Shown: one piece after another, positions 1 through 64,000 of the stretch
Position numbering within the stretch: the first letter of the stretch is position 1
How the letters are laid out: every line of letters begins with the position of its first letter
Assembly: GCA_022414725.1 (NCBI GenBank)
Contig: CM039462.1
Location: forward strand, 4,049,936-4,113,935
DNA from: Microglena sp. YARC
Taxonomy: Eukaryota > Chlorophyta > Chlorophyceae > Chlamydomonadales > Chlamydomonadaceae
Length of the DNA stretch: 64,000 nucleotides
Direction: 5' to 3'
Position numbers and translations under genes: made by a program
The notes under the pieces: generated by a model
The model's input: only the letters and a program-made list of their open reading frames with translations
What the model was told of the DNA's origin: nothing
Databases searched by the model: none

Positions 1-773
1 CGTAGCATTTACACTGAGAAGGTTAACAGGACAATTAGGTATGTAGAGCACATTGTCTATGGTAATGGGGGCCTCAAGCCACTCATTACATAGTTCAATG
101 GTTCCAATACCAACTGCCTGCTGAACAACACCATCTCCAAATCTAACAGAGGGGCAATTTGCCTGATATCTGATGGATTTAAAGAGGGTGACGTCCCCAG
201 TCAAACTCCGACTAGCCCCACTGTCTAAGTACCAGGTAGCTTCGACACAATCATCCGCCTGAGCAGGCGCCCAGGCTGTTTCAACACTAATGAGAACGGG
301 TAAGGGGGGTTTGCATCTCACTTCTTTGCAAGTAGAGCCATCTGAGCCATCAATGCGGTATATTCAGCACGGCTGACTGGTGCAGCTCCTCCTCCACCTC
401 GTGGTGGTGGCTTCTTCTGACCGCCACGACCTCCACGAGCAGCACCACGAGGGCGAAGGTTCGGGAACTGCGTCCAGCAAGTTTCCGAAGCGTGTCCAGG
501 GCGAGGGCAGTAGATGCACTGCGGCACTCCACTGCCCTGAGGTAATCCTGCAGCAGCCATTGCTGGCAAAGGGGAGGGTAGGTGAGTGGGGGTTGATTTT
601 ACCCATAGTGGGTAGTGAGGGTGATTAGACAGCAGCCTCTGGTTTGCTGTGTCTATGGACTCATAACGATATTGCACTTCAGCAAACGTGATCTGATTCT
701 CAACAAACTCAGGACCACTGAACATGGTCAGCAAACCAGAAAATCGAGGATGAGATGCACCAGCGATCCGCAT
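1..773 (-). mobile_element. Truncated Ty1/Copia-type retrotransposon: Gag zinc knuckle and start of aspartic protease
   Basis: Read on the minus strand, 773-318 encodes a Gag C-terminal part with a perfect CX2CX4HX4C zinc knuckle (C-IY-C-PRPG-H-ASET-C), followed by an Arg/Gly/Pro-rich basic tail, both typical of nucleic-acid-binding Gag. From about 300 down to 1 a second frame encodes a Copia protease region: WYLDSGASRSLTGD contains the catalytic D-S/T-G motif, and VLYIPNCPVNLLSV is the conserved Copia block after it. The protease frame is -1 relative to Gag, whose frame stops at 318, so the copy either needs a -1 frameshift or is decayed; most Copia elements have one continuous ORF, so decay is likelier. 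Integrase and RT would lie beyond the left edge. Confidence 0.85.
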
Positions 774-783
774 CTCAATACAT

Positions 784-851
784 TGAAATTCGGAAACTGT
801 TGTACCCGTATCCCCAACTGAAATTCGGAAACTGTTGTACCCGCATCACCA
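784..851. repeat. 35-bp direct tandem duplication
   Basis: The segment starting TGAAATTCGGAAACTG is present twice in a row (784 and 819) with about three differences. It lies just upstream of the visible Copia Gag reading frame and may be part of that element's 5' region. Confidence 0.8.
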
Positions 852-1461
852 ATAGGCCAGGTAGAACCAATGAACAGCTAAAGCTGACAGCTGTATGCTG
901 TATACCGGTATATCTGGGTGTTTTGGGTGTTTGGGCCCCTGATTTGGGCAAAGGACCCCGGCTCTTCGCCTCTTCCCCATGCTGAATGTCATTATTCAGT
1001 CATCTTCAGTCCCTATTATGTTGCTGTATGGCCCGGCGCCCCTGCCCGGCCCCCTCGGCCCCTGCCACGTCTCACACTTTTCACTCACACTCGACTCCTT
1101 GCGGATGCCATTCTATTTGGACAGCAAGAAGGGCGATGACGAGAGAGGATGTCCAGAGAGGATGTCTCGTAGACGAACAAGCTAAGATGATCTTCAAGAC
1201 CCACGGAGGAGAACAGGATCTACGATGATGTACAGGGTTCCATCTTGGGCTACAAACAACAGCGCTGGGAGAAAGAAAAGAGGAGGGCCGAGAGGCACTG
1301 CGCCAACTAGGGGGTATATTCAGGGTTCGATGGTAACTGGGGCAACTGCGGCAACTGTCACTCTGTCAGACACAACTAGAGGGACCCAACGCCAACGTTC
1401 TACTGGTTCTACCGGTTCTAAGCACAGGCACGCGTCCCAGACACGAAGGCCATCTTCGATC
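852..1461. other. Upstream region without a convincing gene
   Basis: No recognisable coding domain. The M50B-like gene's reading frame is open from an ATG at 1225, so part of this stretch may be its 5' coding end or 5' UTR; the translated stretch is low-complexity, basic and Thr-rich, which argues for UTR. Confidence 0.4.
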
Positions 1462-4400
1462 ATGACATTCCCTCGCGCGCTCCTTCAGGTTTCCAACCAA
1501 ACAGATTCCAACCAAACAGATGATGATCCATCGATATGGGCCTTGGAGACATGTTGCTCGGGGACCCAGATCGCATTCATCTGCTTCTTCGGAGGGTAAG
1601 CATTCCCTTTTCCAAACTTTCGAACTCGATGGGCCAATTTTCACACATGCCATGCACTTGGATCGGAAATCCTTATCGTTCTCCGACTCCGTTCTCAAAA
1701 TTCGTTACGGGAACAACATGGTGCTTCATTCATGCTTTTGCTGGAGTCCTGAAAACATGTTCAAGCAACTCTTGCTGATGCTGATGCTGATGCTGATGCT
1801 GATGCTGATGCTGATGCTGATGCTGCGTGCACAAGGGTGGCAGCTTCGGGGAGTAGCTGTCTCCCCAATAAGACAGATGGATTTTGAAAGAGAATTCATA
1901 CAGTACAATCCATGCCAGTTTCTTCCTATGCTTAACCCCAATGCAACCCAAACATGCATGCATCCTGATGGCTGGAACGATGGTATTGTGGTGAAAAATA
2001 AGCAGGGATCAGACAGCATTCTCATTTTTGTATTGTACCGCAAAATATGCACTCCCTTAATGTATCCCTCACCAGGTTTCTGGTGATAGATATTCCCTTT
2101 GTATATGCTCCCTCATTGTATCCCTCCCTTATTTGTATATGCTCCCTTATTGCATCCCTCCCCAGGTTTCTGGTGTTAGATCTTATCCTGTGGCCCTTCT
2201 GGGTGTCTAAGCCGACCAAGATGTTGGCGGTGTTTGTGCATGAAATGTCTCATGCTACAGCAACTTGGATGACCTGTGGAAAGGTAAGTGTTCAACCTCG
2301 TTGTCAACTAAATCAATAGCTACGTCCTCTGCGAGTCTCTGGTCATAGCTTTTCTGTTCAGCTACCAGCAGCAGCTTCTAAGCAGCTCCCCTTGCTTGCT
2401 ACCTAGCCAAACCTATAGAAATGTAGTGCAGCTGGAAGCTGACAGAATTGTCTTTCCAGCACTGCTGAAATCTTGGTGCTTAGCCCACTGGCTGGCTCAG
2501 GGAGCTGCAGTCAAGTCGTCGCATTGTGTCAGTTTTATTTGAGGGCTTGTGGGTAGAGGGGAAGGAGGGGGGGGGGGGGGGGGGGGGTAGGTGCTGCAGA
2601 AAATTATGGCTCTAGGATTTCAGCTGTGGGTAGAGGGGTGGAGTGTGTGGGGGGGGGGGGGCTGCAGAAAATTAGGGCTCTGGGATTTCAGCTGTGGGTA
2701 TAGGGGTGGAGTGGGGGGGGGGGCTGCAGAAAATTAGGGCACTAGGATTTCAGCTGTGGGTACAGGGGGTGGAGTGGGGGGGGACTGCAGAAAATTAGGG
2801 CTCTGGTAGTTGAGTTGTGGGTAGAGGGGTGGAGTGGGGGGGAGCTGCAGAAAATGAGGGCTCTGGGATTTGAGTCTGCTCAATAAAATAAAATAAATAG
2901 TAAGCCTTATAACGAGGCGTGAGGTTGAGGGGGGGCAGCCAGTTTGCTTGCACTGGGGCCAGCCACCGTCTGCTTAATACTTAATTGACATTTGGGTTTT
3001 GTAAGCATGCTGGGTGTGCAGGGATGGTCTTCTTCCACCCTACTTTTTGGATTCTATGTGTTTAGTGGAACTTGTCTTGGCAGTGATGAACACTTTAGTC
3101 GTTATATCTCGATCCAGCCTTGTCATTGCCATCATAATTATAGCCATTTAGCGGATGATTTGGATTTGGACTTTCGGAACTCTTAGTTGTTCGTACCTCG
3201 AACTTGAGAATTTGGCCCGAGAATTCTGACATTTTGGACTGAGAATCAAGAATTCTGAGAATTCTCGGAAATATTGCCTGAAAACGAACTACGAACTACG
3301 AGACCCAAATCCAAATCACAGGCTGAGAGGCTATAATCAACAATCCTTGATACTTGTGTAATCCAGCCTCGTTTCCCCCCAACCTTTGCTTGATATTGCT
3401 GTAATCGAAGTAAAGTATCAGCAGCAAAACGTCAGCACTACTGTGTTATAACTGCCTGAATTGCCTTTTTCTTCTTCTGAGGATTTGTTGGAAGACCCCT
3501 CCTTGATGTTGTGGGGCAGGCTTGTCTTGGGCCAACAATGGCTTGTCGATGATAGTGTAATGTTGTGTAATGTAATGTGACAGGTGACACATGTCGGCAC
3601 TATTATGTTGTACAAATGCCTGTATTGTCGTAACTGCCTGTATTGCGCACACAGGTGACCAAACTGGAGGTGCATACCAACGAGGGGGGAGTCTGCAACT
3701 ACAGGGTGCGGATTTGAATTTGAATTTGATTTGTTACATGGTTATTCAGCCAACTCTGGGCTGCACACCATCTGCCAATTTCGAGCCCCCCCGTGCGATT
3801 CCCACGGAAAGCAGGGAGCACACTTAGCGGATTATATGGTTTAAAGACTTGTCCAAGTACAGGTTCTGAATTTTCCTTTTTTTGAATAAGGTGTCTTGCC
3901 TCAAAGGGTGGGTCTCGGTGCGATATCCCTAAGCACAAGGATTATATGTGATTGGCAGAGTCACTCTTACATCACGGGGGAGGAGGTACCCAAGGCATGA
4001 AGCTCACTTTGGTTTTGTGGTTGGTAGTGTTTAGGGTTGGCTGTGCTTGGGATTGGGGCTTGGTGTTGGTGGGTGTTGGTTTGCGTTGGTTGATTGTTTG
4101 GTGTTGGTGGGTGCCGGTTTGGGTTGGTTGTTTTTGGTGGATGTTGGTTTGGGTTGGTTGGTTGGTTGGAGTTTTTGGATGTTGGTTTGGGTTTGTTGGT
4201 GGGTGTTGGTTGTTTGGTATCGGTGGGTGTTAATTTGGCTTGTTTGGTGTTTTGTGGGTGTTTGGTTTGGGGTGAGTGGGTTATTTCGTGTTGGTGGGTG
4301 TTGGTTTGGTTGGTCTTATTGGGTGTTGTTTTGGGTTGCTTGGTTGGTGTTGGTGGGTGTTGGATTGGGTTGGTTGGTTGGTGTTGGTGGGTGGTGTTGT

Positions 4401-5853
4401 TTCGGGTTTGTTGTTTAGTGTTGGTGGGTGTTGGTTTGTTGTTTGGTGTTGGTGGGTGTTGGTTTGGGTTGGTTGCTTGGTGTTGGTGGGTGTCGGTTTG
4501 GGTTGTTTGGATTGATTGGTTGACTCATACTGCTTACTTTGTTATGAATTTGCTCCTTTGCGCATGCACGCTTCATATTGTATGTTAAGGGTCCCGGGGC
4601 TGAAGCCCTTGATTCCCCCTGTGTCTATCTCCGCCGCCTGTCCGTCTCTCCATCTATCTATCCATCTATCCGTCTGTCCGACAGATGTCCAGGCGTTTGA
4701 ACGATTCCGACCACCTCCGCACCCACCATTTTTGCTCATAGTTGGAGTACGCATGACTAGAGTTGTCAGCATCGCAGCGGTCAAAATCTTTCGCAAAAGT
4801 TGTTCAATGTTTGTAGCTCTATTCGGCTACGAGTAGTTACTTTCTCCACTACTTCCGAAACTCCCTGCCGGTGACTGCTAAAGCGATTTTCCGTGTTGCT
4901 TGCGACACGCTCTTAGAACTTGTATGTTATGGGTCATGTAAACAAACACATTTTAAGGGGGTGACTGTCTTCCAGCACATTAGGGCACAATCTGAAGTAG
5001 CATTGCAGTGAAATGGCTGAAGAAGGCTCATTGTGTATGTTGTCACAGTCCAGGGGTAGGCCAAATCGGCTAGAGGGACTTGCTGACCGTGACACGAGGA
5101 TCTTAAAATGAAAAAGAACTGAAGAACTGAACCCCAAACAATCGCATTACCTATGGGCTATGGGGGCCCTGAGTTCGTGCTACCGTGAACATTTAATTGT
5201 ACAATTACAACCCTTGATCAGCCACGTTCGCTTTCTTGGGAGTGGTTTTTTTAAATTTAATTTTTCCTTCAGATATCTGATCCTACACCCTTTGTGTCAT
5301 TTGCTGACCTGTCCCATTTTGTGAGGTGGGATTCATATGTCTCTGAGCTTGTGTCCTGATCATGCTCATGCTCTTCTTCAGGGTGGCTGGCAACCATTGA
5401 TTATACCAGCAGGATATCTGGGAGGAGCGTTTTGGGGATCAGCTTGCATTGTGGCCACATCAAACACGTACGAACAACTGTTTTGTCATGATTAAGTTAC
5501 AGTGGATCGGGCTAACCTTTTGAGGCAAAAAATACATGTTGTAAAAATAATAACTGCATGTAAAAACAATAACAACAAGTGGCCCCTTTGCAGCACTGAT
5601 CCACAAAAATAAATTGGTACTGTTTTATTTCAGCTTTCTGTAGGTCCAGTTGTGTAGCAAACGTTGTGACGCAAGCTTGGTTTTGGGCTTGTGGCTAGCA
5701 CGGTATAAGGCGGAGCGCTAAATACGGGTTCGGGTTGCGGTGGGGTCGCACTGGGGTCGCATCGAGTCGCTAAAATTGTGCTAACATTTAAGTAAAATAT
5801 TTTGCAACGCGTCGCATAGAACAAAACAGTGGCAAACAAGCGATGCTTGGTGG

Positions 5854-5921
<68 letters not shown>

Positions 5922-6756
5922 CTCTCTCTTGCAAACAGTGTTATAGCTGCACAGTAAACACAAGCACCATTTATCGCCACTAGGAATCTGTCATATGGTC
6001 AACCCTATGATAGAGAAAGTACATCTGGCCATCTAACTGAAGATCTGAGTGGGAAGTCCTTCCAAAATCAAAATACAAATTGAAAATCCACTTAAAAAGA
6101 AAAGGAAGAGAGCAGTCAAGGCCCAGAAGTAATGCTTAATTTGATGGGCGTGGACCTTCTTCCATTGATTTGGGCCTGCCCAACAGCAACACCATCTCTC
6201 ATCAGCCATAGCTTTTCTTTTCTGCTACCAGCAGCAGCCTCTCGGCAGCTCCCCTGGCTTGCTGTACAGGAAAACTTATAGCAGCGTAGTGTATCTTGAA
6301 GCTGGCAGAATCATATTTCTATTAATATTGAAATCTTGGGGCTTGGCCCAGTAGTTAGCTCAGGGAGCTGCCTAGAAGCTGCTGCTCGTAGCTGCTGCTC
6401 ATACCTGAAAATAAAAGCTATGACGCCTGCGCAAGCTTTATATCCAAGTTCCCACATTGCTGTAGGTCCGCCTAGGTAGCAAGCCAGGGGAGTTGCCTAG
6501 AAGCTGCTGACGGTAGCTGAAAATATGCCCCCCCCCCCACCCACCACCACCACCACACACACACACACACACACCATAAACACACACTCACACTCAAAAC
6601 TCAAATATACACATACATATGCACACACACATGCACTCACACATACACACATACTCCCGCGCAAGCATTGAATCCAAGTTTTCTCATTCCCTGGACTGCT
6701 CCTATTGTTTGCAGAGCCCCCCCTTCTGAGGGTCCAGAGCCCCCTGAGTCACACGG

Positions 6757-6806
<50 letters not shown>

Positions 6807-8225
6807 GGTTAATGGTGTTACACAATTTAATTGCGGTCCAGCCACACAGTAATCAAAAAGACCAAAAATATCATTAGAAATAAGTCATCTAGCCAACCCT
6901 ATTATTGAGAAAGTACAGTAAGCCAACTAACTAAGGGGGGGGGGGGCTCCCTCTGTAACACAAAAACTCATTCCATCTCAAAAGATTGAAACAAATTCCA
7001 AAGGCACAGTTCTGGCCCAGAAAATAATATATATTTAAGCATACAAAAACCAATCTAGGCAAATTAAGCCAGAAGGTGCTAGTTTCTATAATTGTCATTC
7101 TATGTGTCTTTGTCTAAGGCGTCTTTGATGTCCGCCCTCCAGCTTGCTCTGTCTTGGGCCAGTAGGTACCAATTTGGAGACATGCTGGTGGCTTGGAGAT
7201 CATCCCTAAGGGTGTGAATGATGGTCTGTCCTCCTTGCCTCGGTTGACCCTCAGCAAGGGGTGTGTGCGTGGGGAAGAGCATTTGCTTCATGATGCGCGA
7301 GTCAGGTCGCCTGGCTATGTGTCCTAGGAACCTCAGTCTATTTTCTCTAATGATGCTGGGAATATCCCTGTGGTTGCATCTTTGTCTAATGTCCTCATTC
7401 CTAAGTCTGTCTGCTCTGCTAATGTTCAACGACATGCGTAGACACTCATGGAGTACTACGTCGAGTCGTTGAATCAGGGGTTCTGAGAGAGCCCATATCT
7501 CGCTCCCGTACTGGAGGGTGGATGGTATGATAGCTTTGAACACCAGATTCTTGATTTTCCTGGTTATGCAGTGGTTTTTCCATAGCCTCACCAGAGAAGA
7601 GCAAGCCTCCCTTGTCCTAGCGATCCTGCGTTTGACTTCCTCTTGTAGGTCCCCATCTGGTGTGAACAGATTACCTAGGTACATGAATGAGGCAACCAAA
7701 TCAATGCTGCCCCCATTCAGTGCTATGGGAGTGGGAGTGGGGTGAGGGAGGGAGCTAGACAGAGGGTGGAAGTGCATAGCCTTTGTCTTCTTGTAGTTGA
7801 TGGACATACCCCAAGTTCCTGAGGTGGTCTCAAGACTCTTTAAGAGGGAGGTGAGGCCATCTTTGGAGTAGGACAAGAGAACTAGGTCATCAGCATACAG
7901 GAGGAAGGTGATGCAATGGGTCGTAGCTTGGGGGTGGGATCTAGGGTTGGCTGAAGTGTTGAGCAGTCCATTCATGTCTGAGGCTATTGGGAATCCAAGC
8001 TGGACATCCTCTAGGGAGAAACAACTTCTAACCAGGTGATCCATGAACAGGTTGAAGAGGAGGGGGGAGAGGGCGCATCCTTGCCTCACTCCTGCTTTCA
8101 TCTCAAACTTTCTGGATCTGTAACCCTGGACAAGGACCTCTCCTGAGCATCCTCTGTACATCTCTTTAACTAAGCTAACTAGGTGGGGATCTACCCCTCT
8201 GGCAGCCATCAGCGTCCACATTGCC

Positions 8226-8258
<33 letters not shown>

Positions 8259-11200
8259 GCATGTCTATATGTCTGCATGTCTGTCTGTCTGTCTGTAGTG
8301 TTGTGGGCACATAACCCTGGCCTTTGCTGGCCCCTTGCCCTGTCGTAAACTCTGGCTTCAATCCTCTGCACTCGATTCCAACCCGATCTACCGATTCCAT
8401 CTCGATCTACTCGATTCCATCTCGATCTACCCCTCTGGCTGCCATCAGCGTCCGCATTGCCTCTCTGTCTGTCTGTCTATATGTCTGTCTGTCTGTCTGC
8501 AGTTTTGTTGGCACATAACCCTGGCCCTTGCTGGCCCCTTGCCCTGTCGTAAATTCTGGCTTCAACCCTCTGCACTCGATTCCAGTGCCACCTGTCGCTC
8601 TGAAAGCCAACACTCTCTACCAATTTTGTCCGTTTCGCTTGTGACGCGCGTAGGACTAGTTTATAAGGAAATGAAGCAGTGTCCTTATGAAGCACAATAG
8701 TGCTCCTAGTAGCCTTTGGGTAGCTACTCGCAGCTCCTTTGCCCCCCCGCCCAAAGTGACCCCACAAGGCTCTAACGTAGCACCCTCAAAACACCAAGTT
8801 TTTATTTGTTAACAGGTCATGCTACGGGGACTTCCTGGTCCATGTGACCCATGACACTGTTTTCCGTTTCAGCTTCCTCACCCGCTTCTATGCAGCTCCC
8901 CTGGCTTGCTTGTTCTTGCTTAGTTCCACCTATTGTAGCATTTATTCTGATATGCTCTGGTAAACGGTGTAACGCAATGTGTGTGCGGCTAGGCCGCACA
9001 GTAAACAATAGCACCAAAGTCAAATGAAGGAATAGGTCATCTAGTCAACCCTATGATGGAGAAAATACAGGACTTGTCTCTACATGCGCCTACCTCTAAA
9101 TTCTGTGGCACTCTTTGCAGGATCTCTTGCTATGTGCTCACCGGTGTTATCTTGGCAGCTCTGCTTGTTGCACTCTACTACAGCGGGAACTGGTCAGTAA
9201 AAATGCCTGGATTTTTATTGTTCATTTCAATCAAACTCGAAAATGTTGTTTTGTTGAAACAAATTGTTGTTTTGTTAAAAAACAAAGGATGGTATTGCAC
9301 CTTGTATCCCCCCCCCCCCCCCTGCACCACCCCCACCCCCAAGCACACTAGGACACACACTACACAGCACACACACACACACACCACACACACACCACAT
9401 ATACACAGCACACAAGTGCACGCACACACACATTACACGCACACTACACACAAACCACACACAGCACAAGCACGCACGCACTCACAGCACACACAGCACA
9501 CGCACACCACACATACCACACACACCACACACCACAAGCGCGCACACACACCACACACACATCATAGCATACACATCACAAGCACACACAGCAGAAGCAC
9601 AAGCACATACACAGCACACAGCATACAGCACACACACCACAAGCACACACACACACACACAGACATCACACACACACACACATCACACACACGCGCACGC
9701 ACACACACACCACGCACACACACACCACGCACACACCACAAGCACACACACAGCTCACACACCAAGAGCCATGTGTGCAGCACCAGATTGTGGCATCCTG
9801 ACCCATGTACCTTGGGACGTGTTTCATTTCACTATTTCCATTGTAGTTAAGTTATACGGGCATACCACGCAGCTGCACTATTTTATGTACTATATTTCAT
9901 GAGATATGTGAATACATGTGATGATAATCGTAATGTGATATTACTCCGCTCTGTGTTTCTTGGCATGCCAGAGTTTTTTTCTTTCCGAAAGGGGTTCTTC
10001 TGGTAGACTTCAGGGATTTGGTGTGTTTCAAGGTTGGGCGCCTGGTAGCAATTTGGGTAGGCGGCCCCAATGGCCGGCCCGAGATTTGAGTCTCATGGTA
10101 GCGGAAGGTTTGGCCAAAACAGGGTCCCAGGTAGCGATCGCTTCTGGTAGCAGAAAAAAGAGCTCTGTGGCATGCCTAGATGACTTCACAAACATAGCAT
10201 TTCTTTTCGGCTACAAGCAACAGCTTCTAGGCAGCTCCCCTGACTGGCTATTCAGCCAAGCCCAATGCAAGCTAGTGCACCTTGACGCTGGCACAATCAG
10301 CTGTCAAAAACTGCTGAAATATTGGGGCTTGTACCAGCGGCTAGCTCAGGGAGCTGCCTAGAGGCTGCTGCTCGTAGCTGAAAAGAAGAGCTGTGGTAAA
10401 TGTGGGGAATGGGATGATTCTGATAGTGACGTGATGTGTGCCATGATGGTGTAGGGACACATGATTGGGACACATGATTGCGCTGGTGAGATAACCAGGC
10501 CACCAAACCACAACCATGCCCGATCCACCATACTCCCTCACCCACAACCCCTCACCCACCCACCCACATTCGCACACACACCTTGTAGCCAATCATAAAA
10601 GCTATGGTGAAAGCTGTGGGGAATGGGATGCTGATAGTGGTGTGATGTGTTTATGCACAGATGATTGCGCTGGTGCGATAACCAGACCACCAAACCACAA
10701 CCATGCCCAACCCACCATACCGCCCCCCCCCCCCCACCCCCACCCCCCACACACACAAACACATTCACTCACTCGCACACACATTCACACACACACCTCG
10801 TTGCTGAAAAGAAAAGCTATGCTCACACGTGTCACCACAACTTGTGAAATTCGTTTCTTCTTTTCTCAGAGAGCTACCTAGAAGCTGCTGCCCGTAGCTG
10901 AAATGAAAAGCTGTGCCAGCAAGTATCACCACATCATGTGAAATTAGTTTCTGTGAATTCCCTGGCAGACGTTGTTCTCTTTGTTTTCAATTGCTGTTTG
11001 TTTAGTGCAGACCCCACTTAAGATCATGCCTCCAATATCCATTCTCTATTCTGTATTCTGTATACTATATTTTGTATACTATATTCTATATACTATATTC
11101 TGCATTCTATATTCTGCATTCTATGTTCTGCATTCTATATTCTGCATCCTATATTCTGCATTTTATACTCTGCATTCTAAATTCATTTTTCATTCCAATC

Positions 11201-12101
11201 ATTGTAAGCATGTGCTAAGGTTGACAAGATTCCGATTCCTCTGGCTCATGTGTAGGGAACAGCAATACAATATCATACGATGCCAGCCGACAGACTAGGT
11301 TGCCATTAATCTACAATATTGACTGACTAATTTACATTTATGTACAATATCAACTGACCAAATGTATATACAATATCGACTGACTAAGTTACCATTAATG
11401 TACAATATCATATGATGCAATTTGTATAATACCATACTCGCCTTTGGTCAGCATCATATGAAATACTCACTAAGGTCCTTGCTCATGTGTCTTCCCTGAT
11501 TTTCACAGCTCCTACGTCGTTTTTGTTACTGCGTTGCAGAGCTGCCCATTTCTTGGTGGTTGCATTTTTAATTTGAATTGTTACACGGTTCTTCTAATTC
11601 TGGGCTGCTCACTGTCTGCCAATTCCAAATCACCCTGTGCGATACCCACAGAAACCAGCAAGCACACAGATTATACCGTTTAAAGACTTTGGTGGGTTGA
11701 TAATGAGTGGGTGGTGGGTGGTTGGTGGTGGGTTTGCTGCACCACCACCACACAAACACACCATCCAAAACACCGCACACACGCACACTTACAAACCACC
11801 ACACACATACACACACCACCACCTCTCCCCCCAGTCAAGATCTGTATTGGTGATTGATTGACTGCCTGTTCACCGATGTAGGGCCCTGCGATGGATGTGC
11901 TTGGGATTTATTGGGATCATTCTCATCTTCCTGCTCGTCAACATTTTCACCGTTTTCAAGGCCCTCAAATACGTCATCCTCTATTTTGGAGTCTACATCG
12001 CGGTATGAGGTTTGAGCTTTGACAAGTGTATCCTTCACCTCAGAGAGAGAGAGAGAGAGTCGGAGAGGGGGAGAGGGGGGAGAGAGAGAAAAAGAGAGAG
12101 T

Positions 12102-12155
<54 letters not shown>

Positions 12156-15100
12156 GTAAATCTGCCTGATCTGTACTCATGGTTGCAAGTGTATATCTCG
12201 TCCCAACACTTTTGTCAATTGAAACCCAAAGCTGTTAGCTGCATTGGAATGCCCATCATGTCAGCTTTAAGACACTCTAGCTAGCTTCAGTGTTGGCCCA
12301 AGGGTTGGGGAAAGGATCTGCCTAGAAGCTGCTACACGTAGCAAAACAATGAAACAGTGCCACCTATGTCTGTCAATGTCCACTCATACTTAAATGCGAT
12401 GGCTACGCAACAATCCTGAAATCAGGCTTGAGTAGCCCAAGTAGCTACTCAACCTGGCTTACAGAAATCTGAAATAATAATCACTGGAGACCACCTATGT
12501 CCTGCCACTGTCCACGCATACTTAGCAACCTGTTTTCACCAACAAAATAAATAAATAAATTGTATGTCTTATTACGAGGCGTGAGGTTGAGGAGCTCACC
12601 CCGTTTGCTTTTGCTGGGGCCTGTTCACACCAATCTTTATCTATCCCCAATTTTCAATTGTGTCTTAACCAGCTCTCAAACAATTCTCAATTGTGTGTTG
12701 ACCTGCTCTCAAACAAATTCAATTGTGTTGTAACCTTCTCTCAAACAATGGCTGCAGGCATTCTCAATTTATGACATTTGGGACGATACCATCTCGCGAG
12801 TTGTGGATGAGAAAGATGTCAAGTCAGATGCTGTCGCTTGCTCTGATGTAAGTGACGTTTGGGAACCAATGTCCAATTTGTTTTTCTATGATATTTAAAT
12901 CAAACTATTAAAAATGTTTTTTTGTAGAAACAAAGAGGATGCTGTTGCTTGCGCTGATGTGAGAGACATTTGGGAACCAATGGACATTTTTATAACATTG
13001 AAGTCAAACTCTAAAAATGTTTTGTTTAAAATAAATTAGATACTGTTGCTTGCGCTGGTGTAAGTGATGTTAGGGAACCAATGGCCACTTTGTTTTTAAA
13101 TTATATATAAATCAAACTTGGAATTTTTGTTGTTGTTTAGTCGGATGCTGTTGCTTGCGCTTATGTGAGTGGCGTTGGGGAACCAATGGCCATTTCTATA
13201 TTTAAATCACACTCTAAAACTGTGTGTGTAATAAGTCGGATGCTGCTGCTTGCACTGATGCAAGTGATGCTCGGGAGCCAATTGCCATTTGCTTGCTATC
13301 ATACTTATCGACTTCATGCTTAGAGTAGGAGCTTCTCCAAGCACTGCCAAAAGCAGTATATGAACCCAGAAAAGTCACCTCATCACCCGTATGACCCACT
13401 CCAAGCATTGCTCATAGCAGGATATTTTGCCTAGATTGATTGCCTTGAACTCTTCTATCATCCTGCAGCAACAGTTTGTCCAAATTCAAATTTTTTAATA
13501 TGAGTAGGGAAACTGTAAAGACTAATTTCAACATGATCAGCCAAGTTCATGGTCAGGAAATGTGATCCCTGTTTCATCGCTTTCCTTTTCGGCTACATGC
13601 ATTAGTTATTGGCAGCTCCTTAAGCTAGCCACTGAGCTACACCCAAATATTTCAGGGATTCTGGACAGCAGATTGTGACAGCTTCAAAGTGCACTGTGTT
13701 GTGTTAGGCTTTGCTGAACTAGTCCTATGCAGCGTTTCAAGCGATGCGGAAAATTGGCGGGGTGTGTTGGAAACGGAAAGAAAGGTGGCGAAGGTGGAGC
13801 TGACCGAAGCTAGTTAGTTATTAGACAGTTGGCTGACGTGTCGGGCTTCAATTTTTCGGTCGCACTTTTGTACAACGGGGTAACACTGGAGGCTCCCGCT
13901 CCCCAGAAGGGAGGGTTCCACCAAAAACCAGTCAGGGGAGCTGCCTATAAGCTGCTGTTGGAAGGTGAAAAGAAATGTCATTTCTGTTTTGTTGTCATTT
14001 ACCTGGATTGTGTCCTGTGGTTTCACATAGGAACCTGGTGTTGGCATAATGGCATGTGAACTAGTGAAGCGTCACCATACAGAACCAATTCAGATGACTT
14101 GACTCAGATACCTTACATGCCGCTTCACATTTTCCTTAATACATATTTAAATTTGGGCAAGCCCAATAGCCCCAAGGGACTTAGGAAAATCAGCGTTAGC
14201 AGGCTTCATCATTGTCATACTTGAGTTTGCACAAGTTAAGGGGCCTGCTTGCTGGGCATAACGACACTGCAATAGAGGCCCAGCGCATCTTCAAATGGGG
14301 CCCCTTTCGGTTGGTGTGCAGTAACTATTTTAGGGTCTGAGCTTTCCCTAAGTGCTTGTTCTTTGGAGGTGTTCCTTGTTCCCAAGTAGGGAGCTGGATC
14401 CTTCCTCAGACTGCACTTGTACTTGCTGCAGTACCTTACAATAAGTATACTGCACCGTCTACTTAGCTTGTATGTCCAGACCTGACAGGTCTGTCTTTGG
14501 GCTACTACCATGTGCAAGAGTCACTGTAGGTCACACACACACGGCCACTCTTTACGGCCTCCAGGCCTTCAAGAGTATAAAAGACCGGGGAAAGGTGTAG
14601 GAGGAGAAGGACCATGTACAAGGCAGCAGGCTGTGCTAAAGGGGGAGAGGTACACAAAGGCTATCAAAGGCTAGAGGAAAAGTTCAGCTTAACTGTCAAG
14701 TCTGGAACTAAATAAGCTTTGATGGCGTCTGACTTCCAACGTCCCTGGGTCCTGATGGTCTCTAGATCAGCCCCGTTAGCCCAGGCTGCTACTACACCTC
14801 CACGTCTGAGGCTGTGCATGGCAAACCTAGCAGGATCTAGATCTAGCTTGGGGTGTGAGCGTGCAACTAGAGTGAGGTAAGATTTAAGTCTATAGGACAA
14901 AGCCTGACCTGTAAGGAGCGGGGAGTGAGACAGGCTAAGTGTGTCTAGGTTCCAGGCTGTAAGGAGTGGGTCCTCTGGTGAGGCTCCCTGTTGGGACCTC
15001 AGCCTGACGAGGGCCTCTATGATTCTTCTGACATGTAAAGAGTCTCTACAGACTGCTGGAAGGACTACTGTGGCCCCCTTCTCTTCCTGATCGGTCTTAG

Positions 15101-18100
15101 AACGTCTAATGTGGATAACTACGTGGGACTTCCTAATGACTACATCTGCCAAGTTCAGAGCTATTAGCTCACTTCTCCTCAAGAGACCAAAGAAACCTAT
15201 GACTAGCCATGCTGCGTCCCTTGTGACTAGGTCCTCCATGTGGGGCTGCAGGGTTTTCAGTTCCCTCATGGCCTCCAAACACTTAATAATAAGGGCCTTG
15301 CAAAGGCCTTGTTTGCCAGAGGACACTCCCTTGGCGCCCTGGTACACCCTGATGGCCTGGGACAATTGGGCTACAACTCTCGAGTTCAGGGTGTGTAGCT
15401 CTAGTCCCTTGGACCTGTGCCACTCAGCCAGTGCTGAAACTGTGGTAGTGATGGTGGCTGGCTTGAAATGACCTGCCGCCCATCCCATAAATAGTTTCAC
15501 AAAGGTGAGGGGCACTTGTTCCTTGGGGCCAGGTGGGAGTGCCTCCTGCTCACTAATCATGTAGACCTCTGCCATGCACTTGGTGTATCTCCTCAAAGCA
15601 CTTGCGTAGGTGTCTTGTGAGCTCACCGCCAGAGTGGAGCCCTCCAACATCACCAATCGCCTGGCGCCTTCATGGGCCTTGGTGCTGGTGATGTGGAGGT
15701 TGCTCTCCTGGAGTGTGCAGGCCGGGCACAGGAAAGTACTGCAGGACACAGCGTTCCTACCCATGCCTAGGCACTGGGGATGGGTGTGCTTGGAGCACGT
15801 GCTGCACCTTAGCATCCTCCCCTTGTGGCTCTGGCAGATGGTACAGCCTGTGGGGGGGGGGCAGGTGACAACAATGGGGGGGATTTAGTGAGCAGTCCTG
15901 ATCACAAGCATGGTGAAAGGTATGGGGCCTGCGGTCTTCCCTGTGTTGGGGTCAGTGAAGATCCTGGCACCCCTCTGGTGAGCTGCCAAGACCCTAAAGT
16001 GGGGGTTCTTGGCCCTGAGGTGCCTCCTATACCAAGGTGCATCTGGCCACTGTGGGACTAGTGCTGTGCAAATTGTGTCAGTGGGTGAGGCAACTCAAGC
16101 TGCATGTAAGAGGTCCAGAGTTGGTCCTAGTGCAGCAAATGGAATGTTGGCCCAGGCCACTCTGCCTATGAGTTGTTGCCAATGTACATCAATGGGGCGT
16201 TGGATGGAGAACCAACGGGTGCATCCCTCATGTCTGTTGTACCCATCTGCTGCAGCAAAGCAGTCAATGGTGGCCGGGGGGTTGTTAAGTGTGGCAAAGA
16301 ACTTGTACATGTAGTGGTTGTTTGTGCTGTTGGATACCCCTCTGCTGGGTGCATCTGCAGGGTTCAGTACACCTTTTACATGCTTGGCCTTCACAGTGAA
16401 CCCAAACTCAAGTCCTGTGAGTGCGATCTGGGCTAATGCATCCCTAATGCCTGGTATCCTAGATCCCCCCTTGTTCACTGCAGACACAGCTTGGACATTG
16501 TCCATATAGCATAAGACAGTGGTGCCCGCCAGTTCATGTGCCAAATGTTGTAGGCAAATCATGCAGGCACGGAGTTCTAGGATACCAATGTGTACATGTT
16601 GCATGGTTTCTGGCCAGGGGTATGAGAAAGTGTCATGGCCTAGAGTCCCTCCTGCGCCGAATACCTTACTGGCATCCGTGTACATGTGGACTTTGAAAGC
16701 CTTGCTATCTACATGTACGTCCCTTCTGGCCAACATGCTTTCATGCATTCCCACTGAATCATGCCATTCCAAAGCCAGGGCCTTGTCCCAGAACCTTAGG
16801 TCACTGATGGTGCCTTGGTCCCATGGGATTATGGCCTGTGGTTTTAGTGTGGCATGAGTGGGGGTGACAGGGTAGAGGGCATCAAATAGATGTTGGATGT
16901 GCAAGTAACCCCATGGTGTGACCTTGGAGGCCCAGACTAGCTTCCCCACTAGGCGTTCGAGTTCTTTCCTCCTGAGTGTGCCTCCCCCATCCCTTGACTG
17001 TATGGTCTTCTGGACCTCTGTTCTGTACACCCTCTTCTTGTGTGCTGGGAGGTCCAGCTTCAAGAGTGGTGCATCGATCAAGAGTCCCAGGACCTCTAGT
17101 CTGGTGGTGGGGGTGGTGGCACCCTCATCTTTGGAGAGATTGAACTCTAGGCCTAGCAGTTCTGCCTCCTGGTCCATAGTCTTGAAGGCCTTCTGCATGT
17201 CCTCGTGAGACTCTGCCCTCATGGGGTAGTCATCCACGTAGACATCACAGCTGGCCTTCAATCCTTCTTCACTAAATCTGTGGTTGAAAATTTTCTTAGA
17301 GAAATTTGTCAGCTCACAAAAGAAGTGGGGGCTTTGGCCAGTGCCCTGGGGGAGTGCTATCCATCTACCTATTTTCCCCGTCACCGGGTGTCTGAAACCC
17401 ATGTACCTCCTAGCTGTGGGGTGCAGGGTGACATGGTAGAAGCCATTCGTGAGGTCTCTCTTACCCAGCAGATCAGTTGGGCTGATAGATTTCAGGAAGG
17501 TTTCAGGAGTGGTCAAGACACATGGCAGTTTGCTCATTGAGCCATTGACACCAGTGATGGTAGGGTCTACCAAGATCCTAGCTTTACCGTTGGGTTTAAT
17601 TCTGACCCCAAAAGGGTTGATGCAAGTCACAAAATCTTCCTGGACCTGACCCTCCTGCAAGTACTCAACGAGTCCTAGCTTCTCTGCTTTAACTAGCTCG
17701 GACACCAGAGGTTGAAGGTTAAGCAAAGCACTGTTATGATTGCTGACCTCAATGGAGGCAGGTGGCAAAGACTTCCAAACCCAGGAGACAGGTCCTAGTG
17801 CAGCTACAGGACAGGGCAAACCCAACTTCTCAGCCCAGAAAATCCATCTCTCCCTCTTCAGCTTAGTCCCCGATGAGTTGAACCACAGACCCTTGTCAAC
17901 CATGTCATGCGGTTGGTAGACTTCATCACTAAGCTGCCCCCAATCCTCCCACATCTCACCTACAACAGTCCAGGTGTAAAAGGTTAGGGCTGCTTCTTGT
18001 CCTGGTCCCCTTCTGGTTCAGTCCTTTCCCTCTTCTTCTTGGGGTGCAGCTTATAGCACTTCTCAGCCTTGTGCCCCTTGAGGCCACAGTGACTGTAGCG

Positions 18101-20841
18101 GGCACTCTTCCGGTCCCTCGATCCTTCTCGGTCCTTCTGGAAAACCAGGGCCCGCTGGATGTGAGAGTCCAGGGCCTGCACCGCAGTCTCGTACTCCCCT
18201 CCTCTTGCCTTGCCCACCAGGCTTGCCCACTGGTCTTTCGAGATGTCGCCGAAAGGCTTCATCCGTTCGACCAGGAGCTTGTGCGCGTGCGTCAGCCCGA
18301 GGGCTTTCAGCAAGGCATCCCATTGGACCTCACAGAGATTCCTGGCAGCGTTGAATGCGCCTGCCGCGTAGTAACAGGTCTTAAAGTCCCCGTTATCGCG
18401 GGCCTTGGTGGTGATGAGGCTGAGGATCCAGATCGTGTCCTGCATGGACTTGATCAGACTGTTGGGGGTGTCGAAAGAGCTGAGCCCCAGAGCTCCCCAC
18501 ACAATATCATCCGGCTCACCCTCCCTGATTGCGCACTCCCTGACCAGTCTTGCGATTTTATCGCTGACTCTGAATTGGGTTGTGAGCGGCGAGTTCAGAT
18601 TCTGGATCTTCTCAATCATGTCCGTCGGCAGCTCATAGGTCCCCAGGTTTGCATTGTACCCATCTAGCAGCTTAGCCATCTCTTGGTAAGTGCGATGAGC
18701 ACGCATCCCCAGATCCTTGGTTGCGAGTGCGGACTTGATCTGATTGAGGAGTTCAGGCCGTTTGACGCCTAATCCTTGCAATTCTGGAGAATGCTGGATT
18801 TGGTTGTGTAGATCACTCAGGGCTTGGTCCGAGACTCCCGTCAGATCGCAGGTTTGCCCATTTAACGCCCAGACATCTCTCGATGGTCTGTCGTTTTTGT
18901 GGGGGACCTTGCGAACCTTGGGTGGTGAAGGTGCTTTTGCATCCGGAGAAGAGGGTGGATTGTTGCCACGGGGACCTGTGTAAGAGAGGGTGTGTTGCAT
19001 AGAGAGGGTTAGTGCAAGCAGGCGTCGCAGGGGACAGGGATGAGGCCGGGTTGGGTAGGGTTGGGGGGAGGGGGGGGGGGGGGGGGGGGGGGGGGGACCA
19101 GCGCCAAAAAGGCTACCCAAAAAGCCTGTGGATGGCGTAACCCGAACGGTAAAAGCGCTACAGGATAAGCGGGGGGGGGGGGGGGGGGGGTCCCTGAAAT
19201 GGGGCGGATCAAACACTAGCAGGTAAGCCTAGAAAGTTCGGCAGGTGAGGAAGAGGGATCAGCAGCAGCGGTATGGCCGGCAACGACAGATAACCTGGCT
19301 GAAGGCCACTAAGCCAGAACACGATAGGGGGGTGACTGCTAGGCTAGATCGAGACCGAACAGGTGGGGGGGGGGGGACGGCATCAGGAAAGCGTCAGGTG
19401 AGGCAAAGGCAGGCAAAAAACTGGGACGCAGTTCTAAAAAGCAAGGGCTGCAGAACGAGAGAGGAGATCTGAGGGGAATCCCTTAGCGAAGCGGGGCAAA
19501 ACGATACTCTCACCATCCGTATCAGATCTTGGCCGTTTGGCGTCCTGCTCTGCCTTCAACTGGGCAACCTGGCCCTGCAGAATGGCCAACTGCTGTAGCA
19601 GTTTGGAGACCGCGGGGGTTGGTGTCTCGTCTGATCCTCGGGTGCGCTTGGATCCGGCAGTAGTAGAGCGCGAGGGGAGGGAGTCGCCAGGCGGGGGTGC
19701 CACGGCCTTCGCAGACTTGGGAGCAGGCTTGGGTGCCGACTTGGATGCTGGCTTGGGATTGGGCTTGTGCTGCTTCTTGGCCGGCTTGGGAGCTGGCTTC
19801 GGCGCTTTGGATCTGGAGACGCGCGTCTTCTGGGTATTGCGAGTCATCTTGACGATAAAATTGGCACTAAGCCGAGCGCTTACAGAGAGTTAAGCAAAAT
19901 GGTGCTACCTTCTGGAAGCGCTAGGATTAAATACGGCGGAATGATGTGCGGTTCACGGTACTTCCGGTTTCACCTTGGGGTTTAGTATTTGAAAATTCGT
20001 GTTGCGTCTGTGGCATCCGTGTCGGTCCTCAGAATACGTCATTTCTCACACTACGGTGTGGGAAATATGGCATACACCCGTAGAGACAATTGTATGATTC
20101 ATATACATCTATCTACACTATGTTGATTTTGTGAGGATGGTTGGAAGACCCCCCTGGATGTTGTGGAGTGGGTTTGCCTTGGGTCAACACTGGACTGCCT
20201 ATGGCAAAATTGACGATGTGATGTAATGTAGTGTGGTGTTGGGCTGTATCACCTCAGGACCTGTCAACATGATTCTCTTTGAGTTACTGTGCATTATTTA
20301 TAAATAAAAAGAACGCCTTATCATAAAGCGTGAGGTTGAGGGGGGCAGTCTGTTTGCTTTCACCGGGGCCAACCATCAATCCTGTGCATTATATGATAGC
20401 TATCATTGAGAACAAATGATTGAATCAGATGTCATATTGCCATAGCTGCCATTCATGTTTTTTGGAAGGGGGGTGGGTGAGGGGGGGGTCCTTTAGGAAA
20501 CATGCATTGCACATGGATGACATATGTGTTACACTGGTTTTTAACAATTTTGTCAAGCATCTGCTCACATACGCAAGGCACACAAGCATAAAAGTTACAC
20601 GTACACACTCAAATGGGCTATGCGATACCCATGGAAACCAGTGAGCACATTAAGCGGATTATACAGTTCAAAGTAACTGCACATACACTGGCACACCCTC
20701 AATTCCACCACAACTGATGCCACCCAGATGATCCCTTGCATCCCCTCTCGAGCCTGGGGCGTCCTTTGGATCATCACCGCAGTATGCATGATGGGTGCGA
20801 GCTTGTATCTGTCTTTGGTTCTTCTGGGTATTGACAACTAG
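1462..20841 (+). CDS. Peptidase M50B-like multi-pass membrane protein, eight exons
   Basis: Exons deduced: 1462-1595, 2166-2283, 3655-3705, 5382-5467, 9121-9192, 11882-12002, 12758-12847, 20728-20841 (about 261 residues). Every junction is GT-AG with compatible phases. The order of motifs follows the plant peptidase M50B-like family: WALETCCSGTQIAFICFFG (N-terminal membrane start), VFVHEMSHATATWMTCGK with the HExxH zinc motif near residue 70, LEVHTNEGGVCNYR, GGWQPLIIPAGYLGGAFWG, several hydrophobic segments, SIYDIWDDTISR, and a C-terminal membrane span ending LVLLGIDN-stop. Length is near the family's usual 230-250. Start is uncertain: ATG 1462 gives a compact N-terminus, ATG 1225 is also in frame. 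The last intron (7.9 kb) hosts an antisense DIRS-like element; the 9121-upstream intron hosts a LINE fragment. Zinc protease activity is inferred from family only. Confidence 0.85.
1773..1824. repeat. (CTGATG)n microsatellite in intron 1 of the M50B-like gene
   Basis: Near-perfect run of the hexamer CTGATG. Confidence 0.95.
2066..2092 (+). repeat. Echo of the acceptor and 5' end of exon 2166-2283
   Basis: CCAGGTTTCTGGTGATAGAT here is a near copy of the real acceptor plus exon start at 2162-2181 (CCAGGTTTCTGGTGTTAGAT), about 93 bases downstream; flanking TCCCTC and TATATGCTCCCT text is repeated as well. Confidence 0.75.
2347..2510. repeat. AGC-core TIR element (family A), right end decayed
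   Basis: Left arm carries the family signature TTTTC-GCTAC-AGCAGCAGCTTCTA-GCAGCTCCC; the interior has the usual CTTGCT, AGTGCAGCTGGAAGCT and CTGAAATCTTGG blocks; the right arm stops at GGGAGCTGCAG. Confidence 0.75.
2535..2875. repeat. G-rich minisatellite, about five units of 60-75 bp
   Basis: Units read GTGGGTAGAGGGGTGGAGTG, a G run of variable length, then GCTGCAGAAAATTAGGGCTC and TGGGATTTCAGCT. Units differ mainly in G-run length. Confidence 0.9.
2883..2966 (+). repeat. Dispersed repeat family F (AATAAA tract / ACGAGGCGTGAGGTTGAG)
   Basis: An A/T tract with AAATAAATA is followed by ACGAGGCGTGAGGTTGAGG and GTTTGCTTGCACTGGGGCC. Other copies: 12542-12624, 20302-20384 on this strand, 37809-37880 and 38657-38745 on the other. 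One fixed end and an AT tract would fit the 3' end of a SINE/LINE; this is inference. Confidence 0.75.
3146..3340. repeat. MITE-like family C (GATGATTTGGATTTGGA inverted ends)
   Basis: Starts AGCGGATGATTTGGATTTGG and ends with the imperfect complement CCCAAATCCAAATCA; the interior is rich in GAGAATTC motifs. Related copies at 26625-26862 and 57930-58112. Confidence 0.75.
3478..3600 (+). repeat. Dispersed repeat family D (TTGGAAGACCC...CTTGGGCCAACA)
   Basis: Shares TTGTTGGAAGACCCC, GATGTTGTGG, GGCTTGTCTTGGGCCAACA and a run of GTAATGT motifs with copies at 20130-20240, 23303-23402, 51075-51165 (reverse) and 57700-57790 (reverse). It sits just upstream of exon 3655-3705. Confidence 0.75.
3717..3930. 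repeat. Dispersed repeat family E (TGCGATACCCAC-AAACCAG)
   Basis: Contains GTTACATGGTTATTCAGCCA, CTGGGCTGCACACC, CCCCGTGCGATTCCCACGG and GGATTATATGGTTTAAAGAC; matching text occurs at 11570-11690, 20605-20680 and, partly, 53330-53375. Confidence 0.7.
4015..4515 (+). repeat. About 500-bp G/T-only minisatellite
   Basis: Built from units like GGTGTTGGTGGGTGTTGGTT TGGGTTGGTTG with almost no A or C on this strand. All frames read Val/Gly/Leu/Trp/Cys; they are not genes. Lies in an intron of the M50B-like gene. Confidence 0.95.
5857..5917. repeat. (CT)n microsatellite
   Basis: About 30 dinucleotides CT in the M50B-like gene's intron. Confidence 0.95.
6208..6524. repeat. AGC-core TIR element, complete copy plus an extra right end
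   Basis: 6208-6422 has both arms (left AGCTTTTCTTTTCTGCTACC, right GGGAGCTGCCTAGAAGCTGC then TGCTGCTC duplication). A second right end follows at 6482-6524, so two copies were probably adjacent and one was partly lost. Confidence 0.85.
6762..6806. repeat. (TCTG)n microsatellite
   Basis: Eleven tetranucleotides. The flank (GAGCCCCCCCTTCTGAGGGT, then TGAGTCACACGG) is shared with 57335-57385, so this is part of a dispersed repeat, not a random run. Confidence 0.95.
7100..8371 (-). pseudogene. 5'-truncated non-LTR (LINE) retrotransposon reverse transcriptase
   Basis: The 423-codon frame holds the C-terminal part of a LINE RT: GVRQGCALSPLLFNLFMDHL (fingers/palm), LLYADDLVLLS with the catalytic YADD, GMSINYKKTKAM, FMYLGNLFTPDGD, and a thumb/linker with TLQYGSEIWAL and NRLRFLGHIARRPD. 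No endonuclease domain or RT N-terminus is present. The first ~50 residues (8371-8217) are only translated TCTG microsatellite and its flanking repeat, so the true remnant is about 7100-8216. It lies antisense in an intron of the M50B-like gene. 5' truncation is usual for LINE insertions. Confidence 0.85.
8222..8586. repeat. Duplicated (TCTG)n plus GGCACATAACCCTGGCC unit
   Basis: The block microsatellite - GGGCACATAACCCTGGCC - CCTTGCCCTGTCGTAAA - CTCTGCACTCGATTCCA occurs at 8222-8386 and again at 8455-8586, joined by a CGATCTACTCGATTCCATCT tandem. A diverged copy is at 57398-57500. Confidence 0.85.
8858..8925. repeat. AGC-core TIR element, left fragment
   Basis: Decayed left arm (TTTCAGCTTCCTCACCCGCT, TATGCAGCTCCCCTGGCTTG). 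Confidence 0.5.
9307..9765 (+). repeat. CA-rich region with almost no G/T on this strand
   Basis: Begins with a poly-C run, then about 400 bases of ACAC interspersed with GCACAC, ACCACA and AAGCACA. It begins ~115 bases after the donor at 9193. Translated frames (His/Thr or Val/Cys) are low complexity. Confidence 0.95.
10198..10396. repeat. AGC-core TIR element, complete copy
   Basis: Left arm TTTCTTTTCGGCTACAAGCA, CAGCTTCTAGGCAGCTCCCC; right arm GGGAGCTGCCTAGAGGCTGC, TGCTCGTAGCTGAAAAGAAG. About 200 bp, arms about 45 bp. Confidence 0.9.
10390..10820. repeat. About 200-bp tandem duplication beside an AGC-core element
   Basis: AGCTGTGG-AATGTGGGGAATGGGATG...GCGCTGGTGAGATAACCAGG...CCATACTCCCTCACCC is followed by a second copy from about 10610 with the same order of blocks (GGGGAATGGGATGCTGATAG, GCGCTGGTGCGATAACCAGA). 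Confidence 0.8.
10868..10914. repeat. AGC-core TIR element, right end only
   Basis: GAGAGCTACCTAGAAGCTGC then TGCCCGTAGCTGAAATGAAA. Confidence 0.8.
11040..11185. repeat. AT-rich minisatellite (TATTCTGCATTC / TATACTATATT)
   Basis: About 14 units of 10-12 bp in the M50B-like gene's intron. Confidence 0.9.
11263..11465. repeat. ATATCATATGA-type repeat, diverged
   Basis: Contains repeated TACAATATC and ATCATATGA words (for example AATATCATATGATGCAATTT) related to the family B MITEs at 25320, 37198 and 40781. Confidence 0.55.
11570..11690. repeat. Dispersed repeat family E copy
   Basis: TTGTTACACGGTTCTTCTAA, TTCTGGGCTGCTCACTGTCT, CCCTGTGCGATACCCACAGA and ATTATACCGTTTAAAGACTT match the copy at 3717-3930. 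Confidence 0.75.
12042..12151. repeat. (GA)n microsatellite
   Basis: Interrupted then pure AG run, starting 40 bases after the donor of exon 11882-12002. Confidence 0.95.
12215..12350. repeat. AGC-core element variant (subfamily A2), decayed
   Basis: Contains CCCAAAGCTGTTAGCTGCAT, TGGAATGCC-ATCATG and GGATCTGCCTAGAAGCTGCT-ACACGTAGCAAAAC, the interior and right end of the A2 subfamily seen at 40418-40615 and 59528-59710. Confidence 0.6.
12542..12624 (+). repeat. Dispersed repeat family F copy
   Basis: AAATAAATAAATAAATTGTA, ATTACGAGGCGTGAGGTTGA and GTTTGCTTTTGCTGGGGCC. Confidence 0.8.
12827..13290 (+). repeat. Five-fold echo of exon 12758-12847 3' end with its donor
   Basis: The exon end plus donor, GATGCTGTCGCTTGCTCTGA|T-GTAAGTG with GGGAACCAATG after it, is repeated at about 12938, 13039, 13144 and 13239. 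Unit length is 100-112 bp. Later copies keep the donor-like GTAAGTG/GTGAG partially but gain substitutions. Only the last ~21 exon bases are included. Confidence 0.85.
13578..13975. repeat. AGC-core element, interrupted copy
   Basis: Left arm CTTTCCTTTTCGGCTACATG at about 13580 and right arm AGGGGAGCTGCCTATAAGCT at 13935, separated by more than the usual interior. Confidence 0.55.
14664..15815 (-). CDS. PHD finger - tyrosine recombinase of the DIRS-like element
   Basis: Tyrosine recombinases cut and join DNA to integrate the circular cDNA of DIRS elements. The C-terminal half shows the catalytic framework: GLLRRSELIAL (first Arg), RRSKTDQEEKG (candidate Lys), MHSLRRGG (H-x-x-R), and GRWKSDAIKAYL with the nucleophilic Tyr. 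N-terminally there is a PHD-like Cys/His array: CTICQSHKGRMLRCSTCSKH continuing HPQC and CPAC. Its first two cysteines are encoded upstream of the first ATG (15815); the frame stays open to about 15875 across a C10 tract, so the real start is upstream, by splicing or readthrough from Pol. All catalytic residues look intact. Confidence 0.88.
   Translation of the reverse strand: MLRCSTCSKHTHPQCLGMGRNAVSCSTFLCPACTLQESNLHITSTKAHEGARRLVMLEGSTLAVSSQDTYASALRRYTKCMAEVYMISEQEALPPGPKEQVPLTFVKLFMGWAAGHFKPATITTTVSALAEWHRSKGLELHTLNSRVVAQLSQAIRVYQGAKGVSSGKQGLCKALIIKCLEAMRELKTLQPHMEDLVTRDAAWLVIGFFGLLRRSELIALNLADVVIRKSHVVIHIRRSKTDQEEKGATVVLPAVCRDSLHVRRIIEALVRLRSQQGASPEDPLLTAWNLDTLSLSHSPLLTGQALSYRLKSYLTLVARSHPKLDLDPARFAMHSLRRGGVVAAWANGADLETIRTQGRWKSDAIKAYLVPDLTVKLNFSSSL
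16095..17954 (-). CDS. Reverse transcriptase - RNase H of the DIRS-like element
   Basis: 619 codons. RT blocks in order: FGVRIKPNGKARILVDPT, LGKRDLTNGFYHVTLHP (first catalytic Asp), LPQGTGQSPHFFCELTNF, CDVYVDDYPM (YVDD active site), then LGLEFNLSKDEG. RNase H follows: HMYTDASKVFGAGG, ILELRACM, CYMDNVQAVSAVN and LNPADAPSR supply the acidic residues. No aspartic protease or DDE integrase is seen, as expected for DIRS. The frame is uninterrupted, so the copy may be young. It begins 30 bases after the Gag stop in another frame. Confidence 0.92.
   Translation of the reverse strand: MWEDWGQLSDEVYQPHDMVDKGLWFNSSGTKLKRERWIFWAEKLGLPCPVAALGPVSWVWKSLPPASIEVSNHNSALLNLQPLVSELVKAEKLGLVEYLQEGQVQEDFVTCINPFGVRIKPNGKARILVDPTITGVNGSMSKLPCVLTTPETFLKSISPTDLLGKRDLTNGFYHVTLHPTARRYMGFRHPVTGKIGRWIALPQGTGQSPHFFCELTNFSKKIFNHRFSEEGLKASCDVYVDDYPMRAESHEDMQKAFKTMDQEAELLGLEFNLSKDEGATTPTTRLEVLGLLIDAPLLKLDLPAHKKRVYRTEVQKTIQSRDGGGTLRRKELERLVGKLVWASKVTPWGYLHIQHLFDALYPVTPTHATLKPQAIIPWDQGTISDLRFWDKALALEWHDSVGMHESMLARRDVHVDSKAFKVHMYTDASKVFGAGGTLGHDTFSYPWPETMQHVHIGILELRACMICLQHLAHELAGTTVLCYMDNVQAVSAVNKGGSRIPGIRDALAQIALTGLEFGFTVKAKHVKGVLNPADAPSRGVSNSTNNHYMYKFFATLNNPPATIDCFAAADGYNRHEGCTRWFSIQRPIDVHWQQLIGRVAWANIPFAALGPTLDLLHAA
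17984..19847 (-). CDS. Gag-like protein of the DIRS-like element, with one intron
   Basis: Exons 19847-19514 and 18975-17984 on the minus strand join in phase (donor GGATG|GTGAGAG, acceptor TTACACAG|GTCCCC), giving about 441 residues. Exon 1 encodes a Lys/Pro/Ala-rich basic N-terminus and a short coiled-coil-like LLQQLAILQGQVAQLKAEQD. Exon 2 encodes a helical Gag body (DLSDLHNQIQHSPELQ style) and a C-terminal zinc-knuckle-like SHCGLKGHKAEKC in which the first cysteine is a tyrosine. The intron holds four poly-G tracts. The alternative is two separate ORFs; the phase match favours splicing. Confidence 0.72.
20130..20240 (+). repeat. Dispersed repeat family D copy
   Basis: GATGGTTGGAAGACCCCCCT, GATGTTGTGGAGTGGGTTTG and TTGGGTCAACACTGG. 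Confidence 0.8.
20302..20384 (+). repeat. Dispersed repeat family F copy
   Basis: ATAAATAAAAAGAACGCCTT, AAAGCGTGAGGTTGAGGGGG and GTTTGCTTTCACCGGGGCC. Confidence 0.8.
20605..20680. repeat. Dispersed repeat family E, partial, just before the last M50B exon
   Basis: GCTATGCGATACCCATGGAA, ACCAGTGAGCACATTAAGCG and GATTATACAGTTCAAAG. Confidence 0.7.
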
Positions 20842-23002
20842 TATGGAACAACCTGTTGTTCAGCCCATCTTAGAGGAGGGGGTTCGAACCCGTTGCTAGG
20901 TTCACGACTTCCGACTTGCCACCTTGAAAGAGGCCGAGAACTTTTTTTCTCCGTGCAGTCGCGCGTTAGTCTGAGCTCAAGCGCTGCAGTGGTCTGCAAA
21001 AGCACAGTACCCACAGCAACCATTCCCCAGTGCAGGCGAACGGGATGGTTCCTTCAAACTCACGCCCCGTGGCAAGGCTTAACAAGTCCCGATTTATTCA
21101 GCCCATCCATTCATGGCGGGCTTCGGATATTAGAAACCCCATTTGATTTGGTGCGCCCCAGTTGTCATCATAACCGTTCCGCTGTGTGTCCAGCACTCTA
21201 CTGATCGTGGTAGCAGGTATGGGTGGCTGTCCTGTCCCCCTCTTCTTGCTATTTTCTTGCTAATGTATCCCAAAATAGCAATTGCTCGATGTTAATCAAC
21301 CCAACGCTTGCGGCACCCAGGTTGTGTGATATTTTACGCTAAATATATAGTAGTCTGGCATGCCCCTCCTTTCCAGCGTGAACTTCCTACTTATCTAGGA
21401 CTTGAACTTGAACTTGGTACTTGTGTAAGACTTTCTCCGCCTTTCGTTCTGAACCCTCCCTGAAATCCTTAGAACAAATGCTGCCAGTCATTTGCCCCTT
21501 ATGCAGCTGAGCATCCGTTAAGCAGTTTTTTCTAAACGTCAGTTGGTGCGGTCCAAATGAAATTTTGCTGGCGAACCCTTCGGGCCTGAAGCGCATCCGT
21601 TTTGCGCACCCGAAGTACGCCTGATGTACGGCAGACTGAACTACCGGTAACAAAATCTTCTATCCGACCACTCACCACTTGATCAGGGTTGCTCAAGTAC
21701 GCTTCACAACGTAGCTTTTTAGAATCAACTATTGTTCTCAAACTCTAAGGTTCACAAGGCGGAATACCGGTACACCTTAGCATTTTTAGGTAACCTTCAA
21801 ATCTGTGCTTAGGGCGTAAAGTACGAAGAGCTAACACTTTGAACAGCCTTGGTACTTACTTCGAAGAGGCGAGGTCCATGCCTAGCACCCGCAATTTGAT
21901 AGCCTCCTCGGCCGGGATGCTCGTTAACACTGGATTAGGACTAAGAGGACTCAGGGATAAGGAGGAATATTACATAAACACCATAGACAAAACGAGCAAG
22001 ACGGACATAATGGTTCCATCCTAAATGCTTCACGCAGTATTGCAGCGCAATACCGGTGGTTCAACTTCTCTGACTAACTAACATGTGCCTGACACCCGAT
22101 TGCTGTCACTCGTCTGCCAAGGTCCAAACAGACAGACAGGCATCTGGGCATATTATATAAATGCAATATATTTTATAAAGGCACTGAGGTGAATATGGAG
22201 GGGCCATCCCCACTCACTAAAGGAGGACAAAATGAGAGCATTTGATTTTGCAAACAGGATTTCCGCCTCAAAGGGTGGGTCTGCCTGCACTAAAACGATT
22301 CCTCTACATGACCTGATGTGCAATAAGCCAACACACAAGGTGAATCGTGAGAACTTACGTCTGTTTGTACATGAGTGTATGAAGATATTTGATCAGATAC
22401 ATGTTTATAATAATGCATAGATTTTGATCGTGTTGATGATGGTGATGATTGTTTTTACAACAAGGCAATGTAATCGTTATGGCGATAAGCTGATAACGAT
22501 TACATTTCCCTGGTAATTATTTGTACTTCCAAAGACTGCGAGCAGCGAAATTGCAGGTTAAAGCCATGTAACCCAAGTTCAAGTTCAAGTAGGGGGACTC
22601 CTCTAACTAACAAATGCGGTTGGCATGGGTGGGCCATTTGTGACATGACAGCGCTTCGATAACATTTGAGGGGGCACCCCCCTTCAGGGCCTGGCAACCC
22701 TTGCCCCCAGCTCCGAAGTCCGAACCCCTAGGGTCTGGCCTCGTGTCCCCCTCTGGCAGCGTGATCTAGGTACCGTGCTCATGACAGTTTGCAATATCCT
22801 GTGAATCCGCACATTGCGCCACAACCCATTGAGCTTATCCTTCCATTCTGTAATTCACGTCCAGTTGGCGTATTGTTTTTCTTTTCTTTTGCTGCAAGAT
22901 AGCGCTGGCACTATCTGATTGAAGCACCCGTTGTCAAATTCAACGCCCAGTCAAAGCGCCGAGCTTGTCAACTAGTTAAACGATCTCCGACTTTGGATCT
23001 AA
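20842..23002. other. Intergenic region without a convincing gene
   Basis: Follows the M50B-like stop codon. Short frames have no recognisable domain. It contains a family G repeat at 22255-22595, a CAAGTT-type tract (reverse) at 21395-21420 and a hairpin TAATCGTTAT/ATAACGATTA at 22470-22506. The promoter of the next gene should be in its last few hundred bases; no clear element was seen. Confidence 0.6.
22255..22595 (+). repeat. Dispersed repeat family G ending in CAAGTT repeats
   Basis: Blocks in order: GATTTCCGCCTCAAAGGGTG, CGATTCCTCTACATGACCTG, GATGTGCAATAAG, a CAT-GAGTGTATGAAGAT block, AATTATTTGTACTTCCAAAG, CTGCGAGCAGCGAAATTGCA, GCCATGTAACCCAAGTTCAA then (GTTCAA)n. Other copies: 37446-37735 (longest match) and 34285-34375 (3' part); a 5' fragment at 31968-32000. 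A constant 3' end with a short tandem tail suggests a retroposon. Confidence 0.75.
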
Positions 23003-26000
23003 ATGCTCGATAAGACCCTAAATAAGCCGTGTGTGACGCTCAATTATGGAAACTCAAGAAGAGAGTTCGAGCTTCATTCTCGGGGTGAAGGCGGAGCTAA
23101 CAAGATCAACATGAGCCATGTGAAGGATGCTTTCCAACTTTCCACACTTCAACTCGACGGCTACAAGGAGGCGACCGATGAAAACGGGTACAGCATCTCC
23201 TCTTTCTTGCCAGGGAGCACTATAGCGGTCTCCGGCGAGCCTGCAGCACGAGGAATGGATCCTTCGAAGGCTGTCGAAGGTACCCTGTTCATTCTTAGTT
23301 TATTTTGTGTGGATGGTTGGAAGACCCCCCCCCCCCCCCCCCCCCCCCCCCTCAAGTTAAGGAGTGGGCTTGTCTTAGGCCAACACTGCCCCGCCTAGGA
23401 CAATGTAATGTCATTCGGTGACCTGTGTTCTTGTGCCTGTGTTTGATGATCATGGCGCCACAGGGAGAACGGGAAGCCATAGATGGTGTCTCAAGCTGTT
23501 GTTGGGCTTTTCTCTTTCTGGGTTCAGGTTTAAGCTAAACTGAGGAGGAGGAGGGTATGTGGAACAGCAGGCTGTGCATAATCCTCAATGTAGTTCAACT
23601 AAAAGATGTGTGGGATCTAACGAGACCCGCCACGAGCCGCTAGGTGGCGAGGATGACGCAGATCCTAACGACCATGTAAGTACCAAATAGTAAGGGAGGA
23701 GCCGCAACTCTATCTTCCCGCCCCATTGTACCAGGGTAAGATAGGGACTACACCTCAAGAGAACAGGGTTTGCCAAGGTACTTAACAACGTACCTAGATA
23801 TCCTCTCAGTCTGAAAGCAGGGATCACGCCCTTGCATTGAGGTTACTCGAGTACACCCACGATAAGTATTTCATATACCACAATTTGTCTCGGAGTGTGA
23901 TGTCCATGGGAGACGGCATGGTTTGCGTGAAAGCATGATAGGCTTGAGAAACCAATTGTAGTATATTATAGTAAACCCTAAACTATAAATTGTATAGTAA
24001 ACCCTAGACTATAAAATACAACAATTGGTTTCTCGAGCCTATCATGCTTTCACGCGACCCATGTCGTCTCCCATGGACATCACACTCCGAAACCAATTGT
24101 GGTATACAAAATACTTATCGTGGATGTACTCAAGATACCTCAATGCAAGGGCATGATCCCTGCATTCAGACCGAGAGGATATGTAGGTATGTCATTAAGT
24201 ACCCAGGTAAACCATACTCTCTTGAGGCGTAGGCCCTATCTTAGAGCCTACGCGTCGCAAAACAAAAACAGTGACGTTATGCAATATGTGGTATTGTATG
24301 AGACATTTCATGCCTATGCCACTTCATCCTACTTGGTGGATCCATCAGTTCCTTTATTTTCAGCTATAACCAGCAGCTTCTAGGTAGCTCTCTGAGCCAG
24401 TGATATGGCTAAGCCCAAAGATTTCAACAGTGCCAGAAAGCTGATTATGCCAGCTTCAAGGTGCACTAGATTGCTTTAAGTTTGACCTAACAGGTGGCCG
24501 GGGGAGCTGTCTAGAAGCTGCTCCTGGTAGCTGTAAAGGAAAGTTATGGGATCCAGGTATGGAAGTGCACATCAGATGTTGAGCCAAACTGAATTTAACT
24601 GATTGGAATACACGTATGTCAGTGCTTTTCTTTTCAGCCACGAGCAGCAGCTTCTAGGCAGCTCACCTGGCTGGCTGGCTGGCTGGCTAAACTTAAAGCA
24701 ACCTAGTACACCCGGCAGCTGACACAAATAGATTTCCGGCACTACTGAAATATTTAGGGGGTCTTCAATGGCTGGGTCAGGGAGCTACCTAGAAGCTGCC
24801 ACGAGCAGCTGAAAAGAAAGGCCCTCATGCACACATACCACAAGCTGTGCTTTGTTCACCAAAAGACAATTTCAAGAAACATGTCACCAGATGAGAAGCT
24901 GAGAGGGATGTGAGGGGTGTGGATACAGATTTTCAGAAGATTGGACGAGGGAATACGCATGAACAAACGCTTATCGACAACAGCGTGGCAAGTCTACCTA
25001 GGGCAGTTTCAATGAAGACACGTGCAGTAGGTGGTGCGTGTCTTTTCTAGCTTATTCTTGCTCCTCCTCCTCCTCCTCCTCCTCCTCCTCCTCCTCCTCC
25101 TTCTTCTTCTTCTTCTTCATCTTCTTCTTCTTCTTCTTCTTCATCTTCTTCTTCTTCTTCTTCTATCTGTCTAGAAGCTGCTGCTTGTAGCGGAAAAGAA
25201 AAGCTATTGTGTGGCTGCGAATATCATCTTGTAATTCAACTTGGTTACGTGGCTCCAGCCAGCAATTTGGCAGTATATTTTACCAGGAAAAATGAAATAT
25301 GTTATTGGAGCATGCCCCACATATGAGTAGGGACCGGCATATCATATGACATCATACAAATTGCATCATATGATATCGTATATAAATTGTAACTTTAGCC
25401 TAGTAAGACTGCTAGCATCAAATGATATCATATGATATTCAGATATTCTATGATGACGATATCATATGCTACCATACTGCCGTTCCCCATATATGAACTC
25501 GAAGGCACAAAGAAGGCTTTCAACCCAACCTTATCAATATTGTGTGCTTTCTGCGTATGCTGTCGAAGGTGCATTGTTAGTTGCGGCAACTGTAGGAGAT
25601 ACCCTCTTTTCGTTGGCAGACAACCTGTTGTCCGCCATTGAAAGTTGGGGTGGGGGAGACAAAGCTCGTCGTACCAAGCCTGCAGCACCGCTTGATGCGG
25701 CACTTGGATCCACTCCGTCTCCAGCTTATTCTGATGAGATATCACCAGCTTGGGATTGGTCAACTGTCGTGAGGGATAACGGAGCAGAATCAAGCCCCTC
25801 TGCCCGTCAAGCTGTTCCAGAAGATACAGCTGCTGCTGCTACTGCTGCTGGTGATCCTGCTGCAGCTGCTGCTGCCTCTGCACTAGCTGCAGCAACAGAG
25901 GTGGCTGCCAATATAGCTGCGGAGCTCTTAGTGGCTGCTGCCGCTGCAACACATGGCCTGAGGAATTCAACGACCAGTGATGGGCCCCACATGTCCCTTC

Positions 26001-29000
26001 AGAGCAGAAGCACCATTTTAGAGCCTTCTAGCCACCACCATAGTGGTCAAAATGTGGCTAGTATGGACCATCCTGCTTCACTTGAGCACAGCATGGAGAG
26101 CGCTGGAGGAGCAGCCACTCTGGTAAGAGCGGTCCCCGTAAAGATAATTTATTTTGTTACTCCCCCCTCCCCCCCCCCACGCACACCACACAAATCGTGT
26201 TTTGGCATTTTCAGGCACTTGAACATCCAGTAGGAGGGGCTCTTCACCGAGGGTTGGGCCCTATATTTGGATATTGACAGTTATGGGGAACCCTTAGCTA
26301 CAAAGCAATTGGGCCCTTTATTTGGATATTGACAGTTAGGGGGAACCCATAGCTATGCAGCATGAAGTGCTGGTCCAGTTTGTTTTATTTCAGATTTTTG
26401 TTGGCCAGGTTGAGTAGTTACTTGGGCTATTCAAGCCTGATTTCAGGATTGTTGCGAAGCCTTTGCATGGTGGAGCGCATGGCAGATCACAAAGCGCGGA
26501 GCCCGGGGGTATTCGGGGCAGCGCCAAGTCCATGCGTCAACATGGAACGTCGGAATATGACATGGATGTAGCATGAGGTGCCTAGTGCTCTCATTGGTGT
26601 GTTACCACGACTTGTTTGTGTTGTAGCAATTCAGCGGATGATTTGAATTTAAATTTTCAAAACACTTTGTACTTTGTATTTTGTACCTCCAATTTGAGAA
26701 TTTGGCTTGAGAATTCTGACATTTTGGCATACGAATAAAGAATTCCAAGAATTCTGAGAATTGTAAAAAAATTGGCTTGGAAAACTGGGGGAACCAAGCC
26801 GGTACAAACTCTGAACTACGTGACTCAAATCCCAAAATCCCCTGAATCGTGTAACAGATGACCAGTAGGTGCATTGGGAGAGTAGTATGGTCAACCTGTC
26901 AATTAGCACCCACACCCACCCACAACCAGCCCCCACTCAGCCCCCCCCCCACACACACACGCCCACACCCACAACCAGCCCCCCAGCCCCCACACCCACC
27001 CAGCCCCGCCCACCCACCCACACCCACACCCATCCGTACAGACCCCCACTCACACCCTGCCCCACCACCCACACCTAGCCCCACACCCCACCAGCCCCCC
27101 ACACACCCACACCCGGCTTCGCCAGAGCTGCTACGAGCACCATGGTGCTACGTGAAGGCACTGATTCCTTTTCTGACAAAAACCCTGATCCTATGCAGGT
27201 GGAACAAGCAGAAGCTGCATCAGGTGTGTTGGGAGACCAATACAGCCGCATGGCCCAAGATCTTCTTGAAGCATTGGAAATTGTTCACCCCCAACAGGAC
27301 CATGATGATGAGGGTTGGGGAGCGATTGACCTCACATCAGAGTTGGGCCTGGATACGCTTGAGGCACTAGATGTGAAGGAGCTTCCATTGGTAGCAGAGC
27401 AAATTTCTGCCTCAGTGCTGCAGGTTCCTGAATCTGTGGAGCAGCTTCCTGAATCATTGGAGCAGCTTCCGGAATCATTGGAGCAGCTTCCTTTCTCAGT
27501 GGAGCAGCTTCCGGAATCACTGGAGCAGCTTCCTGAATCACCGGAGCAGCTTCCTGAATACGCGGAACAGCTTCCTGAATCCCTGGAGCAGCTTCCTGAA
27601 TCACCGGAGCAGCTTCCTGAATCACTGGAGCAGCTTCCATATTCACTGGAGCAGCTTCCTGAATCACTGGAGCAGCTTTCTGAATACACGGAGCAGCTTC
27701 CTGAATCACTGGAGAAGCTTCCTGAATACGCGGAGCAGCTTCCTGAATCACTGGAGCAGCTTCCTGAATACGCAGAGCAGCTTCCTGAATATGGGGAGCA
27801 GCTTCCTGAATTCGCGGAGCAGCTTCCTGATTCACTGGAGCAGCTTCTAGAATACGCGGAGCAGCTTCCCGAATCACTGGAGCAGCTTCCTGATTACGCA
27901 GAGCAGCTTCCTGATTCACTGGAGCAGCTTCAAGGGCATGCGGAGCAGCTTCCTGAATCACTGGAGCAGCTTCCTGAATACGCGGAGCAGCTTCCTGAAT
28001 ACGTGGAGCAGCTTCCTGATTCACTGGAGCAGCTTCCTGAATATGCGGAGCAGCTTTCTGAATCACTGGAGCAGCTTCCTGAATCACCGGAGCAGCTTCC
28101 TGAATCACTGGAGCAGCTTCCTGATTACGCTGAGCGGCTTCCTTTCTCAATGGAGCAGCTTCCTGATTCACTGGAGCAGCTTCCTTTCTCAGTGGAGCCG
28201 CTTCCTGAATCTGTGGAGCAGCTTCCTTTCTCAATGGAGCAGCTTCCTTTCTCTGTGGAGCAGCTTCTAGAATCTGTGGAGCAGCTTCCTTTCTCAATGG
28301 AGCAGCTTTCTGAATTTGTGGAGCAGCTTCCTAAAACTGTGGAGCAGCTTCCTTTCCCTATGGAGCAGCTTCCTGATTCACTGGAGCAGCTTCCTGAAAC
28401 CGTGGAGCAGCTTCCTTTCTCAGTGCAGCAGCTTCTTGAATCCGTGGAGCAGGTTCCTTTCTCAATGGAGCAGCTTCCTGATTCATTGGAGCAGCTTCCT
28501 GAATCCGTGGAGCCGCTTCCTGAAGCTGTGGAGCAGCTTCCTTTCTCAATGGAGCAGCTTCCTGATTCACAGGAGCAGCTTTCTGAAACCGTGGAGCAGC
28601 TTCCTTTCTCAATAGAGCAGCCTCCTGAATCACTGGAGCAGCTTCCTGAATCCGTGGAGCAGCTTCCTTTCATAGTGGAGCATCTACGTGAATCAGTGCA
28701 GCAACTTCCTTCCTTGATGGAGCAGGTTCCTTTCTCAGTGGAGCAGCTTCTTGATTCAATGGAGCAGCTTCCTTCCTCAGTTGAACAGCTTTCTGAATCA
28801 GTGGAGCAGCTTTTTGATTTAGAGGAGCAGCTTCCTGTCTCAGTGGAGCAGCTTCCTGAATACATGGAGCAGCTTCCTTCCTCAGGGGTACAGCTTTCAT
28901 TCTCAGTTAAGCCGCTACCTGAATCTGTGGATCAGCTTCCTGAATCACTGGATCAGCTTCCCGATTTATTGGAGCATCTTCCCGATTCTTTGGAACAGCT

Positions 29001-29694
29001 ACCTGAATCCATGGAGCAGCTTCCTATATCAGTGGAGCAGCTTCCTGAATTACTGGATCAACTCTTTGAATCTGTGGAGCAGCTTCCTCGCTCAGTGGAG
29101 CAACTTCCTGATTCAGTGGAGCACCTTCCTGAATCCGTGGAGCAGCTACTTGAATCAGTGGAGCAGCTTCCTTCCTTAGTGGAGCAACTTCCTGATTCAT
29201 TGGGGCAGCTTCCTGATTCCATGGAACAGCTTCCTTTCTCGGTGGAGCAGCTTCCTGATTCAGTGGAACAGCTTCCTGAATCCATGGAGCAGCTTCCTTC
29301 CTCAGTAGTGGAGGAGCCTCACTCAACAGAAGACGAGTCTCCTTCAGCCACAACAACTGCTATGAAGCAGTCGACATCTGGTTGGGACGACCCATGGGAG
29401 GAGCTATCATCATCATGGGATGATCCAGCTTCTGCATTAGAGGAACGTCAGGTTGCAACAATGGAGTGCTCCGCTATGGGTGGGCATCCAGTTGTAGCGG
29501 AGGAAGTTCCGCTGTCAAGCGAGGAGGAGCATCCAGTTGCAGAGGAGGAAGTTATGCTATCGAGTGATAAGGTTCCTTTGTCAACGAATGTTTCACCAGG
29601 TCTGGGAAAAGCGCGATATGATACCGCGGAGCACTCTTCATTATTGCCAGAGCATGCTGTCAAGATAGACAGAAGTGATGTGAAGCGAGACTAA
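23003..29694 (+). CDS. Large protein of unknown function with an EQLPES heptapeptide array, three exons
   Basis: Exons 23003-23279, 25569-26122 and about 27199-29694 join in phase (about 1108 residues). Exon 1 (92 codons) has a compact beta-rich look with TDENGYSISSFLPGSTIAVS near its end; a ubiquitin-like fold is possible but unproven. Exon 2 starts VEGALLVAATVGDTLFSLAD, then a Ser/Pro stretch and an Ala-rich segment of about 60 residues, possibly helical. Exon 3 has about 75 acidic residues, then about 89 copies of a seven-residue unit (27431-29307), then an acidic Ser/Glu/Trp-containing tail (WDDPWEELSSSWDDPAS). No signal peptide or membrane span. The exon 3 acceptor (CCTATGCAG at 27190-27198) is chosen for phase; an upstream acceptor would add a few residues. 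I do not recognise the family. Confidence 0.7.
23303..23402 (+). repeat. Dispersed repeat family D copy with a C26 tract inserted
   Basis: GTGGATGGTTGGAAGACC, a long C run, then GTGGGCTTGTCTTAGGCCAA. It begins ~25 bases after the donor of the first intron. Confidence 0.8.
23737..24244. repeat. Long foldback (inverted repeat) element, arms about 230 bp
   Basis: Left arm 23737-23968 and right arm 24019-24244 are near reverse complements over their full lengths, for example CTTGAGAAACCAATTG versus CAATTGGTTTCTCGAG and CTCTTGAGGCGTAGGC versus the start of the left arm. The 50-bp loop is an AGTAAACCCTARACTATAAA tandem. One arm has lost or gained a few short segments. No ORF of note. Confidence 0.9.
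24352..24546. repeat. AGC-core TIR element, complete copy
   Basis: Left CAGCTATAACCAGCAGCTTC; right GAGCTGTCTAGAAGCTGCTC, CTGGTAGCTGTAAAGGAAAG. Confidence 0.85.
24622..24828. repeat. AGC-core TIR element, complete copy
   Basis: Left TTTTCTTTTCAGCCACGAGC, AGCAGCTTCTAGGCAGCTCA; right GGGAGCTACCTAGAAGCTGC, CACGAGCAGCTGAAAAGAAA. One of the best-kept arm pairs; inner (GGCT)4 run. Confidence 0.9.
25067..25205. repeat. (CTC/CTT)n tract followed by an AGC-core right end
   Basis: CTCCTC then CTTCTT with two CATCTT interruptions, ending in TCTGTCTAGAAGCTGCTGCT and GTAGCGGAAAAGAAAAGCTA; the tract seems to have replaced the interior and left arm of the element. Confidence 0.85.
25320..25495. repeat. 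MITE-like family B (CATATGATATCATATGA)
   Basis: Starts GGGACCGGCATATCATATGA and ends ACCATACTGCCGTTCCC, giving short inverted ends; interior has several ATCATATGATATC words and the block GTAACTTTAGCCTAGTAAGA. Copies at 37198-37345 and 40781-40925. Confidence 0.85.
26252..26360. repeat. About 55-bp tandem duplication
   Basis: GGGCCCTATATTTGGATATT, GACAGTTATGGGGAACCCTT is repeated as GGGCCCTTTATTTGGATATT, GACAGTTAGGGGGAACCCAT. Confidence 0.85.
26625..26862. repeat. MITE-like family C copy
   Basis: CAGCGGATGATTTGAATTTA at the left, TGACTCAAATCCCAAAATCC at the right, GAATTC-rich interior shared with 3146-3340. Confidence 0.75.
26905..27115. repeat. CCCACAC/CCAGCCCC-rich tract before exon 3 of the heptad-repeat gene
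   Basis: About 200 bases almost without G/T on the plus strand, near the 3' end of intron 2. It could act as a very long polypyrimidine-like region. Confidence 0.85.
27431..29307 (+). repeat. Coding 21-bp tandem array, about 89 units
   Basis: Unit GTGGAGCAGCTTCCTGAATC-N encodes (V/L)EQLPES with variants EQLPFS, EQLPEY, EQLPDS and EQLFES. The first half is dominated by ESLEQLP/EYAEQLP, the second by FSMEQLP/ESVEQLP, so at least two expansion waves occurred. No frame-breaking indel is seen in ~1.9 kb, which argues for purifying selection on the frame. Regular Pro makes a coiled coil unlikely. Confidence 0.97.
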
Positions 29695-29773
29695 TACATG
29701 CATTTCATTTATACTGGTGCCTCTTGAGACTTTTTCTTTTTTGGGGCTACACCTGGAGTACACAAAAATGATC

Positions 29774-29778
29774 TGTAA
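29774..29778 (+). promoter_or_regulatory. Candidate polyadenylation signal TGTAA
   Basis: TGTAA, the usual green-algal poly(A) signal, lies 80 bases after the stop codon of the heptad-repeat gene. Position fits; the pentamer is common by chance. Confidence 0.4.
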
Positions 29779-29819
29779 TGCTTAAATATAAATAAGAGGC
29801 ATGGCTTGATATTATATAC

Positions 29820-31021
29820 CGTACTGACAGCAATAATTAACGCTTTAATTTCACGGGGGCACCCGTGAAATCGAGGCGTATACTATATTACGAGACGAAA
29901 AACCGTCAAGTCGAGTTTCAGGGCGATATTAGGGTTTGGCCCCCTGGGCTCCACACAGGGCTTACTACCCCTGCCGTCTGCCGGCTCAACGACAAGCAGA
30001 AACTCTCGACAATTTCGCTTTCCCCAGATTGCTTGGCGCAGCCCCTCGATAGATCCCCTGAGGGACGTCTGCGCCCTCTGGTAGCTCCAAATCACAAAAA
30101 TCAAAGTACCCTGTGGGGCTTCTTAAAACGGCCAGAACCGGCTGGGCAGATCACCGTTTCCAACAACCAGCTTAACCGAGTTACAGCCGAAGCTCGAGAG
30201 GCTGTCCCTCGCAATCCATCTACCACCTCGGTGAAGACGTGCAGCATGTTTTTCACCAAGAGGGCAGTGGATTTCCTGCAAACGCTGGGGTACCTTGTGG
30301 ATGGGTCCGAGTTAGAAACCAGACCTCACACGAAAACGTATGTGAAGTGGGAGCCCTTCCACAAGCTGCTGGCCATTGAAAGGCACACATCTCTGAACTC
30401 GAATTGGTTCATCAAGCCTTCCGACCAAAGATGCCATTTGGGGAGCATTGAGCCAACTGTGTGGAGCCTGGAAACCCACTTTCCCAAGGCTGAGCAATAC
30501 ATGAACACCGTGTTCTCTTGTTTATGAGATGCCTTAGTTGCAGGTCCTAGAACTAAAATTAACTGAGCAGCTAGCTGAGCAATACTTGAACACTGTGTGC
30601 TCTTGTTTATGAGATGCCTTAGTTGCAGGTCCTAGAACTCAAATTAACTGAGCAGGAAATTAAGTGATTAAATGAGCTGATGCAGAGTACTATCCTACTT
30701 GCAGACCCTATAACCATGTACCCAGATACGGAACATGGTCTAGGGTAATAGTATGAACACGACTACCTATACCACACTCATAAGTACCGATAAACAATGT
30801 TATCACAAGTCTGTATTGTGATTTTAAGAACAGGCAATGAATCAGTGAAACATGTTCAAGTTGAAACATTTAAATGGATTTTATAAGAATTTGAGCCGTC
30901 AAATGTGTAACGTCAAATTATATACCTCTGAAAAGAATACGTCAAATTATAATACCCCCCCCCCCCCCCCAAAAAAATGACCGTGAAATCTTTCCAAGCG
31001 TTAAATTTTGCTGTCAGTACG
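29820..31021. mobile_element. TIR transposon family T, long copy (1.2 kb)
   Basis: Ends are inverted: CGTACTGACAGCAATAATTA at the left and TTTTGCTGTCAGTACG at the right, with further mirrored CGTGAAAT and AACGCTT blocks inside. A 663-base plus-strand ORF (29865-30527) starts inside the left end; its product (220 residues) matches no transposase I know. An 84-bp tandem duplication (30489-30656) is shared with the short copy at 44416-45058, which lacks 29940-30488. The element is non-autonomous or unclassified. Confidence 0.85.
29865..30527 (+). CDS. Hypothetical 220-residue ORF inside TIR element T
   Basis: Unrecognised. Residues about 25-205 correspond to the segment absent from the short copy of the element. 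The C-terminal half (FFTKRAVDFLQTLGYLVDGS, KWEPFHKLLAIERHTS) looks like ordinary soluble protein, so the segment may be a captured host fragment. The start codon lies within the terminal inverted repeat, so expression is doubtful. Confidence 0.35.
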   Translation: MKSRRILYYETKNRQVEFQGDIRVWPPGLHTGLTTPAVCRLNDKQKLSTISLSPDCLAQPLDRSPEGRLRPLVAPNHKNQSTLWGFLKRPEPAGQITVSNNQLNRVTAEAREAVPRNPSTTSVKTCSMFFTKRAVDFLQTLGYLVDGSELETRPHTKTYVKWEPFHKLLAIERHTSLNSNWFIKPSDQRCHLGSIEPTVWSLETHFPKAEQYMNTVFSCL

Positions 31022-34000
31022 GGGTATGGATTCTGGGTAATTACACTATGGCGCACACAATGGCAACATAAGAATTCCCAAACAGGGATTGTGTGATAGA
31101 CTGATAGCCAAAATTCACTGCCCCCCCCCCTCTTTGAGTTTCCCAAGTACCGTAGTCACCCTTCGCCTTCACAAGGGTGCGGCCAGACACTGGAGTTCTC
31201 ATTATTTCAAACAAAACGGTAGGGGGTGGTGGGATGGGGGCACCCATACTCACCCATTCACCCACCCATTCACTCACCCATCCATACCACCCATTCACCC
31301 ACCCATCCATACCCATCCACACCACCCACATTATCCACCCATGCCCCCCCCCCCCCCCCCCCCCCCCCCGGGTCTTAAGTGGCGCCAATGAACTGCCCTT
31401 GTCAACGCAATCTCAATGGTGGTCTCAGAATGTCATTTTGAGGTACGAGTAAACAGATAGCACAACACCTAAGGAGGGCTGCCCCCCCCCCCCCCCCCCC
31501 CGTTTGAGATGCTCGGAATGACTTGCATATGGCTCAAATCATGGCCATGAATAATGCCATTATAGCCCCATTATCAAAATATATCGATCCGCATTATAAA
31601 GAGTTTGGAGGCCTGGTTGTGTTTTTGCCTAGTGCTACGAGTTACAGCAAGTTAGTATGATGTGCGCTTCAGAGGGCGTGCTGTGTTTTCAGGTTGGTAT
31701 GATTCTTCAGACTGAAGGATCAAGCACACATTTTTGTTTTCTACACTTACTATTTGGGTAAGGCCGATATATTTAATGATCTGTTTCTGCTATGAATCCT
31801 ATGATATGATTCACGAGTCCTATCATGTACTATGTTCCCCTATAAAAACCCTCCGGTACGATCTCATACCCGCTACTTACATGCCGCCACAGGTGGCCCG
31901 CTTTTTTACTTCTTCCGTGTAACTCATCACAAGCGTTCATAGTTTCCAAACCGTATGTGAGGATTTTCGCCTCAAAGGTAGGTCTCCCTGCACTAGTCCT
32001 AGTTTGGGAGGATTAAATGTGTTCTGGCGGTCTGGCGGAACCTTCCGTACTCAGAACGAGGGAGTAGACGGGCGGTGCCGACCCACGACCAATACTGACT
32101 TCATGCTCAATACTAATTTCATGTGTTTTATCACGATTTACCACCACGTACCCAACAAACCCTTGAAGCATGAGCATGTTTTTAAGGGGATTTTGGCATA
32201 TGCATGCTCGAGACTATCAGCATCACTTGCGGTTCACTCGATCGTTTTATGTCTTGGTGACTACTACTGTACTTCCTTAGAACTATAGCTGTAGATAGTA
32301 ACTGATTTTCTGTACGGTAACAGCTTCCTGTAGACTGTGTCATCCTTCATGACACGGTGACAGCTTCCTGTAGGCTGCGTCCCCTGGGCCCCTGACACGC
32401 GCTGTGTAGCCTGTACCCTGGTTAGGTTCCAGGCTTCTGCCCCTTCCACCGCTGGTGTCTTATGTGTGTCCCCAGTCCCTTTAATTATTCTCATCTTGCG
32501 TTAAAAGATTGGCGCGTTTGACCGCTGCGAGTATCTCTCCACTCTTGAAGTGTCTAAGCTGATAGAGACTAAATGTTTCGAATTATTCAGACTCGAAGTT
32601 TACTTTCTTATGCCTTGCCAGGTCAGGTCAGGTGTGCACGGGGCTACGGGGTCCTACTTCATGGGATTGAAATCCCTTAAATACAAAAAGAAAGGTCATT
32701 AGGTCAGGTCAGACCAGAAATACAATGTTGAAATAATTGTTGTCGGGATTTGACTTGCAGCTCCCCATACTACTCAAGCTCTATACATTGTCCGACATAT
32801 TGAGCAGTACTGGAGACGGTGGCAATTTGAAATTGTTACATCCGTGTAATACCGTTACTCACAGGACGTGAAGTTAAGGACACCATAGCGTAAGCCGGAG
32901 CTAGCTATAGTCACCGTAGGGTTTAATCTGCGAGTCATGCCCGCAGTATCCAGACGGTGGCAATTGTATTTGAGCTGGATATGCAAAATATATGCCGGCT
33001 GGTTAGTGATTACGTATTTACAAGGCAAGCGCAAGCATCTCAGGGCTGGACAACAGGGCCCCTGCTAGGTAATGCATGTTACGTGACTTACTGATTAACA
33101 CTCCTGCAGAGTTCTGGAAAATTGCTAAGAGCATTAGGATACAAGCAAATTAATTCTAACAGGATGTTTGGACAAAGTATTTCAAGAAGATGAGAGGCGA
33201 AAGTGTGGTGATCAATGAAATAAATCATTAATAAAATAATGCAAATAATAAATATGGTCCTCTTATGCTGCCCAGGGACACAAGTGACGAAGTTTTGGCT
33301 GAATCACCAATTGATCTAGGTGGCATTTCAGTTGTTATCAATTTGTTTAATTGTATTTCTCGCTATGGACTGGTAAATCAATCACATATTGGGTTAGCTC
33401 CATGGGTACAGGAGTATAAATGTTACCATGCAATTTAGTTTCTGAAATAAGGCAACTTGCACAAGACCTTGCAGCTCATAGAGCGAGACAGCGACATGTT
33501 TTTTTTGTAACAAGGATTTTTGCCTCGACGTTAACTTGATACCATGGCCCAATCTTTTAAAGCTGCTCGCTGTCTTCGGCAGTGACACGAACCTTCAAAA
33601 GCATTGCAACTATTTCGCACTAGTTGTGAGTTTAGTGACATGCTAATGGCGAGGGACCGAGGGGCATGGGCTCGTGGCGAAAAATAATTGAGAGATGAAA
33701 GGTCGGTTCAAGGAGATACATTACATTGATATGGCTTCAATCGTAGGCAGAGACAGAAACCAAGGATTACATAGATAATTCCTCTAACTTTGCTCAATAC
33801 ATCTCGATAATATAAACAATTCTACAAATTCCGCTCAAAGCATCTCAAGAATAAAAATAAGTACAACAATGGTAGTTGTCTTAAGCGATGGTGTGAATTA
33901 TATTGCCATCTGATCTGATGGCTGTATGGTTCGACCCATCGCTTACAACAGTTGACTAGGGGGACACAATGAAACATGAATAGGTGCAAAGAAATGTCTG

Positions 34001-34190
34001 TCTAACAAATTATCAGTCAGTAAGTCAACTACGGTAGTCTAGCAAACCGGATTAGGCAAGAAATCATGTATTTCACATTAGGGGTCAGCTCAACGATGGT
34101 GAGACAAAACATACCCTTATGCCACCCTCGGCAGTTAAGCAATGTAAAGAAATGGCATGACGTCAACTGAACTCAAAACTGCTGAAATCC
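31022..34190. other. Intergenic region, repeats only
   Basis: Holds CACCCATTCACCCAC tandem text (31245-31340), two poly-C tracts (31347-31370, 31483-31501), a fragment of repeat family G at 31968-32000 and another at 33505-33530. No frame carries a recognisable domain. Confidence 0.6.
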
Positions 34191-34284
34191 ATGATGTGGG
34201 GTGTAGGGTGCACCCAGTGTACATGTCCCACAAACCTAACCAAAAACATGACAGCTAGTTCAACCCCTGCCATCTTGTTTTCCT

Positions 34285-34375
34285 GGAAAATTATTTGTAC
34301 TGCCAAAGACGGCGAGCAGCTAAATTGCTGGCTGAAGCTATGTAACCAAGTTCAATTTCAAGTTCAAGTTCAACC
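34285..34375 (+). repeat. Dispersed repeat family G, 3' part with CAAGTT tail
   Basis: AATTATTTGTACTGCCAAAG, ACGGCGAGCAGCTAAATTGC, TGGCTGAAGCTATGTAACCA, then AAGTTCAATTTCAAGTTCAA. Confidence 0.8.
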
Positions 34376-34499
34376 CTTGCCAACTATCAGTGGATTCATT
34401 GCCATTTGTGGGCACATCCAGCATCACCCTTGGTGGGGATGGTAGTCTCGTGTTGTGCACTTGCACTTCAGGTTTTGCACCACCATGTCCATCACGATG

Positions 34500-34795
34500 C
34501 TCCATGCTGTACACCATCATGTCATCAGGACGCTACATTTTGTACACCATCATGTCATCAGAACGCTACATTTTGTACACCATCGCATCATCACAACGCT
34601 TCATGTTATACACCCTCATGTCATCAGAACGCTACATTTTTGTACACCATCATATTTGTACACCATCATTTTTGTACACCATCATGTCATCACAACGCTT
34701 CATGTTGTACACCATCATGTCATCAGAACGCTTCATGTTGTATGCCATCATGTCATCAGATTGCTTCATTTTGTACACTATCATGTCATCGCAAC
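34500..34795. repeat. Minisatellite, 33-bp unit, about nine copies
   Basis: Unit TTGTACACCATCATGTCATC-AGAACGCTTCATG; one internal block is shortened to TGTACACCATCAT. It starts about 80 bases beyond the 3' end of the C2-domain gene. Confidence 0.95.
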
Positions 34796-34870
34796 GGGTT
34801 GCGTAACAAAAACACTTTCCATCAGCTAACATTCTTCCATGACTGGTGAAGGGACGCGGTTTGTTGCCTC

Positions 34871-36302
34871 CTAATGATGATAGCCGCAGGGTGTGGAGTA
34901 TCCACCATAAGGTGCTGGCGGGGCGGCTGCGGGGAGGAAGCAGGTTGGCAATATCAGACACTGATATACGGTTATACTGATCTACATTCTGTGGAGAGCG
35001 GCCCACACATAAAGCAAGGATACAGCACCGCAAATTCATATCATGAGTAACAGCATGGTTGGCCGTGATAAGAAAACTAAAAATAGGGCACAATCTGGCA
35101 CAATGCAGAAGGAAAATAATTCAAATTGACCACTCACCCTGATAATGAGGCATGGCAGGAGGATACGGCGAATAACTGGGATAGACAGCGGGAGCGGAAG
35201 TATATCCAGCAGTGGGGGGATACCTGTAGACTGGAGCGGCTGGAGGATAGCCAGGATAGCCACTAGGAGTAGATGGGGGAGGATATTGGGGATATGCTGG
35301 AGGATATTGGGAATACTGGGGAGTCTGGTAGGGAGTATATGAGGCCTGCTGGGCATTTGGGGTCTGCTGGGTAGGAGGTGTGAGGAGGGCATCATTGGGC
35401 TCAAACTTTAAGTGGATTGAGACAAAGCCCTTCTGCCTAAGGCTCTTGGGGCGTATCACTGGGGCCTGAAGCCTGTCCTCCTTATGGATCCTAGCCTTGG
35501 CCAGAGGGATTGAGGCTGAACCCAGCACATCATCCCTGGTGACATCCTCGTCAAAAAGGCTGCAGAGGACATTCAAAAGGAAGAGTATAATTGTTTAGTG
35601 CCTTGAAGGAATGATAGAAGAAGAGGCTATCAAAAGGACTACGTAGATTGAGTTTAGAGGCTCGAAATATAGATGGAAGAAGATGCATTTACAAGGACGC
35701 GGAAGATTGATCCTATTGCCTCAGCAGAAGGATACTAGAAGATGAGCCTAACTAAGAGAATGGGTCAGACGAAGGCATGGCAGGGTGAACACAGAGAGGT
35801 AGAAGGTGATCTGGTCACGCTTTACACCCTAACAGTTAGATGCAATACTAGTAACCAATCAATTCATATCAACGTATCCTGCAATTCCTAAATCACTAGT
35901 CTGCCATCTTCCATGTGGTGCGATTGGTTTCTGGTACTGCAGCAAACTGTCAGGATAATCAGCATCTCGTAAGCGCTGGCCGTTAGGCATGCTGCCCCAT
36001 GTACATGCCTACATAACAAAGCAGGGTTTGAAGCACTTTTCACCGACGCGTACACGCCCGAGCACTTACGTTATCTCGAGCATGTTCTCGTTAATGACGT
36101 TGAAGGTAAAGGTCTCATTCCAGACGGGCGAGGTGCCTGCACCCTGGAGAGTCCTAGTCCTGAATTTCTGGTTGCCGACCTTGAGGACGGCATAAGGATC
36201 TATTTTACTGAAGAGATCAGTGTCCTTAAGGCCCTTGGCATACTCAACAGTCACTTTAATCACGCCAGCGCTCAAGGCCATTAAATGAGCGACGGTTGGC
36301 AA
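34871..36302 (-). CDS. SRC2-like C2-domain protein with Pro/Tyr-rich tail, three exons
   Basis: Exons 36302-36070, 35559-35138 and 34926-34871 join in phase on the minus strand (about 236 residues). The N-terminal C2 domain begins GVIKVTVEYAKGLKDTDLFS and contains KIDPYAVLKVGNQKFRTRT, SPVWNETFTFNV and ITLFDEDVTRDDVLGSASIP; the Asp residues in DTD, DPY and DEDVTRDD are candidate calcium ligands. The tail is repeats of QYPPAYPQYPPP and GYPGYPPAAP type, as in plant SRC2-like proteins, ending CGYHH. Such proteins bind phospholipids in a calcium-dependent way at membranes; this is by family. A second Met eight codons in (36281) is an equally good start. Introns are 510 and 211 bases, without exon echoes. 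Confidence 0.88.
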
Positions 36303-37197
36303 GGTTTTAGCTGGGAGAGGGAGACGCTAGAAGTGGGAAAGATAAAGCCTGGGAAGCAAGAAAGAGAGAGAAAGTTTTCTTTGATTTGTTCGGTTTACCG
36401 GCTTATTGAAATAGGAAGGTGTTGAACTGACATACAGAAGTGTTGCGGAACGTTCTTATATCCTGGCTACGGGCGAAGTAGTTGAGAAGGTGACGCAAAC
36501 GACCAAATGACAACCCGTAGCTTCCATCGACTCCACAGGCCGCAGGCCCGCGCAGGTCCGCGCAGGCCTCGTTATTGTGCGACGCGCCCGGACGCGCCCC
36601 CGGACGCGCCCCTGCTACCCCGTGCTACCCCCCACTCTTTCCCTCACTCCTTCCAACGCCACCGTCTACCGCGGTAGCTACCGTGGGGGGTACCGCCCCC
36701 CCTACCACCCCCTCGCCCTCGGCTAGATGGTGCTGTCCGAGGACCCCTTTGGACAGCTTCCTTAATTCACGCCGACTTAGCGTACTTTCTTTTCTTTTCA
36801 AACCGGGAAGCTATGCAACTAGCTAGTTCGATAAGGGACCCCCTAATTTAGGGGAATGGATTTGCGACAAGCGACCTTACTATCTCGGTACTACGGTATC
36901 TCGGTACTGTCTCGTGTACACTTATTTTACGCGCCCCACCTAAAGACAAAAGCTCGGGATTAAAAGGAAGGAAGAATGCTGTTTACCAGACCTCGGCGTC
37001 CTCCTCATGGGATGAGAGTGGGAAACTTTAAGTGCCTTATTATCTCATCCGAGAGACCGGGACCTACCTCACAATGTGGTGCGTAATATACTAATATTTA
37101 GAACGTCCTCCCACTACCTTATTATAAGGTGGAAACTGATAGATGGAAACGTCCAATTGTTCCTTGGAAGGATCGAGTGTGTCACCTTTGAAGGGAT

Positions 37198-37345
37198 CGG
37201 CAATATGATATCATATGATATCTTGTCATCATATGATGCCGGCAGTTTGACTAGGCTAAAGTAACCATATATATACAAAATCATATGACGCAGTTTCAAT
37301 GATATCGCCTTGGGTTTACATCATACAATATGCCGGTCCTTACAC
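37198..37345. repeat. MITE-like family B copy
   Basis: GGCAATATGATATCATATGA at one end and CAATATGCCGGTCCTTACAC at the other; interior GACTAGGCTAAAGTAACC is the complement of the family B block. Confidence 0.8.
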
Positions 37346-37445
37346 CTAAGTGATTTTGAAACCGTTCATGATGAACACCATGGCATGTGGTCTTGTAATG
37401 ACGAAGCCTGACCGAATTCGAGAAAGTATCAGAACCTGATTTCCC

Positions 37446-37735
37446 AATCTGGATGTAAAATTATTCCTCTACATTGACTGATGTGCAATCCAGAAGTTGG
37501 AGGTCGAGCGAAGCTTCTTCTGTTCATCCATGAACGTATGAAGAGATTGGATCAAGTCTTTTTCTGTAGGCATGATTAGTTTTCGGTACTGCTTTTTATC
37601 GTCAAGACTGTTTAAGAAGAAGAACATAAAAAGTGATTTCTTCGTGTTAACATTTTCCTCGCATTAATTATTTTTACTGCCGAAGACGGCGAGCAGCCAA
37701 GTTGTTGGCTGAAGCTATGTAACCAAGTTCAAGTT
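37446..37735 (+). repeat. Dispersed repeat family G copy
   Basis: TTATTCCTCTACATTGACTG, ATGTGCAATCCAG, GAACGTATGAAGAGATTGGA, ACTGCCGAAGACGGCGAGCA, GCTATGTAACCAAGTTCAAG. Confidence 0.8.
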
Positions 37736-37808
37736 CTATCCACGGAGTAGTTGTTGGGCCATCTTCGCCTATATACACAATTCACTCAAGTAGTAAACGT
37801 ATTCAACG

Positions 37809-37880
37809 GTTTTTGGTGGTTGGCCCCAGTGCAAAACCTCAACCTCACACCTCGTAATGAGGCACACTATTTATTTATTG
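37809..37880 (-). repeat. Dispersed repeat family F copy (reverse)
   Basis: GGCCCCAGTGCAAAACCTCA, CCTCACACCTCGTAATGAGG and TATTTATTTATT. Confidence 0.8.
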
Positions 37881-38129
37881 GGTCAACGGTTTTGTAGGAG
37901 CATATCCTGGGGGTGGGCCAACCTTCGCTGAGTGGTTCCCTCAAATCTCTGCATGCCACTGAGTAGTAAAAACTCTGGAGTGGGATGAAATTGTCTTTAT
38001 TCTATCCATGTTACTCTACAGCAAGCTGCCAGAAGGCTGATTAACCATGCAATACAATCAGAACTGAAACAATAACATCATTGATCAAACAGTGGCTACT
38101 TGTCGTCATCTGTAGTCAAATTACGACTC

Positions 38130-41100
38130 TCAGGAATCCTCTTCGTCGGAAGAGTCAACTACAGGTTCCTTCGTGTCTAGGTAGTGAGTAATGCAGAGTA
38201 AGCACATGTAGGACTGCACCACCACCACAACCACCACGACACCAGCATCTTTCAATCTAGCCTCATCCTACCGAGCCAGCAGCTTCCAGTGACCAAACAT
38301 TGGCTACTTGACGTCATTGTCGCCGTAAGAGTCAACTACAAGTTCCTCCATGCTTAAGCAAAGGGTGTTGCAGAGGGATGTCAAACTGTCTGGAGTCACA
38401 ACGCCAACGTTGAAAGTTGCCCCCTGTCAGATTGAGAGATAGATTGATACAATTCAAAGATATACTTCCAGGCGCATTAATTGGAAGTTGTGTTGTAAGT
38501 TGCCCCCTGCAAGTTTAACAGATAGATTTATACAAGTAATTGATATAATTCCAGGCGCATTAATTGGAAGTTAAATTGACAGTTGCCCCCTGTTAGGTAA
38601 CAGATACCCTTCTGCCTATTCAGCAACCCCCGGACTGTGACATAAAGTTAAATTGAAGAAAATACTGGTGGTTAGCCCCAGTGCAAGCTAACGGGCTTCC
38701 CCTCTCAACCTCGCGCCTCGTAATCTGTATTTATTTATTTTAGAAGAAAAGAGCAGGAGGACAGGTAAATGTAACAATAACACACCGGATACAAATGCGT
38801 AGCTGTGACATAAATACTAACATGCACGAGATAATTAATTTTTATTATCGGGTACGAGCAGCAGCTTCTAAGGAACTCCCTGCGCCAGCCACTGCGCTAA
38901 GCACCAAGATTTTAGCAGTTCTGGACAGCTGATCTTGTTAGCTTCACGGTGCACTAGGTCGCACTTGCATTGGCTCAATAGCCAGTACTAGGAGCTGCCT
39001 GGAAGCTGCTACTCGTTGCTGAAAATAACAGCTATGGCGAGATACAGGGGTTATGTCATGGTGTTGAAGCAACTGATATGATGCATTGCATTGCTCACCC
39101 CTCTATAGCTAAATCAATATATACTCATGTTCCTTTAAGTTGGACACTATTTAAAAGGCTCTACTTAAAAGGGCTATCACCTGTGTGCATTGCATTGCTC
39201 ACCCCACTCACCCGTGTACATTGCAAGAGCTTAGAGCCATCCTTGAAGTCGAGAAACACACAGCTGCTTGAAGGCTCGCTCTTTGATGCATCGCAATTCC
39301 ACACGTTCGACGGAGTACACACCCACTGCAAGCCAGGCAGGGCATGCAGCATGAGGCAAAGTATGGGGAAAAGACAAAAAATAAAAAATACACAGCTGCA
39401 TGCCGGCTCGCTCTTTCATGCATCGTAGTTCCACACGTGCGATGGAGTGCACACCCAATGAAAGCCAGTTGTTGTTGTTATTGTTGCTGTTGTAGTTTAT
39501 TGTCGTTTGTTGTTGTATGCTGTTGTGTTGTTGTTTGTTGTCGTTGTTGTTTGTTGTTGGTGTTGCAGTTGTTGTTTGTTGTTGTAGTTGTTTACTGATG
39601 TGGTTTGCCTTTTGCTTTTGTTGCTGTTGTTACAAGCCAGGGATATAAAATATAGGGAAAAGGACCACACTCCAATATTTAACCAAACCACAAGAACACT
39701 GAGATAACATTACACACCCACTGCAAGCCAGGCAGGGCATGCTACATCAGGCAAAGCATACAGAAAAGGACCACACTCCGATATTTCATCATACCACAAT
39801 GACGAGGCTTGTCCACGTTAATGCAATAGCCCCTTCTCACCAGTTCCAATAGCCAGCCACTTGGTCAAACCCAAAGCTTAAAGCTGCATTGGAATGCCTG
39901 TCATGCCAGCTTTCAAACGCACTAGCTAGCTTCAGGTTTGGCTTGTCTACGTTAAGGCTGATCATGCCGATGATGATGGTGCAAAGCAAAACAAAACAGT
40001 GACTCCCAACCAACTCACATCATCGCAACATCCGGCGACAGGCGTGTCCACATTAAGGCCGATGATGCCGATGATGATGACGCACAGCACTAAGGATATA
40101 GATACGCATGATATCGCAAGAAGAGTGAATTCACCGAAGCGGCTGCTCATGGCCTGTTGTGTTGTGGGAAGGTGTCATAGTTAGATTTCAGTGCTACAGA
40201 AGAAAACAAAAAGTTCCAGAACCATACCCCCAAAGTTGAACCCTTGGGGGGGTGGGGAGGGGGTGAGGGGTATAAATTTCAACCTTCTCAGAAACCTCGT
40301 TTTTCTTTACAAAGAGGAAGCCAGCCGTGCCCATAAAGCCAGTCACCAAGGCTATGGAGTTGCCGCTATAGTAAAAAATGACGTGTGGGCCTGATTAGGA
40401 ATGCAAGTCCTAGCAACACTGTGTCCTTTTTGGGCTACACGTAGCAGCTTCTAGACAGCTCCCTTTTCCCTATCCTTCGGCCAGCTAGCTAGTGTGTCTG
40501 CAGTTCTGAACGCCATCAGGGCGGGCATTCCAATGCAGCTGACAGCTGTGGGATTGACCCAGTGACTGGCGGATTAAGCTGGCTGGAAACTGCCATGCGT
40601 AGCAAAACAAAAATAGTTCCCAGCAAAGGCTGATAGAGTGATAGACCATGTCACTATCAGTATGATAGTTAGTTGAAAAAACGAGCCTTGTTACCAAACA
40701 GCACATAACCTTGCAACAACATTCACCCGATGTTAAAGAGCCGTTCAAAAAATGACTTAGGTAACCACTATACTGATGTATAGGGACCGGCATATCATAT
40801 GATGTTGACCAAATGCAAGTAAGATGTCATGATATCAAACAAATTGTATCATATGATATCGTATAGGAGTGGTAACTTCGGCCCACCTAGACCACCGTCA
40901 TCACATGATATCACACTGCCGTTCCCTACATGTAATCAGACCAAGCCTTGTACCCAAGTGGCAGATTGACCATACTAATATACCAATGCACCCATCGGTA
41001 ATCTGTAACAGATGACCGATAGGCGCATTGGTAGAGTAGCATGGTCAACCTGTCACAAATCATCTTGCCACAACATGCATCCGATGTTAAAGGGCTGTTA

Positions 41101-42641
41101 AAAAAAGGACAACGATCACCATTATACTGATGTCATTAATCAAATTATAATGAATAACTTGTATACTGATGTAAGGCAGGTGGGAGTCCACATTCACCCG
41201 ACTCACATTTTTATCGACAAGGAGGAAGCCAGCTGTGACCATAAAGCCAGCCACCAGCGCTATGGTGTTGCCGCTATTGTCGATAAACGGCGTGGCCCCG
41301 ATAAGGAACGCAAGCCCCAAAGACATGCCCATCATAGCAGCTGTGAGGAGGTGGTTTCGGAAACGTCGGTGGTGCAGCAGCCACACAGCTAAACTACCAC
41401 CTGAACAATAGCAATGATATACATACAAGTGGGTGGGGTGGGTGGTGGGGTAGGGGAGTTGGGGGGGGGAGGGGGGGGGGGGGGGGGGGAGGGGTGAGGG
41501 AGAAGGCAGTGGAATACAGTGAGGAGGTGGTTTCGAAAATGTCGGTTGTGAAGCATCCACAACGCCAGACTGCCACCTGAAAAATGAAAAAATTGATAAA
41601 CACAACAACAGTGAGCCCCCTCCCCCCTTCCCCCAACACACACAAAACTGGGCATGTACTGGTTGGCAGACGATGATCAGGTCAGGTGGCCAGGCGACGA
41701 TGGTCAGGTCATTATCGGAGAATTTGACTAATGGGATGGCTTATTGTGTAACCAAAAATAACTGTAGCACAACTTATAAAACAACCTCCTGAAACGGACC
41801 CACACTTAATATGTACATCCTTGTAGATGCCATGTACTGACACACCTATTATAACAACAGCTGGGCAACATGCCCCTGCCGTGATTTGGTAGCTGCCTAT
41901 GTTCGCAGAAACCACAACCGTAAACAGCCTACTGGTGACGTAGACCCACCTTACATATTTGCATCCTTGAACACGCCATGTAGCCTGACGCACCTAACAT
42001 ACCAGCAGCTGGCCATGTGATGGGGCCCCTGCTTATGTTTGCAGAAACCACAGTCTGCAATATCCCACCTGTGACGTAGACTACTACTTATATGTATCCT
42101 TGTAGATGCCATGTAGCCTGACGCACCTAACATACCAACAGCTGGACCTGAGGCTCCTGCAGTGATGCGGTCGCTGCCTATGTTTGCAGAAACCACAATC
42201 TGCACTAGCCCACTGGTGACATAGACAAATGCTGAGCTCAAAGAAAGGGGTGAGGGGAGGTGTGTGTGGGGTGGGGTGGGGGGTGATGCGGTTGCAGCCT
42301 ATATTTGCAGATAACACAATCTGTAATATCCCACTGGTGACAAAGACAAATGCAAAGCTCAAAGAAAGGGGTGGGGTGTGGGGAGGGGAGGTGTGTGGGG
42401 GGTGGGTGGGGGTGGGGGTGGGGATGCAGTTGCAGCCTATGTTAGCAGATACCACAATCTGTAATATCCCACTGGTGACATAGACAAATGCAAAGCTCAA
42501 AGAAGGGGGTGGGGTGGGGGAGGGCAGGTGTGTGGGGGTGGGTAGGGGTGGGGGTGGGGATGCAGTTGCAGCCTATGTTAGCAGATACCACAATCTGTAA
42601 TATCCCACTGGTGACACAGACAAATGCTGAGCTGAAAGAAA

Positions 42642-42673
<32 letters not shown>

Positions 42674-45600
42674 GACACGTGCACGTGTCAGGTGTGTTTC
42701 ATATGGCACATGGCAAGTGGCATCTGCTGCATGTGTTGGCTTTATGCTACAGGTGCCAAGTTTCCGAGTCCTTGCCTGCCTAATGTCCATGGCTACAGAC
42801 AGCTGGCGATGACAAAAATACATCTATCCCCATGACAAATAAGCCTAGACTACCAAGTTGTTGAGACCTTGTCTCACGTACGTAAAGCCCATAGCAACAC
42901 ACAGCTGGCGATTACATAAATAAATACATGTATCTCCATGAAACATCAGCCTAAACTACCATATTGCCAAGCCATTGTCTCACGTACCTAATGCCCATGG
43001 TCCATGACCTAAGTCCCTTTAGCCCATTCGGCCTACCCCTGGACTGTAACATACACACGTACCTAATGCCCACGGAGACAGATAGCTGCCGATGAACATT
43101 CCATACGTATAGACAGTGCCCACGTTGAACCAGACCGAGACCACTCCTGCGCAACAGGAATTCCAAGGGGAAAGCGTTGGGAGTTTCTTGTGTTGAGATG
43201 AGCACGGACTTGACAATCGCAGAGATAACTCGGAAGCATTAAGCGCCTGGCTGATGGTCATACCATCAAAATCAACTAACACAAAGCGCGTGACTGACTT
43301 ATCCTCTGTTTTGGGTTGGGCACAGATCTGACAATCATGGTGATGACTGCCAAGCGCCTTTGCCAGATAAGCACGATTCTGAAGTATATATATATATATA
43401 TACCTCATAATATATACCGTACACGCAGGAAGTACCGGCAAACGAGTTGGCAAACGACCGTTAGCCAAACTGAATTATACCAGACCTGAGCCAGCTGGGT
43501 GGGTCATAAGCTGACCGGCGTTTGCGAAGTTTGTCCTACATCGTCGATTCAAACAAACTGCACTGGTAGGAGAGGTAGGGGAAGGGCTACCCCCTCAGTT
43601 ACATGTGGGTAGAGGTGGCAGGAGGGAAGGAAGAGGTGGAAGGAGGGGAGGAAAAATTTGCGGTAGCAATGAGCGGGGTAGTGTGCCGCCAACCAAGCAA
43701 GGTCCTAGCACCGGTGGCACCCCTGATGGAGGTCCTGGCACCGGTGGCACCCCTGACCCTAGCACTGCTGGTGGCATTTCCAATGAAGAATCTGAGGGAG
43801 GAAATCCTCTGAGCAAAGAGATGTGCAGTACGCCCCTTCCTGTGTCGGACACAGATACCCCTCATGAAGCAGCAGAGCCTGAGCCAGTATTGATACCTTT
43901 TTTTGTTTTACTGCAAACCCTGACTGGATCATTCTTTCAGACAGTTATTTTCAAAATGTAACATGGAAAATTGATTAATCCTATTCGAATTGATAAAATT
44001 TGAAGCAATGACATGCATTCAAATCACGTGAATTAAATTAAATTAAGGAATACAATCGAATTAAAATAACACAACATTTCGGTAAATACAATTAAACTAA
44101 AATTAATTAAAATGCATCGAATTAAGGATTAAATTCATTACATTCGGGACGCGCCACCAGGAGCCCTTAATCGAAATGTAACATGGAAAACTCCCCTCTG
44201 CCACAAGTTTGCTACATGTGAAAATATAAAAAGGAAATTCCCATTTGCCAATTGTTTTCCATGCCAAAACCTGAGTCACATTTTCGGGTCAAGAAAAATC
44301 ACGTTTGCCAAGTTATTCTTGCCATGGTATTTCGAGACACCAAAAATGAAAAATAAAGCTATTTGCCAACTTTAAATCTTGCCAATACATCCTGCACCTA
44401 CGGGTATATATATACCGTACTGACAGCAAAATTTCACGCTTTAATTTCACGGGAGCAACCGTAAAATTGAGGCGTATACTTTATTACGCTACGGACAAAC
44501 CGTGAAATCGAGTTTCAGGGCGATATTAGGGTTTAAATGAGCAATACATGAACACTGTATGAGATGCCTTAGTTGCAGGTCCCAGAACTAAAATTAACTG
44601 AGCAGCTAGCTGAGCAATACTTGAACACTGTGTGCTCTTGTTTATGAGATGCCTTAGTTGCAGGTCCTAGAACTCAAATTAACTGAGCAGGAAATTAAGT
44701 GATTAAATGAGTTGATGCTGAGTACTACCCTACTTGCAGACCCTAAAACCATGTTCCCTGATACAACGGTACATGGTCTACGGTAATAGTATGAACACTA
44801 CTACCTATACCACACTCATGAGTACCAGTAAACAATGTTATCACAAGTCTGTATTGTGATTTTAAGAACAGGCAATGAATCAGTGAAACATGTTCAAGTT
44901 TTTGTTTTAAATGGATTTTATTAAAATTTGAACCGTGAAATGTGTAACGTCAAATTATATACCTCTGAAAAAATGTGAATTTATAACGTGAAATTAAATT
45001 AAACCCCCTCAAAATGACCGTGAAATCTTTCGAAGCGTTAGATTTTGCTGTCAGTACGATATATATATATATATATAAAGAAATCATGGTCGTGGTGGTC
45101 GTGGTGGTGACATCATCGCGTGCCCACGTGCCATGGGCGTGCGAAGTGTAACCGACTTGCAACCGACTTTTCGTTCACCCAACTAGCAACTCCCCGCCTA
45201 GCGGAATTTTCAAATACCAAAACTGCAGATGCGCTAAGCTAAGCGCGCGCGCTCATAGCATGTCCACAACTGCCTCCCATACTATGACGGCAATACATTT
45301 TGAATCAGAAGATCCTCTCCTCGGAGGTCACCAGCCGACCCTCATATGGCTTGGCATGGCGCTCGGAATAATAGCTTTCAGTTCTTACAGATAGTGCGCC
45401 CATGATGCATGGCAACGGTCCTAATGGACAGGAGGGCCCGCAACACCGCCAGCCAGCGCTCAAAGCGAGCTTGCCAGAGCAAGGAAGACAGGGAAATAGC
45501 CAACAAGCGTCGACATGATGCCCGCGCTGCCCGATCCGAGGAGCTACGTCATGCTGGTAATCTCGCAAGGAGTCAGGAACGAGCTACCGTGCCTGAGGAG

Positions 45601-46702
45601 GAACACGAAGCTGCTAACCAATCCAGGCGCGAAGACTATGCTGCCCAGCCTGAGGAGATATAGCAGGATCATAATCAAGCCAGACCTTCAGATCGTGATG
45701 CTTTTTTCCTCCGTCTGCGAGCGTTGCCACCATTCATCTCACGCATGCGCAATTTTGCCATGCCATCGCATCACATTCGTAGTGATTGGCATCCAGTTGC
45801 GATTAATTACCTCTGTTCAGATCGCCATGGCCATTCCGTCCCCCTGTACACTCTCGCGCTTGCCACGCTCATCCCATCTTTGCAAGCACTTTTCGTTCTA
45901 TAGAATATGAAGTACGTTGCTGCGATTTTTGCTATTCTGAGTTGACCGAGTATTGACTGGGGCACTGTACGAGAAGACGAAGCTGCAGGTTTGTAGCCAT
46001 GCAACTGCACTGGTCCGGTGTGCTGGGGGCGATCGGATTCTGAGCGTTCGCAATGTTGGTAGGTTCGAAGCACAGCGTCCCTCTTTCTGCACGATTGAAT
46101 CCCACAGGGTGAAGTGAAGGGTACGAGGTAGGGAGAAGAAGATTGTGTGCGCGTGTTGGTGGTTGGGGGAAGGGAGGGTGGTGGGGGTTAAGGTGAGAGA
46201 AAGAGAGTGCGTGTGGATGGGGTGGGGTGAGGGGTAGGGAGAGGTCAGGATGGGGGGGATGGGGGGATGGTATGTGTGTATGAGGGTGGGAGGCCACACC
46301 TGAAGCAGAAGGGGAATAGGTAGGGAGAAGAGGTGTGTGCGGGTTTGGGGGAAGAGGCAGGGGAGCGTCGAGCAAGGGCTGAGATGGTTGATTTCTTGAC
46401 TGTGTGTAAGAGAGAGAGAGGGGGGGGGGGGGGGGGGGGGACATGTAAGGGTGTTACCCGTTATGTAACCCAGACCAGACTAGGACCCATGGCCTGGGTG
46501 GGGGGTGGCCACCGGCCACACGGGCTACAGTACTAGTATATATATATATATACTAGTACTGTAGCCCGTGTGGCCGGTGGCCACACCAACACCCCCTCTC
46601 CCCCCCACACTCAGACGCACACCTCTTCTCTCTACCTTTTCCCCTTCTGCTTCAGATGTGGCCTCCCCCCCTGTCATACACGTATTCCATCCCCCCCCCC
46701 CC

Positions 46703-46735
<33 letters not shown>

Positions 46736-48833
46736 ACACAGACATACCCACAGCATCCTCTACTTCCCCCGGCCTGTTCCTACCCAATCCACACACACTC
46801 TCTTTCTCTCACCTTCGCCCCCAAAAGCCTCCCTTTCCCCAACCACCAACACGCACACACACTCCTCCTCCCTACCTCATACCCTTCACTACTTTGGCTG
46901 CGGGATTTAATCTTGCATTCTTGCAGAAAGAGGGGAAAGTGCAGACCAACAACTTGGGAACGCTCAGATCCTGATCACCCCGAGAACACCGGACCAGTGC
47001 AATTCCAAAGCAACAAACTTGCAGTTTCATATTCTCGTGCAGTGCCCCAGTTGATACTCGGTCAACTCTTGGAACAGCACAAATCGTGTTCCGCGATATT
47101 CGAAACAACGAAAAGAGCTTTCAGATATGGGGTGAGAGGAGCAAGCGCGAGAGTGGGCAGAGGGACGGAATGGCCTTGGCGATCTGAACAAAGTCGAATG
47201 AATCGCAACAACCAGCCAACCATGACGAAGGCGATGCGATGGCATGGCGAAAGTGCGCATGCGTGAGATGAACGGTAGCAACGCTCGCAGGCGGAGAAAA
47301 AAAGCATGACGATCTGAAGGTCTGGCTTGATTATGAGTCTGGCGTAACTGCTGAGGTTGGATAGCAAAGTCTTCACGCCTGGCTTGGTTAAGAGCAGCTT
47401 AGCAGCTTCGCGTTCATCCTGAGGCATGGGATCGCGTTGTTCACGTCCGGCTTGATTAAGAGCCTGGCGTAACTCCTCGAGTCGGGCAGCGTGGGCATCA
47501 CGTCGACTCTTGTTGGCTCTGCCTGGTTCTGTCCAGTTCTTCCTTGCTCATGCAAGCTCGCTTTGAGCGCTTGCTGGCGGTGTCGCGGGCCCTCCTGTCT
47601 ATTAGGACCGTTGGCATGCATCATGGTCGCATGCTCCGTGAAGAAGCAATGAACTGAAACGATTATTCTGAGCGCCATGCAAAGCGAGGGTCATCAGATG
47701 ACCTCCGAAGAGAGGATCTTCTGGATCTAAATTGCTTGCAGTCATTGTATGGGAGGCAAATGTGGGGATGAAATGAGCGCGCGCGCTTAACTTTGCGCAT
47801 CTGCAGTTTCGTTATTTGAACATTTTGCTGGGCGGGGTGTTGCGAGTTGGGTTTGACAGAAAGTCGGTTGCAAGTCGGTTACACTTCGCACGCTTATGGC
47901 ACGTGGGTACGCGATGATGACACCACCACGACCACCACGACCATGATTTCTTTACATATATATATATATCGTACTGACAGCAAAATTTAACGCTTCGAAA
48001 GATTTCACGGTCATTTTGAGGGGGTTTAATTTGATTTCACGTTATAAATTCACATTTTTTCACGCATGCGCACTTGATTCTTCATCTCAGCATTACATTC
48101 GTCATCTCATTATGCTATCAAATCGCCTGATTCGCTATCACATCGCCTGATTCGTGATTGGAGGTAGTTGACTTCCATACCCCAGCCTTTCTGCAGGCTC
48201 TATTGATACATTCATCTTGCTGCGAGCTAAGACACACGCACGGCTCATGGTATCTCTGCACGATCTAAGTCCTTGCAACCCTGTGACGTTCTTCCGACTT
48301 CCGACTTCCTTCTTGCTGTGTGCTCCTTGCACCGCGTGCAATACCCCTTCAAGATCTTCCCCCCCACCCCACCCCACTCCCACCCTGCAACGATAAGGTT
48401 ATTTTCGCGCTGAGCTGTAGCGAGTACGTGACAGAGTTGACCAAACGAAGGCCCTTTCGGGAAACAGCTTGCACGCCCAACCAGGTATCTATGCGCGAAG
48501 AGGAAGCTACAGGTAAGCAACTTTGCTCTCGCGCAATTCCGATGTTTCAACCTCAGTCTGAAACTGCGCAGATGCTCGTTTGCAATTTCCAAAAGTCTTT
48601 GCATTTCCGCGTCGCCTGACGAAACGTCCAAGCGTCTGCGCGATTTCGAACTCAGCTGGAAACATCATAATCGCTTCTGTTAAACCCATCTGCTAAAGTG
48701 GCCGAGAGAAGATCAGATTAATGGGAACGGAGAAGCAGGGAAGTACGTGTGTGTTGGCGGGTTAAGGGGTGAGGCGAATGTGAGATTAGGCCTGGGTCGA
48801 GGTTTGGGCAGAGTGGGGACTGTGTGTGTGCGT

Positions 48834-48889
<56 letters not shown>

Positions 48890-50494
48890 ATGCGTCAGCA
48901 TTTGAAGTGGGGGAAACATGATGACTGTGTTTATGACAGGGATGGAGGTGATGACATATGTGTAGCCCATTCCGTAACCCAGCCCCACGGGCACCCCATT
49001 ATGATTGGGGTGGGGGTGATGTGTGTCTGTGTGGCCACCGGCCACACAGGCTACCGTACTAATATAATACATGTATATACCTCAGAATGTTTATATACGT
49101 ATATGTATATTCACCTGCGTTTACAAACATGCTTGATCCTAACCGCCAGTACTGATAGTCCTGGCTCATTTTTTTAGACCCAGTTCCTCCAATTAGTATC
49201 AGCCCATCTGCGTCAAAGCCAACTAGTGGGTTGTCCTCCAGGTCAGCCATCATCCTGCCAAGGTGAAGAATTGAAGAGATAGTTGTGTACTTGTATGTAT
49301 AGTCAAGTCTTTGTAAGCAAGGAGTAACATAGCAGCACAGTACTGTTCCCACCAAGTCTCCCACACATCCCATACCACCCCGAGTGTCCCCCACATACTC
49401 TGTCCCCCCCCTATCCTCCCATCGGCCTTCATCCTGACAAGGATGAAGATGTGAAAATACTTTTTGAGTTGTTGGCACTGTTTCATTTTTGGTCACTCAT
49501 GGCAGCCTCCCGCCAGCTCCTTTAGCCAACCACTGGTAAAATCCCCAAGCTTTCAGCTGCATTTGAATGCTTGTCACAGGGGGGGGGGAGGGGGGAAAAG
49601 TGAAATGCACCATCACAAAACAGTGCTGAGGCACCTTTCTGCAGACCCCCCCCCCCCCCCGGCTCCGGAACCCACTGTACAGCCACTATCTCAGCCACCA
49701 CTTAGTGTTATGGTGTCTAATTAGGCTCATTATACAGGGTTTTCAAAGGCCTATCCATTGAGGTTGGTCTAGAGACCGTTGGGAATGTTTAAATCATCAT
49801 CATCAATGTTACATAGTTGGGTGGGGCTTGGGGGTCTGGGCCCCTAGGCCCCTCATATGCCCACCTTTAACACTGTGCAGAGGGGGTGCTACCCCCAAAT
49901 ATGTCAGCCCTTCTGGATAGCAGATTGTCAGCTTCAAGGTGCACTAGGCCGCACTGAAGCACTGGAAAGCTTACGATATGAGCTTGCAGATGCACTAGGT
50001 TGCCTAAGGTTTGGATGAAGAGAGAGCCCAGGGAGCCGCCTAGAAGCTGCTGCTTGCAGTTGAAAATAAAAGCATTGCACCGGGTACACAACAGCGGTTT
50101 GAGAGCATGCTGTCTGTGGCAACACTCTCACAGTTTCACCAGCAATTCAACATAAGGGCAAAAGCCATAGCTGCCCCCCCACCCCCCCCACACACACCCC
50201 ACCCCCACCCCCCCCCCCACCCCCCCCACCCCTCACACACACACACCACCCCCACCACCCTGGACACCCTGCATCGTATCAAGCACAACCAGCCGTTGAA
50301 TTGAATAGTTTAGGTGGCAACACACTCACCGTTTGACCTGCAGCTCTACACCAGGGCAAATGCCATGGCTGCCCCCCCCCCACACACACACACACGCACA
50401 CACACACTACCGTGTTATTCTGAGGGCTAGAAAAAAAGTGCCTGGAAAGCAGGAAAGTATATGATTTCTTCAAAATGTCAGATTTTCCCCTCGA

Positions 50495-50525
<31 letters not shown>

Positions 50526-50659
50526 ACACCGCGCGGCCCCCAAACTTTGGAGGTCCAGCACTTGTTTTCTACTGGGCAAAATTAAGAGATAGAACCGGAT
50601 TCTTCATCCACTTAATGATATATAAAAAGTTGGGAGATGGTGTCATTTTGGTTAAAAGT

Positions 50660-50690
<31 letters not shown>

Positions 50691-52313
50691 GGCTTGTCAT
50701 ATCAAAATTTCATACACATCAGCTAGCGTCAGTTTTCGCACACGGGTGGGTGAAAGGAGCTGCCTAGAAGCTGCTATGCGTAATCAAACAAATTAACAGT
50801 GGTCATTGGGTTATGTTATTGTGTTGTGTTGTGTTATTTGGTTATCTTATTGGGTTATGTTATTGCGACGCAAGCCTGATTTCAGGATTGTGGACTAGCA
50901 CAGTATAGGGCGGAGTGAGGAGTTCAGGGGGCAGCGTGTCACACTGGTCGCACCAAGTCGCTAAATTTGAGACGCGTCCGACAAAGACAAACAGTGCCTA
51001 TCATCCATTATCCAGGTATCATACATGATTTCAAAACGCTATTTCCCCATATACCAGTCAGTAAGGAAGAGGCCAACAATTACATCACACTGCCATCGAC
51101 AAGCAATTATTGACCCAAGACAAGCCCGCTCCACAATATCTAGGAGGGGTCTTCCAACTAATTCTCAAAATAAGATAGGAAATATTGCAAGCAAGCAACC
51201 AAGATTGCAGCTAGAAAGCAATATTGCTTGTACTAATGAAGATATCAATTGTTGCAAGGCAGGCTCCATTCAACAACCAACAACCAAGATAAAAACTAGG
51301 GTAGGGCCGACGTATGAAGGTATACTCATAAATTTATAAGCTCATACGTATATATACGCCGCATATTTTTTCTTGAAACGTATGAGTATAGACGTATACA
51401 TACGTATGAGTTCTACTTCGAAAAGTTCTCGGCACTTAACTTTCTTGGTTTTCATTCATTTTATCATTTAGATAGCTCATTGGAAAGCTGTTGACCTCCT
51501 CTGTCACAATCTGCAATGACATTAATCTTTCACACATACCATTTTGTTTAAATGTGGCCTACAGTTTGATTTAGATAGCCAGGATGGCACACATATCAGA
51601 GCGCCACCTAGCCTTCCATTCCACAAGCTGTGTTCCTACGTGGGGTTGAAGGATTGATAATGCAAGCCTAGTGCAATGTGAAGATGGACAATATTGCAAT
51701 ACAGTTATATATTTACATTATTATAACCTGTAGCCGACTCACAGAGCTGCCTAGAAGCTGCTGCACACATGGTCTGAAACCTGTAGCTGACTCACAGAGC
51801 TGCCTAGAAGGTGCTGCACACTTGGTCTGATACCTGTAGCTGACTCATAGAGCTGCCTAGAAGCTGCAGCATACTTTGTCTGAAACCAGTAGCTGACTTA
51901 GAGAGCTGAGTATAAATAATGATGTGGACATGGACAATATTAATATATTATTGGCATTGAATGGATCCCTTAGATCGGCACCGCGCTTCTTGGTCGACGC
52001 GCTTTCTGGCCGTGATTTCTTTTCTAGATTTTGACAACCTAAAATTGCCAGAATATATTTTTAAGAGTTGACATATGAAACCAATGAAATTAGCAACGCT
52101 GCAATATCTTAAAACCCATGAAAAAGTATTGTCCCAAGAAGTGCAATAATTACTCATACGTTTTTATACGTTTATATGCATACGTTTATACGTTCATACA
52201 GCATATAAAAATGGAAATATACGTTTGCTTCCCAACCCTAATAAAACACAAATCACAATACAGCACTGTCTACGTAGAGTCTTCTTCACATCCCATACCA
52301 CCTCAAGTGCCCC

Positions 52314-52346
<33 letters not shown>

Positions 52347-53035
52347 GTACCAGTCTGCAAAAAAGAAACCAACTACGAAGACAGCGATGTTTGCAGGACA
52401 GGCTCCCAGCTACAGCCGCCACCACCCATTCCCCACACACCACCAATATATCAATCCACCATCCCTAAGACATTGTACTAGGACATGCGATGTCACCCTC
52501 AATCCCAATGTTTTTTTGTGCACGATGCGTTGCAAAGTGAGCGACTCGGTGCGACCCTAGCTAGTGCGGCGCACTGCCCCCCAACCCCCCCAGGGATCTA
52601 CGCCTCTCGCTCTACCCTATACTGTGCTACACCACAATCCTGAAATCAGGCTTGCATCACAACTTTTTCTACACGGTGGGGGGGAAAACAGTGCCCTACT
52701 CTCCTTCATACCAGTCTGCAAGGAAGAGACCCATAATTAAGATAACAATGTTTGCGAGGCAGGCTCCATTTAACAAACAAGAAAATAACAAAATATCCCA
52801 ATACTGCACTATCTCCTTCACATCCCACACCAAGCCATGTGCCTCCACATCCCCTGCCACCCCCAACCCCCTCTCGTACCAGTCTGCAAGGAAGAGACCA
52901 ACAATGAAGACAACAATGTTTGCGAGGCAGGCTCCATTCAACAGCCAGGAGTTTATCCTCTCTTTTGGCCACTTGCGTTCTTTCTCCAGATTGCACTGCT
53001 GCATATGGTGCTGCTGCATCTGTTCTTCATTCCGC
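38130..53035 (-). CDS. Rhomboid-like (plant RBL-type) membrane protein, probably inactive; seven exons, N-terminus missing
   Basis: Minus-strand exons 53035-52880, 49254-49115, 43146-43063, 42231-42127, 41400-41207, 40153-40019, 38213-38130; every junction is in phase with GT-AG. Order follows plant RBL proteins: WLLNGACLANIVVFIVGLFL (first span), NPLVGFDADGL, DYQYWRLGSSMFVNAG (where WLHAG is usual), VWFNVGTVYTYGMF, ITAGASGPAVGMLGG (GxSG with the catalytic Ser), RNHLLTAAMMGMSLGLAFLI, PFIDNSGNTIALVAGFM, a last span, a Cys-containing CCDD/CLLCITHYL end and an acidic DSSDEEDS tail. The catalytic His (usually DN-x-A-H) is Asn, so proteolysis is unlikely. About 299 codons are seen; the first exon was not found. 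Long introns contain exon echoes and a Helitron palindrome. Confidence 0.85.
38290..38400 (-). repeat. Echo of the last rhomboid-like exon
   Basis: AAGAGTCAACTACAAGTTCC and TGGCTACTTGACGTCATTG mirror AAGAGTCAACTACAGGTTCC and TGGCTACTTGTCGTCATC of exon 38130-38213 and its 3' flank; spacing is about 208 bases. The copy lies in the intron just upstream of the exon and has lost the reading frame. Confidence 0.8.
38657..38745 (-). repeat. Dispersed repeat family F copy (reverse)
   Basis: GTTAGCCCCAGTGCAAGCTA, CCTCTCAACCTCGCGCCTCG and TATTTATTTATTTTA. Confidence 0.8.
38845..39034. repeat. AGC-core TIR element, complete copy
   Basis: Left GGGTACGAGCAGCAGCTTCT; right GGAGCTGCCTGGAAGCTGCT, ACTCGTTGCTGAAAATAACA. 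Confidence 0.88.
39078..39450. repeat. Partial tandem duplication (GCATTGCATTGCTCACCCC / CACAGCTGC)
   Basis: GATGCATTGCATTGCTCACC and GTGCATTGCATTGCTCACCC are 110 bases apart; AACACACAGCTGCTTGAAGG-CTCGCTCTTTGATGCATCG recurs as ATACACAGCTGCATGCCGG-CTCGCTCTTTCATGCATCG. A GCAAGCCAGGCAGGGCATGC block at 39328 recurs at 39722. Confidence 0.8.
39470..39632. repeat. (GTT)n-type microsatellite
   Basis: Interrupted TTGTTG/TTGTCG/TTGCTG run. Confidence 0.9.
39790..39990 (-). repeat. Two echoes of the 3' part of exon 40019-40153
   Basis: GGCTTGTCTACGTTAAGGCT-GATCATGCCGATGATGATGG (39943-39982) copies exon text GGCGTGTCCACATTAAGGCC-GATGATGCCGATGATGATGA (40042-40081). A shorter copy GAGGCTTGTCCACGTTAATG is at 39803. 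Both lie downstream of the exon in the gene's direction. Confidence 0.82.
40300..40411 (-). repeat. Echo of the 3' half of exon 41207-41400
   Basis: AGAGGAAGCCAGCCGTGCCC, ATAAAGCCAGTCACCAAGGC, TATGGAGTTGCCGCTAT match AGGAGGAAGCCAGCTGTGAC, ATAAAGCCAGCCACCAGCGC, TATGGTGTTGCCGCTAT. Read through, it still gives GNSIALVTGFMGTAGFLFV, then breaks. It is downstream of the true exon in the gene's direction. Confidence 0.85.
40418..40615. repeat. AGC-core element, subfamily A2
   Basis: GTCCTTTTTGGGCTACACGT-AGCAGCTTCTAGACAGCTCC at the left, GGAAACTGCCATGCGTAGCA-AAACAAAAATAG at the right; interior has CATTCCAATGCAGCTGACAG and TGACCCAGTGACTGGC. Confidence 0.8.
40781..40925. repeat. MITE-like family B copy
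   Basis: GGGACCGGCATATCATATGA start, ACACTGCCGTTCCCTACA end. Confidence 0.88.
41519..41576 (-). repeat. Echo of the acceptor and 5' end of exon 41207-41400
   Basis: AGGAGGTGGTTTCGAAAATG, TCGGTTGTGAAGCATCCAC, GCCAGACTGCCACCTGAA parallel AGGAGGTGGTTTCGGAAACG, TCGGTGGTGCAGCAGCCACA, AGCTAAACTACCACCTGAA. The acceptor CAG is kept; the copy is upstream of the exon. Confidence 0.85.
41831..42075 (-). repeat. Two echoes of the 3' half of exon 42127-42231
   Basis: Copies at about 41831-41950 and 41975-42075 keep the complement of GTGGTTTCTGC-AACATA, CAGCTG-TGGTATGTTAGGTG and flank CATGGC-TCTACAAGGAT. In the first copy the GASG-equivalent serine codon is Cys (TAGACCP-like change), so neither could supply an active site. 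Confidence 0.85.
42283..42660 (-). repeat. Three echoes of the 5' half of exon 42127-42231 plus a poly-G tract
   Basis: At about 42290, 42433 and 42560 the text CAATCTGTAATATCCCACTG-GTGACA-AGACAAATGC-AAGCTCAAAGAAAG repeats with a G/T-rich spacer. Each keeps the acceptor-side AGCTC and the first ~45 exon bases, then turns into GCAGCCTATRTTWGCAGATA. Unit about 130-140 bp. Confidence 0.88.
42762..43015 (-). repeat. Three echoes of the 3' end and donor of exon 43063-43146
   Basis: The exon end/donor ACGTACCTAATGCCCACGGA-GACAGATAGCTGCCGATGA recurs as CCTAATGTCCATGGCTACAG-ACAGCTGGCGATGA (42780), ACGTAAAGCCCATAGCAACA-CACAGCTGGCGATTA (42883) and ACGTACCTAATGCCCATGG (42985). Confidence 0.85.
43600..43900 (+). 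other. Coding-like Gly/Thr/Pro-rich fragment, unassigned
   Basis: The frame from 43605 reads a basic Arg/Gly stretch, then STGGTPDGGPGTGGTPDPST and an acidic NEESEGGNPLSKE tail. It contains a CACCGGTGGCACCCCTGA direct repeat. It could be a fragment of a retroelement Gag or a captured exon; no domain recognised, antisense to the rhomboid-like gene. Confidence 0.3.
44416..45058. mobile_element. TIR transposon family T, short copy (643 bp)
   Basis: CGTACTGACAGCAAAATTTC at the left, TTTTGCTGTCAGTACG at the right, TA-rich flanks on both sides. Compared with 29820-31021 it jumps from AGGGTTT to GAGCAATACATGAACAC, lacking about 550 interior bases including most of the ORF. An in-frame MITE-type deletion derivative, or the ancestral form before capture. 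Confidence 0.88.
45062..46536 (+). mobile_element. Helitron-like element, copy 1
   Basis: The 3' end has a GTGGCC-ACC-GGCCAC hairpin (46505-46519), 13 bases, then CTAG (46533-46536) followed by T: the hairpin plus CTRR|T end typical of Helitrons. The interior frame 45409-45663 reads RRARNTASQRSKRACQSKED and repeats of RRHDARAARSEELRHA type, resembling the basic N-terminal repeats of Helitron Rep/helicase proteins. No Rep (HUH) or helicase domain is present, so it is non-autonomous. The 5' end (TC) is not fixed; TCATGGTCGTGG near 45085 is a candidate. Confidence 0.65.
46553..47966 (-). mobile_element. Helitron-like element, copy 2 (inverted)
   Basis: Mirror of copy 1: CTAG at 46556-46553, hairpin at about 46570-46585, coding-like remnants on the minus strand from 47660 (RRARDTASKRSKRACMSKEE in a broken frame) to 47060. 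Its frames carry independent indels from copy 1. Confidence 0.65.
47970..48063. mobile_element. TIR element T, 94-bp terminal fragment
   Basis: CGTACTGACAGCAAAATTTA, then GATTTCACGGTCATTTTGAG and GAATTTATAACG-complement; equals the right end of 44416-45058 in reverse, cut at CACGCATGCGC. Confidence 0.88.
48064..49062 (+). mobile_element. Helitron-like element, copy 3 (5'-truncated, diverged)
   Basis: Ends with the same GTGGCC-ACC-GGCCAC hairpin (49031-49045), 13 bases, then CTAA|T (49059-49062). Shares GTAACCCAG-CC and GGGGTG blocks with copy 1. It contains the 52-base poly-G tract. Confidence 0.6.
48835..48886 (+). repeat. Poly-G tract of about 52 bases
   Basis: Uninterrupted G run, the longest in the window; length is probably uncertain in any assembly. 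Confidence 0.95.
49478..49580. repeat. AGC-core element, subfamily A2, left part
   Basis: GTCACTCATGGCAGCCTCCC-GCCAGCTCCTTTAGCCAACC, then CCCCAAGCTTTCAGCTGCAT, TTGAATGCTTGTCA. Confidence 0.6.
49890..50078. repeat. AGC-core TIR element, right two thirds
   Basis: Interior GATTGTCAGCTTCAAGGTGC-ACTAGGCCGCA duplicated (49924 and 49981), right arm GGGAGCCGCCTAGAAGCTGC, TGCTTGCAGTTGAAAATAAA. Confidence 0.75.
50100..50535. repeat. Duplicated block with C-rich and (CA)n tracts
   Basis: GGCAACACTCTCACAGTTTC-ACCAGC, AGGGCAAAAGCCATAGCTGC then C-runs (50105-50260) recurs as GGCAACACACTCACCGTTTG-ACCTGC, AGGGCAAATGCCATGGCTGC (50312-50400). Poly-C/CA tracts follow each copy. Confidence 0.8.
50746..50790. 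repeat. AGC-core element, right end only
   Basis: AAGGAGCTGCCTAGAAGCTG, CTATGCGTAATCAAACAAAT. Confidence 0.75.
51075..51165 (-). repeat. Dispersed repeat family D copy (reverse)
   Basis: TTATTGACCCAAGACAAGCC, CGCTCCACAATATCTAGGAG, GGGTCTTCCAAC; inserted in an exon echo. Confidence 0.8.
51728..51910. repeat. Triple tandem of an AGC-core right end, about 61-bp unit
   Basis: ACCTGTAGC-GACTCACAGAG, CTGCCTAGAAGCTGCTGCAC, ACATGGTCTGAA is repeated three times with few changes, then a fourth partial. Confidence 0.9.
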
Positions 53036-53119
53036 CTGCATAGAAAGAGGCAAAGAGGAATAAGAATTGTAACAAAAACTACTGCATCACTCAATTCACT
53101 CAATTGCCAGCTTGCCGCA

Positions 53120-53181
<62 letters not shown>

Positions 53182-55997
53182 CTTCTCTTTCTTTACCGCT
53201 GCTGCCATGAATTTATCATTAAAATTACTTCTGAGTATAGCCTGTTATCATGTTTAGGTGTCGACAGGAGAAGAAGAATAATTAGTAATTGTTTTTAGAT
53301 GCCTTCAGGTGTCTACCCGTCTCCAGAATGCAATTCGTCCCCCCGTGCGACGCCATAGAAACCAGTAATAGTAGAACCTCACAAATTCAACCACATGACT
53401 TCCAGCCTGTGTATAAAGAGAATGTCCCGGGCATGACTTAAGATCACTTGAACAAACCCACACAGGCGTACGTGGCCCATTTTTGTGTCAACTGCAAGGG
53501 CATCCAAAGAACATTATAATGTAAAATCATGATATGTTGAAACTCAAACCAATGGTACTGTACTAGTGTTCATTATATTTGATGAAGTGCTCCAGGGTTC
53601 CGTACTCCTTATGGGGTGTAGCTGTCCGCATAAAACAATCCCCCCCTCCCCTTCTAACACACACACACACTAAGAAATCCCACTGGATTTGGAGGAGTGC
53701 AGCCCATGGAGGAGGGTGGGTCTGAGTCTGTTGCGTTGACTTCACCTGCACCTCACCAGAGATCGGTACTACGTCCAAGTTCACGCATGGTTTTCTTACC
53801 GCTCCTGGTCTACTGACTGCCAATACGCTGCTGAACCGCCAAGCTCGACAGCTTCCTGACGGGGGCTCGACATCGTGACTTGGGTCGCACCCGGTCGCAC
53901 CCTTGTCTACTAGCTTTGGATCTCCTCCGGGTCAATGCAAAACATGGGTTTCTCAGATTGACTCTGCCCTCAGTTTATGGCCGACACCAAAGCCTTGGCC
54001 GAAAGAGGGTGGTGCTATTGTTATTCCCGAGTGATTGTCCGGTCCAGAGTTCCTTGGAATCATCAGCTCGTGTGCCTGCGTAGTTCGGACATGTTTAGGG
54101 CCATGCAACAGCACCAGGCCCGGTTCAGATCGATCGAGTCGAATCAAATGAAATGTTCGTTGTTCGAGCTTCAACTAATAGATTGAAGAGTTCAATGCAC
54201 CGGGGCTGGTGAACGGATGTGAGGATATGGGACAGTGACGCGTCCGCATAATGCACCGGTAAGCTCAGTGTGGTCTCAACCAAATCAGTTGCAGGTTGGT
54301 TGGTTGGTTGGATTGGGACCCCCAGACTGCGCGCCTGTGAGGAACCTGGTGAGGAACATGCATGGTATGCTCCAGGAGGGGGTAGCTACCCGGGTAGCTA
54401 GGGCAAAAATTCACTTCTAGCACGTCTCTTAAGCCGGTTTTCGCCAAGCTGGAACGCGTTTTTTTTGTAGATCTTCAGTTGACAACGTCGTGGTGAAGCA
54501 TCGCAAAATCAGCGTTCCAATTCGGTGAAAACGTCCAAATGTTGGCTTGGACATGGCTAAAAAGGCCGGAAAACGAAACGTATAAGGTACTCCTTGTACA
54601 CTTTTTCCGAGCCATTTTTTCTCGACTTACAATACATACAACTGCATACAACCAAATGTTTAACGCTGGCAAAAAAATAAAATTTCCATATTTGGAATAC
54701 AGACTAGAAAAGGTAGTTGTGGTACATTTTGCCCCCAAATTTGCCCAAATGGGCACAAATATCATGTTTAAGGAGTCTCATTCTAGATGGAAACACTACC
54801 CAAGTTGGTAATCACTAGTTTGCACCCTCCCAGCATATTCTAACTAGATAGATTTGGTGTAGAAGTTGAGAAGACCATCCATTTGACCATGTACCAAGCC
54901 AGGCCATTCCCGGCCCTTACAGGCTGGCATACAGACAGGCTGGCGTCTTCTGGCGCTTGTGACTCGTGCTCATGGCGTCAATTGTCATCAAAGGGCGCGT
55001 AGGTCGAACACCCGGGGCTGTTATAGACTTCTAGAAGACTCATCCAGAAGACTCCGTCCATGCCCTAACTTGCAGTTACTTGCTAACCCTAGCTGACTTT
55101 GGTACTGATGGAGGTGCGATGATGAATGGGAGGCAGACGCGAAATTAGATATGCATGGTGCGATTTTGCCCAGGGCCTTGTCGTCAAACTAGAGATTTGG
55201 GGTGCAATGAGCAAGGCCCAAATACGACCTGAAAACGCACCAGGCTAAAATGCACTTTCCGCTGAATCGCACCCTAAACACAACCCTGATATACAGAACT
55301 ACCGTCTCTAGCCACCAGTTTGCTTCCTTTTTTCGACTGATCCTAGTTTTGATTTCCAGATTTCTGGGGGCAACTACAAACCTCTCAAGCTTCCATGCTT
55401 CCTGTTGTATAAAATGTGATTATAGGTAGGCTGTGTTGCTGTCCTGTCACAGCAATGATTTGTGGAGTTGATGTAACGAACCTTCTCTCTCAGGGCCGGT
55501 TTGCTTGTCGGTGTGAAATGGGTTGAGGCGGAGGCCCGACTAGTTCTGCATCCACTACCGTACAATCGTACATGTGAATATGTGATGAGCTCAGATTTTG
55601 ATAGGAATGGATACCTATGATCCCTTTTATTCAGCATCACAATAAAACTCATCCACGCTGACTTAGAAAGTATTTTCTCGCTCTTTAGTGTTACATTCTA
55701 GGGATAGCCCCAAAGGCTAAAACGATAATAGACTTCACGAACTTGGATTCTCAATCTGTTATATCTGCAGGAGGATCTTACTGAGCACTTTTAACCTTAA
55801 CCACACATGATGGGCACGGAGGGCCTGGTTTTTGTGATATGCAGTACTATGTTTTTACGAACATCTATCATCCTCATGTTACAATGATTCCTCTTCTGTC
55901 TAAAACATAGTCTAGCCACTATGGGGCACTATCGCGAACTATAATGAAGCCGCTAGGTGTTAAAAAGGGTGTCGCGGAAGCTGGGGAGTGTACATTA

Positions 55998-56085
55998 CCT
56001 TAGCCTTAGCTTAGCTTAGCTTAGCTTAGCTTAGCCTTACATTACCCTAGCTTAACTTACCTTAGCCTTACCTTACCTTAGCTGG
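55998..56085. repeat. Degenerate CTTAG pentamer array
   Basis: TTAGCTTAGCTTAGCTTAGC with CCTTAC and CCTTAG variants; about 17 units. Confidence 0.9.
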
Positions 56086-56106
56086 GGAGTGTACATCAGG
56101 GTAGTG

Positions 56107-56345
56107 CAGGACGCAGTGTCCTGCGTCGCAGGACGCAACATGGGGAGGGTCCGTTGCTTCCAAGGCGCAGGTTTAGGATGTTGGTTGCGTCTCACCCATC
56201 AGTTGATTGGCCTACCACCACTCCGTTTCCGTGGGCTACGGGTTATGTGGAGTTGTTGACAGTGGGACGCAGCCTACGCATTTGACTGCGTCCCAGGACG
56301 CAACCTACCGAATTAGGGTGCGTCCCAGGACGCAACCCCTGGGGT
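56107..56345. repeat. Cluster of GCGTCC-GGACGC palindromes
   Basis: GTCCTGCGTCGCAGGACGCA (56119), GGACGCAGCCTACGCAT (56272), TGCGTCCCAGGACGCAACC (56300 and again 56320): the same short palindrome at least four times in 240 bases, about 500 bases upstream of the SGNH gene start. Confidence 0.85.
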
Positions 56346-56850
56346 CCGTTTGAAGTACCCTGGTGTACATTACCTCATGGTGAGGAATAGCCGCGGCGTC
56401 CAGCTCGGGGATGCCTCGCGACTGGATACCGCTCGCGGTGGGTTGGCATTGGCGGCAGGGGGAGCAGACATCCTGGCGCTCTGACGACGAGGGACGCTTG
56501 AAGTCATTGGCGAAGAACTCAATACCGGTACATCAGTCACGGACCCCTATGTCACAGACAGACCCGTCTGCGCCGGTCCGCGCTTGTATTTTGAAAGAGG
56601 TAACTGACACGCTCTGCGGCTTAAAGGCGCTACGGCCCCCTACAGTAGCGTGTTACACTTACGCGCCCCCCCGTTAGTGTGCTCGCCAGTCATTGTGCAC
56701 TTACTATCTTTCCCACTTGCTCTTCAGTCAAGGAAGCAAAGCGTTTGAATCGAATGTTTGTCTGCATTCAGAAGCCCATAGGTCCCAAACTGCGCCTCTG
56801 AATTTCTAATCTAACGCAGACGCAGTTCGAGACTATCCTGCTCGATTCAT

Positions 56851-59800
56851 ATGCGCAGCATGAGATCCCCCGAGCCTCTTCTTGCTTGCACGTCCATTCA
56901 ATTGTTCGTCGCGCTTCTGCTGAGCGTCGGGTCTGTCGCTCACTGTAGGGAGCTGAAGCAGGAATTCGACCTGAATGCGAGAATTGCAGATGTGACGCAA
57001 AGGAGCTCTTGGAACCATAATGTGAGGATGCTACTGCTTTGATGGACATATTACAGTCTGGTCTGGTCCCCCCCCCCCCCCCCCCCCCCCACCCTCACCC
57101 CCACTACAGCCACCCCACCCACATATCCCTCCTTCCCACCGTGGGTGTGTAGGTTGGTTGGCTTGATCAAATGGTCCATCAGCCTTCAGGCTGCTCACCC
57201 TCTGTGAGCAGCATAAACAAAAGGCTACTATCCCACACTTCTGACAACAGAACATAACCACATGGGCGTATACTGTTAGGATGTAACTTGCTCATGCTTA
57301 CAGGCACACCCCACACATGTCATTGCTTTTTGGCGGAGCCCCCCTTCTGTGGGGTGGGAGCCCCTAGAGTCACCCCGTAGTTCACATGTTGTTTGTTTGT
57401 TTGTCAGCATGTAACCCTGGCCCCAACTGCCCCCTGGCCCTTTTGTAAACCCTGGCTTCTGTCCACTGCACTTGATTCCGGTGCCACCTGTCGCCCTGAT
57501 TGCCAACAATCGGCCAATTGTCTGTAACGATTGCGACGTGCCTAATATTTGTTTGTTTTAGTCCCTCCTGTGATGTTTGGGCAAGAACCTCAACCATTTT
57601 TCGTCTACCGCTGGACTGTAACAACATACCGCCTGTCATTTTAATCCTGCAATCCCTCGCATACTTCAGTAATCATGCATTCGGTCCATTTGATTTCACA
57701 TCACATCATTTTGCATTGTCACAGACTGGCCATAGTTGACCAAAGTCAAGCCCACTCCACAACATCCAAAGGGTCTTGCAACCATCCTCCACTCAATTTC
57801 GTCAAGCTGTGGGCACATGCAAAGTCCAGTTGGGCACCAGGATCATGTTACCCATCCTTGAAACGTCCCCATACACCCTAGATCAGTAGGTGTAACATAG
57901 CCAATCACAAGCTTACGCACCCTTTATAGCAATTCATCAGATGATTTGGAATTCGATTTCTTAAAAAAGGTTGAAGGTCATACTTCCTACCTCCAATTTT
58001 GTCTGGAATTCTGAGAATTTTGAGAAGTCTGGGAAATCTGTTGTAAATTGGCCTGAAAAAGAGGTATGAAGTTTCACCTAAGAATGTCCATTCCAAATCA
58101 TGCGCTGAATTTCCATAAAGCGCTCTTGTACGCCATTCACAGCCTGGTACAACCTTTCAAACTTCCCACCAACCAAAGCCCACAGCCCACAGTTGTGTCG
58201 CTCTCTAGACTAGTCTTTCTTTCATCTCGATATCAATCCTTTCAATAGCAATCCTTTCTCTGCACCTCTGCTCTCATTAGATTTGTCTGTTGAGAGTATG
58301 TAGTATGTACAAGGAGGGCTGAATATCCTGTGGGCTTAACACTTGGTGTTCTATGATCCGTTGTGAGTCCATCCCCCACATTCCTTTTGGGAATTCTGAT
58401 TTACCTGCTGTACCCTCTCTCTTGTGCTCAATATGAACTGCCCCCAGGATCCCCCTCAATCTAACTCACGCTTGTGCCCTCTCTCTTGTGCTCAGTATGT
58501 ACTGCCCCAAAGGGCTCTAGCTAAAGGGATGACTGTTGTGGGAGACAACAGCCGAACAAAGAACTTCATGAGGAAAATGATCGAGGGTAAGGTGGTGGAT
58601 TGGGATGGGGTGCGGCAAGGTGGGGTGTTGTAAGATGGGGCGATGTTGGGCGGTTGTGTGAGTGGGTGGTAGTGCTGGGTGTGGGTGTGTGTGTGTGTGG
58701 TGTGGTGGAGTGTGTTTGTGGGGTGGAATGGGACGGCGTGTGTGTGTGTGTGTGTGTGTGTGGGCGGGGGGGGAGGGGGGGCGTGTGTGTGTGTGTCGGG
58801 GGTGGGTGAATGGCGTACAGTAGGGTGGGAGAGGTTGCGATGGCGTAGAACGTGGGGAGCCAGTTTGTGTGTGTGGGGGGGGACAGGGACGGCATGGGGT
58901 GGGGGGTGGGGGTGGGGGGGGGATGGCGTGTATGTGGGGTGGGGTTGGGGGTTGGGGTGTGTGGAGGTGTGTGGGGGGCTGCGTGGTGTGGTGCCCATCC
59001 TTCATGTCTCATGATCCCTTACATAATCTACCTTCTGTGCATTGCTGGCAGGCAAGCCTGTGAAGTATGCCCTGCTGGGTGGCAGCATCAGCACCCAAAG
59101 GGGAGCTCCCCACGGGGACATGCAGTGGCATGGTGTGATGCAGAAGTGGTTTGAGCTAACATTCACAGAGTGTGGACACAAGTGAGTGTGGACAGTGGAG
59201 GAGTATTGAAGTACTGGCATGGTGTGATGCATTCTCACAGATAGTGGGAAAAGGTAGGGGCTGGCAATGGAGAAGGGTTGAAGTACTGACATGGTGCAAT
59301 GCAGAAGTGGTCTGATCTCACACACACCGGTAGTGGGAAAAGGTAGGGGTTGAGAAGGGGGAAGTGCTGTAGTGTTGTCAACATGTCATCTGAGTCAGCA
59401 TCAGCACCCATAGGGGGGCACCACATATGGACATGCACTGGGATGGGTTGATGCAGAAGTGGCCTGAGCTCACATTCACGGAGCGTGGAAAAAGTGAGGT
59501 TTGAGAATGGGGAGGCAGTACAGTTTGTTTTTGGCTGTGCGTTGCAGCTTATATGCTGCTCCTTTACCCCACCCTTGGGCCAAACCTAAAGCTAGCTAGT
59601 GTGCCTCAAAGCTGACAGGACAGGCATTCCTAAGCAGCTGAGAGCTTTGGGCTTGACATAGGGACTGGCTAATAGAGCTGAATGGAAGCTGCCACTTGTA
59701 GCCCCATAAATGAAAAGTGATGAGCTCTACAGTACACATTATAAGTATGACCATATATTTTATTTTCGTCCACAACCAGCAGCTTCTAGGCAGCCCCCCT

Positions 59801-62800
59801 AGCTTGCTACCCAGCCAAACCAAACACAGTCTAATCCACCTGGTTGCTGCTGTTATCACTTTCCTACACTTGCTGAAATCTTGGCGCATAGCCGGATAAT
59901 AATTCAGGAGTGCCTAGAAGCTGCTGCTCGTAGCCGGAAAGAAAAACACTGCGCATGATAGACGCTGATACCACTGACATGAATGGTTGTCATACAAAAT
60001 GCAACAAAAACGGAGAGGACAGAGAGACATAAAAAACAATTTAACACCTGAAAAGGTATAATGGCAACAAATAATGAATCAAGTTAAAAAGCCAAGCCCC
60101 CCCCAGCCCTATCTCCCCTCACTCCCCTCCTCCCTGTCTGAAAGCTTCTTTCAGATTCCCAGATTTCAGCATAAGATTACATTCGCAAGAATGGACACCA
60201 GAAATGAACCCCAACCAGTTCGTTACTGTTTCTCACTCCCCCCTCCCCCCCTCCCTGTCTGTGAACTTCTTTCAGATTCCCAGATCTCAGCGTAAGATTA
60301 CATTCGCCAGAATGGACAAATGAACTTCACACATGCAATGACAACCAGTTTGTCACAGCCTGCAACATGGCTATTGGATCCTCCGGCGCCATCTTTGCAG
60401 AGAAGTGTCTTGCTCAGAAGGTATGCACACCTTTTCTCTTTTGGGCTATTTATTTTGGGGTTGTGCACACTATTGATGGTACACACACTTTGTTTTGTCT
60501 TCACAGTCTACACCATGTTCATTGCCTCCTCTGGCGCCATCTCTGCTGATAAGTGTATTGCTCAGATGGTACACATATCTATCGTTGTGTTTATGCATTC
60601 AAATTTTTGCTGGAAAGGTTATTGCTCAAAAAGTATGAACTCCTGTTCTCTTTTGTGCTATTTATTTATCTATTTATTTGTTAGGGTTATGCACACCATA
60701 TCTTTCTTTGTCACGGTCTACAACATGGCCATTGGCAGCTATCTTTGCTAATAAGTGTATTGCTCATTAGGTATGCACACCTTATATTTTGGGGGCAGTT
60801 CTTTTGGGGGTTATGTACACTATTAATGCTAGGCACACTGTTTTTTTCTGGGGTTAATACGTATGTTAACGTGCATATTTTCTTCTGATGAAAGGTAATG
60901 AAAACTTCGTGGGGCAGGACTGGGGCATTGCTTTCCTTTTCAGCTACAACAGTAGCTTCTAGGCAGCTCCTCTGACAGGCTCCTCTGCCAAACATAATGC
61001 AATTCAGTGCATCTTGAAGCTGACAACATCAGCTGTCCATAACTGCTGCGTTGTTTTGGTGTAGCTCAGTGGCTGGCTCATAGAGCTGCCTAGAAGCTGC
61101 TGATACAAGTTTAAACAAAAAAACCTGGATGGAGGGCATGATCTTATTGTCGTAGTGCAACAAAGACTGTGGAGCAGGCTGGTTCAAGGGTACTTCAGAA
61201 TCTACGTTTCATGTCCCCAATCTACGTTTCATGAGCCAAGATCTACATATCAAACAGAACAACCCCTCCACAGTATGCATTTTGAAATTGAAAACCTAAC
61301 GTTTTGAAAAATCCTTGTGTGATGATGATAATGGTGATGGTTACGTTCTCTTCGTGCCCTGTTGGACTCCAAATGTGTAGACTCAAGTTGCGTTCAGTTC
61401 ATCAATCGTTTTTATTTTTAGCCCTTTTTGTCACGGTTAGGCAAGTCCCTTCGACCTATTTGACCTACCCCTGGGCTATAACATACATACACACAGACAG
61501 ACTAACTCCAAATGTGAAGAGACCGCACATGTGTTCAGACCAGATTACCGCCCTCAATGAAGCAGACAAATTGGGCCTTATTTGCAGTGATTTTTTTAAG
61601 GATTTGATCACTAACTCAAATAATCGTGCTGCACGATTCCCAGGTCTGGAGTTTGAGGAGATGGAAACATTAATAATCGCTCAGCGCGATTTTGCTTACA
61701 TTCTGGGCCGAGGAATAAACAAAATAATCGTGCACACTTATAAACAAGGTTTGAGCCACTCATTCAGCGTTTGTCGATACCTCGTGGCTCAACCCGTCGC
61801 CCAAAATCTACGTACCCAGAGTTTCAGTTGCAGATGTCAAATCGATAACAGCTTCTGGCGGGGGCGGGGGAAGAGAGCACCGCTCTACTGGGCGACCTAG
61901 GCGAGTGGGCTCCACAACCATGACGGAGCCTGTGATGGTCTTCCATCTCCCGGGAGGAGGCTTGTTCGTTAGAGCAGTAGGCTTGCGGCCTACCTTGCCC
62001 TTGGCTTTGTCCTTATTCGGGACCATTCAGCTTGCTCCATCGATCGGGTCAAAGCGTTTGAAGCTCGAAACAATAACCGCAGCAGTTCTTCGACGCATAA
62101 CAGACCTGAAACCACAGGCCGTTACTTTCGTTTGAACGGTGAGTGGCGTGTGGAGTCCACAGTTGCTGTGGAGCCGTGTGGACCTAACTAACCTGACGTG
62201 TCAGGGACTGTCAGCCTGTGCCAAGGCCAACCAATTCCAAAACGATGCCAACAAAGTAGCTGCACGTTGCCCGAGCCAACCGTCTGCGACGTCTGAAACA
62301 TTAAAAAGCGTGCGGCGCGATGCCTCACCCAAGCCATCGGTCGGTCGGAAACATTAAGTATCGTGCATGCACGATGCTTCACCCAACGTTTCAGAATTCG
62401 AAAACATTAACCAGACCTGAGAAAACGATGGACCGATTCTCAAATAACATTAAAATCGTGCAAAAAACGATTAATCGTGCCTAAAAAAAATCACTGCTTA
62501 TTTGGCTTTGTGTAAGGCCCCCTTGTAAAGGCTGCTTTCGTGGTCCAGCCCCACTGTTTAATTATAGACGCTTCAACCCACGGTTACACCGGTCGCACCA
62601 GGAGGTGCCGATTATACCTAAGGATTCGGCGTCGACCTAGGCCTCTGGCCCACGCCAATCAACTGAGGCCTTCATCCCACCTCACCTGCGCTTAAACTTG
62701 TCACATGGGCCGGTCAACTCAGGTTGATAAGAGCAGCCAGGTTTATTTCTACTCAAGCACAGGAAGCATAGTGCTTGGAATTTCAGATGCGCTGAATCCT

Positions 62801-64000
62801 CCTTGGTTACACATTGTTTTCTTCATACCGGTATAACTTGTTAATATTTTTCTTTCACTGCCGAGGGTGGCAAGCAAGTTGAAGTTCACAATGAGTTTCA
62901 CTCCCCCCCTCACTTTGTAATTCAGATCCCCAAGGACGTGGACTTAGTCATACTGGAGTACACCATGAACAGCCTGGATCCAGCTTCCCAGGTAAGTGGG
63001 TTTGCTAATTTAAAAACAAAACTGGCCTACAGATATATGAAGAAAAAGACTGCGAGCACCACTCTCAAGAATTGGAAGACTTTAGCAGGGCTAGAAAGCT
63101 GATTACTATACTTAATTTTGCTCCATTGTTTCCCCCCTTGCTTGCTTTGGGTTGTGTGCTCACTTCTGTGTTGTTTCCCACTTTGTGTAGGTCCCAAACA
63201 TCGGCAGGCTTACCACACTCCTGCCCAACCTTATATTGGGCTTGGTGCTGTGTGGCTCCCCCCTTTGTGGCTTCCCTCCCCTCCCCTTCTGCCCCCCCCC
63301 CCCCCCCCCCCCCTTCGTAGTGCAGATCACTGACTTGTACGACCCACGCACTTAGGGTTGCTTTTCCCCTTGCACATGCCATTATTAACATCGGCAGGCT
63401 TACCACCCTCCCGCACAACCACTCCATCCAATATTGTTGTGATCAGTGCTTTGCTGCTTCCCCCTGGCATAGTTCATTATTAACACAGAGAGGCTTACCC
63501 CCTTCCCACTCATCCACCATTACTCCAACCAATCGTGTTATGTGTTCAGTGCTGTGTTGCTTCCCCTTTCTTGTTTCCCCCTTGATTGCTTTGCTCTGTA
63601 GTTTCCTCCTTGTAGTGTGCTCAATGATGTGTTGCTTCCCCACCTGCATAGGCCATTATTAGCAATGGTAGGTTTACTACCCGCCCACTCATCCACCACT
63701 AGTCTAACCAAACTTGTTATGTGCTAAATGCTCTTTTGCTTCCATCTTTGCATAGGCCATTGTAAACATAGAGAGGCGATCACTGGAGCGTCTCATGAGA
63801 AAGGTACGGTGCTGTCGGTTGCTGCGTAGAAGGTAGTTGAGGTGGTTTTGAGGTGGTTGGATGTGGGTTTAGGGTTGATGTTCATGCACACCGTCACTGG
63901 ATGCTGCATATAAGGTAGTTGGGGTGGTTTGATGTGGGTTTAGGGTTGATGCTCATGCACACTGTCACTGGAAAGCCTGCAAAGCCCGCAAAAAACAAAA
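56851..64000 (+). CDS. Secreted SGNH/GDSL-like hydrolase, first six exons; runs off the window
   Basis: Exons 56851-57021, 58496-58586, 59052-59181, 60276-60420, 62926-62991, 63756-63803 join in phase. Residues about 1-32 form a signal peptide (SIQLFVALLLSVGSVAHC). Then YVLPQRALAKGMTVVGDNSR and MRKMIEGKPVKYALLGGSIS, whose GGSIS is the SGNH block I with the nucleophilic Ser; HGVMQKWFELTFTECGHKFP; NMAIGSSGAIFAEKCLAQK (block II Gly); and IPKDVDLVILEYTMNSLD, the block III Asn region. This order matches algal secreted SGNH proteins (VGGSIS...DVDLVIVEY-ND). The Asp usual after Asn is Ser here. The catalytic Asp-His block lies beyond the edge. Substrate unknown; esters of cell-wall or exopolysaccharide are usual for the superfamily. 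Confidence 0.82.
57335..57500. repeat. Diverged copy of the TCTG/ACCCTGGCC dispersed repeat
   Basis: GCGGAGCCCCCCTTCTGTGG, TTTGTTTGTTTGTCAGCATG, TAACCCTGGCCCCAACTGCC, TCTGTCCACTGCACTTGATT; matches 6712-6810 plus 8300-8390. Confidence 0.8.
57700..57790 (-). repeat. Dispersed repeat family D copy (reverse)
   Basis: TTGACCAAAGTCAAGCCCAC, TCCACAACATCCAAAGGGTC, TTGCAACCATCC. Confidence 0.78.
57930..58112. repeat. MITE-like family C copy
   Basis: AGCAATTCATCAGATGATTT at the left, CATTCCAAATCATGCGCTGA at the right, GGAATTCTGAGAATTTTGAG inside. Confidence 0.78.
58402..58441 (+). repeat. Echo of the acceptor and 5' end of exon 58496-58586
   Basis: CCCTCTCTCTTGTGCTCAAT-ATGAACTGCCCCCAGGA copies CCCTCTCTCTTGTGCTCAGT-ATGTACTGCCCCAAAGG at 58476-58512. 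The copy's acceptor AG has become AA, so only the downstream one can splice. Confidence 0.9.
58600..58990 (+). repeat. G/T-rich tract after exon 58496-58586
   Basis: (GT)n and G runs with almost no C; starts ~15 bases after the donor. Complement frames (Pro/His/Thr) are not genes. Confidence 0.9.
59205..59510 (+). repeat. Echoes of the 3' part of exon 59052-59181
   Basis: GCATCAGCACCCATAGGGGG, ATGGACATGCACTGGGATGG, TTGATGCAGAAGTGGCCTGA, GCTCACATTCACGGAGCGTG (59398-59486) mirrors the last ~100 bases of the exon, and AAAGTGAG mirrors the donor. Two shorter copies (GGCATGGTGTGATGC at 59216, GACATGGTGCAATGCAGAAG at 59287) lie between. Confidence 0.9.
59528..59710. repeat. AGC-core element, subfamily A2
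   Basis: GCGTTGCAGCTTATATGCTG-CTCC left, GAATGGAAGCTGCCACTTGT-AGCC right; CAGGCATTCCTAAGCAGCTG inside. Confidence 0.7.
59757..59944. repeat. AGC-core TIR element, complete copy
   Basis: TTTATTTTCGTCCACAACCA, GCAGCTTCTAGGCAGCCCCC; right GTGCCTAGAAGCTGCTGCTC, GTAGCCGGAAAGAAA. Confidence 0.88.
60122..60235 (+). repeat. Echo of the acceptor and 5' half of exon 60276-60420
   Basis: CCCTGTCTGAAAGCTTCTTT-CAGATTCCCAGATTTCAGCA-TAAGATTACATTCGCAAGAA-TGGACA precedes the real CCCTGTCTGTGAACTTCTTT-CAGATTCCCAGATCTCAGCG. The copy has an intact acceptor but frame-breaking changes (CATAAG). Confidence 0.92.
60495..60775 (+). repeat. Two echoes of the 3' half and donor of exon 60276-60420
   Basis: CACAGTCTACACCATGTTCA-TTGCCTCCTCTGGCGCCATC-TCTGCTGATAAGTGTATTGC-TCAGATGGTAC (60503-60572) and GTCTACAACATGGCCATTGG-CAGCTATCTTTGCTAATAAG-TGTATTGCTCATTAGGTATG (60715-60775) follow the real CACAGCCTGCAACATGGCTA. 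The first still reads MFIASSGAISADKCIAQM with a usable donor. Confidence 0.92.
60938..61100. repeat. AGC-core TIR element, complete copy
   Basis: CTTTTCAGCTACAACAGTAG-CTTCTAGGCAGCTCC left; AGAGCTGCCTAGAAGCTGCT right. Confidence 0.85.
61304..61900 (+). other. Unassigned 198-codon ORF in an SGNH-gene intron
   Basis: The middle part (DQITALNEADKLGLICSDFF, GLEFEEMETLIIAQRDFAYI) is protein-like but unrecognised. 61432-61490 of it is a dispersed repeat (ACGGTTAGGCAAGTCCCTTC, TTTGACCTACCCCTGGGCTA) also found at 43010-43053 and, reversed, near 5045-5095. It may be a decayed transposon fragment. Confidence 0.3.
61618..62485. repeat. Scattered ATCGTGC/GCACGAT palindromes next to CATTAA
   Basis: AATAATCGTGCTGCACGATT (61619), CATTAATAATCGCTCAGCGC (61671), AATAATCGTGCACAC (61719), CATTAAAAAGCGTGCGGCGC (62299), CATTAAGTATCGTGCATGCA-CGATGC (62352), CATTAAAATCGTGCAAAAAA-CGATTAATCGTGCC (62450). 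At least six sites share CATTAA-n-ATCGTGC with its complement after it. Confidence 0.75.
63183..63755 (+). repeat. Four echoes of the acceptor and 5' end of exon 63756-63803
   Basis: The real CATAGGCCATTGTAAACATA-GAGAGGCGATCACT is preceded by CATAGGCCATTATTAGCAAT-GGTAGGTTTACTAC (63651), CATAGTTCATTATTAACACA-GAGAGGCTTACCCC (63469), ACATGCCATTATTAACATCG-GCAGGCTTACCACC (63375) and GTAGGTCCCAAACATCGGCA-GGCTTACCACAC (63187). Unit 90-190 bp with shared intron text CCACTCATCCACCA and GTGTTATGTG-TCAGTGCT. Confidence 0.9.
63804..63985 (+). repeat. About 90-bp tandem duplication after exon 63756-63803
   Basis: GAAGGTAGTTGAGGTGGTTT, GATGTGGGTTTAGGGTTGAT-GTTCATGCACACCGTCACTG is repeated as TAAGGTAGTTGGGGTGGTTT, GATGTGGGTTTAGGGTTGAT-GCTCATGCACACTGTCACTG. 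Confidence 0.92.

Follow-up and report, generated by a model that had tools for sequence, protein, structure and literature searches.

Introns can be gained by tandem genomic duplication, a route with published support (PMC3443670) and described cases in Drosophila (PMC2891723). The introns described here are similar in that local copying within or beside exons doubles the splice-site sequence. They differ in that existing introns appear to be lengthened and the unit spans an existing junction, running on into the intron and not being bounded by duplicated exonic AGGT. Another close system is tandem exon duplication, with its mutually exclusive exons, where exon sequence is likewise copied into the adjacent intron of the same gene; in that study, about 2% of the exonic bases in human, 0.08% in the fly and 0.06% in the worm have copies at an identity of at least 80% (PMC9013439). 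In contrast to those duplicates, most of our copies comprise part of an exon and a single splice site and are arranged in arrays, and 33% of 11,285 exon bases lie in local repeats, a value obtained with a looser cut-off than the 80% identity behind these figures. Introners (PMC9860276) too are repetitive intron sequence but are dispersed elements, while our arrays have few matches elsewhere in the sequence compared. Minisatellites share with these arrays the head-to-tail arrangement of imperfect copies, with units from tens to hundreds of bp in length, but here 28 of the 38 arrays overlap a coding exon's end together with the splice site. Internal gene duplication by intragenic tandem duplications was reportedly studied by Gao and Lynch in 2009, and we know of no junction-anchored array architecture in that work. 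Introns built from such arrays were not described in the titles and abstract openings searched, a set with few subscription journals that provides weak evidence of novelty. Exon-echo introns, as we call introns carrying copies of the ends of their own flanking exons, are a real architecture and a variant of known tandem duplication, not a new kind of system.

Gene models in the window

The window is the whole stretch of 64,000 nucleotides that was analysed (G000:C1:4049936-4113935). It belongs to a genome of 568 Mb in 2390 contigs, is eukaryotic and has GT-AG introns. Scans of the window for tRNAs and Rfam families found none. Two EukProt proteins have matches to its exons, P0002 (M50B-like) and P0058 (SGNH-like). 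Inside the exon limits their pieces agree with the window nearly letter for letter and most tblastn pieces are 94-100% identical; two pieces overrun the exon ends, with identities of 49% and 68%. Judging by their sequences, both are very probably public gene models of the same genome.

The M50B-like gene (1330..12847, + strand) was delimited with the P0002 pieces and Pfam PF13398 and may extend further. It has seven exons in one frame with GT-AG borders (1330-1595, 2166-2283, 3655-3705, 5382-5467, 9121-9192, 11882-12002 and 12758-12847), the last of which is missing from P0002. This protein looks wrong in the region 11882-12847, since it terminates by read-through of the donor at 12003. The rhomboid-like gene (40019..52990, - strand) has a 40% match to P0001 over the whole query and a match to PF01694, and its six exons are in one frame (52880-52990, with an uncertain start, 49115-49254, 43063-43146, 42136-42231, 41207-41400 and 40019-40153). 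The third gene (56860..63803, + strand) is based on the P0058 pieces and probably continues beyond the window; exons 3-6 of its six exons (56860-57021, 58496-58586, 59052-59181, 60276-60420, 62926-62991 and 63756-63803) are in one frame. Its product is presumably SGNH-like; the Pfam search of the protein gave no match. P0058 looks wrong in the region 63650-63826, where it seems to take part of an intronic copy as an exon (AIISNG), and this public model is probably a prediction.

Several other elements were seen in the window. On the - strand, 14664-19889 is what we take to be a DIRS-like retroelement, with tyrosine-recombinase-like, reverse-transcriptase-like and gag-like ORFs, and 7100-8476 (-) is a long ORF with a reverse-transcriptase-like YADD motif, presumably LINE-like. 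An open frame of 871 aa at 27079-29694 (+) is built for the most part from a 63-bp coding repeat (EQLPES-like) present about 30 times. A long rhomboid intron holds an inverted repeat of about 1.4 kb (44966-46337 and 46618-48062, 78% identical) resembling a foldback element.

Exon echoes in the window

Echoes were located by self-comparison of the window, followed by reading of the sequence and of the single-frame gene models. In the M50B-like gene, the acceptor and the first 19 bases of exon 2166-2283 have an upstream copy at 2045..2094 (+; 86% over 50 columns against 2137-2184). An array of about five units of about 105 bp begins inside exon 12758-12847 and extends over 12821..13307 (+), with the echoes downstream at 12938-13307; its units carry the 3' end of the exon, mostly with GT, the final one with GC.

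In the rhomboid-like gene all copies are on the - strand. Downstream of exon 52880-52990 there are two copies of its 3' end with the donor (52706-52775 and 52280-52417) and a third made of exon bases only, without donor (51235-51279), the identities being 91%, 76% and 87%. Exon 43063-43146 is followed downstream by three copies of its 3' end, at 42981-43000 (95% over 20 bases), 42875-42912 (76% over 38) and 42779-42812 (82% over 34). Exon 42136-42231 is flanked on both sides, by three acceptor-side copies upstream (42283..42660; 83-87%, with a period of about 136 bp by TRF) and by two near-whole-exon copies downstream on the donor side (41797..42081; 73-81%, 91 of 96 exon bases aligned). Upstream of exon 41207-41400 there is an acceptor-side copy (41519..41585; 84% over 67 columns).

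In the SGNH-like gene (+ strand), an acceptor-side copy of exon 58496-58586 with 13 exon bases lies at 58409..58444 (92% over 36), and the 3' end and donor of exon 59052-59181 are repeated downstream at 59396..59498 (83% over 104), with related units at 59193-59373. Exon 60276-60420 has its acceptor and 5' end copied upstream (60122..60197; 91% over 76) and its 3' end copied three times downstream (60501..60846; 67-80%). An acceptor-side array of exon 63756-63803 occupies 63357..63743 upstream of it, and it is part of one of these copies that P0058 seems to use as an exon.

A sequence-only reading of the window had named 14 echo places, of which 12 are as described. At 40300 the copy is real (40300..40410, - strand, about 907 bp downstream; 79% over 112 columns) and contains the 3' part of exon 41207-41400 up to the donor, but the donor itself has decayed. 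The other failure is 39790-39982, for which a whole-exon copy of the last rhomboid exon had been claimed. We found none; the stretch holds an internal exon match of 49 bp (39940..39988, - strand, downstream; 84%) and another of 20 bp, with no donor, and the 39841-39942 portion of what was first taken for an echo is a copy of a dispersed repeat family.

Altogether, local direct repeats span 11 of the 35 junctions of the window, all 11 with copies on the predicted side, and account for 21% of the bases in its complete introns. Junction coverage was about twice the deep-intron coverage in the first comparison, made on a window that had been picked for its echoes. Six exon limits were 1-3 bases off in the anchoring analysis of the window, and SGNH exon 1 is one base short in the final limits; neither affects the spanned counts.

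Kinesin and chaperonin genes

Because the window had been chosen for its visible echoes, we tested other genes of the genome. A kinesin profile search gave 128 matches, from which 12 loci were taken with at least three exons, all within about 6.4 kb. This rule was blind to echoes, although some of them were visible in the match table. Two chaperonin (TCP-1) genes, out of five initially chosen, completed a total of 14 loci. Their splice junctions were placed from the position in the profile and the reading frame together with GT-AG, and introns with an unmapped exon inside or exon ends without a convincing site were left out before counting. Local direct repeats were those within 2-2.5 kb, the count of spanned junctions using 2.5 kb. 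One chaperonin locus (L037) has a probable GC-AG intron at oriented position 3987 (GCAAGT donor), supported by the reading frame.

Direct repeats spanned 43 of the 86 junctions, namely 22 acceptors with upstream copies, 20 donors with downstream copies and a single acceptor with a downstream copy, so that 42 of 43 are on the predicted side. The exception is the acceptor at position 1160 of kinesin locus L030, in an exon whose donor is unmapped. These junction-spanning direct repeats support the proposal that the tandem duplications had one of their breakpoints inside the exon and the other inside the intron. A hand count among 219 profile matches (kinesin, chaperonin and myosin), requiring the same strand, a distance within 2.5 kb and an overlap of at least 60% of the shorter match, showed 10 exons with a total of 12 copies nearby; 11 of these copies are on the predicted side and the twelfth (C1:30457694/30457901) is ambiguous. 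The numerical overlap C1:80987214/80988458 was dropped from this tally, its translation being unlike the exon.

That introns consist largely of arrays of such copies is also supported. In the 29 complete introns of the sample, 18,766 of 29,337 bp (64%) lie in local repeats; an alternative array share of 0.74 results when array spans are taken with their gaps and overlaps, compared with 0.64 at the level of bases. These introns contain 38 arrays with a median unit of about 150 bp, 28 of which include a junction, and four introns have no array. The median intron length is 968 bp, and 416 bp after each array has been collapsed to a single unit. Several introns consist of two arrays, one from each exon, with almost no gap between them, as in intron 2 of L026, where the donor array ends at +439 and the acceptor array starts at +441, and intron 3 of L030, where the corresponding positions are +486 and +504. 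The architecture is present in 13 of the 14 loci, kinesin locus L031 having no array. Locus L032 (four junctions, two spanned) is absent from the array and anchoring analysis because it has no complete intron. As a whole, the observation of exon echoes is partly confirmed, with its core confirmed and not confined to the window, and the first interpretation is partly supported.

The side rule and duplication at splice junctions

The positional rule was first presented as a regularity of its own. It holds, but it is no separate discovery, because a tandem duplication that spares the exon must place the copy on that side. If a segment reaching from the exon into the intron were duplicated, the exon body would remain continuous with the first of the two 3'-end copies, and the extra copy would come to lie downstream; acceptors would be the mirror case, with the extra copy upstream. 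As evidence, the rule speaks for tandem duplication rather than for retroposition or dispersed insertion, and shows nothing more.

It had also been suggested that splice junctions are hot spots for duplication, and as stated this is not supported. When founders are placed at random on present-day introns, 10.9 anchored arrays are expected against the 28 of 38 seen (P<0.0001), but the introns appear to have grown by these same arrays. Random founders on collapsed introns give 23.9 (P=0.08), and 25.0 are expected when whole arrays are shuffled within their introns (P=0.12), so that the pooled excess over either expectation is small. The kinesins alone do argue for hot spots, since 21 of their 23 arrays are anchored where 15.8-16.4 would be expected (P=0.005 for collapsed introns and 0.007 for array placement), while the window, with 9 of 20, shows no excess (P=0.25 and 0.29). 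With distance from the junction, the identity of adjacent copies rises in 9 arrays and falls in 9 (window arrays included), an absence of trend which rules out growth solely at the junction and speaks against hot spots in general. So does the ratio of junction to deep-intron coverage, which is about 0.74 in the loci (0.50/0.68) and was 0.63 in a simulation of uniform duplication. It is unlikely, on balance, that tandem duplication has true hot spots at junctions (through co-transcriptional R-loops, G/C-rich tracts next to splice sites or nucleosome-sized slippage), with introns growing from their ends. Junction hot spots are possible but unneeded. We are equally hesitant about the broader idea that junctions are the growth points of introns in this lineage, with duplication starting preferentially across the junction and giving two junction-anchored arrays that meet mid-intron. 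If they were, the spliceosome would have to pick the outermost donor and the innermost acceptor among near-identical sites, a choice that exon definition could make.

Decoy splice sites

At 19 donor and 19 acceptor junctions of the independent genes, echo donors keep the splice dinucleotide at 0.83, against 0.64 for nearby intron dinucleotides, and echo acceptors at 0.92 against 0.68. Neutral decay of the one-sided kind, with only the echo free to change, predicts about 0.80 for donors and 0.82 for acceptors. There is no sign of purging of decoys, because retention is not below this neutral expectation, and selection destroying decoy sites was rejected on these grounds. The loss of decoy splice sites appears to be roughly neutral. 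For acceptors, retention may be a little higher than that (0.92 versus 0.82), so that some of the echoes may be in use.

The overlap with the exon was 17-130 bp at 42 spanned junctions, and at none of the 42 does a copy reach 90% of the exon. Near-whole-exon copies exist outside this count, for rhomboid exon 42136-42231 and for the L030 exon at 1160. Relative to the unit, the overlap is non-uniform (KS P=0.005), which detection limits and exon length account for in part. Under exon definition, a partial exon with a single splice site goes unrecognised. The absence of whole-exon copies from the 42 junctions fits this, and would explain why copies straddling a junction are tolerated, since one intact junction stays and the partial exon is ignored.

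These data also bear on whether the echoes are functional, as alternative or mutually exclusive exons or as decoy sites kept for regulation. The retention of acceptors above the one-sided neutral value would agree with it, and so would the apparent use of an echo as an exon by the public SGNH-like protein, although that model is probably a prediction. Donor retention agrees with neutral decay and no copy at the 42 junctions reaches 90% of its exon, and we consider a function of the echoes very improbable.

Local origin of the copies

Echoes could also be relics of the birth of the introns, by tandem duplication of exonic AGGT segments. Tandem duplication of this kind has support as a way of gaining introns (PMC3443670); that model, as we understand it, predicts a copy of the end of the upstream exon at the 3' end of the intron, whereas the donor-side copies found here come after the donor and include intron sequence. 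We consider such an origin very improbable for these introns.

Chance was ruled out as the source of the echoes by the dinucleotide shuffle (one for each of the 14 independent loci), with zero coverage over 83,153 bp, and by the rarity of inverted local repeats, which make up only 0-5% of the introns in the three window genes. Inverted HSPs were present in one of the 12 kinesin loci (L028, 4 HSPs). Among the 14 loci, the window and a flank of 200 kb, array units are specific to their locus. Over the 270 kb that surround the window, coverage is 29% for local direct repeats and 2.5% for inverted repeats; local tandem duplication is therefore not confined to introns. The flank (C1:4113936-4313935, L004-L023) contains very dense tandem arrays, including a 10-kb block with 95% local direct-repeat coverage.

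Two dispersed families were seen in the window. One, of about 165-200 bp and in both orientations, is possibly a short mobile element (2344-2508, 6206-6394, 10193-10387, 24353-24549, 24620-24799, 38841-39037, 59751-59946 and 60926-61102). The other measures about 130 bp (12222-12349, 39841-39942, 40417-40555, 50708-50801 and 59525-59654). That echoes are dispersed repeats or introner-like elements lying by exons by accident could be proposed from the existence of these families, one of them inside the claimed 39790-39982, but it is largely contradicted and extremely improbable, since junction-spanning copies match their own exon and just 5% of array bases match elsewhere in the 14 loci, the window and the 200-kb flank, where the share is 18% for the remaining bases of introns and flanks.

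Probable intron growth by local tandem duplication

In most of the sampled genes, exon ends and their splice sites form part of tandem arrays, which lie on the side forced by tandem duplication. The likely explanation, in our opinion, is frequent local tandem duplication that lengthens introns, with the copies that straddle junctions being tolerated. Founder segments, for the most part about 80-420 bp long with a median near 150 bp, would duplicate locally and in tandem, and further copying would then build short arrays. Introns were presumably shorter before this growth, and many founder segments would have straddled an exon-intron junction for that reason. A straddling duplication would keep one intact junction, contiguous with the exon body, the other copy becoming an intronic echo. 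Partial-exon copies with a single splice site would be ignored, probably through the pairing of acceptor and donor in exon definition, and duplications that break an exon would be eliminated by purifying selection. Afterwards, the echoes would decay roughly neutrally.

Some observations count against this mechanism. The anchoring in kinesins (21 of 23) is above what its geometry predicts (P=0.005 and 0.007), and the overlap with the exon is non-uniform relative to the unit (KS P=0.005). Coverage is uneven, with 21% in the window introns versus 64% in the sampled ones and L031 without array, and there is one copy on the wrong side, at the L030 acceptor 1160. The retention of echo acceptors (0.92) also exceeds what neutral decay predicts.

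In practical terms, gene prediction and spliced alignment may err in this genome, and both database proteins of the window, P0002 and P0058, look affected. The same introns are a natural experiment on splice-site choice, in which many authentic-looking sites with real exon flanks stand beside the one in use. With half of the 86 tested junctions adjoining tandem copies, they also provide a concrete and countable route for the lengthening of introns without transposons.
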